Origin: Candidatus Onthomonas avicola
GTDB taxonomy: Bacteria; Bacillota; Clostridia; Oscillospirales; Oscillospiraceae
Assembly (NCBI GenBank): GCA_018710845.1
Contig: DVJB01000019.1
Span: forward strand, 1 to 50,918
Reading direction: 5' to 3'
DNA: 50,918 nucleotides
A model generated the notes under the pieces. It saw only the letters and a list, made by a program, of their open reading frames with translations. It was not told the DNA's origin and did no database searches. The translations under genes and the position numbers were made by a program. Below, in pieces: positions 1-50,918 of this stretch (the first letter of the stretch is position 1; each line of letters opens with the position of its first letter).

Positions 1-2
1 GC

Positions 3-425
3 CTGGCCGACAAGCCGGGCATCGCCTTTAAGATCTTCTCTCTCCTGGCCCGTGAGAAGATCAACGTGGACATCATCCTTCAGTCCATCGGGCGCGGAGA
101 GAGCAAGGACATCAGCTTCACCGTCGCCCGCTCCGACCTGGAGCGCGCGACCGAGATTCTGGACCGCCACCGCGAGAGCCTCGGCTTTGAGCGCATCGAG
201 GTCAACGCCAAGAGCGCGAAGGTCTCTATCGTCGGCGCCGGTATGATCAACAGCCCCGGCGTGGCTGCCAAGATGTTTGAGGCGCTCTACGACGCCGGCA
301 TCAACATCAACATGATCTCCACCAGCGAGATCAAGGTCTCCGTCCTGGTGGACGAGAGCGATGCGGACCGCGCGGTGCAGGTGATTCACAACCGCTTTTT
401 CCGCGAGTTCGGAGGGCGAAACTGA
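3..425 (+). CDS. lysC: Aspartate kinase, C-terminal part (cut by window start)
   Basis: Only the last 140 or so residues are present; the gene begins upstream of the window. Aspartokinase phosphorylates L-aspartate, the first step to lysine, threonine and methionine. What remains is the regulatory region made of ACT domains. The first visible stretch (DKPGIAFKIFSLLAREKINVD, split by no gap) is a typical ACT strand-helix. The second ACT repeat has VGAGMINSPGVAAKMFEAL followed by GININMISTSEIKVS, the segment that binds lysine or threonine in this family. The catalytic kinase domain is not visible. The frame is open from base 3 to the TGA at 423-425, and a strong terminator follows. The family call is firm; which amino acid inhibits it cannot be told from this fragment. 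Confidence 0.93.
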   Translation: MADKPGIAFKIFSLLAREKINVDIILQSIGRGESKDISFTVARSDLERATEILDRHRESLGFERIEVNAKSAKVSIVGAGMINSPGVAAKMFEALYDAGININMISTSEIKVSVLVDESDADRAVQVIHNRFFREFGGRN

Positions 426-437
426 GCCAATCGGCGA

Positions 438-475
438 CGGCCGGACCGGGAGAATACCTCGGTCCGGCCGTTTTT
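438..475 (+). terminator. Rho-independent terminator after lysC
   Basis: An 11-bp perfect stem (CGGCCGGACCG at 438-448, CGGTCCGGCCG at 460-470) is followed by TTTTT. It closes the aspartokinase transcript 13 bases after the stop codon. Confidence 0.9.
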
Positions 476-534
476 GTCTGAGCGGACGCTCGGACGGGCA
501 TCCTGTATGCAGGAAGAAGACGGGAGGGAAGCGA

Positions 535-1302
535 ATGAAAAAGATTGCCATTGTGACCGGAGCCTCCTCCGGGCTGGGACAGGCTTTCGCGCGCGAGCTG
601 GACCGCCAGGGAGGGCTGGACGAGATCTGGCTCGTCGCCCGGCGGGAGGAGCGGCTGCTCCGGCTGGGGCGCGAGCTGGTCACGCCGTCTCGCCCGTTCG
701 CCCTCGACCTGACGCGCCAGGAGAGCGTACTGCGCCTGCGCGGCCGGCTGGAGGAGGAGCGGGCGGACGTGCGCGTCCTGATCAACGCGGCAGGCTTTGG
801 CAAATTCGGCACCTACGCGGATATGACGCTGGAGGAGACGCGGGCGATGATCGACCTGAACTGCCGCGCGGCGGTGGAGCTGACGGCAGTTACGCTGCCG
901 CACATGGGGCGCGGCGGCCGGGTGCTGGAGATCTGCTCCTCCGCCGCCTTTCAGCCGCTGCCTGGCTTCAACGTCTATGCGGCGGGCAAGGCGTTTCTGA
1001 TGCGCTACAGCCGGGCGCTGCGCTGGGAGGTTGCCCCGCGCGGCATCCGGGTGGTGGCGGTCTGCCCCGGCTGGATCCGCACAGAGTTTATGGCCATCGC
1101 CCGCGACACAAAGAACGGCCAGACCGTCCGCCATTTTCCCTTTGCCCTGGACGCAGAGACGGTGGCGCGGCGCGCCCTGCGCGCGGGCCGGTTTTGCGCT
1201 GTGACCACCTGCGGCCTGCCGGCGGCGGTGCAGCGCCTGGCGAGCAAGCTGCTGCCGCACTGGCTCATTATGGCCTGCTGGGAAGTACTGCGAAAAATTT
1301 GA
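535..1302 (+). CDS. Short-chain dehydrogenase/reductase (SDR)
   Basis: A 255-residue protein of the classical SDR fold: a cytosolic NAD(P)H-dependent oxidoreductase of unknown substrate. The cofactor motif TGASSGLG is at residues 8-15, the structural NAAG at 84-87, the catalytic serine in CSS (135-136) and the catalytic YxxxK as YAAGK at 148-152, so all active-site elements are present. The length fits the family. The ATG follows GGAGGGAAGCGA. It stands alone between the lysC terminator and the convergent ATP-grasp gene, so context does not give the substrate. The C-terminal tail is hydrophobic (LLPHWLIMACWEVL) and may lie near the membrane, as in DltE-like SDRs; that is only a suggestion. 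Confidence 0.88.
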   Translation: MKKIAIVTGASSGLGQAFARELDRQGGLDEIWLVARREERLLRLGRELVTPSRPFALDLTRQESVLRLRGRLEEERADVRVLINAAGFGKFGTYADMTLEETRAMIDLNCRAAVELTAVTLPHMGRGGRVLEICSSAAFQPLPGFNVYAAGKAFLMRYSRALRWEVAPRGIRVVAVCPGWIRTEFMAIARDTKNGQTVRHFPFALDAETVARRALRAGRFCAVTTCGLPAAVQRLASKLLPHWLIMACWEVLRKI

Positions 1303-1315
1303 CGGAAAGACAAAA

Positions 1316-1348
1316 AATGTCCCGGAGGAGCGGTTCCTTCGGGACATT
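1316..1348 (-). terminator. Terminator of the ATP-grasp gene
   Basis: A 9-bp stem (AATGTCCCG at 1316-1324 with CGGGACATT at 1340-1348) lies between two convergent genes. On the minus strand it is followed by TTTTT (complement of 1311-1317), so it serves the minus-strand gene best. Confidence 0.8.
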
Positions 1349-1361
1349 GTCATGCAAAGGG

Positions 1362-2477
1362 TCAGTCCAGATCGCACAGGATCTGATAGCCGCCCTTTTC
1401 CATATAGCCGTTGAGGGGATAGACCACCTCGTCCTCAGCGTAGTACCAGAAGAGATAGCGCGCCTTGGACACGTCGTAGTCCCCGTGGTGATAGGGCAGG
1501 TTGGGCTTCTGGCAGAGGAAGGAGAGCTTCCAGTTGCCTGCCTCCGGCCGGGGCGTCAGATCGGGGACGGTGCCGTCCATCAGGTGGGTAAACGCCGCGT
1601 CGAGCAGGTTGACGTGGCAGTAGTGGTAGATCAGATTCCACATGTGGCAGCCGTCCAGCCGGGGCGTGACCTCCAGGATGACGGGGCGCACACCGCCGTC
1701 CAGCTTGAGCTGGACATAGACCGGCCCGTCGGCGATATGCAGACGCTCCATCGCCGCGCGGGTGATCTCCACCGCCGCACGCTGCACTTCGGGCGAGGCG
1801 GCGCGGGAGGGGAGCAGATGTTCCTTAATAATGCCGCCCGGCAGATCCTCATAGACAATCCGGTCAGAGACGATGGCGAATTTCAGCTCGCCGCCGGCCA
1901 GATAGGCGTTGACCGAGATCTCCGGCCCATCCACAAACTGTTCCAGAATGACCTTTCCTTCGACAGAATAGCCCAGCGACTGGGCAAAGTGAGCGCGGAT
2001 ATCCTCCGTGCTGTCCACGCGGAAGCAGCCGCGCTGCCCCTGCGAGTCCACCGGCTTCATCATGGCCGGGAAGGCGGTGTGCTCCAGCGCCTCTTCCAGA
2101 CAAGAGCAGACGGAAAAGGGGATGTTGCCGGTAAAGTCTGTGCCCAGCGCCTGGCGCATCCGGTACTTGGACTGACAGACGGCGGCCGCCTCGGAAGAGA
2201 GAAAATGCGGCAGACCGAGCTGCTCGCTGGCGGCCATGACCGTCGGCATGGCGAGATCGGAGCCGACGGAGTAAATCGCCTCGACGCCGGCGCGCCTGGC
2301 GTACGCGGCGACGGCCGCCTTGTCCTTAATGTCGATCTGGACAAAGCGGTCCAGGTAGCGGATGCCGTGGTCAGCGGTGGTGTAGCTGCACGCGTGGACC
2401 TCCCAGCCCCTGGACTTGCAGTATTGAATGGCGTCAATTTGGGCGTTGCCTGCGCCCAGAATCATAATTTTTCTCAT
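1362..2477 (-). CDS. ATP-grasp domain carboxylate ligase, substrate unknown
   Basis: A 371-residue protein of the ATP-grasp superfamily (carbamoyl-phosphate synthase large-chain / biotin carboxylase type), which joins a carboxylate to an amine or thiol through an acyl-phosphate. The N-terminal Rossmann-like pre-ATP-grasp domain begins MRKIMILGAGNAQ. The nucleotide-binding region contains the lysine in AMMKPVDSQGQRG, EQFVDGPEISV, and the metal site near the end of the fold, LEVTPRLDGCH. The start at 2477 is chosen over an in-frame upstream ATG because it has GGAGAGAGGA upstream and begins directly at the Rossmann strand. A sigma-A-type promoter lies about 80 bases upstream. Single-gene unit with no pathway neighbour, so the substrate stays unknown. 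Confidence 0.85.
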   Translation of the reverse strand: MRKIMILGAGNAQIDAIQYCKSRGWEVHACSYTTADHGIRYLDRFVQIDIKDKAAVAAYARRAGVEAIYSVGSDLAMPTVMAASEQLGLPHFLSSEAAAVCQSKYRMRQALGTDFTGNIPFSVCSCLEEALEHTAFPAMMKPVDSQGQRGCFRVDSTEDIRAHFAQSLGYSVEGKVILEQFVDGPEISVNAYLAGGELKFAIVSDRIVYEDLPGGIIKEHLLPSRAASPEVQRAAVEITRAAMERLHIADGPVYVQLKLDGGVRPVILEVTPRLDGCHMWNLIYHYCHVNLLDAAFTHLMDGTVPDLTPRPEAGNWKLSFLCQKPNLPYHHGDYDVSKARYLFWYYAEDEVVYPLNGYMEKGGYQILCDLD

Positions 2478-2555
2478 TCCGGATGTCCTCTCTCCTCCGT
2501 CAAAATAAACCGGATATACGGCGATGGGCAGCTGCCCAAAGGTCACACACCGCTG

Positions 2556-2583
2556 ATTATAACACAGAAGGCAGAAAAAGCAA
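2556..2583 (-). promoter_or_regulatory. Promoter of the ATP-grasp gene
   Basis: Minus-strand TTGCTT (2578-2583), 16-bp spacer, perfect TATAAT (2556-2561). It predicts a leader of about 70 bases. Confidence 0.6.
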
Positions 2584-2641
2584 TGGAAAAGACCTGAAGA
2601 AATCTGAAAGACGGGGCGGACAGAGATTTTCTTGTCCCGAT

Positions 2642-4126
2642 TTAGTCAGCTGTCCGGCTGCGGCCGCCCCGACCGGGCAGGCGGCGGATTGACCCGCTCG
2701 CCGCGCTCACCAGCACCAGCAGCGGAATGACCTCCAGCCGCCCGAGCAGCATGTCGGCCGTGAACACCAGCTTGGACAGGGAGCTGTAAAAGCTAAAGTT
2801 GAGCGTCGGTCCGACCAGGTTCAGCCCAGGCCCCACATTGTTGTAGCAGGTGGCCAGGGCGGAAAAATTGGTGACCAGGTCATATCCCTCCAGGCTGACC
2901 ACCATCAGCGAGAGCACGAAGGTGAGGAAATAGGCCACCAGATACAGCAGCATGGAGCGGATTATCTCCTCTCCCACCACAGCGCCGTTGAGGCGGAAGC
3001 GGGAGATCATCCGCGGATGCATCAGCCGCCGGAGCTCGGTGCGCAGATATTTGAACAGGATAATCCAGCGGGAGACCTTGATGCCGCCGCCCGTGCTGCC
3101 GGCGCAGGCGCCAATGAACATCAGCAGGATCAGGACCGTGTGTGACAGCTTGGGCCAGAGGTCAAAGTCCACCGACATAAAGCCGGTGGTTGTAATAATG
3201 GAGACCACCTGGAAGGCGCTGTGCCGGAACACCTCCTCCAACGTGGGGAAGAGGTTGCGGATGTCCCACATAATCAGCGCCGTAGCCGCGGCAATCACGA
3301 TCAGGTACCACCGCATCTCCTCGTACAGGAGGGCCGTGCGGAATTTGCGCAGCAGGAGCAGGTAGTAGACGTTGAAGTTGATCCCAAAGAGCAGCATGAA
3401 GATGGTGACGACATACTGCAGATAGGGGCTGTAGCCGGACATGTTGGAGTTGAGCACGGCAAAGCCGCCGGTGCCTGCCGTGGAGAAGGAGGTGGTGATC
3501 GCCTCAAAAAAGGGCATTCCCCCTGCCAGGAGCAGCAGCAGCTCCGCCAGCGTCAGCACGGTATAGATGACGTAGAGCAGGGCGGCGCTCTGCCGGACCT
3601 TGGGCACCATCTTTTCCACGGACGGACCGGGGGACTCAGCGCGCATGAGGTGGATATTTCGCCCGCTGCTCAGCGGCAGAATGGCCATCATGAACACCAG
3701 GATCCCCATACCCCCCAGCCAGTGGGTAAAGCTGCGCCAGAACAGGCTGGATTTGGACAGCGCTTCCACGTCTGAGAGAATGGTCGCGCCGGTGGTGGTG
3801 AAGCCCGAGGCCGTCTCAAAGATGGCGTCGATCGGGTCGGGGATATCCCCGGTGAAGATGAAGGGGAGCGCGCCGAGCACGCTGATCAGGATCCAAGTCA
3901 GCGCCACGCAGACGAAGCCATCGCGCGCGTAGAACTGTCCCGAGGCGGGCCGCTTCCGCCCGGCGGCGATGGCATAGCCCAGCGCCAGATACAGTGCGGC
4001 CAGCGCGAGGTAGACCATTCCCTCCGACTCCTGGTACACCAAGGCGACCAGGCAGGATGGCAACAGGAACAGCCCCTCAAAACAGGTCACCCAGCCCAGG
4101 ATATGTACAGTCATCCGGATATTCAT
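2642..4126 (-). CDS. trkH: TrkH-family potassium uptake channel subunit
   Basis: A 494-residue polytopic membrane protein, the K+-conducting subunit of a Trk/Ktr system. The four pore-loop repeats are visible: SGFTTTGAT, STAGTGGFAVLNS, TTTGFMSVDFD and NNVGPGLNLVGP, each with the glycine that lines the selectivity filter. About ten hydrophobic segments separate them. Its ATG overlaps the trkA stop by four bases (TCAT at 4123-4126 on the plus strand), so the two are translationally coupled. TrkH needs the cytosolic nucleotide-binding TrkA ring encoded directly upstream; together they form a complete uptake system driven by the membrane potential and gated by nucleotides. Confidence 0.95.
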   Translation of the reverse strand: MNIRMTVHILGWVTCFEGLFLLPSCLVALVYQESEGMVYLALAALYLALGYAIAAGRKRPASGQFYARDGFVCVALTWILISVLGALPFIFTGDIPDPIDAIFETASGFTTTGATILSDVEALSKSSLFWRSFTHWLGGMGILVFMMAILPLSSGRNIHLMRAESPGPSVEKMVPKVRQSAALLYVIYTVLTLAELLLLLAGGMPFFEAITTSFSTAGTGGFAVLNSNMSGYSPYLQYVVTIFMLLFGINFNVYYLLLLRKFRTALLYEEMRWYLIVIAAATALIMWDIRNLFPTLEEVFRHSAFQVVSIITTTGFMSVDFDLWPKLSHTVLILLMFIGACAGSTGGGIKVSRWIILFKYLRTELRRLMHPRMISRFRLNGAVVGEEIIRSMLLYLVAYFLTFVLSLMVVSLEGYDLVTNFSALATCYNNVGPGLNLVGPTLNFSFYSSLSKLVFTADMLLGRLEVIPLLVLVSAASGSIRRLPGRGGRSRTAD

Positions 4127-5535
4127 CGCGAGGACTCCAGGCGGGACTCCCGGGACGGGCGGGAGGCGGCGCGGCCGCGCAGAATGTCGGTGATATCGCT
4201 CAGGCCGCTCCGGCTGGTGACCACCACGACGTTGTCGTGCATCAGCAGCCGGTCGGTGCCGCGGGGGTTAAACACCCGCCCCTTGCGCACGATGGCGCAC
4301 ACGAGGACATCCGGGCGGATGTCGAGATCCTGCAGCGGCGTGTCCAGCACCGGCGAGGGGGATTGGATATGAAATTCCAGCGCCTCCACCCGGCCGCCGA
4401 GGATGCGGTAGAGCGTCTCGACGTTGCTGCCGCGGGAATTCTCCATGGCCCGGATGTACTGCAAAATCTGGCTGGCCAGCAGCTCCTTGGGGCAGACGAC
4501 GCTGCCCAGCTCCATCCGCCGCAGCACCTCCTCAAACGGGGGACGGGAGAGCTTGGTCACCAGCCGGGCCGACGGGTTGTAGATGGAAGTGAGCATGGAG
4601 AGCATCATGTTCTCCACGTCCATCCCGGTCGCCGAGACGACGGACTGCGCCTGCGCCAGTCCCTCCTCCAGCAGCAGGTCGCGGTTCAGACTGCTGCCGT
4701 GGATGACCATCGCCGACGGCAGGTGCTCGCTGAGATATTCGCACCGCTGCTCGTCCGCCTCCAGGATCTTGACCGACAGGTTCATTGCCGCCAGCTGCGT
4801 GGCCAGATAGTGGGAGATGCGACCGCCGCCGATGAGAAAGACGTCGTGCACCTGCCCGGCGGCCATGCCGATCTTCTGGAAAAAGAGAGAGGTCTCCTTG
4901 GGCGCGCCGACAATGGAGATGACGTCTCCCGCCTGAAAGACGAAGTCACCCTTCGGGATGTGGACGTCCTGACCGCGCTCCACCGCGCAGACGAGCACCT
5001 GCGTGCGCAGCCGCCGGTTCATCTGCGCCAGCGGCATCCCGATGAGCACGGAGCGCGGCCCGGGGGAGAAGGTGAGCAGCTCGGTGCGGCCACCGGCAAA
5101 GGTGGAGATCTCGATTGCCTCCGGCGTGCGCAGCAGGCGGGAGATCTCGGTGGCAGCGGTCAGCTCGGGATTGATAATCATCGAGATGCCGAGCCGTGCG
5201 CGCAGATAGGCGCTCTCCTTGAAGTAGGTAAAATCCTGCACCCGGGCGATGGTGGCGATGTCACGCCCCGTCTGCTTGGCGATGACGCAGCAGAGGAGGT
5301 TGACCTCATCCTGCCCGGTGACGGCGATGAGCACGTCGGCATTGGCAATCCCGGCCTCCTGCAAAAGCTGGAAGCTGGTGCCGTTTCCCGCGCAGCCGAT
5401 CACGTCACTGTTGTCGATGACGGCCTGCAGCCGCTCCCGGTCCTGGTCGATCACGGTGACGTCGTAGGACTCCCGGCTAAGCTGGTCGGCGAGGGTTGCG
5501 CCGATCTTGCCGCAGCCGACGATCATGATGTTCAT
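4123..5535 (-). CDS. trkA: Trk system potassium transporter regulatory subunit TrkA
   Basis: A 470-residue cytosolic protein with two consecutive RCK modules (Rossmann RCK_N plus RCK_C). The first begins MNIMIVGCGKIGATLA with the GxGxxG dinucleotide site and the acidic VIDQD strand end. The second starts around residue 235 with VFLIGGGRISHYLA and ILEADEQR. TrkA rings bind NAD(H) or ATP/ADP and gate TrkH. Full family length. It is the first gene of a two-gene operon with trkH (4-base overlap). The start has a weak AAGG ribosome site but begins exactly at the first beta strand, and a good promoter lies just upstream. Confidence 0.96.
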   Translation of the reverse strand: MNIMIVGCGKIGATLADQLSRESYDVTVIDQDRERLQAVIDNSDVIGCAGNGTSFQLLQEAGIANADVLIAVTGQDEVNLLCCVIAKQTGRDIATIARVQDFTYFKESAYLRARLGISMIINPELTAATEISRLLRTPEAIEISTFAGGRTELLTFSPGPRSVLIGMPLAQMNRRLRTQVLVCAVERGQDVHIPKGDFVFQAGDVISIVGAPKETSLFFQKIGMAAGQVHDVFLIGGGRISHYLATQLAAMNLSVKILEADEQRCEYLSEHLPSAMVIHGSSLNRDLLLEEGLAQAQSVVSATGMDVENMMLSMLTSIYNPSARLVTKLSRPPFEEVLRRMELGSVVCPKELLASQILQYIRAMENSRGSNVETLYRILGGRVEALEFHIQSPSPVLDTPLQDLDIRPDVLVCAIVRKGRVFNPRGTDRLLMHDNVVVVTSRSGLSDITDILRGRAASRPSRESRLESSR

Positions 5536-5571
5536 GCTGCCTTGTCACTCTTTTCTCATTGAGATGGGAAC

Positions 5572-5600
5572 AATATAGCACAAATGCGCTGCCCTGGCAA
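5572..5600 (-). promoter_or_regulatory. Promoter of trkA-trkH
   Basis: Minus-strand TTGCCA (5595-5600), 17-bp spacer, TATATT (5572-5577), about 35 bases before the trkA start codon. Confidence 0.65.
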
Positions 5601-5647
5601 CTGCCACATTGAGCGGGCGATCTCTACCGGGATTCAAGCGCGCGGCG

Positions 5648-5676
5648 TTGTGGGGTGGGGGTGGATGTGATATAAT
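5648..5676 (+). promoter_or_regulatory. Promoter of the unknown gene at 5703
   Basis: TTGTGG (5648-5653), 17-bp spacer, perfect TATAAT (5671-5676). It also probably drives the HTH-kinase-CYTH gene downstream. Confidence 0.6.
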
Positions 5677-5702
5677 GCTCTTACAGAAAGGGGGAGAGAC
5701 AT

Positions 5703-6341
5703 GTGAGACAAACGATCTCCTGGCACTCCGGCTGCCTGGACGAGATAGAGCTGGTCTACGAGCGCGCCGAACGGGAGGAACACCTCGGCGCGGAGCTGGA
5801 AGCGCTGGAATGTCAGGCACTGGAGGAGGCGCGGCGTAGCTGCGGCCTGCTCCGGACAGCGGAGGGGCCGCTCACGCCGGAGCAGTTTGACGCCATGCCG
5901 GCGAGTGCGCGGGAGCAGGTGCTCTGCCGGCTGGGCCGGGCGGGGGTTGCGGGGATGGACCTCGATCTCCCCGCTGCCGCCGTCCACGTGAAACTCAGCC
6001 CGCTCTTCGGACAGGTGATGGCCTGCTCCATTTTTGTGCTGCTCAACTCGTTGGAGAAGCTGGACGGGGGATTTAGCGAGCGCATCTCCGGCCAGGCAAC
6101 CCTGACGCTGCACGTCCCGCTCGGGGCGCGCCGTGGCCTGATGCGCTGGGAGATGCTCCTCATGGGCCTGTATCCCTGGATCAAGTGCCGGGAGGAGGCT
6201 TCCGATCAGGCCGCGGTCTCTGCCCCGCCCGCCGGACCGGCGCAGGCGTCTCCCGCCGTCACTCCGGAGGAGAAGGCCGCCGCAACGCCGCAAAAGCCGG
6301 AGAAGAGAGGCTTTCTTGCCCGTCTCTTTGGGAAAAAGTGA
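5703..6341 (+). CDS. Uncharacterised protein with basic amphipathic C-terminal tail
   Basis: A 212-residue protein that I do not recognise. The start is a GTG at 5703 preceded by GGGGGAGAG; the ATG at 5701 is followed at once by a stop. The first 165 residues look globular and soluble, with an acidic helix (YERAEREEHLGAELEALE) and a hydrophobic core (VHVKLSPLFGQVMACSIFVLLNSLE). From about residue 170 there is an Ala/Pro-rich linker, and the protein ends in GFLARLFGKK, which would form a short basic amphipathic helix of the kind that docks proteins to membranes. It is 19 bases upstream of the HTH-kinase-CYTH gene on the same strand and probably co-transcribed with it. The function is unknown. 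Confidence 0.7.
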   Translation: MRQTISWHSGCLDEIELVYERAEREEHLGAELEALECQALEEARRSCGLLRTAEGPLTPEQFDAMPASAREQVLCRLGRAGVAGMDLDLPAAAVHVKLSPLFGQVMACSIFVLLNSLEKLDGGFSERISGQATLTLHVPLGARRGLMRWEMLLMGLYPWIKCREEASDQAAVSAPPAGPAQASPAVTPEEKAAATPQKPEKRGFLARLFGKK

Positions 6342-6360
6342 ACAGAAGGAGGGAGAGAGG

Positions 6361-7668
6361 ATGGGAAATGACTATGCCTTTGGCAACACCCTGACCCGGC
6401 TGCGCACGGCGCGCGGCCTCACCCAGGCGGAGCTGGCGGCCAAGCTGGGCGTGACGGACAAGGCGGTCTCCAAGTGGGAGAATGGCAGGGCCAAGCCGGG
6501 TCTGGACACCCTGCGCCGCCTGGCGGCTCTTTATGATCTGCCGGTGGGAGAGCTACTGGAGCTGCGTGAGCGCGCCCCGGCCGGAGAGATCACCAAAATT
6601 GTGGTCACCGGCGGCCCCTGCGCGGGAAAATCCACCGCGATGAGCTGGATTCAGAACGCCTTTTCCCAGATGGGCTACACCGTCCTCTTTGTCCCGGAGA
6701 CGGCAACCGAGCTGATCGGCGGCGGCGTTGCCCCCTGGACTTGCCGGAGCAATCTGGACTACCAGCGGTGCCAGATGAAGCTCCAGCTCGAAAAGGAGCG
6801 GGTCTTCCGCCAGGCGGCGGAGGGGATGCCGGGCGGACGGATCCTGATCGTCTGCGACCGAGGCGCGCTGGACAACCGCGCCTATATGGACGAGGGGGAG
6901 TTTGCCGCGGTGCTCGCAGAGCTCGGGACCAATGAGGTGGAGCTGCGCGACGGCTACGACGCCGTCTTCCACCTGGTCACGGCGGCGAAAGGGGCGGTAG
7001 AGTTCTACACGACGGCCAACAACGCCGCACGGACGGAGACGCCGGAGGAGGCGGCCGCCCTCGACGACCGCCTGATCGCGGCTTGGACAGGCCATCCGCA
7101 CCTCCGGGTGATCGGGAATACCACCGGCTTTGAGGAGAAGATGCGCCGCCTGATCGCTGAGATCGCCGCCTTTCTCGGCGAGCCGGAGCCGGTGGAGCTG
7201 GAGCGCAAATATCTCATCGCCTATCCCGACCGCGCCTGGCTGGAGGCGCAGCCCAACTGCCGCCGGGTGGAGATCATCCAGACCTACTTAAACAGCGCTG
7301 AGGGCGAGGAGGTCCGCGTTCGCCAGCGGGGGAGCGATGGGCATTATGTATACTATAAGACGGTCAAACGCCGGGTGGACGACCTGCGCCGGGTGGAGGT
7401 AGAGCGCCGTCTCACCCAGGAGGAATATCTCCGAGCGCTCATGGAGGCGGACAGCACCCGCCGCCAGATCCGCAAGACCCGCTACTGCCTGACCTATGAC
7501 GGCCAGTATTTTGAGATCGACCTCTACCCCTTCTGGCAGGATCAGGCCATTTTGGAGATCGAGCTGCGCCGGGCGGATGAGGAGATCCGTTTTCCCCCTC
7601 AGATTCGCATCCTGCGCGAGGTGACGGGAGAGGAGGCCTATCAAAACGCCGGCCTGGCCCGCATCTGA
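6361..7668 (+). CDS. HTH (XRE) + P-loop kinase-like + CYTH triple-domain protein
   Basis: A 435-residue fusion of three domains. Residues 1-65 form an XRE/Cro-type helix-turn-helix (LTRLRTARGLTQAELAAKLGV...AVSKWENG). Residues 78-275 form a P-loop NTPase of the AAA_28/NadR-like kinase type, with Walker A GGPCAGKST at 84-92 and a CDRGALDNR segment at 165-173. Residues 277-435 form a CYTH (triphosphate tunnel) domain with the diagnostic ExExK as E279-L-E281-R-K283 and further charged barrel strands (VRVRQRG, EVERRLT, ILEIELR). CYTH proteins hydrolyse or bind triphosphates, or make cAMP. The plain reading is a nucleotide- or polyphosphate-sensing regulator or kinase. The ATG at 6361 is chosen because AGAAGGAGGGAGAGG precedes it and the HTH begins at once. 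The gene ends at a terminator hairpin later duplicated by repeat A1. Confidence 0.9.
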   Translation: MGNDYAFGNTLTRLRTARGLTQAELAAKLGVTDKAVSKWENGRAKPGLDTLRRLAALYDLPVGELLELRERAPAGEITKIVVTGGPCAGKSTAMSWIQNAFSQMGYTVLFVPETATELIGGGVAPWTCRSNLDYQRCQMKLQLEKERVFRQAAEGMPGGRILIVCDRGALDNRAYMDEGEFAAVLAELGTNEVELRDGYDAVFHLVTAAKGAVEFYTTANNAARTETPEEAAALDDRLIAAWTGHPHLRVIGNTTGFEEKMRRLIAEIAAFLGEPEPVELERKYLIAYPDRAWLEAQPNCRRVEIIQTYLNSAEGEEVRVRQRGSDGHYVYYKTVKRRVDDLRRVEVERRLTQEEYLRALMEADSTRRQIRKTRYCLTYDGQYFEIDLYPFWQDQAILEIELRRADEEIRFPPQIRILREVTGEEAYQNAGLARI

Positions 7669-7682
7669 CATAGAAAAAGCAA

Positions 7683-7714
7683 CCGCCCGGCATCCGTTGA
7701 AATGCCGGGCGGCT
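7683..7714. repeat. Left flanking direct repeat of element A1 (terminator hairpin copy 1)
   Basis: A 32-bp sequence (begins CCGCCCGGCATCCG) that folds as a terminator hairpin. It recurs at 7959-7990 with one mismatch. It lies after the CYTH gene, and the pair brackets element A1. Confidence 0.9.
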
Positions 7715-7958
7715 AGACTGTCAAAAAGCATGTTTTGAGATTTTAAATGCAGACTAAAAGTTTAGAAAGCCCTCCGCAGGAGTTTTGTTGCGTCAGCAAC
7801 AAAATAAAGTGAAATATCGTTTTTGGGACGGGCATGTACCGGCCCAAAAACACAGGGAGGCCGGGAGTGTGTCCCGAAGGGACGCGCGGGTCGGCCGCAC
7901 TTTTCGAACAAAATCATAGATTTTGTTCGAGCGTGTCGACCTTTGTCGACACGCTGAG
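7715..7958 (+). repeat. Repeat element A1 (244 bp, short form)
   Basis: First of three copies of family A (others 24833-25127 and 33688-33926). It begins AGACTGTCAAAAAGC and ends with a GCGTGTCGAC/GTCGACACGC hairpin. Internal hairpins are GTTTTGTTGC/GCAACAAAAT, a TTTTTGGG/CCCAAAAA stem, GTCCC-GAA-GGGAC (7871-7883), and TTCGAACAAAATC/GATTTTGTTCGA. It lacks the 45-bp cassette of copy A2. It fills most of the 345-base gap between the convergent CYTH-fusion and pncB genes. No convincing gene is inside. Confidence 0.9.
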
Positions 7959-7990
7959 CCGCCCGGCATCCGTTGAGATGCCGGGCGGCT
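7959..7990. repeat. Right flanking direct repeat of element A1 (terminator hairpin copy 2)
   Basis: The second copy of the 32-bp hairpin at 7683-7714 (one mismatch). This copy is followed by CTTTGTGT, so it probably keeps the original 3' side of the terminator shared by the convergent genes. Confidence 0.85.
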
Positions 7991-8013
7991 TTGTGTGCTG
8001 GAAAAGCGCCCGC

Positions 8014-9459
8014 TCACAGATTGACGTGCAGCAGGTCCTCCTTGATGTTCCAGAGCTTGTCAGACAGGTCGACATAATACGTGTGCGGGTTGTCAAACCG
8101 CTTCACCTCGTCCCAAAGCAGCTCCACCTGGCCCTTGCAGTAGGCCTGGATCTCAGTCAGGCTGGGGGAGTGGTAGACCAGCTCGCCCTGCCGGAAGACG
8201 GGCACGAGCAGCTCGCGCGCGGTGAAGTTGCGCACCGTCTTGCGCTTCCAGGTGGCCTCCGGGTCAAACAGGCGGATGGGCTCGCTCTCGTCGATCGTCT
8301 CGTCGTAGACGGTGAGCACGTCGGCGATGGCCTTGTCCGTCTCGTTGTCAAACAGGCGGTAGACCCGCTTGAAGTGCGGGTTGATCACCTTCTCCGGGTT
8401 TTCGCTTACCTTGATCTTGGGGATGATCTGTCCGTCGTCATCCTCGACGGCGACCAGCTTGTACACCCCGCCGAAGACCGGGCTGCTCTTGGAGGTGATC
8501 AGCCGTTCGCCCACGCCGAAGGAGTCGAGCGCGGCGCCCTGGTGGAGCAGGTCGCGGATAAGGTACTCGTCCAGCGAGTTGGACGCGACGATGGAGCACT
8601 CGGTCAGCCCCGCCTCGTCGAGCATCTTGCGCGCCTTCTTGGACAGGTAGGTGAGGTCGCCCGAGTCCAGACGGATGCCGCACTTGGTGATGCCCTGCGG
8701 CAGCAGGACCTCCTGAAAGGCGCGGATGGCGTTCGGGACGCCCGACTTGAGCACATTGTAGGTGTCCACCAGCAGCGTGGCGTTGTGGGGGTAGAGCTCG
8801 CAATAGCGCTTGAACGCCTCGTACTCCGAGGGGAACATCATCACCCAGGAATGGGCCATCGTCCCGGTGGCGGGCACGCCGTAGTCGCGCTCACACTGGG
8901 TGCAGGCGGTCGCACCGCACCCGCCGATATAGGCCGCCCGCGCGCCGAGCAGGGCGGCGCTCGCCCCGTGCGCCCGCCGGGAGCCGAACTCCGCCACCGG
9001 ACGGCCCTTGGCGGCCCGGACAATGCGGTTGGCCTTGGTGGCGATCAGGCACTGGTGGTTGAAGATCAGCAGCAGATAGGTCTCGATAAACTGCGCCTCG
9101 ATGGCCGGGGCGCGGACGGTGAGGATGGGCTCGCGGGGGAAGATGGGCGTCCCCTCCGGCACAGCCCAGAGGTCGCCGGTGAAGCGAAACGTGCGCAAAT
9201 AGTCCAGAAACGCCTCGTCAAAACCGCCTTTTTGGCGCAGGAATTCGATGTCCTCCTCCGTGAAGGAGAGGTTTCGGATATACTCGATCGCCTGCTCCAG
9301 GCCGGCGGCGATGGCGAAGCCGCCCTGGTCTGGCACGTCGCGGAAGAAGAGGTCAAAGTAGGTGATGCGATCGCGCACCTCTGGGGTCTGAAAATAGCCG
9401 TTGGCCATGGTCAGCTCGTAGAAATCACAGAGCATGGTATAGTTGGTCTGGCAGTTCAT
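8014..9459 (-). CDS. pncB: Nicotinate phosphoribosyltransferase
   Basis: A 481-residue enzyme that makes nicotinate mononucleotide from nicotinate and PRPP, with ATP hydrolysis: the first step of NAD salvage (Preiss-Handler route). Recognisable family segments are YTMLCDFYELTMANGYF at the N-terminus (the histidine/tyrosine region near the active site), AEFGSRRAHG with the nicotinate-binding arginines, GTMAHSWVM, LLVDTYN, GIRLDSGDL and FGVGERL. The start at 9459 has GATAGGAGC upstream; longer in-frame extensions upstream have no family similarity and would overlap the promoter. It is convergent to the CYTH fusion and divergent from rarA. Confidence 0.95.
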   Translation of the reverse strand: MNCQTNYTMLCDFYELTMANGYFQTPEVRDRITYFDLFFRDVPDQGGFAIAAGLEQAIEYIRNLSFTEEDIEFLRQKGGFDEAFLDYLRTFRFTGDLWAVPEGTPIFPREPILTVRAPAIEAQFIETYLLLIFNHQCLIATKANRIVRAAKGRPVAEFGSRRAHGASAALLGARAAYIGGCGATACTQCERDYGVPATGTMAHSWVMMFPSEYEAFKRYCELYPHNATLLVDTYNVLKSGVPNAIRAFQEVLLPQGITKCGIRLDSGDLTYLSKKARKMLDEAGLTECSIVASNSLDEYLIRDLLHQGAALDSFGVGERLITSKSSPVFGGVYKLVAVEDDDGQIIPKIKVSENPEKVINPHFKRVYRLFDNETDKAIADVLTVYDETIDESEPIRLFDPEATWKRKTVRNFTARELLVPVFRQGELVYHSPSLTEIQAYCKGQVELLWDEVKRFDNPHTYYVDLSDKLWNIKEDLLHVNL

Positions 9460-9514
9460 CGTCACAGCTCCTATCCCGTCCCAGTGGACGCCTCGGTTCG
9501 GCCTAGGCCGGCAT

Positions 9515-9557
9515 CTGTCATGACAGCTATTATAGGCGCTCGCGCCGGGATTTGCAA
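9515..9557 (-). promoter_or_regulatory. pncB promoter with palindrome at the start site
   Basis: Minus-strand TTGCAA (9552-9557), exact 17-bp spacer, TATAAT (9529-9534). A perfect 12-bp palindrome CTGTCATGACAG (9515-9526) sits where transcription should begin, a good place for a repressor. NAD-salvage genes in Firmicutes are often controlled by NiaR, but I cannot confirm its motif here. Confidence 0.65.
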
Positions 9558-9704
9558 GGGCGGATTCGGGGAAAACGCCGCATTCCGGCCGCTTTTCTGC
9601 CGAAACTGTCCGGTCAGGCGACGGTCCCGGCGGCGAGCGCTTTCTTTTTTCGGTCAGATATGGTATACTCAGGCGCAGAAAACCTGTACAGAGAGGTGAG
9701 AGAG

Positions 9705-11000
9705 ATGGCATACCGCCCCCTGGCGGACGAGATACGCCCCCAGACGCTGGACGAGGTGGTGGGCCAGCGCCATATCCTGGGGGAGGACGGCGTCCTGCGC
9801 CGCATCATCGAGAGTGGGCAGGTCCCCAATATGGTCTTCTACGGCCCGTCCGGGACGGGCAAGACCACGGTGGCCAACATCATCGCCCGGCGGACTGACC
9901 GCACGCTCCACCGGCTCAACGCCACCACCGCCACCATCTCGGACATCCGCGAGGTGATCGCGGATGTGGACACCCTGCTCGCCCCCAACGGCGTGCTGCT
10001 CTATCTGGACGAGATCCAGTACTTCAACAAGAAGCAGCAGCAGTCCCTGCTCGAGTTCATGGAGAACGGCAAGATCACCCTGATCGCCTCCACGACGGAA
10101 AACCCCTATTTCTGCGTCTTCAACGCCGTGCTCTCCCGCGCGACCGTGTTTGAGTTCCGGCCGGTGGAGCCGGAGGAGGTGAAGCCGGCGCTCCGGCGTG
10201 CTGTCTCCCTGCTCGAGCAGCGGCGCGGCCTGCGCGCCGAGCTGGAGGAGGGCGTGCTCGATGAGCTGGCGTCCGCCTGCGGCGGGGACGTGCGCAAGGG
10301 GATCAGCGGCGTCGAGCTGCTCTTTGCCGCCGCCCGCCCGGCAAACGGGACGGTCCGTCTCACCCGGGAGGACACCCATCTGCTCGCCCAGAAGTCCGCC
10401 ATGCGCTACGACCGCGACGGGGACGGGCACTACGATATTCTCTCCGCCCTGCAAAAATCCATCCGTGGGTCCGACCCGGATGCCGGACTGCACTACCTGG
10501 CCCGGCTGCTGGAGGCGGGCGACCTGGTCTCTGCCTGCCGGCGGCTGATGGTGATCGCCTGCGAGGATGTGGGCCTGGCCTATCCGCAGGCGATCCCCAT
10601 CGTACGCGCCTGTATCGAGGCGGCCAATATGCTCGGCCTGCCAGAGGCGCGCATCCCACTGGGGGACGCGGTGATCCTGATGGCCACCGCGCCGAAATCC
10701 AACTCCGGCATCCGCGGCATCGACGCGGCGCTCTCCGACGTGCGCCGGGGCAATTTTGGCCCTATCCCGGCCTATCTGATGGACGCGCACTATGCCGGCG
10801 CGCAGAAGCTGGGCCGTGGGCTGACCTACCGCTTTCCGCACGACTACCCGAACCACTATGTCCCGCAGCAGTACCTGCCCGACCGCCTGGCGGACGCGCG
10901 CTACTACGAGTACGGGGACAACAAGACCGAGCAGGCGGCCCGCCTCTACTGGGAGCGGATAAAAGGGAGCGCAGAGGGCGGAAACCGGGAAGAAACTTGA
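9705..11000 (+). CDS. rarA: Replication-associated recombination protein A (AAA ATPase)
   Basis: A 431-residue clamp-loader-like AAA+ ATPase (RarA/MgsA), acting at stalled replication forks. Walker A is GPSGTGKTT (47-55); Walker B LLYLDEIQYF follows near residue 100; STTENPYF and the C-terminal tetramerisation region (CEDVGLAYPQA, RIPLGDAVILMATAPKSNS) are all typical. The N-terminal PLADEIRPQTLDEVVGQ matches the family start, so ATG 9705 (preceded by AGAGAGGTGAGAG) is chosen. A TATACT at 9664-9669 is a likely -10 box, but the -35 is weak. It heads a plus-strand run with DUF951 and hisC. Confidence 0.95.
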   Translation: MAYRPLADEIRPQTLDEVVGQRHILGEDGVLRRIIESGQVPNMVFYGPSGTGKTTVANIIARRTDRTLHRLNATTATISDIREVIADVDTLLAPNGVLLYLDEIQYFNKKQQQSLLEFMENGKITLIASTTENPYFCVFNAVLSRATVFEFRPVEPEEVKPALRRAVSLLEQRRGLRAELEEGVLDELASACGGDVRKGISGVELLFAAARPANGTVRLTREDTHLLAQKSAMRYDRDGDGHYDILSALQKSIRGSDPDAGLHYLARLLEAGDLVSACRRLMVIACEDVGLAYPQAIPIVRACIEAANMLGLPEARIPLGDAVILMATAPKSNSGIRGIDAALSDVRRGNFGPIPAYLMDAHYAGAQKLGRGLTYRFPHDYPNHYVPQQYLPDRLADARYYEYGDNKTEQAARLYWERIKGSAEGGNREET

Positions 11001-11075
11001 CAAGCCGACGGGAAGATGATAGCGTAATAGTGTGTAAAAGCGCGCGCCCTGCGGGCGCGGAGAGGGGGAGAACAC

Positions 11076-11270
11076 ATGGACGTGCAGGTCGGCGACCGGC
11101 TGATGATGAAGAAACCGCACCCCTGCGGCGGCAGGGAGTGGGCCGTGCTGCGCGTGGGCATGGACTTTCGCCTGCGCTGCTGCACCTGCGGCCGGGAGAT
11201 GATGATTCCCCGCGCCAAGGCGGAGAAGGCCATCCGCAAAATCCTGCGAGAGGATGAGACAAAGGCATGA
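11076..11270 (+). CDS. DUF951 family small protein
   Basis: A 64-residue protein matching the DUF951 family of Firmicutes: a small basic protein with V-G-D near the start, KKPHPCGG, the CCTCGR motif and IPRAKAEK. The conserved cysteines (in HPCGG and RCCTCG) could bind a metal, and the fold resembles a small beta-barrel; function is not established. AGAGGGGGAG precedes the ATG. Its stop overlaps the hisC ATG by four bases, indicating coupling. Confidence 0.85.
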   Translation: MDVQVGDRLMMKKPHPCGGREWAVLRVGMDFRLRCCTCGREMMIPRAKAEKAIRKILREDETKA

Positions 11271-12343
11271 GTGGGACAAAACGCTACTGGTCCAGCCGCA
11301 TCCGCGACCTGACGCCCTACACCCCGGGCGAGCAGCCGAAGGACCGCCAGTTCATCAAGCTCAACACGAACGAGAATCCCTATCCCCCCTCGCCCCGCGT
11401 GACCGAGGCGATCCGCGCCGCGGCGGGGGCGGACCTGCGCCGCTATCCCGACCCGGACGCCACGCCGCTGCTCGAGGCGCTCTCGCGCGCCTACGGCGTG
11501 CCGCAGGACCGGATCTTTGCCGGCAACGGCTCGGACGAGGTGCTCTCCTTTGCCTTTCAGGCGTTCTTTGACCCGGGCAGCACGATCGTCTTTCCCGACA
11601 TCACCTATTCCTTTTACCCGGTGTACGCCAATCTCTACCAGATCCGCTGCCGGCGGATTCCCCTCGGCGCCGACTTCACCCTTCCGGTTCCCGCCTTCTT
11701 CGGCGGCAGCGACGGCGTGGTGATCGCCAACCCCAACGCGCCGACCGGCATGGCGGTGGGCCCCAACGCCCTGCGCGCGATCCTGGAGGCCAACCCCCGT
11801 GCGGTGGTCATCGTGGACGAGGCGTACGTCGACTTTGGCGCCGAGAGCGCCCTGCCGCTGATCGGGGACTACCCCAACCTCCTCGTCGTGCAGACCATGA
11901 GCAAGTCGCGCGCGCTGGCCGGCCTGCGCGTGGGATTTGCCTTTGGCCAGCCGGGGCTGATCGCGGCGCTCAACTGCGTGAAGAACTCCATCAACTCCTA
12001 TACCCTCGACCGGCTGGCCATCGCCGGCGGTGTCGCGGCGCTGGAGGACCGGGACTATTTTGACCTGCGCCGCCGTCAGGTGATGGAAACGCGGGAACGC
12101 GCGGCCGCGGCGCTCCGGGATCTGGGCTTTGAAGTCCTGCCCTCGCAGGCCAACTTCCTCTTTGCCTCCCATCCCGCTGTCCCGGCGCGCGCGCTCTTTG
12201 ACGGGCTGCGCGAGGCGGGGATTCTGGTGCGTTACTTCAGCCAGCCGCGCATTGACCGCTTCCTGCGCATCACGGTGGGGACAGACGAGGAGATGGATGC
12301 GCTCTGCCGGGCGCTGGCGGCGCTGCTGCAGGCGCAGAAGTGA
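11267..12343 (+). CDS. hisC: Histidinol-phosphate aminotransferase
   Basis: A 358-residue fold-type I PLP aminotransferase. HisC converts imidazole acetol-phosphate and glutamate to histidinol-phosphate; relatives also act on aromatic amino acids. Visible features are KLNTNENPYPPSP at the N-terminus, NPNAPTG, the PLP aspartate in VDEAYVDF, the Schiff-base lysine in TMSKSRALAGLRVGF, and the C-terminal arginine region VRYFSQPRIDRFLRITVG. No other his genes are near, so it is an orphan hisC and could serve another aminotransferase role. It overlaps DUF951 (ATGA). Confidence 0.9.
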   Translation: MSGTKRYWSSRIRDLTPYTPGEQPKDRQFIKLNTNENPYPPSPRVTEAIRAAAGADLRRYPDPDATPLLEALSRAYGVPQDRIFAGNGSDEVLSFAFQAFFDPGSTIVFPDITYSFYPVYANLYQIRCRRIPLGADFTLPVPAFFGGSDGVVIANPNAPTGMAVGPNALRAILEANPRAVVIVDEAYVDFGAESALPLIGDYPNLLVVQTMSKSRALAGLRVGFAFGQPGLIAALNCVKNSINSYTLDRLAIAGGVAALEDRDYFDLRRRQVMETRERAAAALRDLGFEVLPSQANFLFASHPAVPARALFDGLREAGILVRYFSQPRIDRFLRITVGTDEEMDALCRALAALLQAQK

Positions 12344-12373
12344 CAGATTGCCCCGCAAAAGGAGGTCACGCGA

Positions 12374-13387
12374 TTGGTTCGGATTAAGGATATTGCAGAG
12401 CGGGCGGGCGTGAGCGCGACCACCGTCTCCAACGTCATCCACCACAAGGCGGGCAAGGTCTCTCCCGAGCTGGTGGAGAAGATCGAGCGGATCATCCGCG
12501 AGATGAACTACGTCCCCAGCCTGAGCGCGCGCATGCTGGCCAATGAGAGCTCAGGGATCCTGGGCGTGGCGGTGGGCTACCCGGAGCGGAGCCTGCACCT
12601 GCCGCTGGAGGACCCCTTTGTGGCCAGCCTGATCGGCCATCTGGAGCACGCGATCCGCGAGCTGGGTTACTATATGATGCTGTTGACCAAGCGCAGCATG
12701 GAGGAGATTTTGCAGGAGAGCCGCGCGTGGAACTTTGACGGCCTGATCGCCTTCGGCTTCTCCCAAGAGGAGTTCGAGGCGCTGCGCGAGGCGTTTGATA
12801 AGCCGATCGTCACCATTGACAGCTATTTTGACCGCCGCTATCCCCGGGTGTGCAACGTGGGGACGGACGACTTTGACGGCGGCTATCAGATCGGGCGCTT
12901 CCTGCTCAACCGCGGTCACCGCGACATCCTCTTTGTGGCAGACAACGACCTCGGCGTGGACCACCTGCGCTGGGAGGGCTTTCGCAAGGCGATGGCGGAG
13001 GCTGGACTGGAGCATCTGGACGACATGCGCCTGATGGTGCCCTGGGATTACGAGCCGCGTCTGCGCCGCTATGACGAGTTGCTGGGCCTGCTGCGGCGGC
13101 AGACCGCTTTGTTCTTCTGCTCTGACTACAACGCCGTGGAGGCGATGAACCACCTGCGCCGGCGCGGCGTGGATATCCCGGGCGAGCTGTCGGTGGCCGG
13201 GTTTGACGACATCGTCTACGCCCGCACCTGCTGGCCTCCGCTCACAACGGTGCATCAGCCGGTGGACAAAAAAGCCGCCCTCGCCGTGGAGATGCTCGGC
13301 CGGATGCTGCGCGGCGAGAGAGTGGACGGGCCGGAGCCAAAGGTGAGCGTCCACGTCGTCGAGCGCCAGTCCGTGTGCGCGCGCTGA
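12374..13387 (+). CDS. LacI-family transcriptional regulator
   Basis: A 337-residue regulator with an N-terminal LacI helix-turn-helix (IKDIAERAGVSATTVSNVIHH), hinge helix (SLSARMLANESSG) and a periplasmic-binding-like effector domain. Relevant effector-domain segments are FDGLIAFGFS, GTDDFDGGYQIGRFLL, DIPGELSVAGFDD and LTTVHQPVD. The start is a TTG at 12374, supported by a perfect AAAGGAGGT eight bases before it. The ligand is probably a sugar or sugar-phosphate as in the family. No sugar uptake gene adjoins it; it lies between hisC and the UDP-GlcNAc epimerase gene, so its target is unclear. Confidence 0.92.
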   Translation: MVRIKDIAERAGVSATTVSNVIHHKAGKVSPELVEKIERIIREMNYVPSLSARMLANESSGILGVAVGYPERSLHLPLEDPFVASLIGHLEHAIRELGYYMMLLTKRSMEEILQESRAWNFDGLIAFGFSQEEFEALREAFDKPIVTIDSYFDRRYPRVCNVGTDDFDGGYQIGRFLLNRGHRDILFVADNDLGVDHLRWEGFRKAMAEAGLEHLDDMRLMVPWDYEPRLRRYDELLGLLRRQTALFFCSDYNAVEAMNHLRRRGVDIPGELSVAGFDDIVYARTCWPPLTTVHQPVDKKAALAVEMLGRMLRGERVDGPEPKVSVHVVERQSVCAR

Positions 13388-13423
13388 GCGCGCTCCGGTT
13401 CTGCCGCCGCCCCCGGGTGCATA

Positions 13424-13458
13424 TCCTGTCCCAGACCGCGGAAAGAGGGGGGACAGGA
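13424..13458 (+). promoter_or_regulatory. Hairpin that sequesters the ribosome site of the epimerase gene
   Basis: A perfect 9-bp stem, TCCTGTCCC (13424-13432) with GGGACAGGA (13450-13458), closes a 17-base loop and ends two bases before the ATG at 13460. The Shine-Dalgarno-like GGGGGGACAGG is inside the 3' arm, so the fold would limit initiation. Confidence 0.5.
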
Positions 13459-13459
13459 C

Positions 13460-14608
13460 ATGGCACAGAACATCCTGCTGCTGTTTGGGACAAGGCCGGA
13501 GGCGATCAAGATGTGCCCGCTGGCGCTGGAGCTGTCGCGGCGCGGGGGACTGCGCACCCGTGTCTGCCTGACCGGCCAGCACCGGGAGATGCTGACCCAG
13601 GCGATGGAGGACCTGGGCGTCGGCTGCGACCGGAGCCTGGAGGTCATGGAGGAGGAGCAGCCGCTCGGCGAACTCACCTGCCGGCTGCTTGAGCGGGTGA
13701 CGGCGGCCCTGCGCGAGGAGCGCCCGGACCGGGTGCTCGTCCACGGGGACACGACGACCGCCTTCGCCGGCGCGCTGGCGGCGTTTTACCTCGGAATTCC
13801 GGTGGGACATGTGGAGGCCGGCCTGCGGACCTGGGACCTCTCCGCGCCCTTTCCGGAGGAATTTAACCGCCAGGCGGTGGACCGGCTGGCGGACTGGCGC
13901 TTTGCCCCCACGCCGCAGGCGGCGCGCAACCTGCTGCGGGAGGGCTGCCCGCCCGACCGGGTGTATGTGACCGGCAACACGGTGGTGGACGCCCTCTGCC
14001 GCACGCTGCGCGCGGACTACACCCACCCGGCGCTGACCTGGGCGGGGGGCCGGCCGCTGGTGCTGCTCACCGTCCACCGGCGGGAAAATCTGCGCGCGCT
14101 CGGCGCGCTGTTTGAGACGCTCGGCCTGCTGGTCCGGCACCATCCGGAGGCGGCCTTTCTCTTTCCCGTCCACCGCAACCCGCAGGTGCGGCGGCAGGCG
14201 TACGGCTTGCTCGGCGGGCTGGACAATCTCCGACTGGTCAATCCGCTGGGGGTGCGCGACTTTCACAACCTGCTTGCCCGTTCGGCGCTCGTGCTCACCG
14301 ACAGCGGCGGCGTGCAGGAGGAGGCGGCGGTGCTCGGCCGGCCGGTGCTCGTCCTGCGGGAGCGGACGGAGCGGCCGGAGGGCGTGGCCCCCGGCTGTCT
14401 GCACCTGACCGGGACGGATGAGGCGGCGATCCGGAAAAATTTTGAATCCCTGTTGGAAAAGCGGGAGACGTGTGCTAAAATACAGATTGATTTGCGCCTG
14501 TATGGGGACGGACAGGCCGCGCGCCGGATTGCCGACTGCCTGGAGGCCGGCCGGCCCGGACCGCCCTGGACACCGCAGGAAAACGAAATCTACCGAGTGA
14601 TCGGATGA
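13460..14608 (+). CDS. wecB: UDP-N-acetylglucosamine 2-epimerase (non-hydrolysing)
   Basis: A 382-residue cytosolic enzyme that interconverts UDP-GlcNAc and UDP-ManNAc, precursor of teichoic-acid linkage units and surface glycans. Family landmarks are FGTRPEAIKMCPL at the N-terminus, VHGDTTTAFAGALAAF, HVEAGLRTWD, PEEFNRQAVDRLAD, TVHRRENL, FPVHRNPQVR and LTDSGGVQEEA, all characteristic UDP-binding or catalytic segments. The gene for phosphoglucosamine mutase follows 22 bases later, so this pair supplies and diverts amino-sugar nucleotides. Its start codon is preceded by a stem that may hide the ribosome site. Confidence 0.94.
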   Translation: MAQNILLLFGTRPEAIKMCPLALELSRRGGLRTRVCLTGQHREMLTQAMEDLGVGCDRSLEVMEEEQPLGELTCRLLERVTAALREERPDRVLVHGDTTTAFAGALAAFYLGIPVGHVEAGLRTWDLSAPFPEEFNRQAVDRLADWRFAPTPQAARNLLREGCPPDRVYVTGNTVVDALCRTLRADYTHPALTWAGGRPLVLLTVHRRENLRALGALFETLGLLVRHHPEAAFLFPVHRNPQVRRQAYGLLGGLDNLRLVNPLGVRDFHNLLARSALVLTDSGGVQEEAAVLGRPVLVLRERTERPEGVAPGCLHLTGTDEAAIRKNFESLLEKRETCAKIQIDLRLYGDGQAARRIADCLEAGRPGPPWTPQENEIYRVIG

Positions 14609-14630
14609 GCCTTTCTGGAAGGAGAAAACG

Positions 14631-15986
14631 ATGGGAAAATACTTTGGAACGGACGGCTTTCGCGGCGAGGCGAACGTCACCCTGACGGCGGACCACGCGT
14701 TTCGCATCGGCCGCTTTTTGGGCTGGTACTATAACCAGCACCCGGTCGAGGGGGACCGGGCGCGGATTGTCATCGGCAAGGACACCCGCCGCTCGAGCTA
14801 TACGCTCGAGTTTGCCCTCGCCGCCGGCATCACCACCTCCGGCGCGGACGTCTATCTGATGCGCGTGACCACCACGCCCAGCGTGGCCTATATCACCAAG
14901 GTGGACAATTTTGACTGTGGCATTATGATTTCCGCCAGCCACAACCCCTATTATGACAACGGCATCAAGCTCATCAACAACCAGGGCGAGAAGATGGAGC
15001 AGGAGACGATCGACAAGGTGGAGGATTACCTGGACGGCCGGATCCCCGAGGTGCCGCTGGCCCTGCGCGATCAGATGGGCGCCGCCATTGACCATGACTC
15101 CGGCCGCCATCGCTACATCGGCTACCTGATCTCGATGGCGATGCACTCCTTCCGCGGGAAGAAGGTGGGCCTGGACTGCGCCAACGGCGCGGCCTGGTCC
15201 ATTGCCAAGGTGGTCTTTGAGGCGCTGGGCGCCAAGACCTATGTGATGGGCGCCCAGCCCAACGGCATCAACATCAACGACGGCTGCGGGTCCACCCACC
15301 TGGAGGCGCTGCAGAAGTTTGTGCTGGACAACGGACTGGACGTCGGCTTTGCCTATGACGGCGACGCGGACCGGTGCCTCGCCGTGGACGAGAAGGGCAA
15401 CGCCGTCACCGGCGACCACATCATGTACCTCTATGCCCGCTATATGAAGGAGCGCGGCAAGCTGACCAACAACACCGTCGTGACCACCGTGATGAGCAAT
15501 TTCGGCCTCTACAAGGCCTTTGACGCCGCCGGGATCGACTATGTCAAGACGCCGGTGGGCGACAAGTACGTCTATGAGCACATGGTAAAGCACGGCGACC
15601 GCATCGGCGGTGAGCAGTCCGGCCACATTATCTTCAGCAAGTACGCCACCACGGGCGACGGCATCCTCACCTCGCTGAAGGTGATGGAGGTGCTCCAGGC
15701 CAAACGGGTGACCCTCTCGCAGCTGTGCGAGCCGCTGAAGATCTATCCGCAGCTGCTGGTCAACGTCCGCGTGAAGGACAAGACCGCCGCCCAGGATGAC
15801 CCCGACGTGCAGGCGGCCGTGTGCGCCGTGGAGGAGCAGCTCGGCAGCGCCGGGCGTATCCTCGTGCGCGAGAGCGGCACCGAGCCGCTCATCCGCGTCA
15901 TGGTGGAGGCGGAGACCCAGGCGCTGTGTGAGCAGTACGTCGGCCAGGTGGTGGACGTGATCCGCGCCAAGGGGCATGAGGTCTGA
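14631..15986 (+). CDS. glmM: Phosphoglucosamine mutase
   Basis: A 451-residue alpha-D-phosphohexomutase that converts glucosamine-6-phosphate to glucosamine-1-phosphate for UDP-GlcNAc and peptidoglycan synthesis. The start YFGTDGFRGEAN is typical of GlmM. The phosphoserine loop is ISASHNPYYDNGIKL (about residue 101), the Mg2+ loop is DGDADRCLAVDEKG, the sugar-binding loop GEQSGHII, and the phosphate-binding loop RESGTEPLIRVMVEA. All are intact and the length is normal. GAAGGAGAAAACG precedes the ATG. It is the last gene of the plus-strand run, followed by a hairpin. Confidence 0.96.
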   Translation: MGKYFGTDGFRGEANVTLTADHAFRIGRFLGWYYNQHPVEGDRARIVIGKDTRRSSYTLEFALAAGITTSGADVYLMRVTTTPSVAYITKVDNFDCGIMISASHNPYYDNGIKLINNQGEKMEQETIDKVEDYLDGRIPEVPLALRDQMGAAIDHDSGRHRYIGYLISMAMHSFRGKKVGLDCANGAAWSIAKVVFEALGAKTYVMGAQPNGININDGCGSTHLEALQKFVLDNGLDVGFAYDGDADRCLAVDEKGNAVTGDHIMYLYARYMKERGKLTNNTVVTTVMSNFGLYKAFDAAGIDYVKTPVGDKYVYEHMVKHGDRIGGEQSGHIIFSKYATTGDGILTSLKVMEVLQAKRVTLSQLCEPLKIYPQLLVNVRVKDKTAAQDDPDVQAAVCAVEEQLGSAGRILVRESGTEPLIRVMVEAETQALCEQYVGQVVDVIRAKGHEV

Positions 15987-16024
15987 GCCATCTGTTGCAG
16001 CTGAAATTGAAAAACACAGGTTTT

Positions 16025-16056
16025 CCGAAAGGCCCGTCTCTTGGCGGGCCTTTCGG
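16025..16056 (+). terminator. Hairpin after glmM
   Basis: A perfect 12-bp stem (CCGAAAGGCCCG / CGGGCCTTTCGG) 38 bases after the glmM stop. No U-tract follows on the plus strand, so termination may be weak. Confidence 0.6.
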
Positions 16057-16067
16057 CTGTCTGCGGC

Positions 16068-16127
16068 GATTCTTAAAGGATTCTTAAACAGATTGCCCAT
16101 TGCCGCTTAAAGAGTTCCTGATATGAT
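16068..16127 (+). promoter_or_regulatory. Two-component operon promoter with 11-bp tandem repeats
   Basis: Two adjacent 11-bp direct repeats, GATTCTTAAAG (16068-16078) and GATTCTTAAAC (16079-16089), precede TTGCCG (16100-16105), a 16-bp spacer and TATGAT (16122-16127). Tandem 11-bp repeats are the usual binding site of OmpR/PhoB-type regulators, so autoregulation by the gene product at 16158 is likely. A partial third copy (GCTTAAAG) starts at 16105. Confidence 0.6.
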
Positions 16128-16157
16128 AATCATGCAAAGAGAGAAGGGGGAAGACGT

Positions 16158-16844
16158 ATGAACCGCATCTTAGTGGTGGACGACGACCGCGACATTGTCG
16201 CCGCGCTGGAGATCTACCTGACCACCTCGGGCTATGAGGTGAGTAAGGCATACAACGGGCGCGAGGCGCTGGAAATTCTGGACCGGGAGCCGGTGGATCT
16301 CATCCTGATGGATATCATGATGCCGCAGCTGGACGGCCTCGCCGCCACCGAGCGGGTGCGCGCGCGCAGCAACGTGCCCATTTTGTTCCTGACGGCCAAG
16401 AGCGAGGATGTGGACCTGATCCGCGGCCTGAACGTCGGCGCGGACGACTATATCACCAAGCCCTTTAAGCCGATGGAGGTGCTCGCCCGGGTGAAGAGCC
16501 ACCTGCGGCGCTACACCGAGCTCGGCGGCCAGGCGAAGGAGGCGGAGAGCATCCGCGTCGGCCCCATCGCCCTGGACGACGCGGCCAAGCGTGTGACGGT
16601 GGACGGAGAGCCGGTCAATCTCACGCCGCTGGAGTTTAACATCCTGCGCCTGCTGATGAAAAACCCGGGGCAGGTCTTCTCCACCGCCCAGATCTACGAA
16701 CAGGTCTGGAACGACCCGGTGCTCGGCTCGGAGAACACGGTCGCGGTGCACATCCGTCACCTGCGCGAGAAGATCGAGATCGACCCCGCCCATCCCCGCT
16801 ACCTGAAGGTGGTCTGGGGGCTGGGCTACAAGATGGAACAATGA
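16158..16844 (+). CDS. OmpR/PhoB-type response regulator
   Basis: A 228-residue two-component regulator. Receiver domain (1-120): acidic pocket VVDDD, phospho-acceptor D52 in LILMDIMMPQLDG, threonine in LTAKSED and lysine in ITKPFKP. C-terminal winged helix (about 128-228): NLTPLEFNILRLLMKNPGQVF, recognition region SENTVAVHIRHLREKIE and KVVWGLGYKME. The gene has GAGAAGGGGGAAGACG before the ATG. It is followed 97 bases later by its sensor kinase, and its own promoter carries tandem repeats that it may bind. The stimulus is unknown. Confidence 0.95.
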   Translation: MNRILVVDDDRDIVAALEIYLTTSGYEVSKAYNGREALEILDREPVDLILMDIMMPQLDGLAATERVRARSNVPILFLTAKSEDVDLIRGLNVGADDYITKPFKPMEVLARVKSHLRRYTELGGQAKEAESIRVGPIALDDAAKRVTVDGEPVNLTPLEFNILRLLMKNPGQVFSTAQIYEQVWNDPVLGSENTVAVHIRHLREKIEIDPAHPRYLKVVWGLGYKMEQ

Positions 16845-16941
16845 GCGCGGCCGGCGCTCCCTCCCCGGCGCCGGCGGACGAAGGACAGCGGGGAACAGAG
16901 CGTGCGGGGCCTCCGGCCGCCGCGGAAAGGAGAGGCGTGAC

Positions 16942-19596
16942 ATGAAAGGAAAAGTCAGATGGCGCGGCTCGCGCACGGTCAAGGCGTTGGCCTTCCTGCT
17001 GGCGGTGCTCTTTGCCGCCGCTGCCGGAGCCGGGGTGCTCAGCCTGGCCAGCCTGGCCTCCAACGCGAGCGTGAACCGCTATTTCAACCGGATAGAGAAT
17101 GCCCTCGCCAGCGACTATGAGCTGCTGCGGGAATACCTCTTCTTCTATCTCTACGCGGACACCCTGACCGAGCCGGGGCAGGAGGAGTACGACGCGCTGA
17201 CGGCGCAGCTCTTTGAGACGGAGAGCAATCTCCTCTACCGCGTGACGGACGCAAACGGGGAGGAGGTGCTCGCCAACTGTACCGAGGAGGAGCTGGGCCA
17301 GCTGCAGCAAGACTCCGGCGCCCTGCAGAACTACACCATAGACGTGGCTGAGACTGCGATGGGAGCGCAAGACGGCCTGACCACCTGGGAGGTCAGCCGC
17401 TACGGGCTGGGCGTGAACCGGATGCTCACCTACTATCTGGACATGAACGGCGTGGAGGACTGGGATGTGCGCGCCGGGACAGAGTCTGACTGGGCCTCCA
17501 CCGGCCGTACCGGCGATTATTACTATAACCCGGAGGACCTGTACGACGGCCTGAACTCCGCCGACAGCCAGGCGCTGAGCGACTATTTGGCCGGCCAGGG
17601 CATCCAGACCGCCGTCTCCTGGGATACGGACACGGGCGAGATCATAACGGACGAGGCCATGGAGGATGAGACGGGGTTTGACACTGCGGCCGCCCTCGAC
17701 GAGGCCGCCGACACAGCGCCGCTGGAGGGGCAGTACTATTACTTCGTCTACACCGGGGAGGATACGTGGTACACCATTGAGCTGAGCATCAGCCGGACGC
17801 TGAGGGCGGACGACCAGTATTCCTGGGCGATTGAGGAGTACCAGTCAGCCCAGGAGAACTACGCGGCCTACTTCCAGCCGCTGGTGATTGCCTCGGCGGT
17901 CTGCGTCCTCCTGCTGCTGGGGATGATGGGCGTGCTCGCCTGGACCTCCGGCTGGGACAGCGAGGGGACGCTGGCGATGCGCGGCCTCTGCCGCGGGCCG
18001 ATCGAGCTGGTCGCGGCCCTGCTGGCGCTGGCGGCGGGAACGTTCTTCCTCGGATTTGCGTCCATGCTCAATCTTTCCTGGCTGACCGGCTGCCTGGTGG
18101 GCGGGGCCATCCTGGGCGGCGGCGTCGGAGTGTGCGCGCTCACCGGATGGTATGTGCTCACCGCGCAGATCAAAGCCCGCGCGCTGTGGAAGCATAGCCT
18201 GATTGGCTGGGTATTCCGTCTGATCTTCGGCGGCGGCCGGAAGATCGGGGCGGCGGCCCGCCGCCTGGCCTCCGACGGCGGACAGAAGCTCAAAGCCGGG
18301 GCGCGCCGTGCCGCGGAGACCTGGCCGCTCTACCGCAAGGTGCTGCTGCTGACTGTGGTCTACTCCGTCATACAGATGCTCTGGAGCGCGATCCTGTGGC
18401 AGGACATGTTTTACTACGGAGGCTTTGGCGGCCTGCCCGGCCTGGCGGCGCTCTGGGTGCTGCACAGCCTGCCGCTGGTCCTGCCTGGCGCGGTCCTGTG
18501 CAAGTGGGCGGTGGACTGGCGGCGCATCCGCGACGGCGCGGAGAAGATCGCCGGCGGCGAGCTGGACTACACGATTGACACCGCCCATATGCTCTCCGAC
18601 CTGCGCCGCCACGGCGAGCAGCTCGGCAACATCTCTCAGGGCATGAGCCGCGCGGTGGAGGAGCGGGTGAAGAGCCAGCGCTTCAAGACCGAGCTGATCA
18701 CCAATGTCTCCCACGACCTCAAGACGCCGCTGACCTCTATCATCAACTACGTTGACCTGCTCAAGAAGGAGGACATCCAGGACGAGAAGATCCGCGGCTA
18801 TATCGACGTGCTCGACCGCAAGAGCCAGCGGCTCAAGACGCTGACGGAGGACCTGGTGGAGGCCTCCAAGGCCGCCAGCGGAACGATCGCCGTCCACCTC
18901 GAGCGGCTGGACCTGTCCCAGCTCGTGGGCCAGGCGGTCGGGGAGTACGAGGAGAAGCTGACGCAGGCCGGGCTGACCCCCGTCGTCAGTACGCCGGGCG
19001 GACCGTGCTGCGTCATGGCGGACGGCCGCCACCTGTGGCGGATTCTGGACAATCTCCTGGGCAACTGTACGAAGTACGCCATGCCGGGCACGCGGGTCTA
19101 CCTCGACCTGGAGCGGCGGGAGGACCGCTATCTGGTGACGGTGAAGAACATCTCTGCCGACCCGCTCAACGTTCCGGCGGAGGAGCTGCTCAAGCGCTTC
19201 GTGCGCGGGGACAGCTCGCGCACCAGTGAGGGCAGCGGGCTGGGACTCTCCATTGCCCGAAATCTGGCCAGCGCCCAGGGCGGGGACTTTGACCTGGTGG
19301 TGGACGGAGACCTGTTCAAGGCGATCGTCTCCTTCCCGGCGGCGCCGGAACAGCCGGAAGAGCCGCCCGCTGCGCCAAAGCCGCATCCCACCGCGCCCCG
19401 TCCACACCCGGCCGCGCCGAAGAGCGCTCCCTCCGCCCCGTCCGCCCCGCCTGCGGAGCCCGCGGGCGCGGTGGCTCCGGCCGCAGAGGAAAATCCGCCC
19501 GCTCCGCCGTCCGCCGCCGCGCCTGAGCCGGATGCCGGGGAGAAAAAAGAGACCCCGGACCCGCTGGAGACCCTGCTGGAGGGGCTGGACGGATAG
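16942..19596 (+). CDS. Multi-spanning sensor histidine kinase with long Pro/Ala tail
   Basis: An 884-residue membrane kinase. There is an N-terminal membrane segment (LAFLLAVLFAAAAGAGVLSL) and an outside sensor region of about 270 residues rich in D/E/Y. Four to six further membrane spans lie between about 315 and 530 (for example LVIASAVCVLLLLGMMG, VLLLTVVYSVIQMLW), and a HAMP-like linker follows. The DHp helix carries phospho-acceptor H591 in NVSHDLKTPLTSI. The ATPase has NLLGNCTKYA (N box) and TSEGSGLGLSIARNLA (G box). After about residue 800 comes an 80-residue tail of almost only P, A, E and K, unusual for this family. It is the partner of the preceding regulator. The ligand is unknown. 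Confidence 0.92.
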   Translation: MKGKVRWRGSRTVKALAFLLAVLFAAAAGAGVLSLASLASNASVNRYFNRIENALASDYELLREYLFFYLYADTLTEPGQEEYDALTAQLFETESNLLYRVTDANGEEVLANCTEEELGQLQQDSGALQNYTIDVAETAMGAQDGLTTWEVSRYGLGVNRMLTYYLDMNGVEDWDVRAGTESDWASTGRTGDYYYNPEDLYDGLNSADSQALSDYLAGQGIQTAVSWDTDTGEIITDEAMEDETGFDTAAALDEAADTAPLEGQYYYFVYTGEDTWYTIELSISRTLRADDQYSWAIEEYQSAQENYAAYFQPLVIASAVCVLLLLGMMGVLAWTSGWDSEGTLAMRGLCRGPIELVAALLALAAGTFFLGFASMLNLSWLTGCLVGGAILGGGVGVCALTGWYVLTAQIKARALWKHSLIGWVFRLIFGGGRKIGAAARRLASDGGQKLKAGARRAAETWPLYRKVLLLTVVYSVIQMLWSAILWQDMFYYGGFGGLPGLAALWVLHSLPLVLPGAVLCKWAVDWRRIRDGAEKIAGGELDYTIDTAHMLSDLRRHGEQLGNISQGMSRAVEERVKSQRFKTELITNVSHDLKTPLTSIINYVDLLKKEDIQDEKIRGYIDVLDRKSQRLKTLTEDLVEASKAASGTIAVHLERLDLSQLVGQAVGEYEEKLTQAGLTPVVSTPGGPCCVMADGRHLWRILDNLLGNCTKYAMPGTRVYLDLERREDRYLVTVKNISADPLNVPAEELLKRFVRGDSSRTSEGSGLGLSIARNLASAQGGDFDLVVDGDLFKAIVSFPAAPEQPEEPPAAPKPHPTAPRPHPAAPKSAPSAPSAPPAEPAGAVAPAAEENPPAPPSAAAPEPDAGEKKETPDPLETLLEGLDG

Positions 19597-19630
19597 CGCA
19601 GCACACGGAACAGGACAGCAGAAGGAAGAG

Positions 19631-19672
19631 ACAGCCGGAGACGGGAAGAGGCTCCCGTTTCCGGCTGTTTTC
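19631..19672 (+). terminator. Terminator of the two-component operon
   Basis: ACAGCCGGA...CCCG-type long stem (19631-19668; one bulge) followed by TTTTC. It lies in the short gap between convergent genes. Confidence 0.8.
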
Positions 19673-19685
19673 GCGCGCTGTCACA

Positions 19686-20120
19686 TTATGGAATCGTAAT
19701 GTAGACGTAGTCCCTGATGTCGTTGTAGAGCTCCTCCCCGATGCCGGGGACATACAGCAGCTCGTCCACTGAGATGAACATTCCGCGCCCCTCGCGGTAC
19801 TGGATAATCGCCTCCGCCCGCGCCGGGCCGATGCCGGGCAGGCGCTGCAGTTCCTCCGCATCGGCGGTGTTGAGGTCCACCCGCAACGGCTCCTGCGAGC
19901 CGTCCTCGGTATCGGACGAAGCGGCCTCCTCCGCCTGCGTCCCGGAGGTCTCCGAACCGTCACCGCCCTCGAGCAGGACGTCCTCCGTGGCGGCGTACTG
20001 TGTCTGGACGGTGAAGTCGGACCGGCGCGCGTCCGCCTGCCGGTAGCCGAGCTGGAAGCCCAGAAACCCCGCTGCCGCCGCCAGGAGCAAAATCAGGCCC
20101 CAATCGCGGCGGCGCTTCAC
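19686..20120 (-). CDS. comEA: ComEA-like helix-hairpin-helix protein
   Basis: A 144-residue membrane-anchored protein. An N-terminal membrane segment (LILLLAAAAGFLGF) is followed by an acidic linker and a C-terminal double helix-hairpin-helix domain (VDLNTADAEELQRLPGIGPARAEAII, then ELLYVPGIGEELYNDI), the DNA-binding module of ComEA. ComEA captures double-stranded DNA outside the membrane for competence. No SLBB domain is present, so it is shorter than Bacillus ComEA; otherwise it could be a ComEA-related protein of unknown role. The GTG start has no strong ribosome site, so the true start is uncertain. No comEC is nearby. Confidence 0.82.
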   Translation of the reverse strand: MKRRRDWGLILLLAAAAGFLGFQLGYRQADARRSDFTVQTQYAATEDVLLEGGDGSETSGTQAEEAASSDTEDGSQEPLRVDLNTADAEELQRLPGIGPARAEAIIQYREGRGMFISVDELLYVPGIGEELYNDIRDYVYITIP

Positions 20121-20223
20121 CGGAAGATACCGGCGAGATCAGCGAAAATCCTGGCGTGTGCGCGCATAACCGGCCCTCCCGCATATGATGCCAACCGCTG
20201 TTCCGACTGTTTCCGACATTTGC

Positions 20224-20252
20224 AGTATAGCACACCCTTCGGCCGCGTTCAA
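20224..20252 (-). promoter_or_regulatory. Promoter of comEA
   Basis: Minus-strand TTGAAC (20247-20252), 17-bp spacer, TATACT (20224-20229); predicted leader about 95 bases. Confidence 0.6.
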
Positions 20253-20272
20253 CCAAATGTGACAGAAGGCGG

Positions 20273-20581
20273 TCAGAGCAGGCCGCGGTTATACCGAATC
20301 TGCGCGTAGAGCATCAGGGCAATGCCCACCGCCAGGCCGATCAGGACAAGCCAGTCCAGCGCCGCCCAGCGCAGGAAGAGCTGCAAGGCGGCGGAGAGAA
20401 CCAACCCGGCCCCGGCGACTATGGTGCCGATGCCCATCAGCCGCCCGTATTTCGGCACGTCCTCCGGCCGCACGCGCCGGCGGTGATACCAGTGGATGGA
20501 GCGGAGGTCGCCCTGCACGTTGCTCAGGCCGACCACGGCTAGGACAATGCCGATCAGGAAGTAGAATACCAGCTTTGTCAT
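20273..20581 (-). CDS. Small membrane protein (DUF3784-like)
   Basis: A 102-residue protein with three hydrophobic segments (LVFYFLIGIVLAVVGL; IGTIVAGAGLVLSAALQLFL; WLVLIGLAVGIALMLY) and a basic loop after the first (HWYHRRRVRPED). The layout resembles DUF3784-type membrane proteins of Firmicutes, but I am not sure of the family. GGGGGCT precedes the ATG. It lies between comEA and the HD-domain gene on the same strand. Function unknown. Confidence 0.7.
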   Translation of the reverse strand: MTKLVFYFLIGIVLAVVGLSNVQGDLRSIHWYHRRRVRPEDVPKYGRLMGIGTIVAGAGLVLSAALQLFLRWAALDWLVLIGLAVGIALMLYAQIRYNRGLL

Positions 20582-20633
20582 GACGGAGCCCCCTTTTTTG
20601 AGGACAGGATATTAGAGAGTGTAGAAAATGATT

Positions 20634-21134
20634 TTATTGTCCGGAGGGATAGAGATCATCCAGCATCTGCCGCCCCAGCCGGGTGCGGAAGACCTTCTCC
20701 CGCACGGAGGCGACGGCGGCGGGTCCCATGCCGTCCTCGTAGGCGTTGACCAGGAAATCCGCCTCGATCAGAATCTGGTAGTCCGGCCCGCCGTCCAATC
20801 CGTAGGTGTGGTGGTGGCCGATCAGCCAGCAGACGCGCTCGATCTCCTCCGGGGCATAGCCCAGCTCGCCCAGCATGGCGGCCGCCGCCGGGGGCCCCAG
20901 ACGCTCCTGCAGCGGCCCGGCGGAGGAGCCGTACTGCGCCTCGGCGGGGCGGATGCCGATGTCATGCGTGATCGCCGCCGACTCGAGCAGGAAGAGAGCG
21001 TCGTCCGCCAGGCCCTCGCTCTGCCCGATCGCGCGGGTGAAGGCCCAGACCTTCAGCAGGTGGTGCACCCGCCGGGGGTCGCCGGCAAACCAGCGCGTCA
21101 TCGCCGCCAGCAGCGGCTGCGTGTTACGAGCCAC
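20634..21134 (-). CDS. HD-domain hydrolase
   Basis: A 166-residue HD-superfamily protein, a metal-dependent phosphohydrolase. The motif residues are visible: H in RRVHHLLKVW, the HD doublet in AAITHDIGI, GHHHTYG and the aspartate in LIEADFLVN. The GTG start at 21134 is chosen because GGGAGG lies eight bases before it; longer versions lose similarity to the fold. The start overlaps the end of the DUF896 gene by eleven bases, so translation is probably coupled. Relatives include YfbR-like and cyclic-nucleotide hydrolases; substrate unknown. Confidence 0.85.
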   Translation of the reverse strand: MARNTQPLLAAMTRWFAGDPRRVHHLLKVWAFTRAIGQSEGLADDALFLLESAAITHDIGIRPAEAQYGSSAGPLQERLGPPAAAAMLGELGYAPEEIERVCWLIGHHHTYGLDGGPDYQILIEADFLVNAYEDGMGPAAVASVREKVFRTRLGRQMLDDLYPSGQ

Positions 21135-21348
21135 GGCGCTTGCCTCCCTCTCTCGGCCGCAGGGGGCGCTTGTTGCCCTGCTCGTCCACCAGATAGGTGT
21201 TGTCCAGCTGGGCGCGCAGCGAGGCCTTGACCGCCTCGATATACTCCCGCCGCAGCTCGGCGCGCTCTTGTACTTCCTCCGGGGTGAGGCCGACGCTCTT
21301 GGCCTTGTGCGCCAGCTCGTTGATGCGGTCAATTCGTTCCTGTTTCAT
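21124..21348 (-). CDS. DUF896 family protein (YnzC-like)
   Basis: A 74-residue protein of the DUF896 family, conserved in Firmicutes: INELAHKAKSVGLTPEEVQERAELRREYIEAVKASLRAQL forms two long helices, followed by NTYLVDEQGNKRPLR. The Bacillus member YnzC is a helical hairpin; its family has been linked to SOS and ribosome-related settings but the role is not settled. It sits between ylmH and the HD gene on the same strand and overlaps the latter. Confidence 0.88.
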   Translation of the reverse strand: MKQERIDRINELAHKAKSVGLTPEEVQERAELRREYIEAVKASLRAQLDNTYLVDEQGNKRPLRPREGGKRRGS

Positions 21349-21376
21349 GCCAATCCTCGCCTATCCTTCCGCGCTG

Positions 21377-22168
21377 TCACAGATAGCGCTCCATCGTCAG
21401 GTTGATACGCCCCTTGCGCGAGAGGCCGCCGATCTCTGCCACGCGGCAGCGGCCCAGCCCGCGGCAGGAGATCACGTCTCCCTCCTGTACCGCCTGGTCC
21501 GTCCGCTCAGTCGCCTGCCAGTTTACCGTCACCCGCCCGGCGCGGACGAGGTCCGCCATCTTGGAACGGCTGAGGGAGAAGCCCACGGCGGCCACCGCGT
21601 CCAGGCGCAGGGAGGAGACGGTGTCGCGGATGCGCCGCACCTCCTGCACCGGGATGTGCAGATGGGCGAGCGGGACCTCCTCCACCCGGAGCTTTGCCCG
21701 CCCGGCGGACTGGAAGGACTGGAGCAGATAGGGGGCCATCTCGCGCAGCACGAGCAGATCGCAGCTCTCCGGCCCCACGAGCAGGTCGCCCAGCACCTCC
21801 CGTTTGATGCCCTGCCCCATCAGGGCGCCGAGCAAATCGCGGTGGGTCAGGTGGTCGTGCGCGCTCCAGACCGCGCGCAGGGCGGCGAGGTCCCCGGAGG
21901 AGTCATAGTCCTCCCAGGCGAGCCAGTCGGGGAGAAAGACGGCGATCTGGCGCTGCGCCTGGTCATAGCCGCCGCAGAAATGGAACTCCGGCTCGCCCGC
22001 CGCCTCCGCCAGACGGCGGACCGCCCCCTGCTCATCGGGGGAGAGAAAATGGGTGTGCTGCGCTTGGCCGCGCGTGCGCGCGGCCTCCATCTGGTCCCAG
22101 ACGCGGCTGAGCAGTACACGCTCGGCCGGCGTGCGGCAGAGTTTTGTGAGCAATTCTGTCCTGTTCAT
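21377..22168 (-). CDS. ylmH: S4-domain RNA-binding protein YlmH
   Basis: A 263-residue protein of the YlmH family: an N-terminal YlmH domain (HFLSPDEQGAVRRLAE, AVFLPDW-type strand as AVFLPDWLAWEDY, DLLGALMGQGIKREVLGDLLV) and a C-terminal S4 RNA-binding fold (SRSKMADLVRAGRVTVNW...GDVISCRGLGR). YlmH binds rRNA or stalled 50S subunits and is usually encoded near division genes; here it is apart from them. The ATG at 22168 lies only about seven bases after a strong -10 box and has no ribosome site, so the message may be leaderless. Confidence 0.9.
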   Translation of the reverse strand: MNRTELLTKLCRTPAERVLLSRVWDQMEAARTRGQAQHTHFLSPDEQGAVRRLAEAAGEPEFHFCGGYDQAQRQIAVFLPDWLAWEDYDSSGDLAALRAVWSAHDHLTHRDLLGALMGQGIKREVLGDLLVGPESCDLLVLREMAPYLLQSFQSAGRAKLRVEEVPLAHLHIPVQEVRRIRDTVSSLRLDAVAAVGFSLSRSKMADLVRAGRVTVNWQATERTDQAVQEGDVISCRGLGRCRVAEIGGLSRKGRINLTMERYL

Positions 22169-22174
22169 GCCGCT

Positions 22175-22203
22175 ATTGTAGCAGAGAGGGGCGGGCGCGT
22201 CAA
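22175..22203 (-). promoter_or_regulatory. Promoter of ylmH (leaderless arrangement)
   Basis: Minus-strand TTGACG (22198-22203), 17-bp spacer, TACAAT (22175-22180). The predicted start point falls on or next to the ATG at 22168. Confidence 0.65.
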
Positions 22204-22291
22204 TTGCCGCGCCCGCTTTCCCCCTGAAGCGACGGACGGCGTTGGATAAAACATACAAAAAAGAACCATCCTTTTTTGTAATAACGCACAA

Positions 22292-22320
22292 TTTACAGCG
22301 GGCATGGGGCGTGCTAGACT
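22292..22320 (+). promoter_or_regulatory. Promoter of the amylosucrase-like gene
   Basis: TTTACA (22292-22297), 17-bp spacer, TAGACT (22315-22320); the leader would be about 65 bases, rich in A/T. A second possible -35 TTGACT lies inside it. Confidence 0.5.
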
Positions 22321-22393
22321 GTATTTGACTACAATTTCAAAAAGTTGTTTTTATATTGTACCACAAGAGAATGCGGAAAGGAGTTCCAACGCC

Positions 22394-24238
22394 ATGAGCA
22401 AAAAAGCACCGGAATACGAGGTCCGATTTGACCGCCACTACGACGAGCTGCGGACCTTATACGAGCAGCTCTATCCCGGCTGTGCCGGCGAGCTGGACGA
22501 TCTGTGCGAGAAGATGCGCCACGCCTACCGCCTGCGCGGCGACGACCTCAAGCAGCTCGACCGCGCGCGCGAGGCCGACCCCGCCTGGTATCGCGGCAAT
22601 GACCAGTACGGCATGATGCTCTACGTCGGCCCCTTTGCCGGCAATCTCCGGGGCGTGCAGTCCAAGCTGGACTATCTGCAGGAGTGCGGCGTGAACTATC
22701 TGCATCTGATGCCCCTGCTGGAGAGCCCGGAGGGCCGCAGCGACGGCGGCTATGCCGTCAGCGATTTCCGCGCCGTGCAGCCGGAGCTGGGCACGATGGA
22801 GGACCTGGAGGCGCTGACCGCGGACTGCCACGGACGGGGGATGTCGGTCTGTCTCGACTTTGTGATGAACCACACCAGCGAGGAGCACGAGTGGGCCCGC
22901 CGCGCCCGCGCCGGTGAGGAGGAGTATCAGGACCGCTACTTCTTCTACGACGACTGGGAGATTCCGGAGGCCTATGAGAAGACGGTGCCGCAGGTCTTCC
23001 CGATCGGCGCGCCCGGCAACTTCACCTGGCTGGAGGACTGCCAGAAGGTGGTCATGACCACCTTCTATCCCTACCAGTGGGACCTCAACTACCGCAACCC
23101 GGTGGTCTTTAACGAGATGATGGACAACATGCTCTACCTCGCCAACCAGGGCGTGGACGTCGTGCGCATCGACGCGGTACCCTATATCTGGAAGGAGCTG
23201 GGCACGAACTGCCGCAACCTGCCGCAGGTGCACACCATTGTCCGCATGGCGCGCATCATCACCGAGATCGTCTGCCCCGGCGTGCTGCTGCTCGGCGAGG
23301 TGGTGATGGAGCCGGCCAAGGTCGCCCCCTACTTCGGCACGCCGGAGCGGCCGGAGTGCCATATTCTCTATAACGTCACCACCATGTGCACCACCTGGAG
23401 CACGGTCGCCACGCGGGATACCCGCCTGCTCTACCACCAGCTCGACCAGGTGGCCGCCCTGCCCAAGCAGTATCTCTTCCAGAACTATCTGCGCTGCCAC
23501 GACGACATCGGCTGGGGGCTGGACTATCCCTGGCTGCGGCAGTTTGCCATTGACGAGGTGGCGCACAAGAAATTCCTCAACGACTACTTCACCGGCAAGG
23601 TCCCCTTCAGCACCGCGCGCGGGGAGCTGTATAACGACGACCCCCGCCTGGGTGACGCGCGCCTGTGCGGCACCACCGCCTCTCTGTGCGGGCTGGAGTC
23701 CGCCCTGGAGGCGGACAGCCCGGAGCGGGTCGACCTGGCGCTCAAGCTCGACGAGATGCTGCACGCCTTTGTCTTTACCCAGAGCGGCATTCCCGTCCTC
23801 TATGCCGGAGATGAGGTCGCCCAGCTCAACGACAACAGCTATCACGACGACCCGGCCAAGGCGGACGACAGCCGCTATATCCACCGCGGCAACTTCCAGT
23901 GGGACCGCGCCGAGGCGCGCACCGACCGCTCCACCCAGCAGGGCCGCATCTTCCAGGCGCTGCGCCACCTCGCCCGCTGCCGGAGCGCGCACCACGTCTT
24001 TGACGCCGACGCTGACTTCTGGACCGTCTTCGCCGGCGACCAGTCCATCCTTGGCCTGGGCCGCTATAAGGATGGCTTCAAGCTCTACGGTCTGTATAAC
24101 TTCAGCCCCGACCGCAAGCCGGGCTGGCTGGAGGAGCAGGGGACCTATCTGAACCTCGTCACGGGAGAGACGGTGGAGATCAGCGGCGCCGTGCCGATGG
24201 AGGGCTACGACTTCGTCTGGCTGCTGCGGCAGTATTGA
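22394..24238 (+). CDS. Amylosucrase-like GH13 enzyme (GH13_4)
   Basis: A 614-residue alpha-amylase-superfamily enzyme closest in look to amylosucrase/sucrose hydrolase (GH13 subfamily 4). The N-terminal helical region (residues 1-80) and LMPLLESPEGRSDGGYAVSDFR are typical. Conserved regions: DFVMNHTSEEHEWA (I), nucleophile D260 in VVRIDAVPYIWKE (II), acid/base E302 in LLLGEVVM (III), and D370 in LRCHDDIGW (IV). All catalytic residues are present. Amylosucrase builds alpha-1,4-glucan from sucrose; relatives hydrolyse sucrose. There is no signal peptide, so it acts in the cytosol. GAAAGGAG lies upstream of the ATG. No sucrose transporter adjoins it; the neighbour downstream is a phosphatase. 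Confidence 0.87.
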   Translation: MSKKAPEYEVRFDRHYDELRTLYEQLYPGCAGELDDLCEKMRHAYRLRGDDLKQLDRAREADPAWYRGNDQYGMMLYVGPFAGNLRGVQSKLDYLQECGVNYLHLMPLLESPEGRSDGGYAVSDFRAVQPELGTMEDLEALTADCHGRGMSVCLDFVMNHTSEEHEWARRARAGEEEYQDRYFFYDDWEIPEAYEKTVPQVFPIGAPGNFTWLEDCQKVVMTTFYPYQWDLNYRNPVVFNEMMDNMLYLANQGVDVVRIDAVPYIWKELGTNCRNLPQVHTIVRMARIITEIVCPGVLLLGEVVMEPAKVAPYFGTPERPECHILYNVTTMCTTWSTVATRDTRLLYHQLDQVAALPKQYLFQNYLRCHDDIGWGLDYPWLRQFAIDEVAHKKFLNDYFTGKVPFSTARGELYNDDPRLGDARLCGTTASLCGLESALEADSPERVDLALKLDEMLHAFVFTQSGIPVLYAGDEVAQLNDNSYHDDPAKADDSRYIHRGNFQWDRAEARTDRSTQQGRIFQALRHLARCRSAHHVFDADADFWTVFAGDQSILGLGRYKDGFKLYGLYNFSPDRKPGWLEEQGTYLNLVTGETVEISGAVPMEGYDFVWLLRQY

Positions 24239-24297
24239 CGCGACACGGCCGGGCAGCTCTCGCGAGCTGCCCGGTTCGGCGGAGGGGGAAAGAGATC

Positions 24298-24828
24298 ATG
24301 AAGCTGTATGTCACCCGTCACGGGGAGACGGAGCTCAACGCCTCCGGCAGGGTCAGCGGCCTGGATGACGTCCCCCTGACCGGGCGGGGCCGCGCGCAGG
24401 CGGAGGCGCTGGCGCGGGCGGCGCAGGGGAAGGGGATTGACCTCGTGATCACCTCTCCGCTGCGCCGCGCGCGGGAGACGGCGGAGACGGTGGCGGCCGC
24501 GCTGGGCGTCCCGCTCGACATCGAGCCGTGCCTGCGCGAGCTGGATTATGGCAGCTATGACCGGGCGCCCATCGACCTGCCGGAGTTTCGCCGGATCAAG
24601 CGGCTGTTTGCCTGGCGGATGGGAGGAGGGGAGTCCATCCTGGACGTGGCCGCGCGGGTCTACCCCTTCCTGGACCGGCTGCGGGAGCGCTGTCCGGACC
24701 GGGCGGTGCTGCTGGTCTGTCACGGGACGGTCTGCCGGGTGATCCACTCCTATTTCCGCGACCTGACCAACGAGGAGTTCTGGGCCAGCATCCCGGACAA
24801 CTGCCAGCTGCGCGCCTACGAGTGGTAG
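24298..24828 (+). CDS. Histidine phosphatase family protein (phosphoglycerate mutase-like)
   Basis: A 176-residue member of the histidine phosphatase superfamily. The catalytic RHG motif is TRHGETELN (H8), the second arginine region is SPLRRARETAE, the acid residue is in RELDYGSYD, and the second histidine is in VCHGTVCRV. Such proteins remove phosphate from sugar phosphates or small metabolites, including alpha-ribazole phosphate. GGCGGAGGGGGAAAGA precedes the ATG. Its last codons (LRAYEW, stop) are part of a 27-bp sequence duplicated on the other side of element A2. Confidence 0.87.
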   Translation: MKLYVTRHGETELNASGRVSGLDDVPLTGRGRAQAEALARAAQGKGIDLVITSPLRRARETAETVAAALGVPLDIEPCLRELDYGSYDRAPIDLPEFRRIKRLFAWRMGGGESILDVAARVYPFLDRLRERCPDRAVLLVCHGTVCRVIHSYFRDLTNEEFWASIPDNCQLRAYEW

Positions 24829-24832
24829 GCGC
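24806..24832. repeat. Left 27-bp direct repeat flanking element A2
   Basis: The last coding bases and stop codon of the phosphatase gene (starts AGCTGCGCGCCTACG). An exact copy is at 25128-25154. Confidence 0.9.
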
Positions 24833-25127
24833 ACAGCGCAGACTGTCGAAAAAGTATATTTTGAGATTTCAAATACAGACAGAAAGCCTAGAGAGCCCTC
24901 CGCAGGAGTTTTGTTGCGTGAGCAACAAAATAAAGTGAAATATCGTTTTTGGGACGGGCGCCCCCCAGGGGGCCCTCTCTTGCCCCTGCGGGGCAATTCA
25001 CCTTGTTGTACCGGCACAAAAACACAGGGAGGCCGGGAGTGTGCCCCGAAGGGGCGCGCGGGTCGGCCGCATTTTCGAACAAAATCGAAGATTTTGTTCG
25101 AGCGTGTCGACCCCTGTCGACACGCGG
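24833..25127 (+). repeat. Repeat element A2 (295 bp, long form with cassette M)
   Basis: Second copy of family A, 51 bp longer than A1 because of the 45-bp cassette M at 24961-25005 (hairpins CCCCC-A-GGGGG and TTGCCCC/GGGGCAA). It starts ACAGCGCAGACTGTCG and ends with the GTCGAC...GTCGACACGC hairpin. The stem at 25043-25055 is GCCCC-GAA-GGGGC, where A1 has GTCCC/GGGAC. It fills the 372-base gap between the phosphatase and the next gene. Confidence 0.9.
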
Positions 25128-25154
25128 AGCTGCGCGCCTACGAGTGGTAGGCGC
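25128..25154. repeat. Right 27-bp direct repeat flanking element A2
   Basis: An exact second copy of 24806-24832, carrying a useless copy of the phosphatase stop region. It marks the right boundary of the insertion. Confidence 0.9.
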
Positions 25155-25200
25155 CGCGCGAGAGAAGAGAACAAAAAGAGAGAAAGAGAGGAACACTACC

Positions 25201-26193
25201 ATGAATCGAGCACTACAGTATCTCCTGCCCGGCAGCACCGTGGAGGAGGTGCGCGACAATCTGGCGGGCTATTATGCCGTCAAGGGCCGTTACCGCGGCT
25301 ACTGGTTTCTCCTGGAGACCAACCGCAATACCCAGGGCCAGGCGAGCGGCCTGTCGCTCGTGACGATCAACGTCTCCTTTGCCAGCCAGGAGCAGGTCGA
25401 GTCCATTCGCGCGCGCGTACAGCGCGAGCTGCAGGGGCTCAACCTGCCGGGCGTCAAGCGCACGGTGGTGGAGGTGCGCGTGGCCGGACACTCCCTGGAG
25501 CTGGTGCTGCCCGCGCTGCTCAACCGCAAAAAGGTCGAGGGGCACATCAACCCGGTCCTGCAGCGCGTGATCTCCATCCTAGAGCAGGAGCAGGTGCGCT
25601 CCGGCTGCGTCCGCTGCGGAAACCCAAACGTGCCGGTGAGCGGGTACTTCGTCAACGGCGCGACCTACCTCCTGTGCGACAGCTGTGCTGCCGAGCTGGA
25701 GAACCAGCTCATGCAGAATCAGGCGCAGGCCAAGAGCCGCAAGGGCAACCTGGTTGCCGGCGTGGTGGGCGCGGTGCTGGGCGGCCTGATCGGCGTGGCA
25801 CTCTGGTTCGGGGTCTACCAGCTGGGCTATCTGGCGGCGATCTGCGGCCTGGTGATGGCGGTCTGCTCGCTCAAGGGCTATGAGCTGCTCGGCAAACATC
25901 TGGACCGGCGGGGCATCGTCATCTGCTGCGTGGTCCTGCTGGCGTTCACCTTCCTGGCCGTCAAGCTCTGCTGGTCCTATGAGCTCTACAGCGCCCTGCA
26001 GTCATACGGGTATGCCGATACCTTCTCCGACTGCTTTATCTATCTGGAGCCCACCCTGGAGGAGATGGACCTGACGGGCGACTACTACGGCGAGATGGTG
26101 CTGGGCTATCTCTTCACCGCGCTTGGAGCCTTCGGCATGATCCGCCAGAGCTACCGCTCCGCCAGCGGAAGCTATCAGTTCAAAAAGCAATAA
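25201..26193 (+). CDS. Uncharacterised membrane protein with zinc-ribbon-like cysteines
   Basis: A 330-residue protein of unknown family. Residues 1-130 form a soluble domain (LPGSTVEEVRDNLAGYYAVKGRYRG; INVSFASQEQVESI). Next are two CxxC pairs (CVRCGNPNVPVSG and LLCDSCAAEL, about residues 139-165) that would make a small zinc ribbon. Then follow three or four membrane spans (VAGVVGAVLGGLIGVALW, YLAAICGLVMAVCSL, IVICCVVLLAFTFLAV, GYLFTALGAFGMI). The start has AGAAAGAGAGGAACACTACC upstream. It lies after element A2 and ends at a strong terminator. Zinc ribbon plus membrane domain suggests a sensor or scaffold, but this is a guess. Confidence 0.72.
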   Translation: MNRALQYLLPGSTVEEVRDNLAGYYAVKGRYRGYWFLLETNRNTQGQASGLSLVTINVSFASQEQVESIRARVQRELQGLNLPGVKRTVVEVRVAGHSLELVLPALLNRKKVEGHINPVLQRVISILEQEQVRSGCVRCGNPNVPVSGYFVNGATYLLCDSCAAELENQLMQNQAQAKSRKGNLVAGVVGAVLGGLIGVALWFGVYQLGYLAAICGLVMAVCSLKGYELLGKHLDRRGIVICCVVLLAFTFLAVKLCWSYELYSALQSYGYADTFSDCFIYLEPTLEEMDLTGDYYGEMVLGYLFTALGAFGMIRQSYRSASGSYQFKKQ

Positions 26194-26209
26194 GAGGGCA
26201 TCAAAAGAG

Positions 26210-26248
26210 AGAGCCTGCGGCACTGTGAATTGCCGCAGGCTCTTTTTT
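26210..26248 (+). terminator. Terminator after the zinc-ribbon membrane protein
   Basis: A 13-bp stem (AGAGCCTGCGGCA / TGCCGCAGGCTCT, 8-base loop) followed by TTTTT. It may also act on the convergent treC gene. Confidence 0.9.
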
Positions 26249-26286
26249 GATATGCGATTATCTATTTCCCGGGAAAGGGCACGCCG

Positions 26287-27954
26287 TCACTCCACCCAGT
26301 AGGCGACCGCCTCATACGGACGCAGCCGCGCGGGGAAGCGGTCCGCGGGGGTGTCGGCGTAGTTTGCCAGCAGCAGGCGGTATTCCGCCCCGGCCTCCGG
26401 CGCCGGGACCTCGGTCTCCGCGCCGTAGAAGTTGCAGACCACCAGCAGCGTCTTGCCGCCCAAGCGGCGGAAGTAGGCGAACACGTCCTCCCGCTCGTGC
26501 AGGTAGGGCTCGAAGCTGCCGTCGGAGATGACGTCGTATTCCTTGCGCAGCGCCACCAGCGCCCGGTAGAAGGCGAGGATGGAGTCGGGATCGTCCACCT
26601 GCCGCGCGGCGTTGATGGTCTCATAGTTCGCGTTGACCTTGAGCCAGGGGTGCTCCCCGTCAGAGAAGCCGGCGTTCCTGCCGCCGTTCCACTGCATCGG
26701 GGTGCGAGCGTTGTCGCGGCTGCGCTGATGCATCACCTCCAGTGCCTCGGCGGGCGTGGAGCCGGCCCGGATCAGGGCGTCATAGTTCTGCAGCGTCTCC
26801 GTGTCGTTGAAGTCAGAGATGTCGTCGTAGTTTTTCACGTTGGTCATGCCCAGCTCTTCGCCCTGGTAGATATAGGGGGTGCCGCGCAGGAGCTGCTTGG
26901 CCATCGCCAGCATCTTGGCCGACTCCGCCCAGTACTTCCCGTCGTCACCGTAGCGGCTGACCACGCGCGGCTGGTCGTGATTGCACCAGAAGACGGCGTT
27001 CCACGCGCCCGCCTCCTGCATGCCGAGCTGCCATTCGGTGAGGGTGTCCTTCAGATAGCGCATGGAAAACGGCATCAGCTTCCACTTGCTGTTCTCCCGG
27101 TAGTCCGCCTTCATGTGGTGGAAGGAGAAGACCATGGAGAGCTCTTTGTTTTTCGGATTGGAGTAGCGCTGGCAGTGGGCCAGGCTGGTGCTCGCCATCT
27201 CGCCCACCGTCACCAGCTTGTCCAGGCCGGTGTCGCGCACCAGATCCTGGATATACTCGTGGATGTGGGGGCCGTCGGTATAAAAGCGCTTGCCGTTCTT
27301 GCCGGGGTTTTCCCCGTCGTCCGGCAGGCCCTCCGCCTTGGAGGTCTGGTTGAGCACGTCAAAGCGGAACCCGCGGATGCCCTTGCCCATCCAGAAGCGG
27401 ATGACATTCTTCAGCTCCTCGCGCACGGCGGGGTTGTCCCAGTTGAGGTCGGGCTGCTTTTTGTCATACAGGTGGAGGTACCACAGGTCGAGGTGCGGCA
27501 CATACTCCCAGGCGCTCCCGGGGGCCACGGTGTTGTCCCAGTCGTTCGGGGGCAGCCCGGGGCCCTTGCCCGGGCGGAAGAGGTAGTAGTCCAGATACTT
27601 CTGCTCGCCCTGCAGCGCCTTCTGGAACCAGATGTGCTCGTCCGAGGTGTGGTTGAACACCATATCCAGCATCAGGCCAATGCCGCGCCGCCCGGCCTCG
27701 GCGATCAGCCGCTCCAGGTCGGCCATCGTGCCAAAGCGCGGGTCCACGTCACAGTAGTCAGCCACGTCATAGCCGTTGTCCACCTGGGGGGAGGGGAAGA
27801 ACGGGGTGAGCCAGATATAGTCCACGCCCAGGCCGGCGATATAGTCCAGCTTCTCCGTGACGCCGTTCAGATCGCCCACCCCGCTGCCGGTGGTGTCGCG
27901 GAAGGACTTGGGATAGATCTGATAGACGGTGCTCTTGTGAAAATTCGCGTTCAT
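26287..27954 (-). CDS. treC: Trehalose-6-phosphate hydrolase / alpha-glucosidase (GH13)
   Basis: A 555-residue cytosolic GH13 enzyme, placed as alpha,alpha-phosphotrehalase by its partner genes. The N-terminus is KSTVYQIYPKSFRDTTGSGVGDL. Conserved regions are MVFNHTSDEH, nucleophile in GFRFDVLN, acid/base in TVGEMAS and FWCNHDQPR. Oligo-1,6-glucosidases share this signature, so enzyme specificity rests on context: the PTS trehalose permease gene lies 66 bases upstream. It would split imported trehalose-6-phosphate to glucose and glucose-6-phosphate. The ATG at 27954 has GAGGG eight bases before it; two upstream ATGs are less well supported. Confidence 0.9.
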   Translation of the reverse strand: MNANFHKSTVYQIYPKSFRDTTGSGVGDLNGVTEKLDYIAGLGVDYIWLTPFFPSPQVDNGYDVADYCDVDPRFGTMADLERLIAEAGRRGIGLMLDMVFNHTSDEHIWFQKALQGEQKYLDYYLFRPGKGPGLPPNDWDNTVAPGSAWEYVPHLDLWYLHLYDKKQPDLNWDNPAVREELKNVIRFWMGKGIRGFRFDVLNQTSKAEGLPDDGENPGKNGKRFYTDGPHIHEYIQDLVRDTGLDKLVTVGEMASTSLAHCQRYSNPKNKELSMVFSFHHMKADYRENSKWKLMPFSMRYLKDTLTEWQLGMQEAGAWNAVFWCNHDQPRVVSRYGDDGKYWAESAKMLAMAKQLLRGTPYIYQGEELGMTNVKNYDDISDFNDTETLQNYDALIRAGSTPAEALEVMHQRSRDNARTPMQWNGGRNAGFSDGEHPWLKVNANYETINAARQVDDPDSILAFYRALVALRKEYDVISDGSFEPYLHEREDVFAYFRRLGGKTLLVVCNFYGAETEVPAPEAGAEYRLLLANYADTPADRFPARLRPYEAVAYWVE

Positions 27955-27978
27955 TTTTACATCCCTCATTTGATGTCC

Positions 27979-28008
27979 ACTCCCCCGACGGAGCACCGGC
28001 GGGGGAGT
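27979..28008 (-). promoter_or_regulatory. Hairpin between treP and treC
   Basis: A 9-bp perfect stem (ACTCCCCCG at 27979-27987 with CGGGGGAGT at 28000-28008) without a U-tract. It may trim or stabilise the message and set the treP:treC ratio; no test is possible here. Confidence 0.4.
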
Positions 28009-28020
28009 GCGCAGAATGAA

Positions 28021-29976
28021 TCAGTAACGGGCAATCTCTGTCTGGCCGGCGGTGGCGGTGATGCCGGAGGAGAAGGTGACGTTCTGCCCGGCGTCGTCGG
28101 TGACCACCATCATGGTGACGGTAGGATGGCCCGCCGCGCGGATCTTATCCATGTCAAACCGGATCAGCGGCTGGCCGGCGCGGACGGTGTCGCCCTCCTG
28201 GATGAGAGCGGTGAAGCCGTCGCCGTTCATCTCCACCGTGTCCAGGCCGATGTGCAGCAGGATCTCCAGGCCGTTGGGCAGGGTGATGCCGCAGGCGTGG
28301 TTGGAACCCTGCATCAGGTTGGTGATCTCACCGGAGGCCGGCGCGACAAGGACGTTGCTGGTGGGCTCAATCGCCACGCCGTCGCCCAGCACGCCCTGGG
28401 CAAAGGTGGCGTCCGGGACCTCCTCAATGGGGATAACCTTGCCGCTCAGGAAGGCGCGCAGCACCGGCTCGTCCGAGGCGGGAGCCTCCGCGGCGGCCTG
28501 GCTGGCGGCCTCGATCTCGGCCGCCTCACGCTCGGCCTCTTCCGCCTCTTTCGCGGCGGCGACGTCAACGCCCTTGGCCTTGCCGACCACGCACACGAGC
28601 AGGAAGGGGACCGCGATGGCGACCGCCATGCACAGCAGGAACTGGAGCCAGTAGGGGGACTGGATGCTCAGGATACCGGGCAGGCCGCCGACGCCGATGC
28701 CGTTGGAGGCCACGCCGAAGGCCGTGGAGAGCATGCCGGCAAAGCAGGAGCCCACCATCGCGCAGACGAAGGGGAAGACATACTTCATGTTGATGCCGAA
28801 GATGGCCGGCTCCGTGACGCCGAGGTAGCAGGAGATCAGGCAGGGGAGGTTGGTCTCCTGGGCGCGCGCGCTCTTGCGCTGCAGCCAGACCATGCCGAGC
28901 ACGGCGGAGCCCTGGGCGATATTGGACAGAGCGATCATCGGCCAGAGCATCGTGCCGCCAAACTCGGCGTTGAGCTGCAGGTCGATGGCGTTGGTCATGT
29001 GGTGCAGTCCGGTAATGACCAGCGGGGCATAGAGCGCGCCGAAGATGGCGCCGAAGACCACGCGGAAGGTGGAGGTGATGCCGGCGTAGACCACGCTGGA
29101 GATGGCCGAGCCGATCGCCCAGCCGATCGGGCCGAGGACAAAATGAGCGGCGCAGACCGCCAGAGTCAGCGAGCAGAAGGGCACGATGATCTGTGCCAGC
29201 AGCGGGTGGGAGATCTTTTTGAAGAACCGTTCCAGATAGACCAGGCAGAAGGCGGCCAAAATCGCGGGGATGACCTGCGCCTGATAGCCGATCATGTTGA
29301 CCTGGACAAAGCCGAAGTCCCATTTCGGGATGTCTGCCGCCGCGGTGCTGGCCACGTTATAGGCGTTGAGCAGCTGACCGGAGACCAGCGTCAGGCCGAG
29401 GACGATGCCGAGCACCTCCGAGCCGCCCATCTTTTTCATGACGGACCAGCAGATCATGACCGGCAGCATATGGAAGACCGCCTCGCCGATCAGCCAGAGG
29501 AAGGAGTCCAGCCCGGCGGCGAACTGGCTGATATCGACCAGCGTCGCGGTGCCGTTGTTGAACAGATAGAGGGAGTCGATGCAGTTGCGGAAGCCCAGAA
29601 TCAGACCGCCGGTGATGATGGCCGGCAGGATGGGGGCGAAGATCTCCGCAATATTGGCCATCGCCCGCTGCAGGGGGTTCTGATTGCCCTTGGCGGCCGC
29701 CTTTACCTCCGCCTTGGAGACGCCGGAGATGCCCGAGACGGCGACAAAGTCGTCATAGAAGTCGCCCACCTCATTGCCGATGATGACCTGGAACTGTCCG
29801 GCCTGCGTAAAGCTGCCCTTGACCGATTTCAGTGCCTCAATGGCGGGGACGTCAGCCTTCTTCGGGTCAACCAGTACGAAGCGCATCCGCGTGATACAGT
29901 GGGTCACCGCGGAGATGTTCTCCTTTCCGCCTACCAGCTCCAACAGCCGGGCGGCGTCGTCTGAAAATTTTCCCAT
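28021..29976 (-). CDS. treP: PTS trehalose permease, EIIBCA fusion
   Basis: A 651-residue sugar permease of the phosphotransferase system that imports and phosphorylates trehalose. EIIB is at the N-terminus with phospho-cysteine C27 in VTHCITRMRF. EIIC (about 100-460) has ten or so membrane segments, including ISQFAAGLDSFLWLIGEAVF and TEPAIFGINMKYVFPF. A linker rich in A and E is followed by a C-terminal EIIA domain with phospho-histidine H575 in EILLHIGLDTVEMNG. Many TreP proteins lack EIIA and borrow it; here it is fused. The neighbours treC and treR confirm the substrate. A promoter with an overlapping operator lies upstream. Confidence 0.92.
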   Translation of the reverse strand: MGKFSDDAARLLELVGGKENISAVTHCITRMRFVLVDPKKADVPAIEALKSVKGSFTQAGQFQVIIGNEVGDFYDDFVAVSGISGVSKAEVKAAAKGNQNPLQRAMANIAEIFAPILPAIITGGLILGFRNCIDSLYLFNNGTATLVDISQFAAGLDSFLWLIGEAVFHMLPVMICWSVMKKMGGSEVLGIVLGLTLVSGQLLNAYNVASTAAADIPKWDFGFVQVNMIGYQAQVIPAILAAFCLVYLERFFKKISHPLLAQIIVPFCSLTLAVCAAHFVLGPIGWAIGSAISSVVYAGITSTFRVVFGAIFGALYAPLVITGLHHMTNAIDLQLNAEFGGTMLWPMIALSNIAQGSAVLGMVWLQRKSARAQETNLPCLISCYLGVTEPAIFGINMKYVFPFVCAMVGSCFAGMLSTAFGVASNGIGVGGLPGILSIQSPYWLQFLLCMAVAIAVPFLLVCVVGKAKGVDVAAAKEAEEAEREAAEIEAASQAAAEAPASDEPVLRAFLSGKVIPIEEVPDATFAQGVLGDGVAIEPTSNVLVAPASGEITNLMQGSNHACGITLPNGLEILLHIGLDTVEMNGDGFTALIQEGDTVRAGQPLIRFDMDKIRAAGHPTVTMMVVTDDAGQNVTFSSGITATAGQTEIARY

Positions 29977-30062
29977 GATGTCTCTCCTTTTGCTCGTTGC
30001 GAATCATGTCGTATCCTGTACGCATATGTCTACTCAGGCCGGCTCATCATAGACGTATGTTT

Positions 30063-30099
30063 CGTATATATTTATAACATATACGTGCAAGCCAGACAA
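30063..30099 (-). promoter_or_regulatory. treP promoter with overlapping operator
   Basis: Minus-strand TTGTCT (30094-30099), 17-bp spacer, TATAAA (30071-30076). The inverted repeat CGTATAT (30063-30069) and ATATACG (30079-30085) spans the -10 box. It is the likely operator of TreR, encoded next door. Confidence 0.65.
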
Positions 30100-30120
30100 G
30101 CGTTTTGGAGGAAGAAAACA

Positions 30121-30157
30121 AAAATCAGCCAACTGCACAACGCAGATGGCTGATTTT
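30121..30157 (-). terminator. Terminator of treR
   Basis: AAAATCAGCCA (30121-30131) pairs with TGGCTGATTTT (30147-30157); on the minus strand a T-rich tract follows. It separates treR from the treP promoter. Confidence 0.85.
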
Positions 30158-30199
30158 TTGGCGAAATGACGAACCGTGTTGTTTTGGGGCGACTGCCGC

Positions 30200-30919
30200 T
30201 CAGGGCAGGCGGCCCCGGCTGGCGTACTCGACGAACTGAAAGCGGTCTATCCGGTGGCGTGACTCGGTGTACTGGAAGAGCGTCCCGTCGCGCAGACGGG
30301 TGTAGCTGGAGACGACGGCGACCACGCTGTCCCCGCGCAGGTCCATATAGAGCTGGTCCTCGCGCGTGACGCGCTGAACGGTGACCACCTTTTTCGCCAC
30401 GCCGATCTCCAAACCCAGGGTGTCCTCCAAATAGCGGTAGAGAGAGCCCTGACAGATCTCCCGCGTCAGACCGGGCACCAGGCGGCGCAGCAGGTAATCC
30501 TGGTCCAGAATCACCCGTTCCCCCTCGATGCTGCGCGAGCGGTAGAGGCGGTAGACCTCCTCCTCCGGCCCCACCTGGAGTTTTCCGGCGATGCGCGTGT
30601 CACCGAGGACGATGGAGAGGTCCTCCACCTTGGTCTTGTAGGGCAGGTGCTCCTGCTCCATCAGCTCGGTGAAGGTGGTGATATGGGAGATGGGGAAGTT
30701 ATAGCGCGTCCGGTCGGCCACAGTGCTCTCCCGGCCACGGGATTTGGAGATGTAGTGCCGCTGCTCCAGCAGCGCCATCGCCTTGCGCACGGTGTCGCGC
30801 GAGGCGTCAAACTGCTCCATCATCCTGCCCTCTGAGGGCAGGGCGTCGCCGGGGACCATCTTCTGGCTGTCAATCTGCTCGGCAAAGTATTGGGCGATCG
30901 TGCGGTATTTGCTGGTCAT
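30200..30919 (-). CDS. treR: GntR-family trehalose operon repressor
   Basis: A 239-residue GntR/HutC-type regulator. The N-terminal winged helix includes IAQYFAEQIDSQKMVPGDALPSEGRMMEQFDASRDTVRKAM (written in parts: LPSEGRMMEQF then ASRDTVRKAM). A UTRA ligand domain follows (about 80-239) with LGDTRIAGKLQVG, YRLYRSRSIEG and SRHRIDRFQF. In B. subtilis TreR is inactivated by trehalose-6-phosphate. AGGAGGTGGCACC precedes the ATG. The gene lies upstream of treP on the same strand with its own promoter and terminator. Confidence 0.92.
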   Translation of the reverse strand: MTSKYRTIAQYFAEQIDSQKMVPGDALPSEGRMMEQFDASRDTVRKAMALLEQRHYISKSRGRESTVADRTRYNFPISHITTFTELMEQEHLPYKTKVEDLSIVLGDTRIAGKLQVGPEEEVYRLYRSRSIEGERVILDQDYLLRRLVPGLTREICQGSLYRYLEDTLGLEIGVAKKVVTVQRVTREDQLYMDLRGDSVVAVVSSYTRLRDGTLFQYTESRHRIDRFQFVEYASRGRLP

Positions 30920-30989
30920 GGTGCCACCTCCTGTTCATCCCGCCTGTCCGTATCAGTTGGGAGTATGGCAGACTTGTACGTTTTTTTCT

Positions 30990-31018
30990 ATCCTACCGGA
31001 AATGTCGCCGCTTGTCAA
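30990..31018 (-). promoter_or_regulatory. Promoter of treR
   Basis: Minus-strand perfect TTGACA (31013-31018), 17-bp spacer, TAGGAT (30990-30995). Confidence 0.6.
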
Positions 31019-31032
31019 GATCGGTCGGAAAC

Positions 31033-31071
31033 GCCGGACGCCCGGTGTCATGGCTGACACCGGGCGCCGGC
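31033..31071 (-). terminator. Strong hairpin, probable terminator of the hydrolase gene
   Basis: A stem of about 17 bp with one bulge (GCCGG-CGCCCGGTGTCA / TGACACCGGGCG-CCGGC). On the minus strand only a short T run follows. It lies beyond element B1, which separates it from the hydrolase stop codon. Confidence 0.6.
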
Positions 31072-31130
31072 GGAGAAAAGAGAGAGGGAGGGAGAGGTCA
31101 ATGGTGTTGGGGAGCTTGGCTCTCCATAGC

Positions 31131-31390
31131 GTGTCAAAAAGGTCTCACCGAGTTTGGCTCGAAGAGCCAAATAGAGTCCAATTCATTTTTGGCACGGGCA
31201 TGTACCCCCCAGGGGGCCTTCTCTCGCCCCTACGGGGCGATTCACCTTGACCGGGCCAAAAATACTGATAGTCTCGCAAGTGTGCGACCGAAGGGAGTGT
31301 GACCAAGCCGCCAAAGGTGGCGCGGAAATGCCCCTTGGGTACGCGCAGCGAGACTGCATACTCGCGCAAATGCTTGCATTTGCGCGAAGA
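31131..31390 (+). repeat. Repeat element B1 (260 bp, long form)
   Basis: First of four copies of family B (34562-34734, 46605-46864 reversed, 50733 to window end). It begins GTGTCAAAAAGGTCTCACC. Hairpins: TTTGGCTC/GAGCCAAA; TTTTTGGC/GCCAAAAA enclosing cassette M (31205-31249); AGTCTCGC (31270-31277) with GCGAGACT (31348-31355); and the closing TCGCGCAAATGC/GCATTTGCGCGA (31362-31387). It ends five bases from the hydrolase stop codon. The rest of the 475-base gap holds the treR promoter and a hairpin. Confidence 0.9.
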
Positions 31391-31394
31391 GGGC

Positions 31395-32369
31395 CTAGCC
31401 CTCCAGGAAGGTGAGCACATCCAGCAGGAATTTCTCCAGTGTGGGATTGGCGCTGCGGTAGATCTCGTGCTTGGCGTAGGGATAGACGATCTTCTCCCCT
31501 TTGGGAAGGCGCTCTACCAGCTCGTCCTGCGGCTCGAGCTGGACGATGGTGTCCATGCTGGCCTGGCAGAGCAACACGGGGATGGTCACCTTGTCCGCCT
31601 GGGCGAGGATGGGGTAGCGGACCTGGACTGCCTCCTTGGCCCAGGAGTAGGTGGCGGTGGAGTTCTGGCGGTCCTGGTCCTGGCGCTGGCGCTCGAGGTA
31701 CCAGAGGTAGCGCGCACGGGAGGTGGTACAGTTGTTGGCGGCCCAATGGTCCTGGCCGTCAAAGGGCTTCTGGATGGGAATCCGGTGCTCGCCCCGTCCG
31801 ATGGCACACATGAAGTTCGCCAGCGCGCTGCCCACCAGATCGGGGAAATTGCCCGCCACCGGGGCGACCATCGGGGAGCAGAGGACGGCGCGCGTAAACT
31901 GTCCCGGATAGCGCTCCAGATAGAGCATGGCGATCGCCCCGCCCATAGAGTGGCCGAAGAGATAGCGGGTCTTCCCCTCGGTGCGCGGCAGGACGACCCT
32001 GTCCATCAGATGATGCATATCCTCAATGTACTCGTCAAAGGAGGTGACATGCGTCAGCCAGCGCTCATTGAGCAGGCGATAGGACTTCCCATGCCCCATA
32101 TGGTCGCAGATAAAGACGCCGTATCCCGCCCGCAGGAAGTACCAGATCAGCTCGGAGTACTCCAGCGTGGATTCGGTAAAGCCGTGGCTGATAAACACCA
32201 CGCGCTGACAGCCCTCGTCCGGCGCGTAGTACTCCCAGTAGATGCCAAGACCCGGCTTGCGCTCACAGTGTCCGCTGGCCTGCCGGAGCTGGTCGAGCCG
32301 GAGCAGGAGCCGGTCCATCTCCTCGTCATAGTGTTCTTCCGACAGGAGCTTGAAGGGAAGTTGAGTCAT
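31395..32369 (-). CDS. Alpha/beta hydrolase (lysophospholipase/monoacylglycerol lipase-like)
   Basis: A 324-residue alpha/beta-hydrolase of the Hydrolase_4 type. The oxyanion region is FISHGFTE, the nucleophile elbow GHSMGG has S141, the acid is probably in LLCQASMDTIVQ and the histidine in PYAKHEIYR, so the catalytic triad is complete. There is no signal peptide. Relatives cleave lysophospholipids, monoglycerides or esters. The TAG stop is five bases from repeat element B1, so the transcript would run into it. It is a single-gene unit; substrate unknown. Confidence 0.88.
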   Translation of the reverse strand: MTQLPFKLLSEEHYDEEMDRLLLRLDQLRQASGHCERKPGLGIYWEYYAPDEGCQRVVFISHGFTESTLEYSELIWYFLRAGYGVFICDHMGHGKSYRLLNERWLTHVTSFDEYIEDMHHLMDRVVLPRTEGKTRYLFGHSMGGAIAMLYLERYPGQFTRAVLCSPMVAPVAGNFPDLVGSALANFMCAIGRGEHRIPIQKPFDGQDHWAANNCTTSRARYLWYLERQRQDQDRQNSTATYSWAKEAVQVRYPILAQADKVTIPVLLCQASMDTIVQLEPQDELVERLPKGEKIVYPYAKHEIYRSANPTLEKFLLDVLTFLEG

Positions 32370-32602
32370 AGCAGTTTTGCCTCCAGAAAATCAGTCTTGC
32401 CGCTGCCGGATGACCGTCCGGTGCGCGGATCATATCCAAAGTCTCCCCGGCCGGGCACCCGGCATGGGACATGGTCCTTCGTATGGCGAAGCACTTTTAG
32501 TTAATTCTATTATACTAGTCTTTTCAGAAATGGCAAGAGCTTTTTGAAAATGAGGACGCATTTTTGACTGCCCCACTCCCGCCGCCCGGCTTGCGGGGAC
32601 AG

Positions 32603-32633
32603 AAAAACGCCGGGCGCATTGCTGCGCCCGGCG
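32603..32633 (-). terminator. Terminator of the DUF362 gene
   Basis: An 11-bp stem (CGCCGGGCGCA at 32608-32618 with TGCGCCCGGCG at 32623-32633), followed on the minus strand by TTTTT. It accounts for part of the 290-base gap before the hydrolase gene; the rest shows nothing clear beyond an A/T-rich promoter-like stretch near 32500. Confidence 0.85.
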
Positions 32634-32661
32634 GCAAGAGATTCTGTCTGATGGTGCTGTG

Positions 32662-33540
32662 TCAGCCGTCCAGGCTGACGAGCTCATACTCCCGCGAACC
32701 CAGACCGAGCTGGGCGGCGGCCTCCACGGTGTGGATGCCGTGACGGGACTCCATCCGCTCAATCAGCGCGGCCTTCCCAGAGTCGGGGGACTGATAGACC
32801 GCGTCCACGCAGGCCTGGTCCACCGCGACCGGGTCGAGGGAGGCGAAGATGCCGATGTCCGCCATCTCCGGCTCGTGCGGGTTGGCGTCGCAGTCGCAGT
32901 CCACGCTCAGGCGGTTGGCCACGTTGATATAGACCACGTTCTCCCGGCCCAGGTAGTCCATCACGCTCTCGTCGGCGTCCGCCATCGACTCGAGGAAGTG
33001 GTCCTGCTCGGTGGTGAAGCAGTCCTCAAAGGTGGACCCCTTCCCGGCGGTGTGGATATTGATCTTGCCGTGGGCGGAGGCGACGCCGATGGACATGTTC
33101 TTCAGCGCGCCGCCCAGTCCGGCCATCAGATGGCCCTTGAAGTGGGAGAGGACCAGCATGGACTGGTAATTTGCCAGGTGCGCGCCGACATAGTTCTCCT
33201 TCAGGTGGAAGCCGTTGGCCACCGACAGGGCGATCTCCCCCTCCTCGTCCATAATGTCGCACGGGGCGATGGTGGGGAAGCCGTGCTCCTCAATCGACTT
33301 CCAGTGCTCGGCGGTGGTGTTGCGGCGCCCGGCATAGGCGGTGTTGCACTCGACGATGGTGCCGTTCAGCGCGCCCACCAGCTTGCCGATCAGCCCGGGC
33401 TGCAGGAAGTTGTGCCCGCCCGGCTCGCCGGTGGAGATTTTGACGGCGAGCTTGCCCGGGAGGGTGACGCCGAGCGCCTCATAGGCGCGCATCAGCCCGT
33501 CGGGGGTGAGCTCACGGGTAAAGTAGACCTTGGATTTCAT
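32662..33540 (-). CDS. DUF362 domain protein
   Basis: A 292-residue protein of the DUF362 family, often called a 4Fe-4S or ferredoxin-like protein. Typical segments are VKISTGEPGGHNFLQP, IVECNTAY, SHFKGHLMAGLGGALKNMSIG and GIFASLDPVAVDQACVDAVY. No CxxCxxC cluster motif is present, only a CDCD pair, so the iron-sulfur part found in some relatives is lacking. Start 33540 is favoured over 33549 because GGAGG stands nine bases before it and abuts the earlier ATG. It has a MerR-type promoter whose dyad also occurs at the DUF3842 promoter, which suggests joint control. Confidence 0.88.
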   Translation of the reverse strand: MKSKVYFTRELTPDGLMRAYEALGVTLPGKLAVKISTGEPGGHNFLQPGLIGKLVGALNGTIVECNTAYAGRRNTTAEHWKSIEEHGFPTIAPCDIMDEEGEIALSVANGFHLKENYVGAHLANYQSMLVLSHFKGHLMAGLGGALKNMSIGVASAHGKINIHTAGKGSTFEDCFTTEQDHFLESMADADESVMDYLGRENVVYINVANRLSVDCDCDANPHEPEMADIGIFASLDPVAVDQACVDAVYQSPDSGKAALIERMESRHGIHTVEAAAQLGLGSREYELVSLDG

Positions 33541-33608
33541 CTGTGACATCCTCCTTCGTCACTCCGGCGGCCTTCAGGCCGCGCGCTGTCAGTTCCTTTG
33601 ACAACAGT

Positions 33609-33639
33609 ATTGTACGGCATGGAGTGAACTCCATGTCAA
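33609..33639 (-). promoter_or_regulatory. MerR-type promoter of the DUF362 gene
   Basis: Minus-strand perfect TTGACA (33634-33639) and TACAAT (33609-33614) are 19 bp apart, longer than normal. The spacer holds an 18-bp perfect palindrome CATGGAGT-GA-ACTCCATG (33618-33635). This layout is the hallmark of MerR-family activators, which untwist an overlong spacer. Confidence 0.75.
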
Positions 33640-33687
33640 GCAAAAAACGCCGGAAAAGTTTCGCCGCGTGACGGAGGAGAAAAGCGC

Positions 33688-33926
33688 AGACTGTCGAAAA
33701 GCATGTTTTAAGATTTCAAATGAAGGCGAAAAGTTTAGAAAGCCCTCCGCAGGAGTTTTGTTGCGATAGCAACAAAATAGAGTGAAATTTCGTTTTTGGG
33801 ACGGGCGTGTACCGGCCCAAAAACACAGGGAGGCCGGGAGTGTGCCCCGCAGGGGCGCGCGGTTCGGCCGCACATTTCGAACAAAATCGTAGATTTTGTT
33901 CGAACGTGTCGACAAGGTCGACACGC
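33688..33926 (+). repeat. Repeat element A3 (239 bp, short form)
   Basis: Third copy of family A, in the divergent gap between two MerR-type promoters. AGACTGTC marks the start and the GTCGAC-AAG-GTCGAC hairpin the end. The stem at 33844-33856 is GCCCC-GCA-GGGGC. Cassette M is absent. Unlike A1 and A2, no exact flanking duplication is visible. Confidence 0.88.
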
Positions 33927-33944
33927 CAAGCGGCGGCGCGGGCC

Positions 33945-33974
33945 TTGACTGGAGTGGACTCCATATGCTAGAAT
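33945..33974 (+). promoter_or_regulatory. MerR-type promoter of the DUF3842 gene
   Basis: TTGACT (33945-33950), 18-bp spacer, TAGAAT (33969-33974). The spacer contains the dyad TGGAGT-GG-ACTCCA (33950-33963), matching the core of the dyad at 33618-33635. Confidence 0.7.
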
Positions 33975-33984
33975 CCAAACCAGA

Positions 33985-34452
33985 ATGGACAGGCAGGTGA
34001 AGGAATTGCCCGGAAAGACAGGGGATTATCACATTCTGGTGATGGACGGCCAGGGCGGCGGCATCGGCGTGCGGCTGATCCGGCAGCTGGCCGGCGCGCT
34101 GCCGGAGAACTGCCGGCTGCTGTGCGTGGGCACCAACTCCATGGCCACGGCCAGCATGCTGCGCGCCGGCGCGGCACAGGGGGCCACGGGGGAGAACGCC
34201 GCCTGTGTGCAGGCCGCGCGCGCCGACTTGATCCTCGGCCCGGTGGGCATCGTGCTCGCCGACGGGATCCTGGGCGAGGTCACGGCCCGCATGGCCCAAG
34301 CGGTCTCCTCGTCCGAGGCGGTCAAGATTCTGATCCCGTCCTCCAGCTGCGGCGTGCGCATCGCCGGCGCGGAGGACTGCAAGCTGGAGGACGCGCTGGG
34401 CCGCGCCGTCCGCCTCGCCCTGGAGGAGATTTCCCGCGCAGCGAGTACCTGA
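33985..34452 (+). CDS. DUF3842 family protein
   Basis: A 155-residue protein of the DUF3842 family, conserved in Clostridia, with the signature ILVMDGQGGGIGVRLIRQL at the N-terminus, a Rossmann-like glycine-rich start, followed by CVGTNSMATASML and GPVGIVLADGILGE. Function is unknown. The ATG lies about four bases after the expected transcription start, so the message would be almost leaderless. A TTG at 34006, with AGGTGAAGGA before it, is a real alternative and would still keep the motif. It precedes the lar genes on the same strand, with repeat B2 in between. Confidence 0.82.
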   Translation: MDRQVKELPGKTGDYHILVMDGQGGGIGVRLIRQLAGALPENCRLLCVGTNSMATASMLRAGAAQGATGENAACVQAARADLILGPVGIVLADGILGEVTARMAQAVSSSEAVKILIPSSSCGVRIAGAEDCKLEDALGRAVRLALEEISRAAST

Positions 34453-34561
34453 GACGCGCGCCAGCGCCCCGGCAGAGAGCCGTCGGGCGGAAAACCGGCA
34501 GGAAGCCGGACGGCGCGCCAGGGTTTGTCCTGTCCGAGACGGCATAGCGATAGATAGCAGC

Positions 34562-34734
34562 GTGTCAAAAAAGGTCTCACCGAGTTTGGCTCGAAGAGCC
34601 AAATAGAGTCCAATTCATTTTTGGCACGGGCGTGTACCGGGCCAAAAATACTGATAGTCTCGCAAGTGTGTGAGCGTAGCGAGTGCGCGCAGCGAGACTG
34701 CAAACTCGCGCAAATGCTTGCATTTGCGCGAAGA
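34562..34734 (+). repeat. Repeat element B2 (173 bp, short form)
   Basis: Second family B copy, lacking cassette M and the inner module of B1. The AGTCTCGC (34656-34663) / GCGAGACT (34692-34699) stem and the closing CGCGCAAATG/CATTTGCGCG hairpin are kept. It fills most of the 355-base gap between DUF3842 and larE. Confidence 0.9.
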
Positions 34735-34740
34735 CGATGC

Positions 34741-34784
34741 CAGGAAGGCGTCCGCGCCCCAGCAGGGGTGCAGGCGTCTTCCTG
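34741..34784 (+). promoter_or_regulatory. Branched hairpin in the larE leader
   Basis: CAGGAAG (34741-34747) pairs with CTTCCTG (34778-34784), with GCCCC-AGCA-GGGG nested inside. It lies 23 bases before the larE ATG and has no U-tract; a role in translation control is possible but not shown. Confidence 0.4.
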
Positions 34785-34807
34785 TTGTGCTGTTTGGAGG
34801 GAAAACG

Positions 34808-35563
34808 ATGACCTTGGAGGAATTTTTCGCCGCCCATCCCCGCCCGGCATTGGCCTTTTCCGGGGGGACGGACTCCGCCTTTCTGCTCTGGGCCGCCCGG
34901 CGCTGCGGCTGCCGGGTGCGGGCCTACTATGTCCGCACCCCCTTCCAGCCGGCCTTTGAGCGGCGCGACGCCCTGTGCCTGGCGGAGGAGCTGGATGTGC
35001 CGCTCACGGTGGTGGACGTGGACATCTTCGCCGTGCCGGAGGTGGCGGCCAACGGGCCGGAGCGCTGCTATCACTGCAAGCGCGCCCTCTTCACCCGGCT
35101 GTGGGAGGCGGCGCGCGCGGACGGCTGCGATGTCCTGATGGACGGGACCAACGCCTCGGACGATGCCGCCGACCGCCCCGGGATACGTGCCCTGCGCGAG
35201 CTGGGGGTCCGCTCGCCGCTGCGAGAGTGCGGCGTCACGAAGGAGGAGGTGCGCCGCCGCTCGCGGGAGGCGGGGCTGTTCACCTGGGACAAGCCGGCCT
35301 ATGCCTGCCTGGCCACCCGCGTGCCCACCGGCCGGCCGGTGACCGGGGCGCTGCTGCGCCGCGCGGAGGGGGCGGAGCAGGCCCTCGCGGCGCTGGGCTT
35401 TTCCGATTTCCGCGCCCGCCTGGCGGGGGAGGACATCCGCCTGGAGGTGACCGGGGTGCAGCTCCCGCTCGTCCTGGAGCGGCGGGAGGAGATTGTAAGC
35501 GCGCTGCGGCCCTATGCTGGCCATGTGCTGCTCGACCTGGCAGGCCGGCAGCCGTCACGATGA
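34808..35563 (+). CDS. larE: Sulfur transferase LarE (nickel-pincer cofactor synthesis)
   Basis: A 251-residue PP-loop ATPase. The pyrophosphatase loop is [10 protein letters not shown] (17-26). LarE adenylates the carboxylates of the pyridinium dicarboxylate made by LarB and then gives up the sulfur of its own cysteine. That residue is C167 here, in the conserved [14 protein letters not shown] segment. Other conserved parts are [14 protein letters not shown] and [14 protein letters not shown]. The enzyme is cytosolic. TGGAGGGAAAACG precedes the ATG. It heads a chain of genes (larE, larB, larC, ABC transporter) with overlapping or nearly overlapping ends. Confidence 0.93.
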
Positions 35564-35576
35564 GGAGGGGGAAACT

Positions 35577-36347
35577 TTGGACAACCGACATGACATTCTC
35601 GCCCTGCTGCGCGCCGTCGCGGCGGGTCAGACCGCCCCGGAGGACGCCCTGCTCGCGCTCAAGCAGGAGCCGTTTGCCGACCTGGGCTATGCGAAGGTGG
35701 ACTTTCACCGCGCCGTGCGCCAGGGCGCGGGGGAGGTGATCTACGGCGCGGGCAAGACCCCGGAACAGATCGCCGGCATCGCCGCGGCGATGGGGGAGCG
35801 GGGCTGCCGGAATATCCTCATCACCCGGATGGGGGAGGAGGCGGCGCGCCAGGTGGCCCAGGCCGTCCCGCTGGAATACCACGCTGTGGCGCGCCTCGGC
35901 GTCGCCCATCCCGCCCCGCGGCGGCAGGTGGGGCAGATCGTGGTCGCCACCGGCGGCACGAGCGACCAGCCGGTGGCGGAGGAGGCCGCCCTCACCGCCG
36001 AGGTGCTGGGCAACCGCGTCACCCGGCTCTATGACGTCGGCGTGGCCGGGCTGCACCGCCTGCTCTCCCAGCTCGACGTGCTCATGCGCGCGCGCTGCGT
36101 GATCGCCGTGGCGGGGATGGAGGGGGCACTCGCCTCGGTGGTCGGCGGTCTGGTGGACTGCCCGGTGATCGCGGTGCCCACCAGCGTGGGCTACGGGGCG
36201 AGCTTTGGCGGCCTGTCCGCCCTGCTGTCCATGCTCAACTCCTGCGCCTCGGGGTGCAGCGTGGTGAATATCGACAACGGCTTCGGCGCGGGCTATCTCG
36301 CCAGCCGGATCAATCAGATGGAAGGATGCAAGGAGGAGACGGAATGA
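35577..36347 (+). CDS. larB: Pyridinium-3,5-bisthiocarboxylate mononucleotide synthesis enzyme LarB
   Basis: A 256-residue enzyme that carboxylates nicotinate adenine dinucleotide at C5 and hydrolyses it, the first step to the nickel-pincer cofactor. The C-terminal half is AIRC/PurE-like ([64 protein letters not shown]), and the conserved NSC motif with the nucleophilic cysteine follows. The TTG at 35577 is taken as the start: GAGGAGGGG lies six bases before it and the larE stop is 13 bases upstream. Its stop overlaps larC by four bases (ATGA). Confidence 0.92.
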
Positions 36348-37651
36348 AGACGCTCTATCTGGAGTGCTCCATGGGCGCGGCGGGCGACATGCTGCTGGCG
36401 GCCCTCTACGAACTGCTGGAGGACAAGGACGGATTTTTGCAGACCATGAACGGCCTCGGCCTGCCCGGCGTGGCGGTCGCGGCCGAGCGGGGCGCGACCT
36501 GCGGCATCGCCGGGACCCATATGCGCGTGACCGTCCACGGCCGCGAGGAGGACGAGGGGCAGGACGGCGGCCATGCCCATCCCGATCATGGGCATGGGGA
36601 GGACCATGTCCACGATCACCACGCGCACGATCACGGCCATGACCATGCGCACGATCATGCCCACGATCACGATCATGCGCATCATCACCACCACGCCACG
36701 CCGGGGGAGATCGGCGCGCTGATCGACCGCCTCCCCCTCCCGGAGGAGGTGCGCGCCGACGCGCGCGCGGTCTACGACGCGATCGCCCGCGCCGAGGCGG
36801 AGGCCCACGGCTGCCCGGTGGGGGACGTGCACTACCACGAGGTGGGCGCGCTGGACGCAGTGGCGGACGTGACCGGCGTGTGCTACGCTCTCTCTCTGCT
36901 CCGCCCGGAGCGGATCGTTGTCTCCCCGGTCCACGTCGGCAGCGGCACGGTCCGCTGCGCGCACGGCGTCCTGCCGGTGCCCGCGCCCGCGACGGCGAAC
37001 CTGCTGCGCGGCGTGCCGGTCTACGGCGGCGCGGTGCAGGGGGAGCTGTGCACCCCCACCGGGGCGGCGCTGCTGACCCACTTTGCCGACGCCTTCGGCC
37101 CGATGCCGCCGATGGCGGCCGAGCGAGTGGGCATCGGCATCGGCAGCCGGACCTTCCCACAGGCCAACTGCCTGCGCGCCTTCTGGGGCGAGTCGGCCGG
37201 GGAGCGGGGCGAAATTGTCGAGCTGGTGTGCAACCTGGACGACATGACGCCGGAGGCCCTCGCGTTTGCCTGCGAGAGGCTCCTCGAGCAGGGCGCGCTG
37301 GACGTATACACCACGCCGGGCACGATGAAGAAGGGCCGGGCGGGCCAGGTGCTCACCGTCTTGTGCGCGCCCGAGCGGGAGGGGGAGCTGGCCCGCGCCG
37401 TCCTGCGCGAGACGGCCAGCAACGGCCTGCGCGCGCGCCGGTGCGGCAAGTATTTCCTGACCCCCGGCAGCGCCGAGGTGGAGACCCGCTGGGGCGCCGT
37501 CCGGATCAAGACGGCGGAGGGCTGCGGCATCACCCGCGCCAAGCCGGAGTATGAGGACGCCGCCCGCCTGGCCCGGGCGCACCAGGTCCCCTACGCCGAG
37601 GTGGCCCAGGAGGCCCTGGAGCGCTACCGCCGGAGGGAGGGGCACCGTTGA
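36344..37651 (+). CDS. larC: Nickel-inserting cyclometallase LarC, one reading frame
   Basis: A 435-residue enzyme that inserts nickel into the cofactor precursor using CTP. The start [18 protein letters not shown] is typical. Residues 77-117 are an extraordinary run with 22 histidines in 41 residues, likely nickel binding. The later domains include [29 protein letters not shown] and [13 protein letters not shown]. In Lactobacillus larC is split in two frames joined by frameshifting; here one uninterrupted frame encodes both halves. It overlaps larB by four bases and the transporter lipoprotein gene by four bases. Confidence 0.94.
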
Positions 37652-39285
37652 GGAGAAAAAAGCACATGCCAAGGGTCGTCTGTCTGCTGCTGGCCGCCGC
37701 GCTGCTGGCGGGCCTGCTCGGCGGCTGCGGCGCGGCCCCGGAAGGGGAGCGTGCCCAGAGCGCCGGGGAGACGGGGGGTTCGGACGATGAGACCGTCGTG
37801 GTCGCCATGGGCCCCACCTCTGAGCCGGAGGCCGGCTTTGACCCCGCCTACGGCTGGGGCGCGGGGGAGCACGTGCATGAGCCGCTCATCCAGAGCACCC
37901 TCACCGTCACCAACCCCGACCTCACCATCGGCTACGACCTCGCGACCGGGTACTCCGTGAGCGACGACGGCCTGACCTGGACGGTCACCATCCGGGACGA
38001 CGCCTATTTCACCGACGGCGAGCACCTCACCGCCTCCGACGTGGCCTTCACCTACAACACGGTGAAGGAGACCAGCTCGGTCAACGACTTCACCATGCTC
38101 GACTCCGCCGAGGCGGTGGACGAGACGACGGTTCTCTTCCACATGGCGACCCCCTTTTCCATCTGGCCGTACACCATGGCGATCGTGGGCATCCTGCCGG
38201 TGCACGCCTATGACCCGGCCACCTACGGCGCCAACCCCATCGGCTCGGGGCGCTACCAGCTCGTGCAGTGGGACCGCGGCCAACAGGTCATTTTGGAGGC
38301 CAATCCGGACTACTACGGCGGCGAGGTGAAGATGAAGCGGGTGGTCATCCTCTTTTTGGAGGAGGACGCCGCCTTCCTCGCCGCGCAGGCCGGCGAGGTG
38401 GACGTGGCCTACACCTCCGCGACCTACTCCGACCAGGCCGTGGCGGGCTACACCCTCGCGGCCTATGACACGGTGGACAACCGCGGCATCAACCTGCCCG
38501 CCGTCCCCGCCGGGACGGACGAGTCGGGCCGCGCGGTGGGCAACGACTTCACCGCGGACGTGCGTGTGCGCCGGGCGATCAACATCGGCATCGACCGCGA
38601 GGAGATGATCGAGCATGTCTTAAACGGCTACGGCTCGCCCGCCTACAGCGTGTGCGACCAGCTGCCGTGGTATAACCCCGCCTCCGAGGTGGCATACGAC
38701 CCGGAGGGGGCCGCCGCCCTGCTGGATGAGGCGGGCTGGCTGCTCGGGACGGACGGGGTACGGGAGAAGGACGGCGTGCGCGCCGAGCTGAATATCCTCT
38801 ACTCCAGCGAGGACTCAGTACGCCAGGCGCTGGCGGCGGATCTGGCCAACCAGCTCGGCGAGCTGGGCATCGAGGTCACCATCGAGGGCGTCGGCTGGGA
38901 CACCGCCTACGACCGCGCCCTCTCCGAGCCCCTCGTCTGGGGCTGGGGCGCGCACACGCCGATGGAGCTGTATAACATCTACCACACCGCGCCCGGCGCG
39001 GATACGGCGCGCTACTCCCCCTACGCAAACGGGACGGTGGACGACTGGATGGACCAGGCACTTGCCAGCACTGACTTGGAGGAGTCCTATGCCCTCTGGC
39101 AGAGCGCTCAGTGGGACGGGACGACCGGCGTCACCCAGGACGGCGACATCCCCTGGGTCTGGCTGGTCAATGTGGACCACCTCTACTGGGTGCGCGACGG
39201 ACTCCAGGTCGCCGAACAGAAGATTCACCCGCACGGCCACGGCTGGTCCATCGTCAACAACGTGGACCAGTGGAGCTGGTCGTGA
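37648..39285 (+). CDS. ABC transporter substrate-binding lipoprotein (SBP_bac_5; probable nickel importer)
   Basis: A 545-residue solute-binding lipoprotein of the oligopeptide/nickel family. The signal peptide (RRKKH then a hydrophobic core) ends in a lipobox with lipidated C27 (LLGGC). The mature part contains WTVTIRDDAYFTDGEHLTASDVAFTYN, NPIGSGRYQLVQWDRGQQ and FTADVRVRRAINIGIDREEM, all diagnostic. The TTG start overlaps the larC stop (TTGA) and has GGAGGGAGGGGC before it; an ATG at 37666 would lose most of the basic head. Placement after larC suggests nickel or a nickel chelate as cargo, but the family also carries peptides, so substrate is inferred. Confidence 0.85.
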   Translation: MRRKKHMPRVVCLLLAAALLAGLLGGCGAAPEGERAQSAGETGGSDDETVVVAMGPTSEPEAGFDPAYGWGAGEHVHEPLIQSTLTVTNPDLTIGYDLATGYSVSDDGLTWTVTIRDDAYFTDGEHLTASDVAFTYNTVKETSSVNDFTMLDSAEAVDETTVLFHMATPFSIWPYTMAIVGILPVHAYDPATYGANPIGSGRYQLVQWDRGQQVILEANPDYYGGEVKMKRVVILFLEEDAAFLAAQAGEVDVAYTSATYSDQAVAGYTLAAYDTVDNRGINLPAVPAGTDESGRAVGNDFTADVRVRRAINIGIDREEMIEHVLNGYGSPAYSVCDQLPWYNPASEVAYDPEGAAALLDEAGWLLGTDGVREKDGVRAELNILYSSEDSVRQALAADLANQLGELGIEVTIEGVGWDTAYDRALSEPLVWGWGAHTPMELYNIYHTAPGADTARYSPYANGTVDDWMDQALASTDLEESYALWQSAQWDGTTGVTQDGDIPWVWLVNVDHLYWVRDGLQVAEQKIHPHGHGWSIVNNVDQWSWS

Positions 39286-39331
39286 ACGCGGCGCATCTGC
39301 CGGGGCAAGGGAACGGAAGGGAGGAGCCCAG

Positions 39332-40327
39332 ATGAGACACCGCCTGCAATTTGCCGCGAAGAAGCTGCTGCGCATGGCGCTACTGCTCTGGGGGGTGAGC
39401 TTTGCGGCCTTTCTGCTGCTGGCGCTCTCGCCGCTCAACCCGCTGGAGACCAACGTCGGCCAAGTCGCCCTCGGCTCCATGAGCGAGGCGCAGGTGGAGC
39501 GGCTGGAGTCGTACTGGGGGATGGATACCCCGCCGCTGGAGCGCTACTGGAACTGGCTCAGCGGCGCGCTGCGGGGAGACCTCGGCATCTCGCTGCTCTA
39601 CCGCCAGCCGGTGGTGGAGGTGATCGGCGAGCGGCTGGCCGCCTCCCTGGGGGTGCTGGTCTTCGCCTGGCTGTTTGCCGGCGTACTGGGGCTGGCGCTC
39701 GGGGTGACGGCGGGGGTCTGCCGCGCGCGCTGGCCGGACCGGCTGATCCGCGGGGCCTGCCTGCTGCTGGCGAGCACGCCGTCGTTCTGGCTGGCGCTGC
39801 TGCTGCTCATGGTGTTCGCCGTCTGGCTGGGCTGGCTGCCGGTCGGGCTCTCCGTCCCGATCGGGGCGGCGGCGGACAGCGTGACGGTCTGGGAACGGCT
39901 GCAGCACGCGGTGCTGCCCGCCCTGACGCTCAGCCTCACCGGCATGCCCAACATCGCCCTGCACACGCGGGAGAAGACGGTGGAGGTGCTCTCGTCGGAC
40001 TACATTCTCTACGCCCGCGCGCGGGGGGAGGGGACGGCGTCCATCGTCCGCCGCCATGTGCTGCGAAATGTCGCCCTGCCCGGCATCACGCTACAGTTCG
40101 CCTCCATCGGGGAGATCATCGGTGGCTCGGTGCTGGTGGAGCAGGCCTTCTCCTATCCCGGCCTGGGCCAGGCGGCCGTCACCGCCGGGCTGGGCAGCGA
40201 CCTGCCCCTCCTGCTCGGGATCACAGTGGTCACGGCGGCGCTGGTCTTTGCCGGGAGCCTCGCGGCGGACCTGCTCTACGGCGCGGTGGACCCGCGCATC
40301 CGGAGGGGGGCGGCCCGCGCGCGATGA
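39332..40327 (+). CDS. ABC transporter permease (NikB/DppB type)
   Basis: A 331-residue inner-membrane permease with about six spans, starting with the typical LLRMALLLWGVSFAAFLLLALSPLNPL. It ends with LPGITLQFASIGEIIGGSVLVEQAFSYPGLG, the conserved EAA-like loop region that meets the ATPases. The ATG has GGAAGGGAGGAGCCCAG before it. The stop codon overlaps the next permease start (ATGA at 40324-40327). It forms a heterodimer with the following permease. Confidence 0.88.
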   Translation: MRHRLQFAAKKLLRMALLLWGVSFAAFLLLALSPLNPLETNVGQVALGSMSEAQVERLESYWGMDTPPLERYWNWLSGALRGDLGISLLYRQPVVEVIGERLAASLGVLVFAWLFAGVLGLALGVTAGVCRARWPDRLIRGACLLLASTPSFWLALLLLMVFAVWLGWLPVGLSVPIGAAADSVTVWERLQHAVLPALTLSLTGMPNIALHTREKTVEVLSSDYILYARARGEGTASIVRRHVLRNVALPGITLQFASIGEIIGGSVLVEQAFSYPGLGQAAVTAGLGSDLPLLLGITVVTAALVFAGSLAADLLYGAVDPRIRRGAARAR

Positions 40328-41151
40328 AGACGTTCTGGAACCTGCGCCGGCGGACCCTGGCGCTCTTTCTGGCCGCTGCGGCGCTCATTCTGGCGGTGAT
40401 GGCGGCCGGCCTGCTGCTGGAGGAGGCGGCGATGGTGACGGATTTCACCCGCCGGAACCTCGCCCCATCGCTGCGCTTTCCCTTCGGCACCGACTGGCTG
40501 GGCCGGGATATGCTGGCCCGGACCCTCGCAGGGCTGTCGCTGAGCATCCGCATCGGCGTGCTCACCGCCGCCGTCAGCGCTCTGCTCGCCGCGGCGATCG
40601 GCCTGGCGGCCGCCACGCTGGGCCGCCGGGTGGACGCGGTGCTCAGCTGGCTGATGGACCTGATGATGGGTATCCCCCATATCCTGCTCATGCTGCTGAT
40701 CTCCCTCGCCTGCGGGCGGGGCTTCTGGGGCGTGGTGGCCGGCGTCTCGTTGAGCCACTGGCCGTCGCTGGCCCGGCTGCTGCGCGGCGAGGTGATTCAG
40801 CTGCGCGAGGCGGTCTATCTCCGCACCGCGGCGCACCTGGGCGTCTCCCGGCTGGGGCTGGTGCGGCGGCACATCCTCCCCCACCTGCTGGGGCAGTTTC
40901 TCACCGGGCTGGTCCTCCAGTTCCCGCACGCCATCCTGCACGAGGCGAGCGTGACCTTTCTCGGCTTCGGCCTGTCCTCCGAGCAGCCGGCCATCGGGGT
41001 CATCCTCTCCGAGAGCATGCGCTACCTGACGACGGGGCGGTGGTGGCTGGCCCTCTTTCCCGGCCTCGCGCTGGCGGCGCTGGTCATGCTCTTTGCCGTG
41101 ATGGGGGAGCGGCTGCGCCGCCTGCTCGACCCGTCGGCGGCGCACGAATAG
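40324..41151 (+). CDS. ABC transporter permease (NikC/DppC type)
   Basis: A 275-residue second permease. An N-terminal span (LALFLAAAALILAVMAAGLLL) is followed by the family motif FPFGTDWLGRDMLARTLAG and the coupling region RLGLVRRHILPHL. Near the end are VTFLGFGLS and GRWWLALFPGLALAALVM. It is coupled to the upstream permease by a four-base overlap, and the ATPase gene begins 12 bases later. Confidence 0.88.
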   Translation: MKTFWNLRRRTLALFLAAAALILAVMAAGLLLEEAAMVTDFTRRNLAPSLRFPFGTDWLGRDMLARTLAGLSLSIRIGVLTAAVSALLAAAIGLAAATLGRRVDAVLSWLMDLMMGIPHILLMLLISLACGRGFWGVVAGVSLSHWPSLARLLRGEVIQLREAVYLRTAAHLGVSRLGLVRRHILPHLLGQFLTGLVLQFPHAILHEASVTFLGFGLSSEQPAIGVILSESMRYLTTGRWWLALFPGLALAALVMLFAVMGERLRRLLDPSAAHE

Positions 41152-41163
41152 GAGGTGGGACGG

Positions 41164-42099
41164 ATGGAACAGATTTTGGAGGTGGAGCATCTCTCGCTCA
41201 CCTTTGTGCAATACGCCTCCGGCCTGCGCCGCCGGGCGCTGCAGGTGCTCGACGACCTCTCCCTGACCGTCGCGGCCGGGCAGGTGGTGGCCGTGGTGGG
41301 CGCGAGCGGCTCGGGCAAGAGCCTGCTGGCGCACGGGATTCTCGGCATCCTGCCCTACAACGCCCGGATGGGCGGCGGGCTGCGTTACCGCGGCGCGCCG
41401 CTGGACGAGGCGCGGGCCAAGACCCTGCGCGGGCGGGAGATCGTCCTCGTCCCGCAGGGGGTCACCTGGCTTGACCCGCTGGAGACGGTGGGCGCACAGC
41501 TGCGGCGGGGCAGCCGCCGCCCTGCCGACCGGGCCGCCAGCCGGGCTGCCCTGGCCGGCTACGGCCTGGGGGAGGAGACAGAGCGCCTCTATCCCTTCGA
41601 GCTCTCCGGCGGCATGGCGCGCCGGGTGCTGCTGGCCGCGGCGGCGATGGAGCGGCCCCGCCTGGTGATCGCCGACGAGCCGACGTCCGGCCTGGACGCC
41701 CGCGCCGCGGCGCGCGTGCTGGGCCACTTTCGCGACCTGGCGGCGGACGGGGCGGGTGTGCTCTTTATCACACATGACCTGGAGCTGGCGCTGACGGTGG
41801 CCGACCGGGTCGTCGTCCTCTACGCGGGGCAGACGGTGGAGGAGGCGGCCGCCGGGGATTTTGCCGCTGGCCGCCTGCGCCACCCCTATACGCGCGCGCT
41901 CTGGGCGGCGCTGCCGCGAAACGGCTTTCTCCCACTGGCGGGGACGCAGCCCTACCCGGGAGAGATTACAGGTGGATGCCGGTTCGCCCCGCGCTGCCCC
42001 CGCTGCCGTCCGGACTGCCGGGAACGTGCGCCGGAGGAGCGGGCGTTTGCGGGCGGCAGGGTGCGCTGCCACGATCCGGAGGGAGGGGACGCGCGATGA
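41164..42099 (+). CDS. ABC transporter ATP-binding protein (NikD/DppD type)
   Basis: A 311-residue ATPase subunit. Walker A is GASGSGKSLLAH, the signature is ELSGGMARRVLLAAAAM, Walker B is RLVIADEPTSGLD and the switch histidine follows in FITHDLELAL. The C-terminal oligopeptide/nickel extension with cysteines (CRFAPRCPRCRPDC) is present, as is typical. The ATG at 41164 is chosen since AGGAGGT stands seven bases upstream. The stop overlaps the start of the next ATPase gene (ATGA). Confidence 0.88.
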   Translation: MEQILEVEHLSLTFVQYASGLRRRALQVLDDLSLTVAAGQVVAVVGASGSGKSLLAHGILGILPYNARMGGGLRYRGAPLDEARAKTLRGREIVLVPQGVTWLDPLETVGAQLRRGSRRPADRAASRAALAGYGLGEETERLYPFELSGGMARRVLLAAAAMERPRLVIADEPTSGLDARAAARVLGHFRDLAADGAGVLFITHDLELALTVADRVVVLYAGQTVEEAAAGDFAAGRLRHPYTRALWAALPRNGFLPLAGTQPYPGEITGGCRFAPRCPRCRPDCRERAPEERAFAGGRVRCHDPEGGDAR

Positions 42100-42701
42100 G
42101 CCTGGAGGCGAGAAATCTCTCCTTCCGTTACCGGCGGCGGGGCGGCGAGGTGCTGCGCGACATCTCCCTCACCCTCGCGCCCGGCGAACGGCTGGGCCTC
42201 GGCGGCGCGAGCGGGCGCGGCAAGACGACGCTGTGCAAGCTGCTGGCCGGGTATGAGCGCCCGACCGCCGGCCAGGTGCTCGCAGACGGCGTGCCGCCGG
42301 CGCGTTGGCGCGGATTCGCTCCGGTGCAGATGATCTGGCAGCACCCGGAGAGCGCCGTGGACCCCCTCCTCAAGCTGCGCGAGACGCTCTATGAGGCCGG
42401 GCCGGTCCCTAGGCGGCTGCTCGACGCGCTCGGCATCCAGCCGGGCTGGCTGGACCGCTACCCCTCCGAGCTCTCCGGCGGCGAGCTGCAGCGCTTTTGC
42501 CTGGCGCGCGCGCTGCGGCCCCAGGTGCGCTATCTGCTCTGCGATGAGCTGTCGGCCATGCTCGACCCCATCACCCAGGCCCAGCTCTGGGCCTTCCTCC
42601 TGGACGAGGCGCGCGAGCGCGGCCTGGGATTGCTGATTGTCAGCCACGAGCGCGCCCTGCTCGACCGGCTGTGCACGCGCCGGATCTCACTGGACGAATA
42701 G
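42096..42701 (+). CDS. ABC transporter ATP-binding protein (NikE/DppF type), short
   Basis: A 201-residue ATPase, 60 or more residues shorter than usual. Walker A is GASGRGKTTLCKL, the signature is ELSGGELQRFCLARAL, Walker B is YLLCDELSAMLD and the switch is IVSHERAL. The core is therefore complete. It lacks the C-terminal oligopeptide extension that its partner keeps. GGAGGGAGGGGACGCGCG precedes the ATG. It closes the lar-transporter operon and is followed by a strong hairpin. Confidence 0.86.
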   Translation: MSLEARNLSFRYRRRGGEVLRDISLTLAPGERLGLGGASGRGKTTLCKLLAGYERPTAGQVLADGVPPARWRGFAPVQMIWQHPESAVDPLLKLRETLYEAGPVPRRLLDALGIQPGWLDRYPSELSGGELQRFCLARALRPQVRYLLCDELSAMLDPITQAQLWAFLLDEARERGLGLLIVSHERALLDRLCTRRISLDE

Positions 42702-42717
42702 GACGAATAAAAAAGCA

Positions 42718-42743
42718 CGGACCGCGGGGATACCCGCGGTCCG
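42718..42743 (-). terminator. Bidirectional hairpin between the transporter and the acidic-tail gene
   Basis: An 11-bp stem (CGGACCGCGGG / CCCGCGGTCCG) with a 4-base loop. The minus strand gives a TTTTTT tract, so it terminates the gene at 42778 well; the plus-strand U-tract is weak. Confidence 0.85.
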
Positions 42744-42777
42744 CAAAATATCAGACAGATGAAGTTGTGCGCCGTGC

Positions 42778-43227
42778 TCAGCCGGTAAAGCCGTAGTCCC
42801 CGTCGTCGTCCTTCTCCGAGGTCTCGGGGGCGGGGGGCGCCTCCTCGGCGGGGGCCTCCTCCGGCGCGGCTTCCGCCTCGGCCTCCTCCGCTTCGACCTC
42901 CACCTCGACGGCGACCTCGGGGGAGACCTTCAGCTCGGCGATCTTGGCGTTGTTGGCGGCGATGGCCGCCTGGATGTCCCCAATCAGGGAGCAGACGGAG
43001 ACATACGCCTCGTCCGGGTCGGCGCCGTGGTCGGCGAAATACATCTTGCCCAGCTCCACATAGGCGGCGCGCAGATTGCTCTCCTCCTTCAGGTTGGAGG
43101 CGCGCAGCTTGGCGATGGCGGCGAGCTGGATGCTCTTGTCCACGCCGGTCTGGGCCATGTTCAGGCCGGTCTGCCCGAGCGCGGCCGCCCTTTTCTTCAG
43201 TTCGTCCATATTGACCGTGAATGCCAT
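42778..43227 (-). CDS. Helical protein with long acidic Ala/Glu/Pro tail, unknown
   Basis: A 149-residue protein I do not recognise by name. Residues 1-100 are helical (MDELKKRAAALGQTGLNMAQ, AAIAKLRASNLKEESNLRAAYVELGKMYFADHG) and resemble the phasin-like small proteins common in Clostridia, which often carry zinc ribbons or tails. From about residue 103 the protein is almost wholly E, A, P and V and ends DDDGDYGFTG. No membrane segment or signal peptide is present. A good GAGGAGG stands before the ATG at 43227. It is a single-gene unit. Confidence 0.75.
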   Translation of the reverse strand: MAFTVNMDELKKRAAALGQTGLNMAQTGVDKSIQLAAIAKLRASNLKEESNLRAAYVELGKMYFADHGADPDEAYVSVCSLIGDIQAAIAANNAKIAELKVSPEVAVEVEVEAEEAEAEAAPEEAPAEEAPPAPETSEKDDDGDYGFTG

Positions 43228-43394
43228 AGTAGTTCCTCCTCTGTGGCAAAATATTTTTTGTCCGGATGAACTTATTGTACTGTCTGGGACAGAAAAGCGC
43301 AAGCGATTTTTCCCGGTTTTCATCCATTTTTAATTTGTTTTTCAAAAACATCTGCCGTTCGCCGCGATCTGACCGACTTTTCGAAAGAGAAGAT

Positions 43395-43427
43395 GTCCGG
43401 GCAGGAGGCATTCCCTCCTGCCCGGAC
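43395..43427 (-). terminator. Terminator of thrS
   Basis: A 14-bp perfect stem (GTCCGGGCAGGAGG / CCTCCTGCCCGGAC) 17 bases past the thrS stop on the minus strand, followed by a T/C-rich tract. Confidence 0.8.
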
Positions 43428-43443
43428 AACGGGACAAGCGTTA

Positions 43444-45192
43444 TCAGCGAATCGCCTTGCTCTCCACTTCCTCGCGCAGCAGGGAGGTGAAGTCCTCCCA
43501 GCTCATCGCGCCGAGGTCCTTGCCCGAGCGGTGCCGGGGGGAGACGGTGCGGTTTTCCATGTCCTTGTCGCCCACCACGAGCATATAGGGCACCTTCTGG
43601 CCCTGGGCCTCGCGGATCTTGTAGCCCAGCTTCTCGCTGCGGTGGTCCACCTCCACGCGGAAGCCCGCGGCGGTGAGGGCGCGCTCCACCTCGTCGGCGT
43701 AGGCCGAGGCGCGGTCGGTGACTGGCAGGACCTTCACCTGTACCGGGGCGAGCCAGGCGGGGAAGGCGCCGCCGAAGTGCTCCGTGATCACGCCGATGAA
43801 GCGCTCGATGGAGCCGAGGACCACGCGGTGGATCATCACCGGGCGGTGCTTCTCGCCGTCTGCGCCGGTGTACTCCAGCTCAAAGCGCTCCGGCAGCTGC
43901 ATGTCCAGCTGGATGGTGCCGCACTGCCAGGTGCGGCCGAGGGAGTCGGCCAGGTGGAAGTCCAGCTTGGGGCCGTAGAACGCGCCGTCGCCCTCATTGA
44001 TGACGAAGCTCTTGCCCATCTCGCTGATGGCCTCCTTGAGCGTCTCCTGGGCGAATTCCCAGTCCTTCTCGTCGCCCATGTGGTCCTCCGGCATGGTGGA
44101 CAGCTCGATCTGATAGCTCAGGCCGAAGACGGAGTACACCTCGTCAAAGAGGCGGACGACGTTTTTGATCTCGTCCTTCATCTGGTCCCAGGTCATGAAG
44201 ATGTGCGCGTCGTCCTGGGTGAAGCAGCGCACGCGGAACAGCCCGTGCAGCGCGCCGGAGAGCTCATGCCGGTGCACCAGGCCGAGCTCGCCCACGCGCA
44301 GCGGCAGGTCGCGGTAGGAGTGCGGCTCGGACTTATACACCAGCATGCCGCCCGGGCAGTTCATCGGCTTGATGGCGAAGTCCTCGCCGTCGATAACGGT
44401 GGTGTACATGTTCTGCTTGTAGTGATCCCAGTGGCCGGAGCGCTCCCAGAGCTGGCGGTTTAAGATCATGGGGGTGGAGATCTCCACGTAGCCGTAGCGC
44501 TTGTGCACCTGGCGCCAGTAGTCGATCAGCGTATTGCGCAGCACCATGCCCTTGGGCAGGAAGAAGGGGAAGCCGGGGCCCTCCTCCATCAGGGTGAACA
44601 GGCCGAGCTCTTTGCCGAGCTTGCGGTGGTCGCGGCGCTTGGCCTCCTCCAGCTTGGCCAGGTACTCGTCCAGCTGGTCCTTCTTGGGGAAGGCGATGCC
44701 GTAGATGCGCTGGAGGGTCTCCCGGTTGGAGTCGCCGCGCCAGTAGGCGGCGTTGCAGGCGGTGAGTTTGATCGCGTTGCCCTTCACGCGGCCGGTGGAG
44801 TCCAGGTGCGGGCCGGCGCACAGGTCGGTGAACTCGCCCTGCTTGTAAAACGAGATGGGCTCGCCCTCCGGCAGGTCGCGGATGAGCTCGAGCTTGAACG
44901 GCTCGTCCTTCATCAGCTCCAGCGCCTCCTCCCGGGGCAGTTCAAAGCGCTCGATCTTCAGCTTCTCCTTGCAGATCTTGCGCATCTCGCCCTCGAGCTG
45001 CTCCATGATCTCCGGCGTGAAGGGGAAGGGGGAGTAGAGGTCGTAGTAAAAACCGTTGTCGATCGCCGGGCCGATGGCCAGCTTGACCTCGGGGTACAGG
45101 CGCTTGACCGCCTGGGCCAGGATGTGGGAGCAGGAGTGCCAGTAAGTGTGGCGGTACTCCGGGTTGTCAAAGGTGAATTGGTTGTCTGCCAT
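43444..45192 (-). CDS. thrS: Threonyl-tRNA synthetase without the TGS domain
   Basis: A 582-residue class II synthetase that charges tRNA-Thr. The editing domain begins almost at once with HSCSHILAQAVKRLYP and the class II core has CPGGMLVYKSEPHSYRDLPLR (motif 2 region) and FTQDDAHIFM. The C-terminal anticodon domain (LAPVQVKVLPVTDRASAYADEV) is complete. Usual length is about 640, because an N-terminal TGS domain precedes the editing domain; here that part is absent. The ATG at 45192 has AAGGAGG before it. A T-box leader upstream controls it by uncharged tRNA-Thr. Confidence 0.95.
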   Translation of the reverse strand: MADNQFTFDNPEYRHTYWHSCSHILAQAVKRLYPEVKLAIGPAIDNGFYYDLYSPFPFTPEIMEQLEGEMRKICKEKLKIERFELPREEALELMKDEPFKLELIRDLPEGEPISFYKQGEFTDLCAGPHLDSTGRVKGNAIKLTACNAAYWRGDSNRETLQRIYGIAFPKKDQLDEYLAKLEEAKRRDHRKLGKELGLFTLMEEGPGFPFFLPKGMVLRNTLIDYWRQVHKRYGYVEISTPMILNRQLWERSGHWDHYKQNMYTTVIDGEDFAIKPMNCPGGMLVYKSEPHSYRDLPLRVGELGLVHRHELSGALHGLFRVRCFTQDDAHIFMTWDQMKDEIKNVVRLFDEVYSVFGLSYQIELSTMPEDHMGDEKDWEFAQETLKEAISEMGKSFVINEGDGAFYGPKLDFHLADSLGRTWQCGTIQLDMQLPERFELEYTGADGEKHRPVMIHRVVLGSIERFIGVITEHFGGAFPAWLAPVQVKVLPVTDRASAYADEVERALTAAGFRVEVDHRSEKLGYKIREAQGQKVPYMLVVGDKDMENRTVSPRHRSGKDLGAMSWEDFTSLLREEVESKAIR

Positions 45193-45472
45193 GGGAAATT
45201 GCCTCCTTATCGCGTGTTTCGGGGCGGGAGACAAAAATCCCACCCCTGACGGACATCAGGGGTGGGATGAAGGTTCATCTCACGGTTCCACCCTGCTTGA
45301 CGCGCCGCGCGGCGCGCCCGCTCTTTGGCCGCTGTAACGTGCGGACACGGCAGGCTTGTCTTCACCTGCGGCTCCGGGGCGGTGTCACCGGTTCGGGCGC
45401 AAGGCGCTTACAGCACATGGCGCCTCTCTCTGGCCGCTCTTCGCGGATTCGTCCCCATCAAAGCCAATTTAC
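45193..45472 (-). ncRNA. T-box riboswitch leader of thrS
   Basis: The conserved T-box element reads AGGGTGGAACCGTGAG on the minus strand (complement of about 45280-45295). Next is a strong terminator, the stem TCCCACCCCTGA/TCAGGGGTGGGA with TTTTT (about 45235-45270). Stem I features are visible upstream: AGAGAGGCGCC with GCTGTAAGCGCC, then GGAGCC. Candidate threonine specifiers are ACC or ACA in CCGAACCGGTGACACC; I cannot fix which. Uncharged tRNA-Thr would favour the antiterminator. Confidence 0.9.
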
Positions 45473-45478
45473 CCGTTT

Positions 45479-45506
45479 ATTATAACAGCTCGCACCGGAT
45501 TGTCAA
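45479..45506 (-). promoter_or_regulatory. Promoter of the thrS T-box transcript
   Basis: Minus-strand perfect TTGACA (45501-45506), 16-bp spacer, perfect TATAAT (45479-45484). Confidence 0.85.
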
Positions 45507-45585
45507 GGGGAGAAAGGGAAGAAGCCGCGCTGGCCGTTTCCGGATTTTGCATTTTTAAGACAGAAAAATGGGCCGAATGGCAACG

Positions 45586-45618
45586 AAAAGCCGCCTCTCA
45601 TAACGAGAAGCGGCTTTT
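45586..45618 (-). terminator. Terminator after tRNA-Gly
   Basis: AAAAGCCGCCTCTC (45586-45599) pairs with GAGAAGCGGCTTTT (45605-45618) with one mismatch. On the minus strand TTTTCGTT follows. Confidence 0.85.
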
Positions 45619-45621
45619 GTA

Positions 45622-45695
45622 TGGAGCAGGTGAAGGGAATCGAACCCTCGTGGCCAGCTTGGGAAGCTGGAGTTCTGCCATTGAACTACACCTGC
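45622..45695 (-). tRNA. tRNA-Gly, anticodon CCC
   Basis: A 74-base tRNA including an encoded CCA (complement of TGG at 45622-45624). The 7-bp acceptor is GCAGGTG/CACCTGC. The anticodon stem CCAGC/GCTGG closes the loop TTCCCAA, anticodon CCC, reading GGG. The T arm carries the usual GGTTCGATTCC. Read on the minus strand. Confidence 0.95.
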
Positions 45696-45764
45696 CCGTT
45701 TAGGGCAAGGAGTATTATACCACCTCGCCCGCGGACTTGCAAGGGGAATTTTGCCGGAATGCGC

Positions 45765-46544
45765 TCACTTTTTCCGCCGGCCCTGGTTTTTTTCGTAGAG
45801 AATCTGCAGCCCCTGGATGAGCAGGTCGGGCTCGAGGTGGATTTCCCGCCGGCAGTGCGGGGCCACCAGCGTGCCCAGACCACCGGTGAGGATGGCGGTG
45901 ACCGGCTGGCCCAGCTCCGCCTCCACCCGGTCCACCATGCCGTCGATCATGGAGGCGCAGCCGTAGATCGCGCCGGACTGCATGCAGTCCACCGTGTTGC
46001 TGCCGATCAGGCGGGCGGGGGCGGCGAAGTTGATATAGGGCAACTGCGCCGCGCGGGCGGACAGCGCGTCCACCGACACGCGCAGGCCGGGGATAATCGC
46101 CCCGCCGATATAGCTGCCCGCCGCGTCGATGACCGACATGGTGGTCGCCGTGCCCATGTCAAAGAAGACGATGGGGGCGGGATACTTGGCCAGGGCGGCC
46201 ACCGCGTCCACCACCATGTCGCTGCCGAGCTGGGCGGGGTTGTCCATGCGGATGTTCAGCCCGGTCTTGAGGCCGGAGCCGACGACGAGAATCTCCTTGC
46301 CGGTGAGCTGGTAGACCGCCTTGGGGACAACCGTGCGCAGAATGGGCACCACAGAGGAGAGGATGCCGCCCTCAATCTCCCGCGGGTCGACGCCGCGCAT
46401 CTGCAAGATTCCCTGGATGGTCAGGGCGTACTCGTCCTCCGTCTTGTTCCGGTCGCTCGCGCAGCGGGCGGAGAAGACCTGACGGCCGTTCTCGATGCCG
46501 CCGAGGACGATATTGGTGTTGCCGATGTCGATGGCCAGAATCAT
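45765..46544 (-). CDS. coaX: Type III pantothenate kinase
   Basis: A 259-residue kinase for the first step of coenzyme A synthesis. This form needs a monovalent cation and is not inhibited by CoA. Family motifs: DIGNTNIVLGG (phosphate loop) at the N-terminus, FFDMGTATTMSVIDAAGSYIGGAIIPGL, RLIGSNTVDCMQSG and ILTGGLGTL. The ATG at 46544 has only a GTGGGGGC stretch upstream, a weak site. Repeat element B3 lies just upstream of the start, so the promoter may be inside or beyond it. Confidence 0.95.
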   Translation of the reverse strand: MILAIDIGNTNIVLGGIENGRQVFSARCASDRNKTEDEYALTIQGILQMRGVDPREIEGGILSSVVPILRTVVPKAVYQLTGKEILVVGSGLKTGLNIRMDNPAQLGSDMVVDAVAALAKYPAPIVFFDMGTATTMSVIDAAGSYIGGAIIPGLRVSVDALSARAAQLPYINFAAPARLIGSNTVDCMQSGAIYGCASMIDGMVDRVEAELGQPVTAILTGGLGTLVAPHCRREIHLEPDLLIQGLQILYEKNQGRRKK

Positions 46545-46576
46545 GGCACATGCCCCCACTTTCTTCCGGGCAAAGA

Positions 46577-46604
46577 GGCTGTCAAAAAAGTATTTTTGAC
46601 AGCC
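46577..46604. promoter_or_regulatory. A/T-rich hairpin beside element B3
   Basis: GGCTGTCAAAAA (46577-46588) pairs with TTTTTGACAGCC (46593-46604), a perfect 12-bp stem lying between coaX and the end of B3. It may be a terminator for the upstream phosphatase gene or part of the element. Confidence 0.6.
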
Positions 46605-46864
46605 TTCCGAGCAAATGCAGGCATTTGCTCGGAGTTTGCAGTCCCACTGCGCGTACCCAAAGGGCATTTCCGCGCCGCCTTTGGCGGCTTGGTCACACTC
46701 CCTGCGCTCGCACACTTGTGGGACTATCAGTATTTTTGGCCCGGTCAAGGTGAATCGCCCCGCAGGGGCGAGAGAGGGCCCCCTGGGGGGTACATGCCCG
46801 TGCCAAAAATGAATTGGACTCTATTTGGCTCTTTGAGCCAAACTCGGTGAGACCTTTTTTGATA
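46605..46864 (-). repeat. Repeat element B3 (260 bp, long form, reversed)
   Basis: Third family B copy, on the minus strand. Cassette M is at 46746-46790. The core stem is AGTCCCAC/GTGGGACT (46640-46647 with 46718-46725), against AGTCTCGC/GCGAGACT in B1. The closing hairpin is CCGAGCAAATGC/GCATTTGCTCGG against CGCGCAAATGC/GCATTTGCGCG. It fills the 351-base gap between coaX and the inositol-phosphatase-like gene. Confidence 0.9.
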
Positions 46865-46895
46865 CTCTGATATTCTATCCCTTTTCCGCCGGTTG

Positions 46896-47693
46896 TCAAC
46901 CGCCTTTTTCCGTCCCCCGCAGCAGCGAGAGCGCCTGGGCGTGAATCAGGCCGTTGGTCACCAGGATGTCGGCGTTCTCCAATGGGCAGAGTCGTCCGCC
47001 GTCCATCGTGGTGCACACGCCGCCGGCCTCGCGGATGATGAGCTGCCCGGCCGCGTAGTCCCAGGGCTTGAGGTTGTACTCAAAGTACAGCTCCGCCCGC
47101 CCGGCGGCCACCCGGCACAGATCGATCGCCGCGCTGCCGCCCCGGCGCAGGTCCTCCGTGTGCAGGTAGAGGCGCTTGAGGCTGTCAAACAGCGCGTCCG
47201 CCCGCTCGGCCTTCTCATAAGGGGAGGAGCCGAAGATGGCGAGGCTGTGGCCGAGGTCGGCGCGGCCGCTGCACCGGATGCGCTCGCCGTTGCAGCGGCT
47301 GCCCATCCCCCGTGTGGCGGAGAAGACCTCCTCCCGGAATGGGTTGTACACCACGCCGAGCACCACCTCGCGCCCGTCCCAGAGGGCGAGGGAGACCGCG
47401 CTCTCCCCGTAGCCGTGGACCAGGTTGGCCGTGCCGTCGATGGGGTCTAAGATCCACATCGGCCGGTCGGGCCGGCGGGCGACGGCGCCCTCCTCCTCGC
47501 CCATGAACTGGATGCCGGGCCACCGCTCGCCCAGCTGCCGGGAGAGGGTGTGCTGCACGGCGAGGTCGGTGGCCGTGACGTAGTTGGCCGCGCTCTTCTC
47601 GTGCACGTCGGCCGCGCCGGTGCGGTCGAGAATCAGCGGCCGCAGAGCGCGCACCAGGCGGATGACCTCGCGCTCGGAGATGATCTGCTGCAT
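46896..47693 (-). CDS. Inositol monophosphatase family protein
   Basis: A 265-residue metal-dependent phosphatase of the IMPase/CysQ/FBPase superfamily. Key motifs are GEEEG (metal-binding glutamate), WILDPIDGTANLVHG with the catalytic aspartates, and WDYAAGQLIIREAGG near the end. All metal ligands are present. Such enzymes act on inositol phosphate, PAP or sugar phosphates; specificity is not clear. The ATG at 47693 has GGAGG eleven bases upstream and a conserved family start, so the longer in-frame version through the repeat region is rejected. Confidence 0.9.
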   Translation of the reverse strand: MQQIISEREVIRLVRALRPLILDRTGAADVHEKSAANYVTATDLAVQHTLSRQLGERWPGIQFMGEEEGAVARRPDRPMWILDPIDGTANLVHGYGESAVSLALWDGREVVLGVVYNPFREEVFSATRGMGSRCNGERIRCSGRADLGHSLAIFGSSPYEKAERADALFDSLKRLYLHTEDLRRGGSAAIDLCRVAAGRAELYFEYNLKPWDYAAGQLIIREAGGVCTTMDGGRLCPLENADILVTNGLIHAQALSLLRGTEKGG

Positions 47694-47765
47694 GGCGTTG
47701 TTGTCCTCCTGTTTCTCTGTATCAGATGGTGCCGCCCCCCCGGTGCCCGGCGGGCACATCGGGCC

Positions 47766-48203
47766 GCCGTAAAACGCAACAACCGTAGGGACGCATCGCA
47801 TGCGCCCGTGCCGGTCAATGCTGCCGCGTTCGCGGGCGCACGAAGTGCGCCCCTACGACATGGAAAGGTAATTTGAGGTTGCCGTAAAACGCAACAACTG
47901 TAGGGACGCATCGCATGCGCCCGTGCCGGTCAATGCTGCCGCGTTCGCGGGCGCACGAGGTGCGCCCCTACGGCATGGAAAGGTAATTTGAGGTTGCCGT
48001 AAAACGCAACAACCGTAGGGGCGCATCGCATGCGCCCGTGCCGGTCAATGCTGCCGCGTTCGCGGGCGCACGAAGTGCGCCCCTACGGCATGGAAAGGTA
48101 ATTTGAGGTTGCCGTAAAACGCAACAACTGTAGGGACGCATCGCATGCGCCCGTGCCGGTCAATGCTGCCGCGTTCGCGGGCGCACGAAGTGCGCCCCTA
48201 CGG
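47766..48203. repeat. Repeat array C: 115-bp tandem repeats with inverted ends
   Basis: Three full 115-bp units (starting 47766, 47881, 47996) and a fourth partial unit (48111-48203). Each holds an inverted-repeat body from CCGTAGGG(A/G)CGCAT to GTGCGCCCCTACGG, with inner hairpins CGCATCGCATGCG and GCGCACGAAGTGCGC, and a spacer GCATGGAAAGGTAATTTGAG. Units differ by only a few bases. It fills the 528-base gap between the IMPase-like gene and the ROK kinase gene; I see no gene in it. Confidence 0.93.
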
Positions 48204-48221
48204 TGCGGTGGGACGGGCCGG

Positions 48222-49175
48222 TCAGATACGCGGCATGTCCAGCAGTGCCGCGCCGATGATGCCGGCGTCGCCGCCGAGCTGAGCCTTGACAAAGCGGGTG
48301 GACTGCACCCCCTGGCGCACGCGGGTGCGCTCGGCCACCATCGCCTGGAGGGGGTGAAGCAGGTTCTCCTCCCGCTCGTTGGCCACGCCGCCGCCCAGGC
48401 AGATCAGCTCGGGGGAGAAGATGTTCACCGCGTTGGCCAGCCCGTCGGCGAGGTAGGAGAGGTAGCGCTCCGTCAGCTCCCGGGCCGCCGCGTCCCCCGC
48501 CTCCATCGCCAGGAAGGAGGTCCGCCCGCTCACCCGCCCGAGGTCCCCGCCGCACAGGTCCCACATGGCGCTCTCCGGGTGCGATCGCATCTGTTCGCGC
48601 GTCATGCGCTTGAGCGCGGTGGCGGAGGAGTACTGCTCCCAGCAGCCCTGCCGCCCGCAGGGGCAGGGGACCCCGTCGTGCTCGATCACCATATGTCCGA
48701 TCTCGGTGCCCTGCAGGCGGATGCCGTTGGCGGTCTTGCGCAGGTAGCTGCCGCCCACGCCGGTGCCGAGGGTGAACATCATCATAAACGGGCTGTCCCG
48801 CCCGCAGCCGGCCAGGCCCTCGCCCAGCACGGCACAGCAGGCGTCGTTTTCCAGATAGACCTCCACCGGCCACAGCCGCTGAAAGAGCGCGCGCACCGGC
48901 GTGTGGTCAAACGGGGCGTTGACCGTCTTGACGGCCACGCCGGCCGCGTCGTCTACCATGCCGGGCACGCCGATGCCGACGGCGCGCACCTGCTCCGGCG
49001 GCAGGCCCGCTGTCTCGACCGCCTGCCGGGCGATCCGGACCAATCCGGTCACCGTCTCCTCCCCCGTGTCGAAGACGCTCGCCCGGACCTTGGCCTTGGC
49101 GATGATCCGGTTGTGCTCGTCCACCACGCCGGCGACCAGGTTGGTGCCGCCGACGTCAATCCCGATGCGCACCAT
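48222..49175 (-). CDS. ROK-family sugar kinase (glucokinase-like)
   Basis: A 317-residue ROK kinase. It starts GIDVGGTNLVAGVVDEHN (ATP phosphate loop), then GIGVPGMVD, ENDACCAVLGE (catalytic aspartate), the zinc motif EIGHMVIEHDGVPCPCGRQGCWEQ and the adenine-site GGGVA. Cysteines of CxCGxxGC are intact, which marks a kinase and not a bare repressor; no N-terminal HTH is present. Glucose or another hexose is the likely substrate. It follows hprK on the same strand, consistent with a sugar-metabolism role. A hairpin resembling a B-element end lies between them. Confidence 0.92.
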   Translation of the reverse strand: MVRIGIDVGGTNLVAGVVDEHNRIIAKAKVRASVFDTGEETVTGLVRIARQAVETAGLPPEQVRAVGIGVPGMVDDAAGVAVKTVNAPFDHTPVRALFQRLWPVEVYLENDACCAVLGEGLAGCGRDSPFMMMFTLGTGVGGSYLRKTANGIRLQGTEIGHMVIEHDGVPCPCGRQGCWEQYSSATALKRMTREQMRSHPESAMWDLCGGDLGRVSGRTSFLAMEAGDAAARELTERYLSYLADGLANAVNIFSPELICLGGGVANEREENLLHPLQAMVAERTRVRQGVQSTRFVKAQLGGDAGIIGAALLDMPRI

Positions 49176-49222
49176 GCGCGCCGCCCCCTCTCTGGTCCGT
49201 CAAAGACGCCCTTGACGGCCTT

Positions 49223-49246
49223 GGAGCAAATGCCTGCGCTTGCTCC
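49223..49246. repeat. Solitary hairpin resembling the closing hairpin of family B
   Basis: GGAGCAAATGC and GCGCTTGCTCC (49223-49246) match the GAGCAAATGCctGCATTTGCTC end hairpin of B3 closely but stand alone. It lies in the 88-base gap between hprK and the ROK gene and may be a relic. Confidence 0.5.
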
Positions 49247-49263
49247 GGTCCTGCGCGCCCGCC

Positions 49264-50217
49264 TCAGAGCATTCCGTTTTCGGCGAGCTGCTGGTCAAAA
49301 TGCGCGTTGATCTGATCGGTGAATTCCTTGGCTGCGTTGTAGCCCATCTTCTTGTGGCGGTTGTTCATGGCGGCCACCTCGATGACGACGGCGAGGTTGC
49401 GCCCCGGCTTGACTGGGATGGTCAGCGTCGGCAGCTGCACGTCTAAAATGGAGGTGTACAGGCTCTCCAGCCCGAGGCGGTCGTAGAGCATGCCCTCCTT
49501 CCACAGCTCCAGGTTGATGACCATATTGATCTCCTGGCTATCCTTGACGGCGGACATGCCGAACAGCCGCCGCACGTCGATCACGCCGATGCCGCGCAGC
49601 TCGACGTAGTAGCGGATCAGCTCGGGGGCCATGCCGGTCAGGGAGTTGGCGCCGGAGCGGCGGATCTCCACCGCGTCGTCCGCGATCAGCCGGTGGCCGC
49701 GCTTGATGAGCTCCACCGCCGTCTCGCTCTTGCCCACGCCGCTCTCGCCGAGCAGCAGCACGCCCTCGCCGTAGATCTCCAGCAGCACCCCGTGGCGGGT
49801 GATGCGCGGGGCCAGGGCGTTGTTCAGATAGGTGATCAGGCTGGTCTGGAGCGCGGCGGTGTTCTGGTCGCTGCGCAGGAGGGGGCGGTTATACTTTTCC
49901 GCCGCCGCCAGGCATTCCGGAAAGATGTCCAGGTTGCGCGCGATGATGACCGCCGGGATGGGCCGGGAGAGGAGCGCGTCAAACCGGCTCTGCCGCTCCT
50001 CCGGGTCGAGCCCGGTGAGATAGGTCCACTCCACCATCCCCAGCAGCTGGATCCGCTCATTGTCAAAGTAATCGTAAAAGCCGACCAGCTGCAGTCCGGG
50101 CCGGTTGATGCTCGGCTTATAGATACGGGTCTTCTCGTCCTTGGGGCCGCCGCGGATCACCTGCAGGTTGAACTCCTTGATCAGGACACCCAATTCCACG
50201 TAATAGCCTCGTTCCAA
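49264..50217 (-). CDS. hprK: HPr kinase/phosphorylase
   Basis: A 317-residue bifunctional enzyme that phosphorylates or dephosphorylates Ser46 of HPr and so sets carbon catabolite repression in Firmicutes. Walker A is GESGVGKSETA; the family loop LIADDAVEIRR and IGVIDVRRLFG follow, and the C-terminal helix YNAAKEFTDQINAHF is complete. The start is a TTG at 50217 with AAAGGAGG eight bases before it. An ATG six bases earlier on the strand is in another frame and stops after 13 codons. It fits the trehalose PTS in the same window. Confidence 0.95.
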   Translation of the reverse strand: MERGYYVELGVLIKEFNLQVIRGGPKDEKTRIYKPSINRPGLQLVGFYDYFDNERIQLLGMVEWTYLTGLDPEERQSRFDALLSRPIPAVIIARNLDIFPECLAAAEKYNRPLLRSDQNTAALQTSLITYLNNALAPRITRHGVLLEIYGEGVLLLGESGVGKSETAVELIKRGHRLIADDAVEIRRSGANSLTGMAPELIRYYVELRGIGVIDVRRLFGMSAVKDSQEINMVINLELWKEGMLYDRLGLESLYTSILDVQLPTLTIPVKPGRNLAVVIEVAAMNNRHKKMGYNAAKEFTDQINAHFDQQLAENGML

Positions 50218-50255
50218 GCCATCCGCCTCCTTTGAGCGTTCGTCTGGTTTACTTT

Positions 50256-50284
50256 AGTATAACGGGTTTTCATATCTTTGGCAA
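50256..50284 (-). promoter_or_regulatory. Promoter of hprK
   Basis: Minus-strand TTGCCA (50279-50284), 17-bp spacer, TATACT (50256-50261). Confidence 0.7.
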
Positions 50285-50353
50285 CGTTTTCTTTCCGGAC
50301 ACGGCCGCTTTTTCCGCCGGACAGGGCGGCGAAGAAAAAATTGACGCCGGGGG

Positions 50354-50382
50354 TTGATTTTTGGCGCGCGATCTGATAAAAT
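50354..50382 (+). promoter_or_regulatory. Promoter of rpmB
   Basis: TTGATT (50354-50359), 17-bp spacer, TAAAAT (50377-50382), 41 bases before the start codon. Confidence 0.65.
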
Positions 50383-50423
50383 AACTGACGCTGTTGATTT
50401 GATTTAGCGAGGAGGTTATGCAA

Positions 50424-50609
50424 ATGGCTAAGTGCGACTTTTGCGGCAAGGGCGTTGTGTTCGGCATTCAGGTTTCCCACTCTCACCGCCGCTCCAACCG
50501 CCCCTGGAAGCCCAACGTGAAGCGCGTCAAGGCGGTCGTGAATGGCACCCCCACCCACGTCTATGCCTGCACGCGGTGCCTCCGTTCCGGTAAAGTCGAG
50601 CGCGCCTGA
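50424..50609 (+). CDS. rpmB: 50S ribosomal protein L28, cysteine-containing form
   Basis: A 61-residue ribosomal protein of the large subunit. The start at 50424 is preferred over the ATG at 50418, because GGAGG is eight bases from the former and only two from the latter. Family marks are VSHSHRRSNRPWKPNVKRVK and the C-terminal LRSGKVERA. Two pairs of cysteines, CDFC and CTRC, would make a zinc ribbon, so it is the C-plus type. The gene is single, with its own promoter and terminator. Confidence 0.95.
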   Translation: MAKCDFCGKGVVFGIQVSHSHRRSNRPWKPNVKRVKAVVNGTPTHVYACTRCLRSGKVERA

Positions 50610-50626
50610 GGGCGGGCTGACAAACA

Positions 50627-50660
50627 CACCTCTCCGCTCGGGAAGGCGGAGGGGTGTTTT
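50627..50660 (+). terminator. Terminator of rpmB
   Basis: CACCTCTCCGC pairs with GCGGAGGGGTG (one wobble) and is followed by TTTTGTT. Confidence 0.85.
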
Positions 50661-50732
50661 GTTATGTTGTGGACAGGATACCCTGGCAAAAACGCTGCTA
50701 TGGGTATAAAAAGGCGGCCGGATGGGTATCAG

Positions 50733-50918
50733 ATTGTCAAAAAGGTCTCACCGAGTTTGGCTCGAAGAGCCAAATAGAGTCCAATTCATTTTTGGCACGG
50801 GCGTGTACCGGGCCAAAAATACTGATAGTCCGGCAAGTGTGCGGATTTTTGGAACAAAAATCCGTGCGCGCAGTCGGACTGCAAACTCGCGCAAATGCTT
50901 GCATTTGCGCGAAAGGCT
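50733..50918 (+). repeat. Repeat element B4 (cut by window end)
   Basis: Fourth family B copy. Cassette M is absent. The core stem is AGTCCGGC (50827-50834) with GTCGGACT (50873-50880), which pairs fully if one G-U wobble is allowed. Between its arms sits a different hairpin, CGGATTTTTG/CAAAAATCCG (50842-50864), not found in the other copies. The closing CGCGCAAATG hairpin is near the window edge. Confidence 0.88.

Follow-up and report, generated by a model that had tools for sequence, protein, structure and literature searches.

The window analysed here, a 50,918-nt stretch of the Candidatus Onthomonas avicola genome, carries a folded intergenic element in several copies. A preliminary description had placed four of these at 31131, 34562, 46605 (reversed) and 50733 with the same succession of hairpins, and all four were located at these positions, sharing one common hairpin order. 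Beyond that earlier finding lie three diverged members in the window, genome-wide copies, flanks made of duplicated hairpins, and mobility. The copies, and the extra module carried by one of them, are as follows:

31131..31388, + strand: B1 copy with an extra P2 module (core 31143-31388; left end from 31131)
31204..31249, + strand: extra hairpin module within the P2 loop (ACCCCCCAGGGGGCC...ATTCACCTTG)
34562..34732, + strand: compact B1 copy (core 34575-34732)
46577..46869, - strand: B1 copy with the extra module and a right-end hairpin, P6 (GGCTGTCAAAAATACTTTTTTGACAGCC) (core 46606-46852)
50733..50918, + strand: B1 copy truncated by the contig end (core 50746-50913)
core 7773..7931, + strand: diverged B2 copy with the same architecture, between duplicated 32-nt hairpins
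core 24899..25102, + strand: diverged B2 copy with an extra module in the P2 loop and a duplicated hairpin of ~36 nt on either side
core 33746..33904, + strand: diverged B2 copy whose flanking repeat is just 15 nt, sub-threshold

The element is predicted to fold into five ordered stems: a hairpin P1, a hairpin P2, a two-level stem P3/P4 in which certain G.U pairs are fixed and, at the end, hairpin P5 or P6. In most groups the P2 loop reads CRUGY, closed by a G.A or an A.G pair. For the 34562 copy, the RNA fold z-score is -4.96. As claimed previously, the core stem is AGTCTCGC/GCGAGACT in two copies, AGTCCCAC/GTGGGACT in one and AGTCCGGC/GTCGGACT, with one wobble, in the fourth; the last hairpin is likewise altered in both arms, as seen in the 46605 copy. 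As for the extra P2 module, its 3' part was ruled out as a free repeat in the window, as 3/3 matches fall inside these elements only. The flank-repeat test found no flanking duplication at the 31131, 34562 and 46605 copies, and the right flank of the 50733 copy is too short for it (contig end); unlike these four, two diverged copies in the window (7773 and 24899) do show a target duplication.

Joint change of both arms exceeds chance. In an alignment built by sequence only (A1; 28 distinct copies of 41 cores, leaving out cores longer than 185 nt and cores identical to another), 98.9% of stem cells are paired versus 94.6% after shuffling, and 12 of the 49 pairs have changed on both sides; its covariation score is 0.144, compared with 0.062 when shuffled and at most 0.039 with partners slid, so that covariation appears even in a structure-free alignment. 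Among 76 genus copies (A3), pairing reaches 97.9% versus 75.4% shuffled, with two-sided changes in 38/49 pairs, and the 43 rows from family and order (A4, of which two are truncated matches and one is a weak antisense echo) give 95.6% versus 69.8%, with 45/49 pairs two-sided; alignment A5 takes in one cut match. A tree-aware covariation test, run with an in-house script modelled on R-scape over a 101-row alignment fitted to the model, returned 28 significant column pairs (E<0.05), 26 of them within predicted stems, meaning that 26 of the 49 stem pairs covary under a tree-aware null. Just two significant pairs lie outside the structure, and one of these is the P2 loop closing pair, which is GA in 58 rows, AG in 30, AT in 10 and AA or GG in none (98/101 rows with both letters). 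In a loop-motif count, 11 GCATGGA matches were rejected as likely false, originating from P3. The sequence has drifted far across several bacterial families with the fold preserved by paired changes, and the covariance-model and covariation check bears out, for many more copies than the original four, the preliminary view that the compensatory changes reflect a maintained fold, either of RNA or of single-stranded DNA, not a decaying repeat.

The mismatches that persist in the stems are distributed asymmetrically between the strands. G.T/G.U cells outnumber A.C cells 77 to 8, next to 85 other mismatch cells; counted by pairs, the numbers are 23 and 3. A U.G pair in P4 is retained in 101/101 rows, and the + strand fold is the more stable in 88/100. 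The excess of G.T/G.U over A.C and the invariant U.G therefore identify the element's + strand as the folding strand. They also bear on DNA hairpin self-correction, whereby replication template switching copies one arm onto the other and leaves paired changes without function. In its favour, the strongest covarying pairs belong to P5, a near-perfect palindrome, and hairpin flipping may happen here, given that flanking-hairpin loops are inverted between the left and right copies at loci L143, L178 and L183 and, by eye, at L040 and L157. The results at P3, P4 and the loop pair nevertheless point against it: the long-range stem P3 covaries too, the G.U pairs of P4 are kept uncorrected, a swap between G.A and A.G in the P2 loop is not a product of palindrome correction, and a strand-blind process would not yield so uneven a ratio of GT to AC. 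Self-correction is thus an improbable source of these patterns, and covariation together with strand asymmetry supports maintenance of the internal fold by selection.

The strand asymmetry alone cannot tell RNA from single-stranded DNA (ssDNA), which also tolerates G.T as a good mismatch. Tandem G.A and loop G.A pairs are typical of RNA and argue against a fold that acts as ssDNA, for example as a lagging-strand transposase substrate, as does the lack of a one-way strand orientation by eye on several contigs (e.g., C29 and C22, mixed among the matches listed). The ssDNA alternative draws on the mixed orientation to genes and on the combination of hairpin ends and hairpin targets, which would suit a transposase reading DNA hairpins; IS1272, an IS1182 family member, is reported in the passages cited to target DNA secondary structures (PMC4923244). 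On balance, we hold action as ssDNA to be rather unlikely, and the + strand fold most likely acts as RNA.

A covariance-model search returned 84 matches in the Candidatus Onthomonas avicola genome, a number that includes contig-end pieces and possible opposite-strand echoes; ~57 near-full-length copies were counted among the 66/84 matches listed, and the other 18 may include such echoes. With this genome counted, matches occur in 21/32 genomes of the genus, 164/300 of the family (72/106 of its genera) and 36/295 of the order; in the class, they occur in 3/391, all three from the same family. Copy numbers for family, order and class are lower bounds because 9, 10 and 7 candidates per genome, respectively, were scored. 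A relative, G031, has 48 matches. When the flanks of 55 copies from the present genome were compared with those of 19 of these, two matches were found, both one-sided; therefore, most insertions seem not to be common to the two genomes. The element family had not been recognised in the preliminary description and has no Rfam match on the element: the single Rfam match in the window is a tRNA, and a search of seven loci against Rfam 15 with E up to 5 gave six matches, with zero overlap with any core (tRNA and ZTP matches adjoin the core, outside it). Nor is the element described in the titles and abstract openings of the open-licence literature searched. If this reading is right, a Clostridia order harbours a structured non-coding element that is abundant and absent from Rfam 15.

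The element is mobile. For 8 of 160 copies, the nearness of a contig end precluded the repeat test; strong flanking repeats (score ≥32) surround 83 of the 152 evaluable copies and are lacking in 69. Scores of at least 28 were obtained for 72/113 evaluable copies in the genus versus 6/942 mismatched flank pairs, and for 13/39 versus 3/582 outside it. By a lax rule, 79 of the 83 strong repeats contain a hairpin, often terminator-like, and 62/83 fold at -18 kcal/mol or below, compared with 14/1000 random 32-mers from the window. The sequence 3' of the right hairpin is T-rich (≥4 of 8) in 47/79 cases versus 10/79 on the element side, and that 5' of the left hairpin is A-rich in 48/79 versus 8/79. 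Between the repeats, the element has a median length of 217 nt (n = 83); its shortness, its lack of a transposase gene and the target duplications agree with a MITE, a non-autonomous IS derivative. Candidate terminal inverted repeats are short and eroded (median score 7 versus 4 for shuffled or non-inverted ends; n = 83), and a typical left end reads CAGACTGTC(A/G)AAAAA. A search for a longer autonomous form delimited by a distant repeat, covering 68 copies with flanks of up to 1.4 kb, detected none. The joined flanks of the 7773 copy gave no match spanning the junction in 32 genomes, and the flanking genes matched separately; judged by eye, the downstream match in one genome (G007) is a gene with a single plain terminator-like hairpin at its end.

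Intergenic, rich in hairpins and mostly 3' of genes, the element resembles ordinary terminators or REP-like repeats; however, its length, its five ordered stems, the separate hairpin duplicated around it and the lack of an Rfam match leave that explanation almost no credence. Its orientation among tandem genes, called by codon bias with a training set chosen on codon-position GC, is near even (30 sense, 34 antisense), and thus a role as a one-strand read-through RNA is not obvious. The same evenness, along with the abundance of copies and the variety of terminator-like hairpins that they occupy, speaks against a family of trans-acting small RNAs that regulate host genes and use transposition as a mere vehicle. 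Conservation through so many genera of the family and the recurrent loop motif would suit such RNAs, but we consider them an improbable explanation.

Which enzyme might move the element is suggested by IS1182 loci. Two in the family, L157 and L158, contain long transposase frames scoring above the model cut-off, have the ends CAGACTGTCGAAAAAC and CAGTTTGTCAAAAAA, and lie between hairpin duplications of 35 and 31 nt; these ends and duplications, in common with the element, are lacking in the other 14 of 16 family IS1182 loci inspected. In the genus, L046 and L047 have a hairpin together with CAGCCTGTCAAAAAA at their left junctions (the right-hand hairpin of L047 differs from the left, and L046 runs to the contig end), and L048 is without the end motif. 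Several results count against the link: across the 72 contigs of the present genome, there is one truncated IS1182 gene only and no match above the cut-off. IS1182 matches with E ≤ 1e-60 occur in 19/200 family genomes, 16 of them above the cut-off, with the element itself in 164/300; its fold was found in 0/28 IS1182 loci.

Taken together, these data make it likely that the element is a non-autonomous mobile element moved by an IS1182-type transposase and endowed with a selected internal fold. The shared ends and the two shared target duplications suggest that the transposase would act in trans, and flanking sequences at roughly half the copies show that insertion into a terminator-like hairpin duplicates the whole hairpin. 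Because the whole hairpin is duplicated, the outer hairpin copies tend to keep their T-tracts, and these outer hairpins may still terminate transcription. The fold, we would guess, may be recognised specifically by a protein that aids spread or eases tolerance in 3' UTRs. Such a mobile element would have an internal RNA or ssDNA fold selected across families, and therefore the purpose of a MITE interior would become testable; its mode of transposition, with a whole terminator hairpin duplicated, may spare neighbouring genes harm. We think it unlikely, if conceivable, that the mobile element depends on RNA and that the fold is its active part, binding a transposase or other protein in trans and directing or licensing insertion into terminators. 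Bridge RNAs and omega RNAs would then be comparable in role, not in kind, and this would be a conserved RNA of a mobile element across several families of an order, with tens of copies in some genomes.

Several known systems invite comparison with the element. The repeats bcr1 (Bacillus cereus group), ERIC and NEMIS/Correia are likewise mobile, intergenic and folded into stable RNAs; in contrast to the present element, they have other ends and short target duplications and are not known to target terminators. Group IIC introns also insert at terminators; they comprise a ribozyme with a reverse transcriptase and are not known to duplicate their target, whereas the element duplicates its target and has no Rfam intron match. 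BOX, RUP and SPRITE of Streptococcus pneumoniae are similarly small, interspersed, non-autonomous repeats with strong predicted folds, BOX being modular, according to the sections cited (PMC3049150; PMC10969869). They are placed in pneumococcus and S. mitis and are seldom seen in other streptococci (PMC3049150), and in the available portions no word beginning 'compensatory' or 'covar' occurs in PMC3049150, nor is IS1182 mentioned in the review PMC10969869. Judged from those portions, they differ from the element, which is covariation-tested, resides in several families and targets a hairpin. IS1272 and TnSha1 of the IS1182 family have hairpins as targets, several of them terminators (PMC4923244; PMC5678879). 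Hairpin targeting is thus common to both, and some IS1182 copies of the genus and family share the element's ends; however, the element is without a transposase gene and the IS loci are without its fold. Moreover, in the passages cited, IS1272 is reported to make a blunt cut with no target duplication (PMC4923244; PMC5678879), whereas here the whole hairpin is duplicated. In IS110/IS1111, a structured, IS-derived seekRNA guides its IS, as stated in the cited part of PMC11187229, and is likewise a structured RNA accompanying an IS with special targets; by comparison, the IS1182 loci here are without the fold, and the element's target seems to be defined by shape.

A scan of viral contigs with one exact element pattern gave no match. 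One element is matched over 22-48% of its length, at 75-87% identity, by five faecal phage records that carry no annotation.

All four copies of a folded intergenic element claimed in the preliminary description are real and lie where it placed them; they share one hairpin order (left end, the successive stems P1, P2, P3/P4 and P5, and P6 where present), and every listed stem base change was found. Their left end reads GTGTCAAAAA(A)GG or close to it. A covariance model added three diverged members in the same window:

31131, + strand, starting copy
34562, + strand, starting copy
46605, - strand, starting copy
50733, + strand, starting copy cut by the contig end
7773, diverged member
24899, diverged member
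33746, diverged member

A tRNA-Gly(ccc) gene (45622-45695, - strand) lies near the 46605 copy, and a tandem array (period 115, 3.8 copies, 97% matches) occupies 47766-48203.

A DNA search with 85 nt of the element as query gave 46 matches, pieces counted, in the source genome, and the covariance model R1 gave 84 at E <= 0.001. Among the 66 R1 matches listed, 57 were near full length and 9 partial; the remainder may include opposite-strand echoes of single loci, which were seen with the covariance model. Several contigs end inside or just after an element copy (the window at 50918, and L006, L007, L009, L013, L020, L021, L023 and L027); assembly thus seems to fail at the repeat, and the copy count for this genome may be too low.

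Two-sided changes were present in 12 of 49 pairs in a sequence-only alignment of 28 copies, and, in alignments fitted to the model and thus favouring it, in 38/49 (76 genus copies) and 45/49 (43 family and order rows). Covariation scores for the latter two sets were 0.58 and 0.64, compared with 0.17 for shuffled and <=0.11 for slid alignments, and the worst-pairing stem, P3, paired in 89.7% and 85.0% of cells, respectively. Because of this fitting, and because kinship among rows inflates shuffle tests, a test with a phylogenetic null was written on the model of R-scape; for 101 rows, it placed 1929 substitutions on a tree built with FastTree and simulated 60 alignments. On the still-fitted alignment, 28 column pairs were significant at E<0.05, 26 of them inside the structure; the two outside it are the pair that closes the P2 loop and an unexplained one next to P3.

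The folding strand is the + strand, since G.T cells outnumber A.C cells (77 vs 8, with 85 other mismatches), as they do when counted by pairs (23 vs 3), and the + strand is more stable than its reverse in 88/100. For one window copy, the + strand fold had a z of -4.96; the reverse strand reached -4.56, but lacked the P3/P4 stem.

The architecture is constant despite strong sequence divergence (52 genus copies and 40 from outside the genus compared). The P1 arms are, by group, TTTGGCTC/GAGCCAAA, TTCCGCCC/GGGCGGAA, TTTTGTTGC/GCAACAAAA or TTTTGCCGC/GCGGCAAAA. In most copies P2 ends in a CRUGY loop closed by G.A or A.G, the closing pair in 46 rows outside the genus being AG in 28, GA in 16 and AA or GG in none, with the loop missing in two; one genus group carries GAATTCA or similar instead. 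Some copies hold an extra hairpin module within the P2 loop, at a varying insertion point, and its 3' part occurs in the window only inside elements. One U.G pair of P4 is kept in 101/101 rows. A tandem G.A in P4, with covarying pairs on both sides, was detected in 56/159 copies by a simple pattern that overlooks further cases, and is replaced by a plain helix in some groups. The paired changes contradict palindrome correction as their sole cause: G.U pairs are retained, the P2 loop pair is non-Watson-Crick, covariation extends to the long-range stem, and the two strands are asymmetric. The fold may act as RNA or as single-stranded DNA; an RNA recognised by a protein is favoured, and an RNA working in transposition itself appears unlikely.

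Matching flanking repeats, read as target duplications, were found at 72/113 evaluable genus copies, compared with 6/942 mismatched flank pairs, and at 13/39 vs 3/582 outside the genus; at the four starting copies, one of them cut by the contig end, no target duplication was recognisable. Under a stricter score 83/152 copies qualified, with a hairpin in 79 of these 83 by a lax rule that 200/500 random 34-mers pass; a fold energy of -18 kcal/mol was attained by 62/83 flanking repeats vs 14/1000 random 32-mers. Of 79 copies, 47 are T-rich and 48 A-rich on the outer hairpin sides, compared with 10 and 8 on the element-facing sides; insertion thus divides a terminator-like hairpin, with one hairpin remaining on each outer side. 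One clear exception is locus L207, where the duplicated 28-nt stretch resembles a gene end and not a hairpin, so hairpins are a preferred but perhaps not a required target. At L178, L143 and L183 and, by eye, at L040 and the IS1182 locus L157, the left and right copies of the flanking hairpin carry their loops in opposite orientations, perhaps a trace of hairpin copying or flipping. Most elements are located 3' of genes: among the 107 of 120 copies with both neighbours called by codon bias, 38 sit between convergent and 5 between divergent genes, while 30 and 34 sit between tandem genes in sense and antisense orientation, respectively.

The element is best read as non-autonomous and moved in trans by an IS1182-type transposase. 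Its ends match those of some IS1182 copies: a hairpin plus CAGCCTGTCAAAAAA stands at the left junction of the genus loci L046, which runs out at a contig end, and L047, whose right flank is a different hairpin; the motif is absent from a third, L048. In the family, L157 and L158 carry transposase genes above the IS1182 model cut-off between two copies of one hairpin (35 and 31 nt, respectively), with ends CAGACTGTCGAAAAAC and CAGTTTGTCAAAAAA. Such duplication was not seen at 14 other IS1182 loci inspected, the element fold occurred in 0/28 IS1182 loci, and the source genome yielded only a truncated IS1182 gene. For IS1272, of the IS1182 family, published reports describe hairpins, some of them terminators, as targets without duplication (PMC4923244, PMC5678879); whole-hairpin duplication therefore seems to be a difference from that mode.

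R1 matched 21/32 genus genomes. R2, the model rebuilt from 76 copies, matched 164/300 family genomes (72/106 genera), 36/295 order genomes, 18 of these belonging to six other families, and 3/391 class genomes, all three from the source genome's own family; copy numbers from these wider searches are lower bounds. No published description of the element family was found in the accessible parts of the open-licence literature. Unannotated faecal phage records (MT836293, MT836333, MT835961, MT838885 and MT838551) match parts of one element. At L149 (717-796, + strand), a ZMP/ZTP riboswitch hit that exceeds the gathering score lies near an element. L003 (G000) and L120 (the relative G031) have left flanks 96.5% identical and similar hairpins, and hold different subfamily copies, reflecting either a single old insertion or two at one site. 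At L218 (~1395-1460, G031), a lone end-hairpin, CAGGCTGTCAAAAACAGTTTTTTGACACGCTG, follows a matching gene and precedes a terminator-like hairpin (by eye), and is perhaps a minimal or deleted copy.
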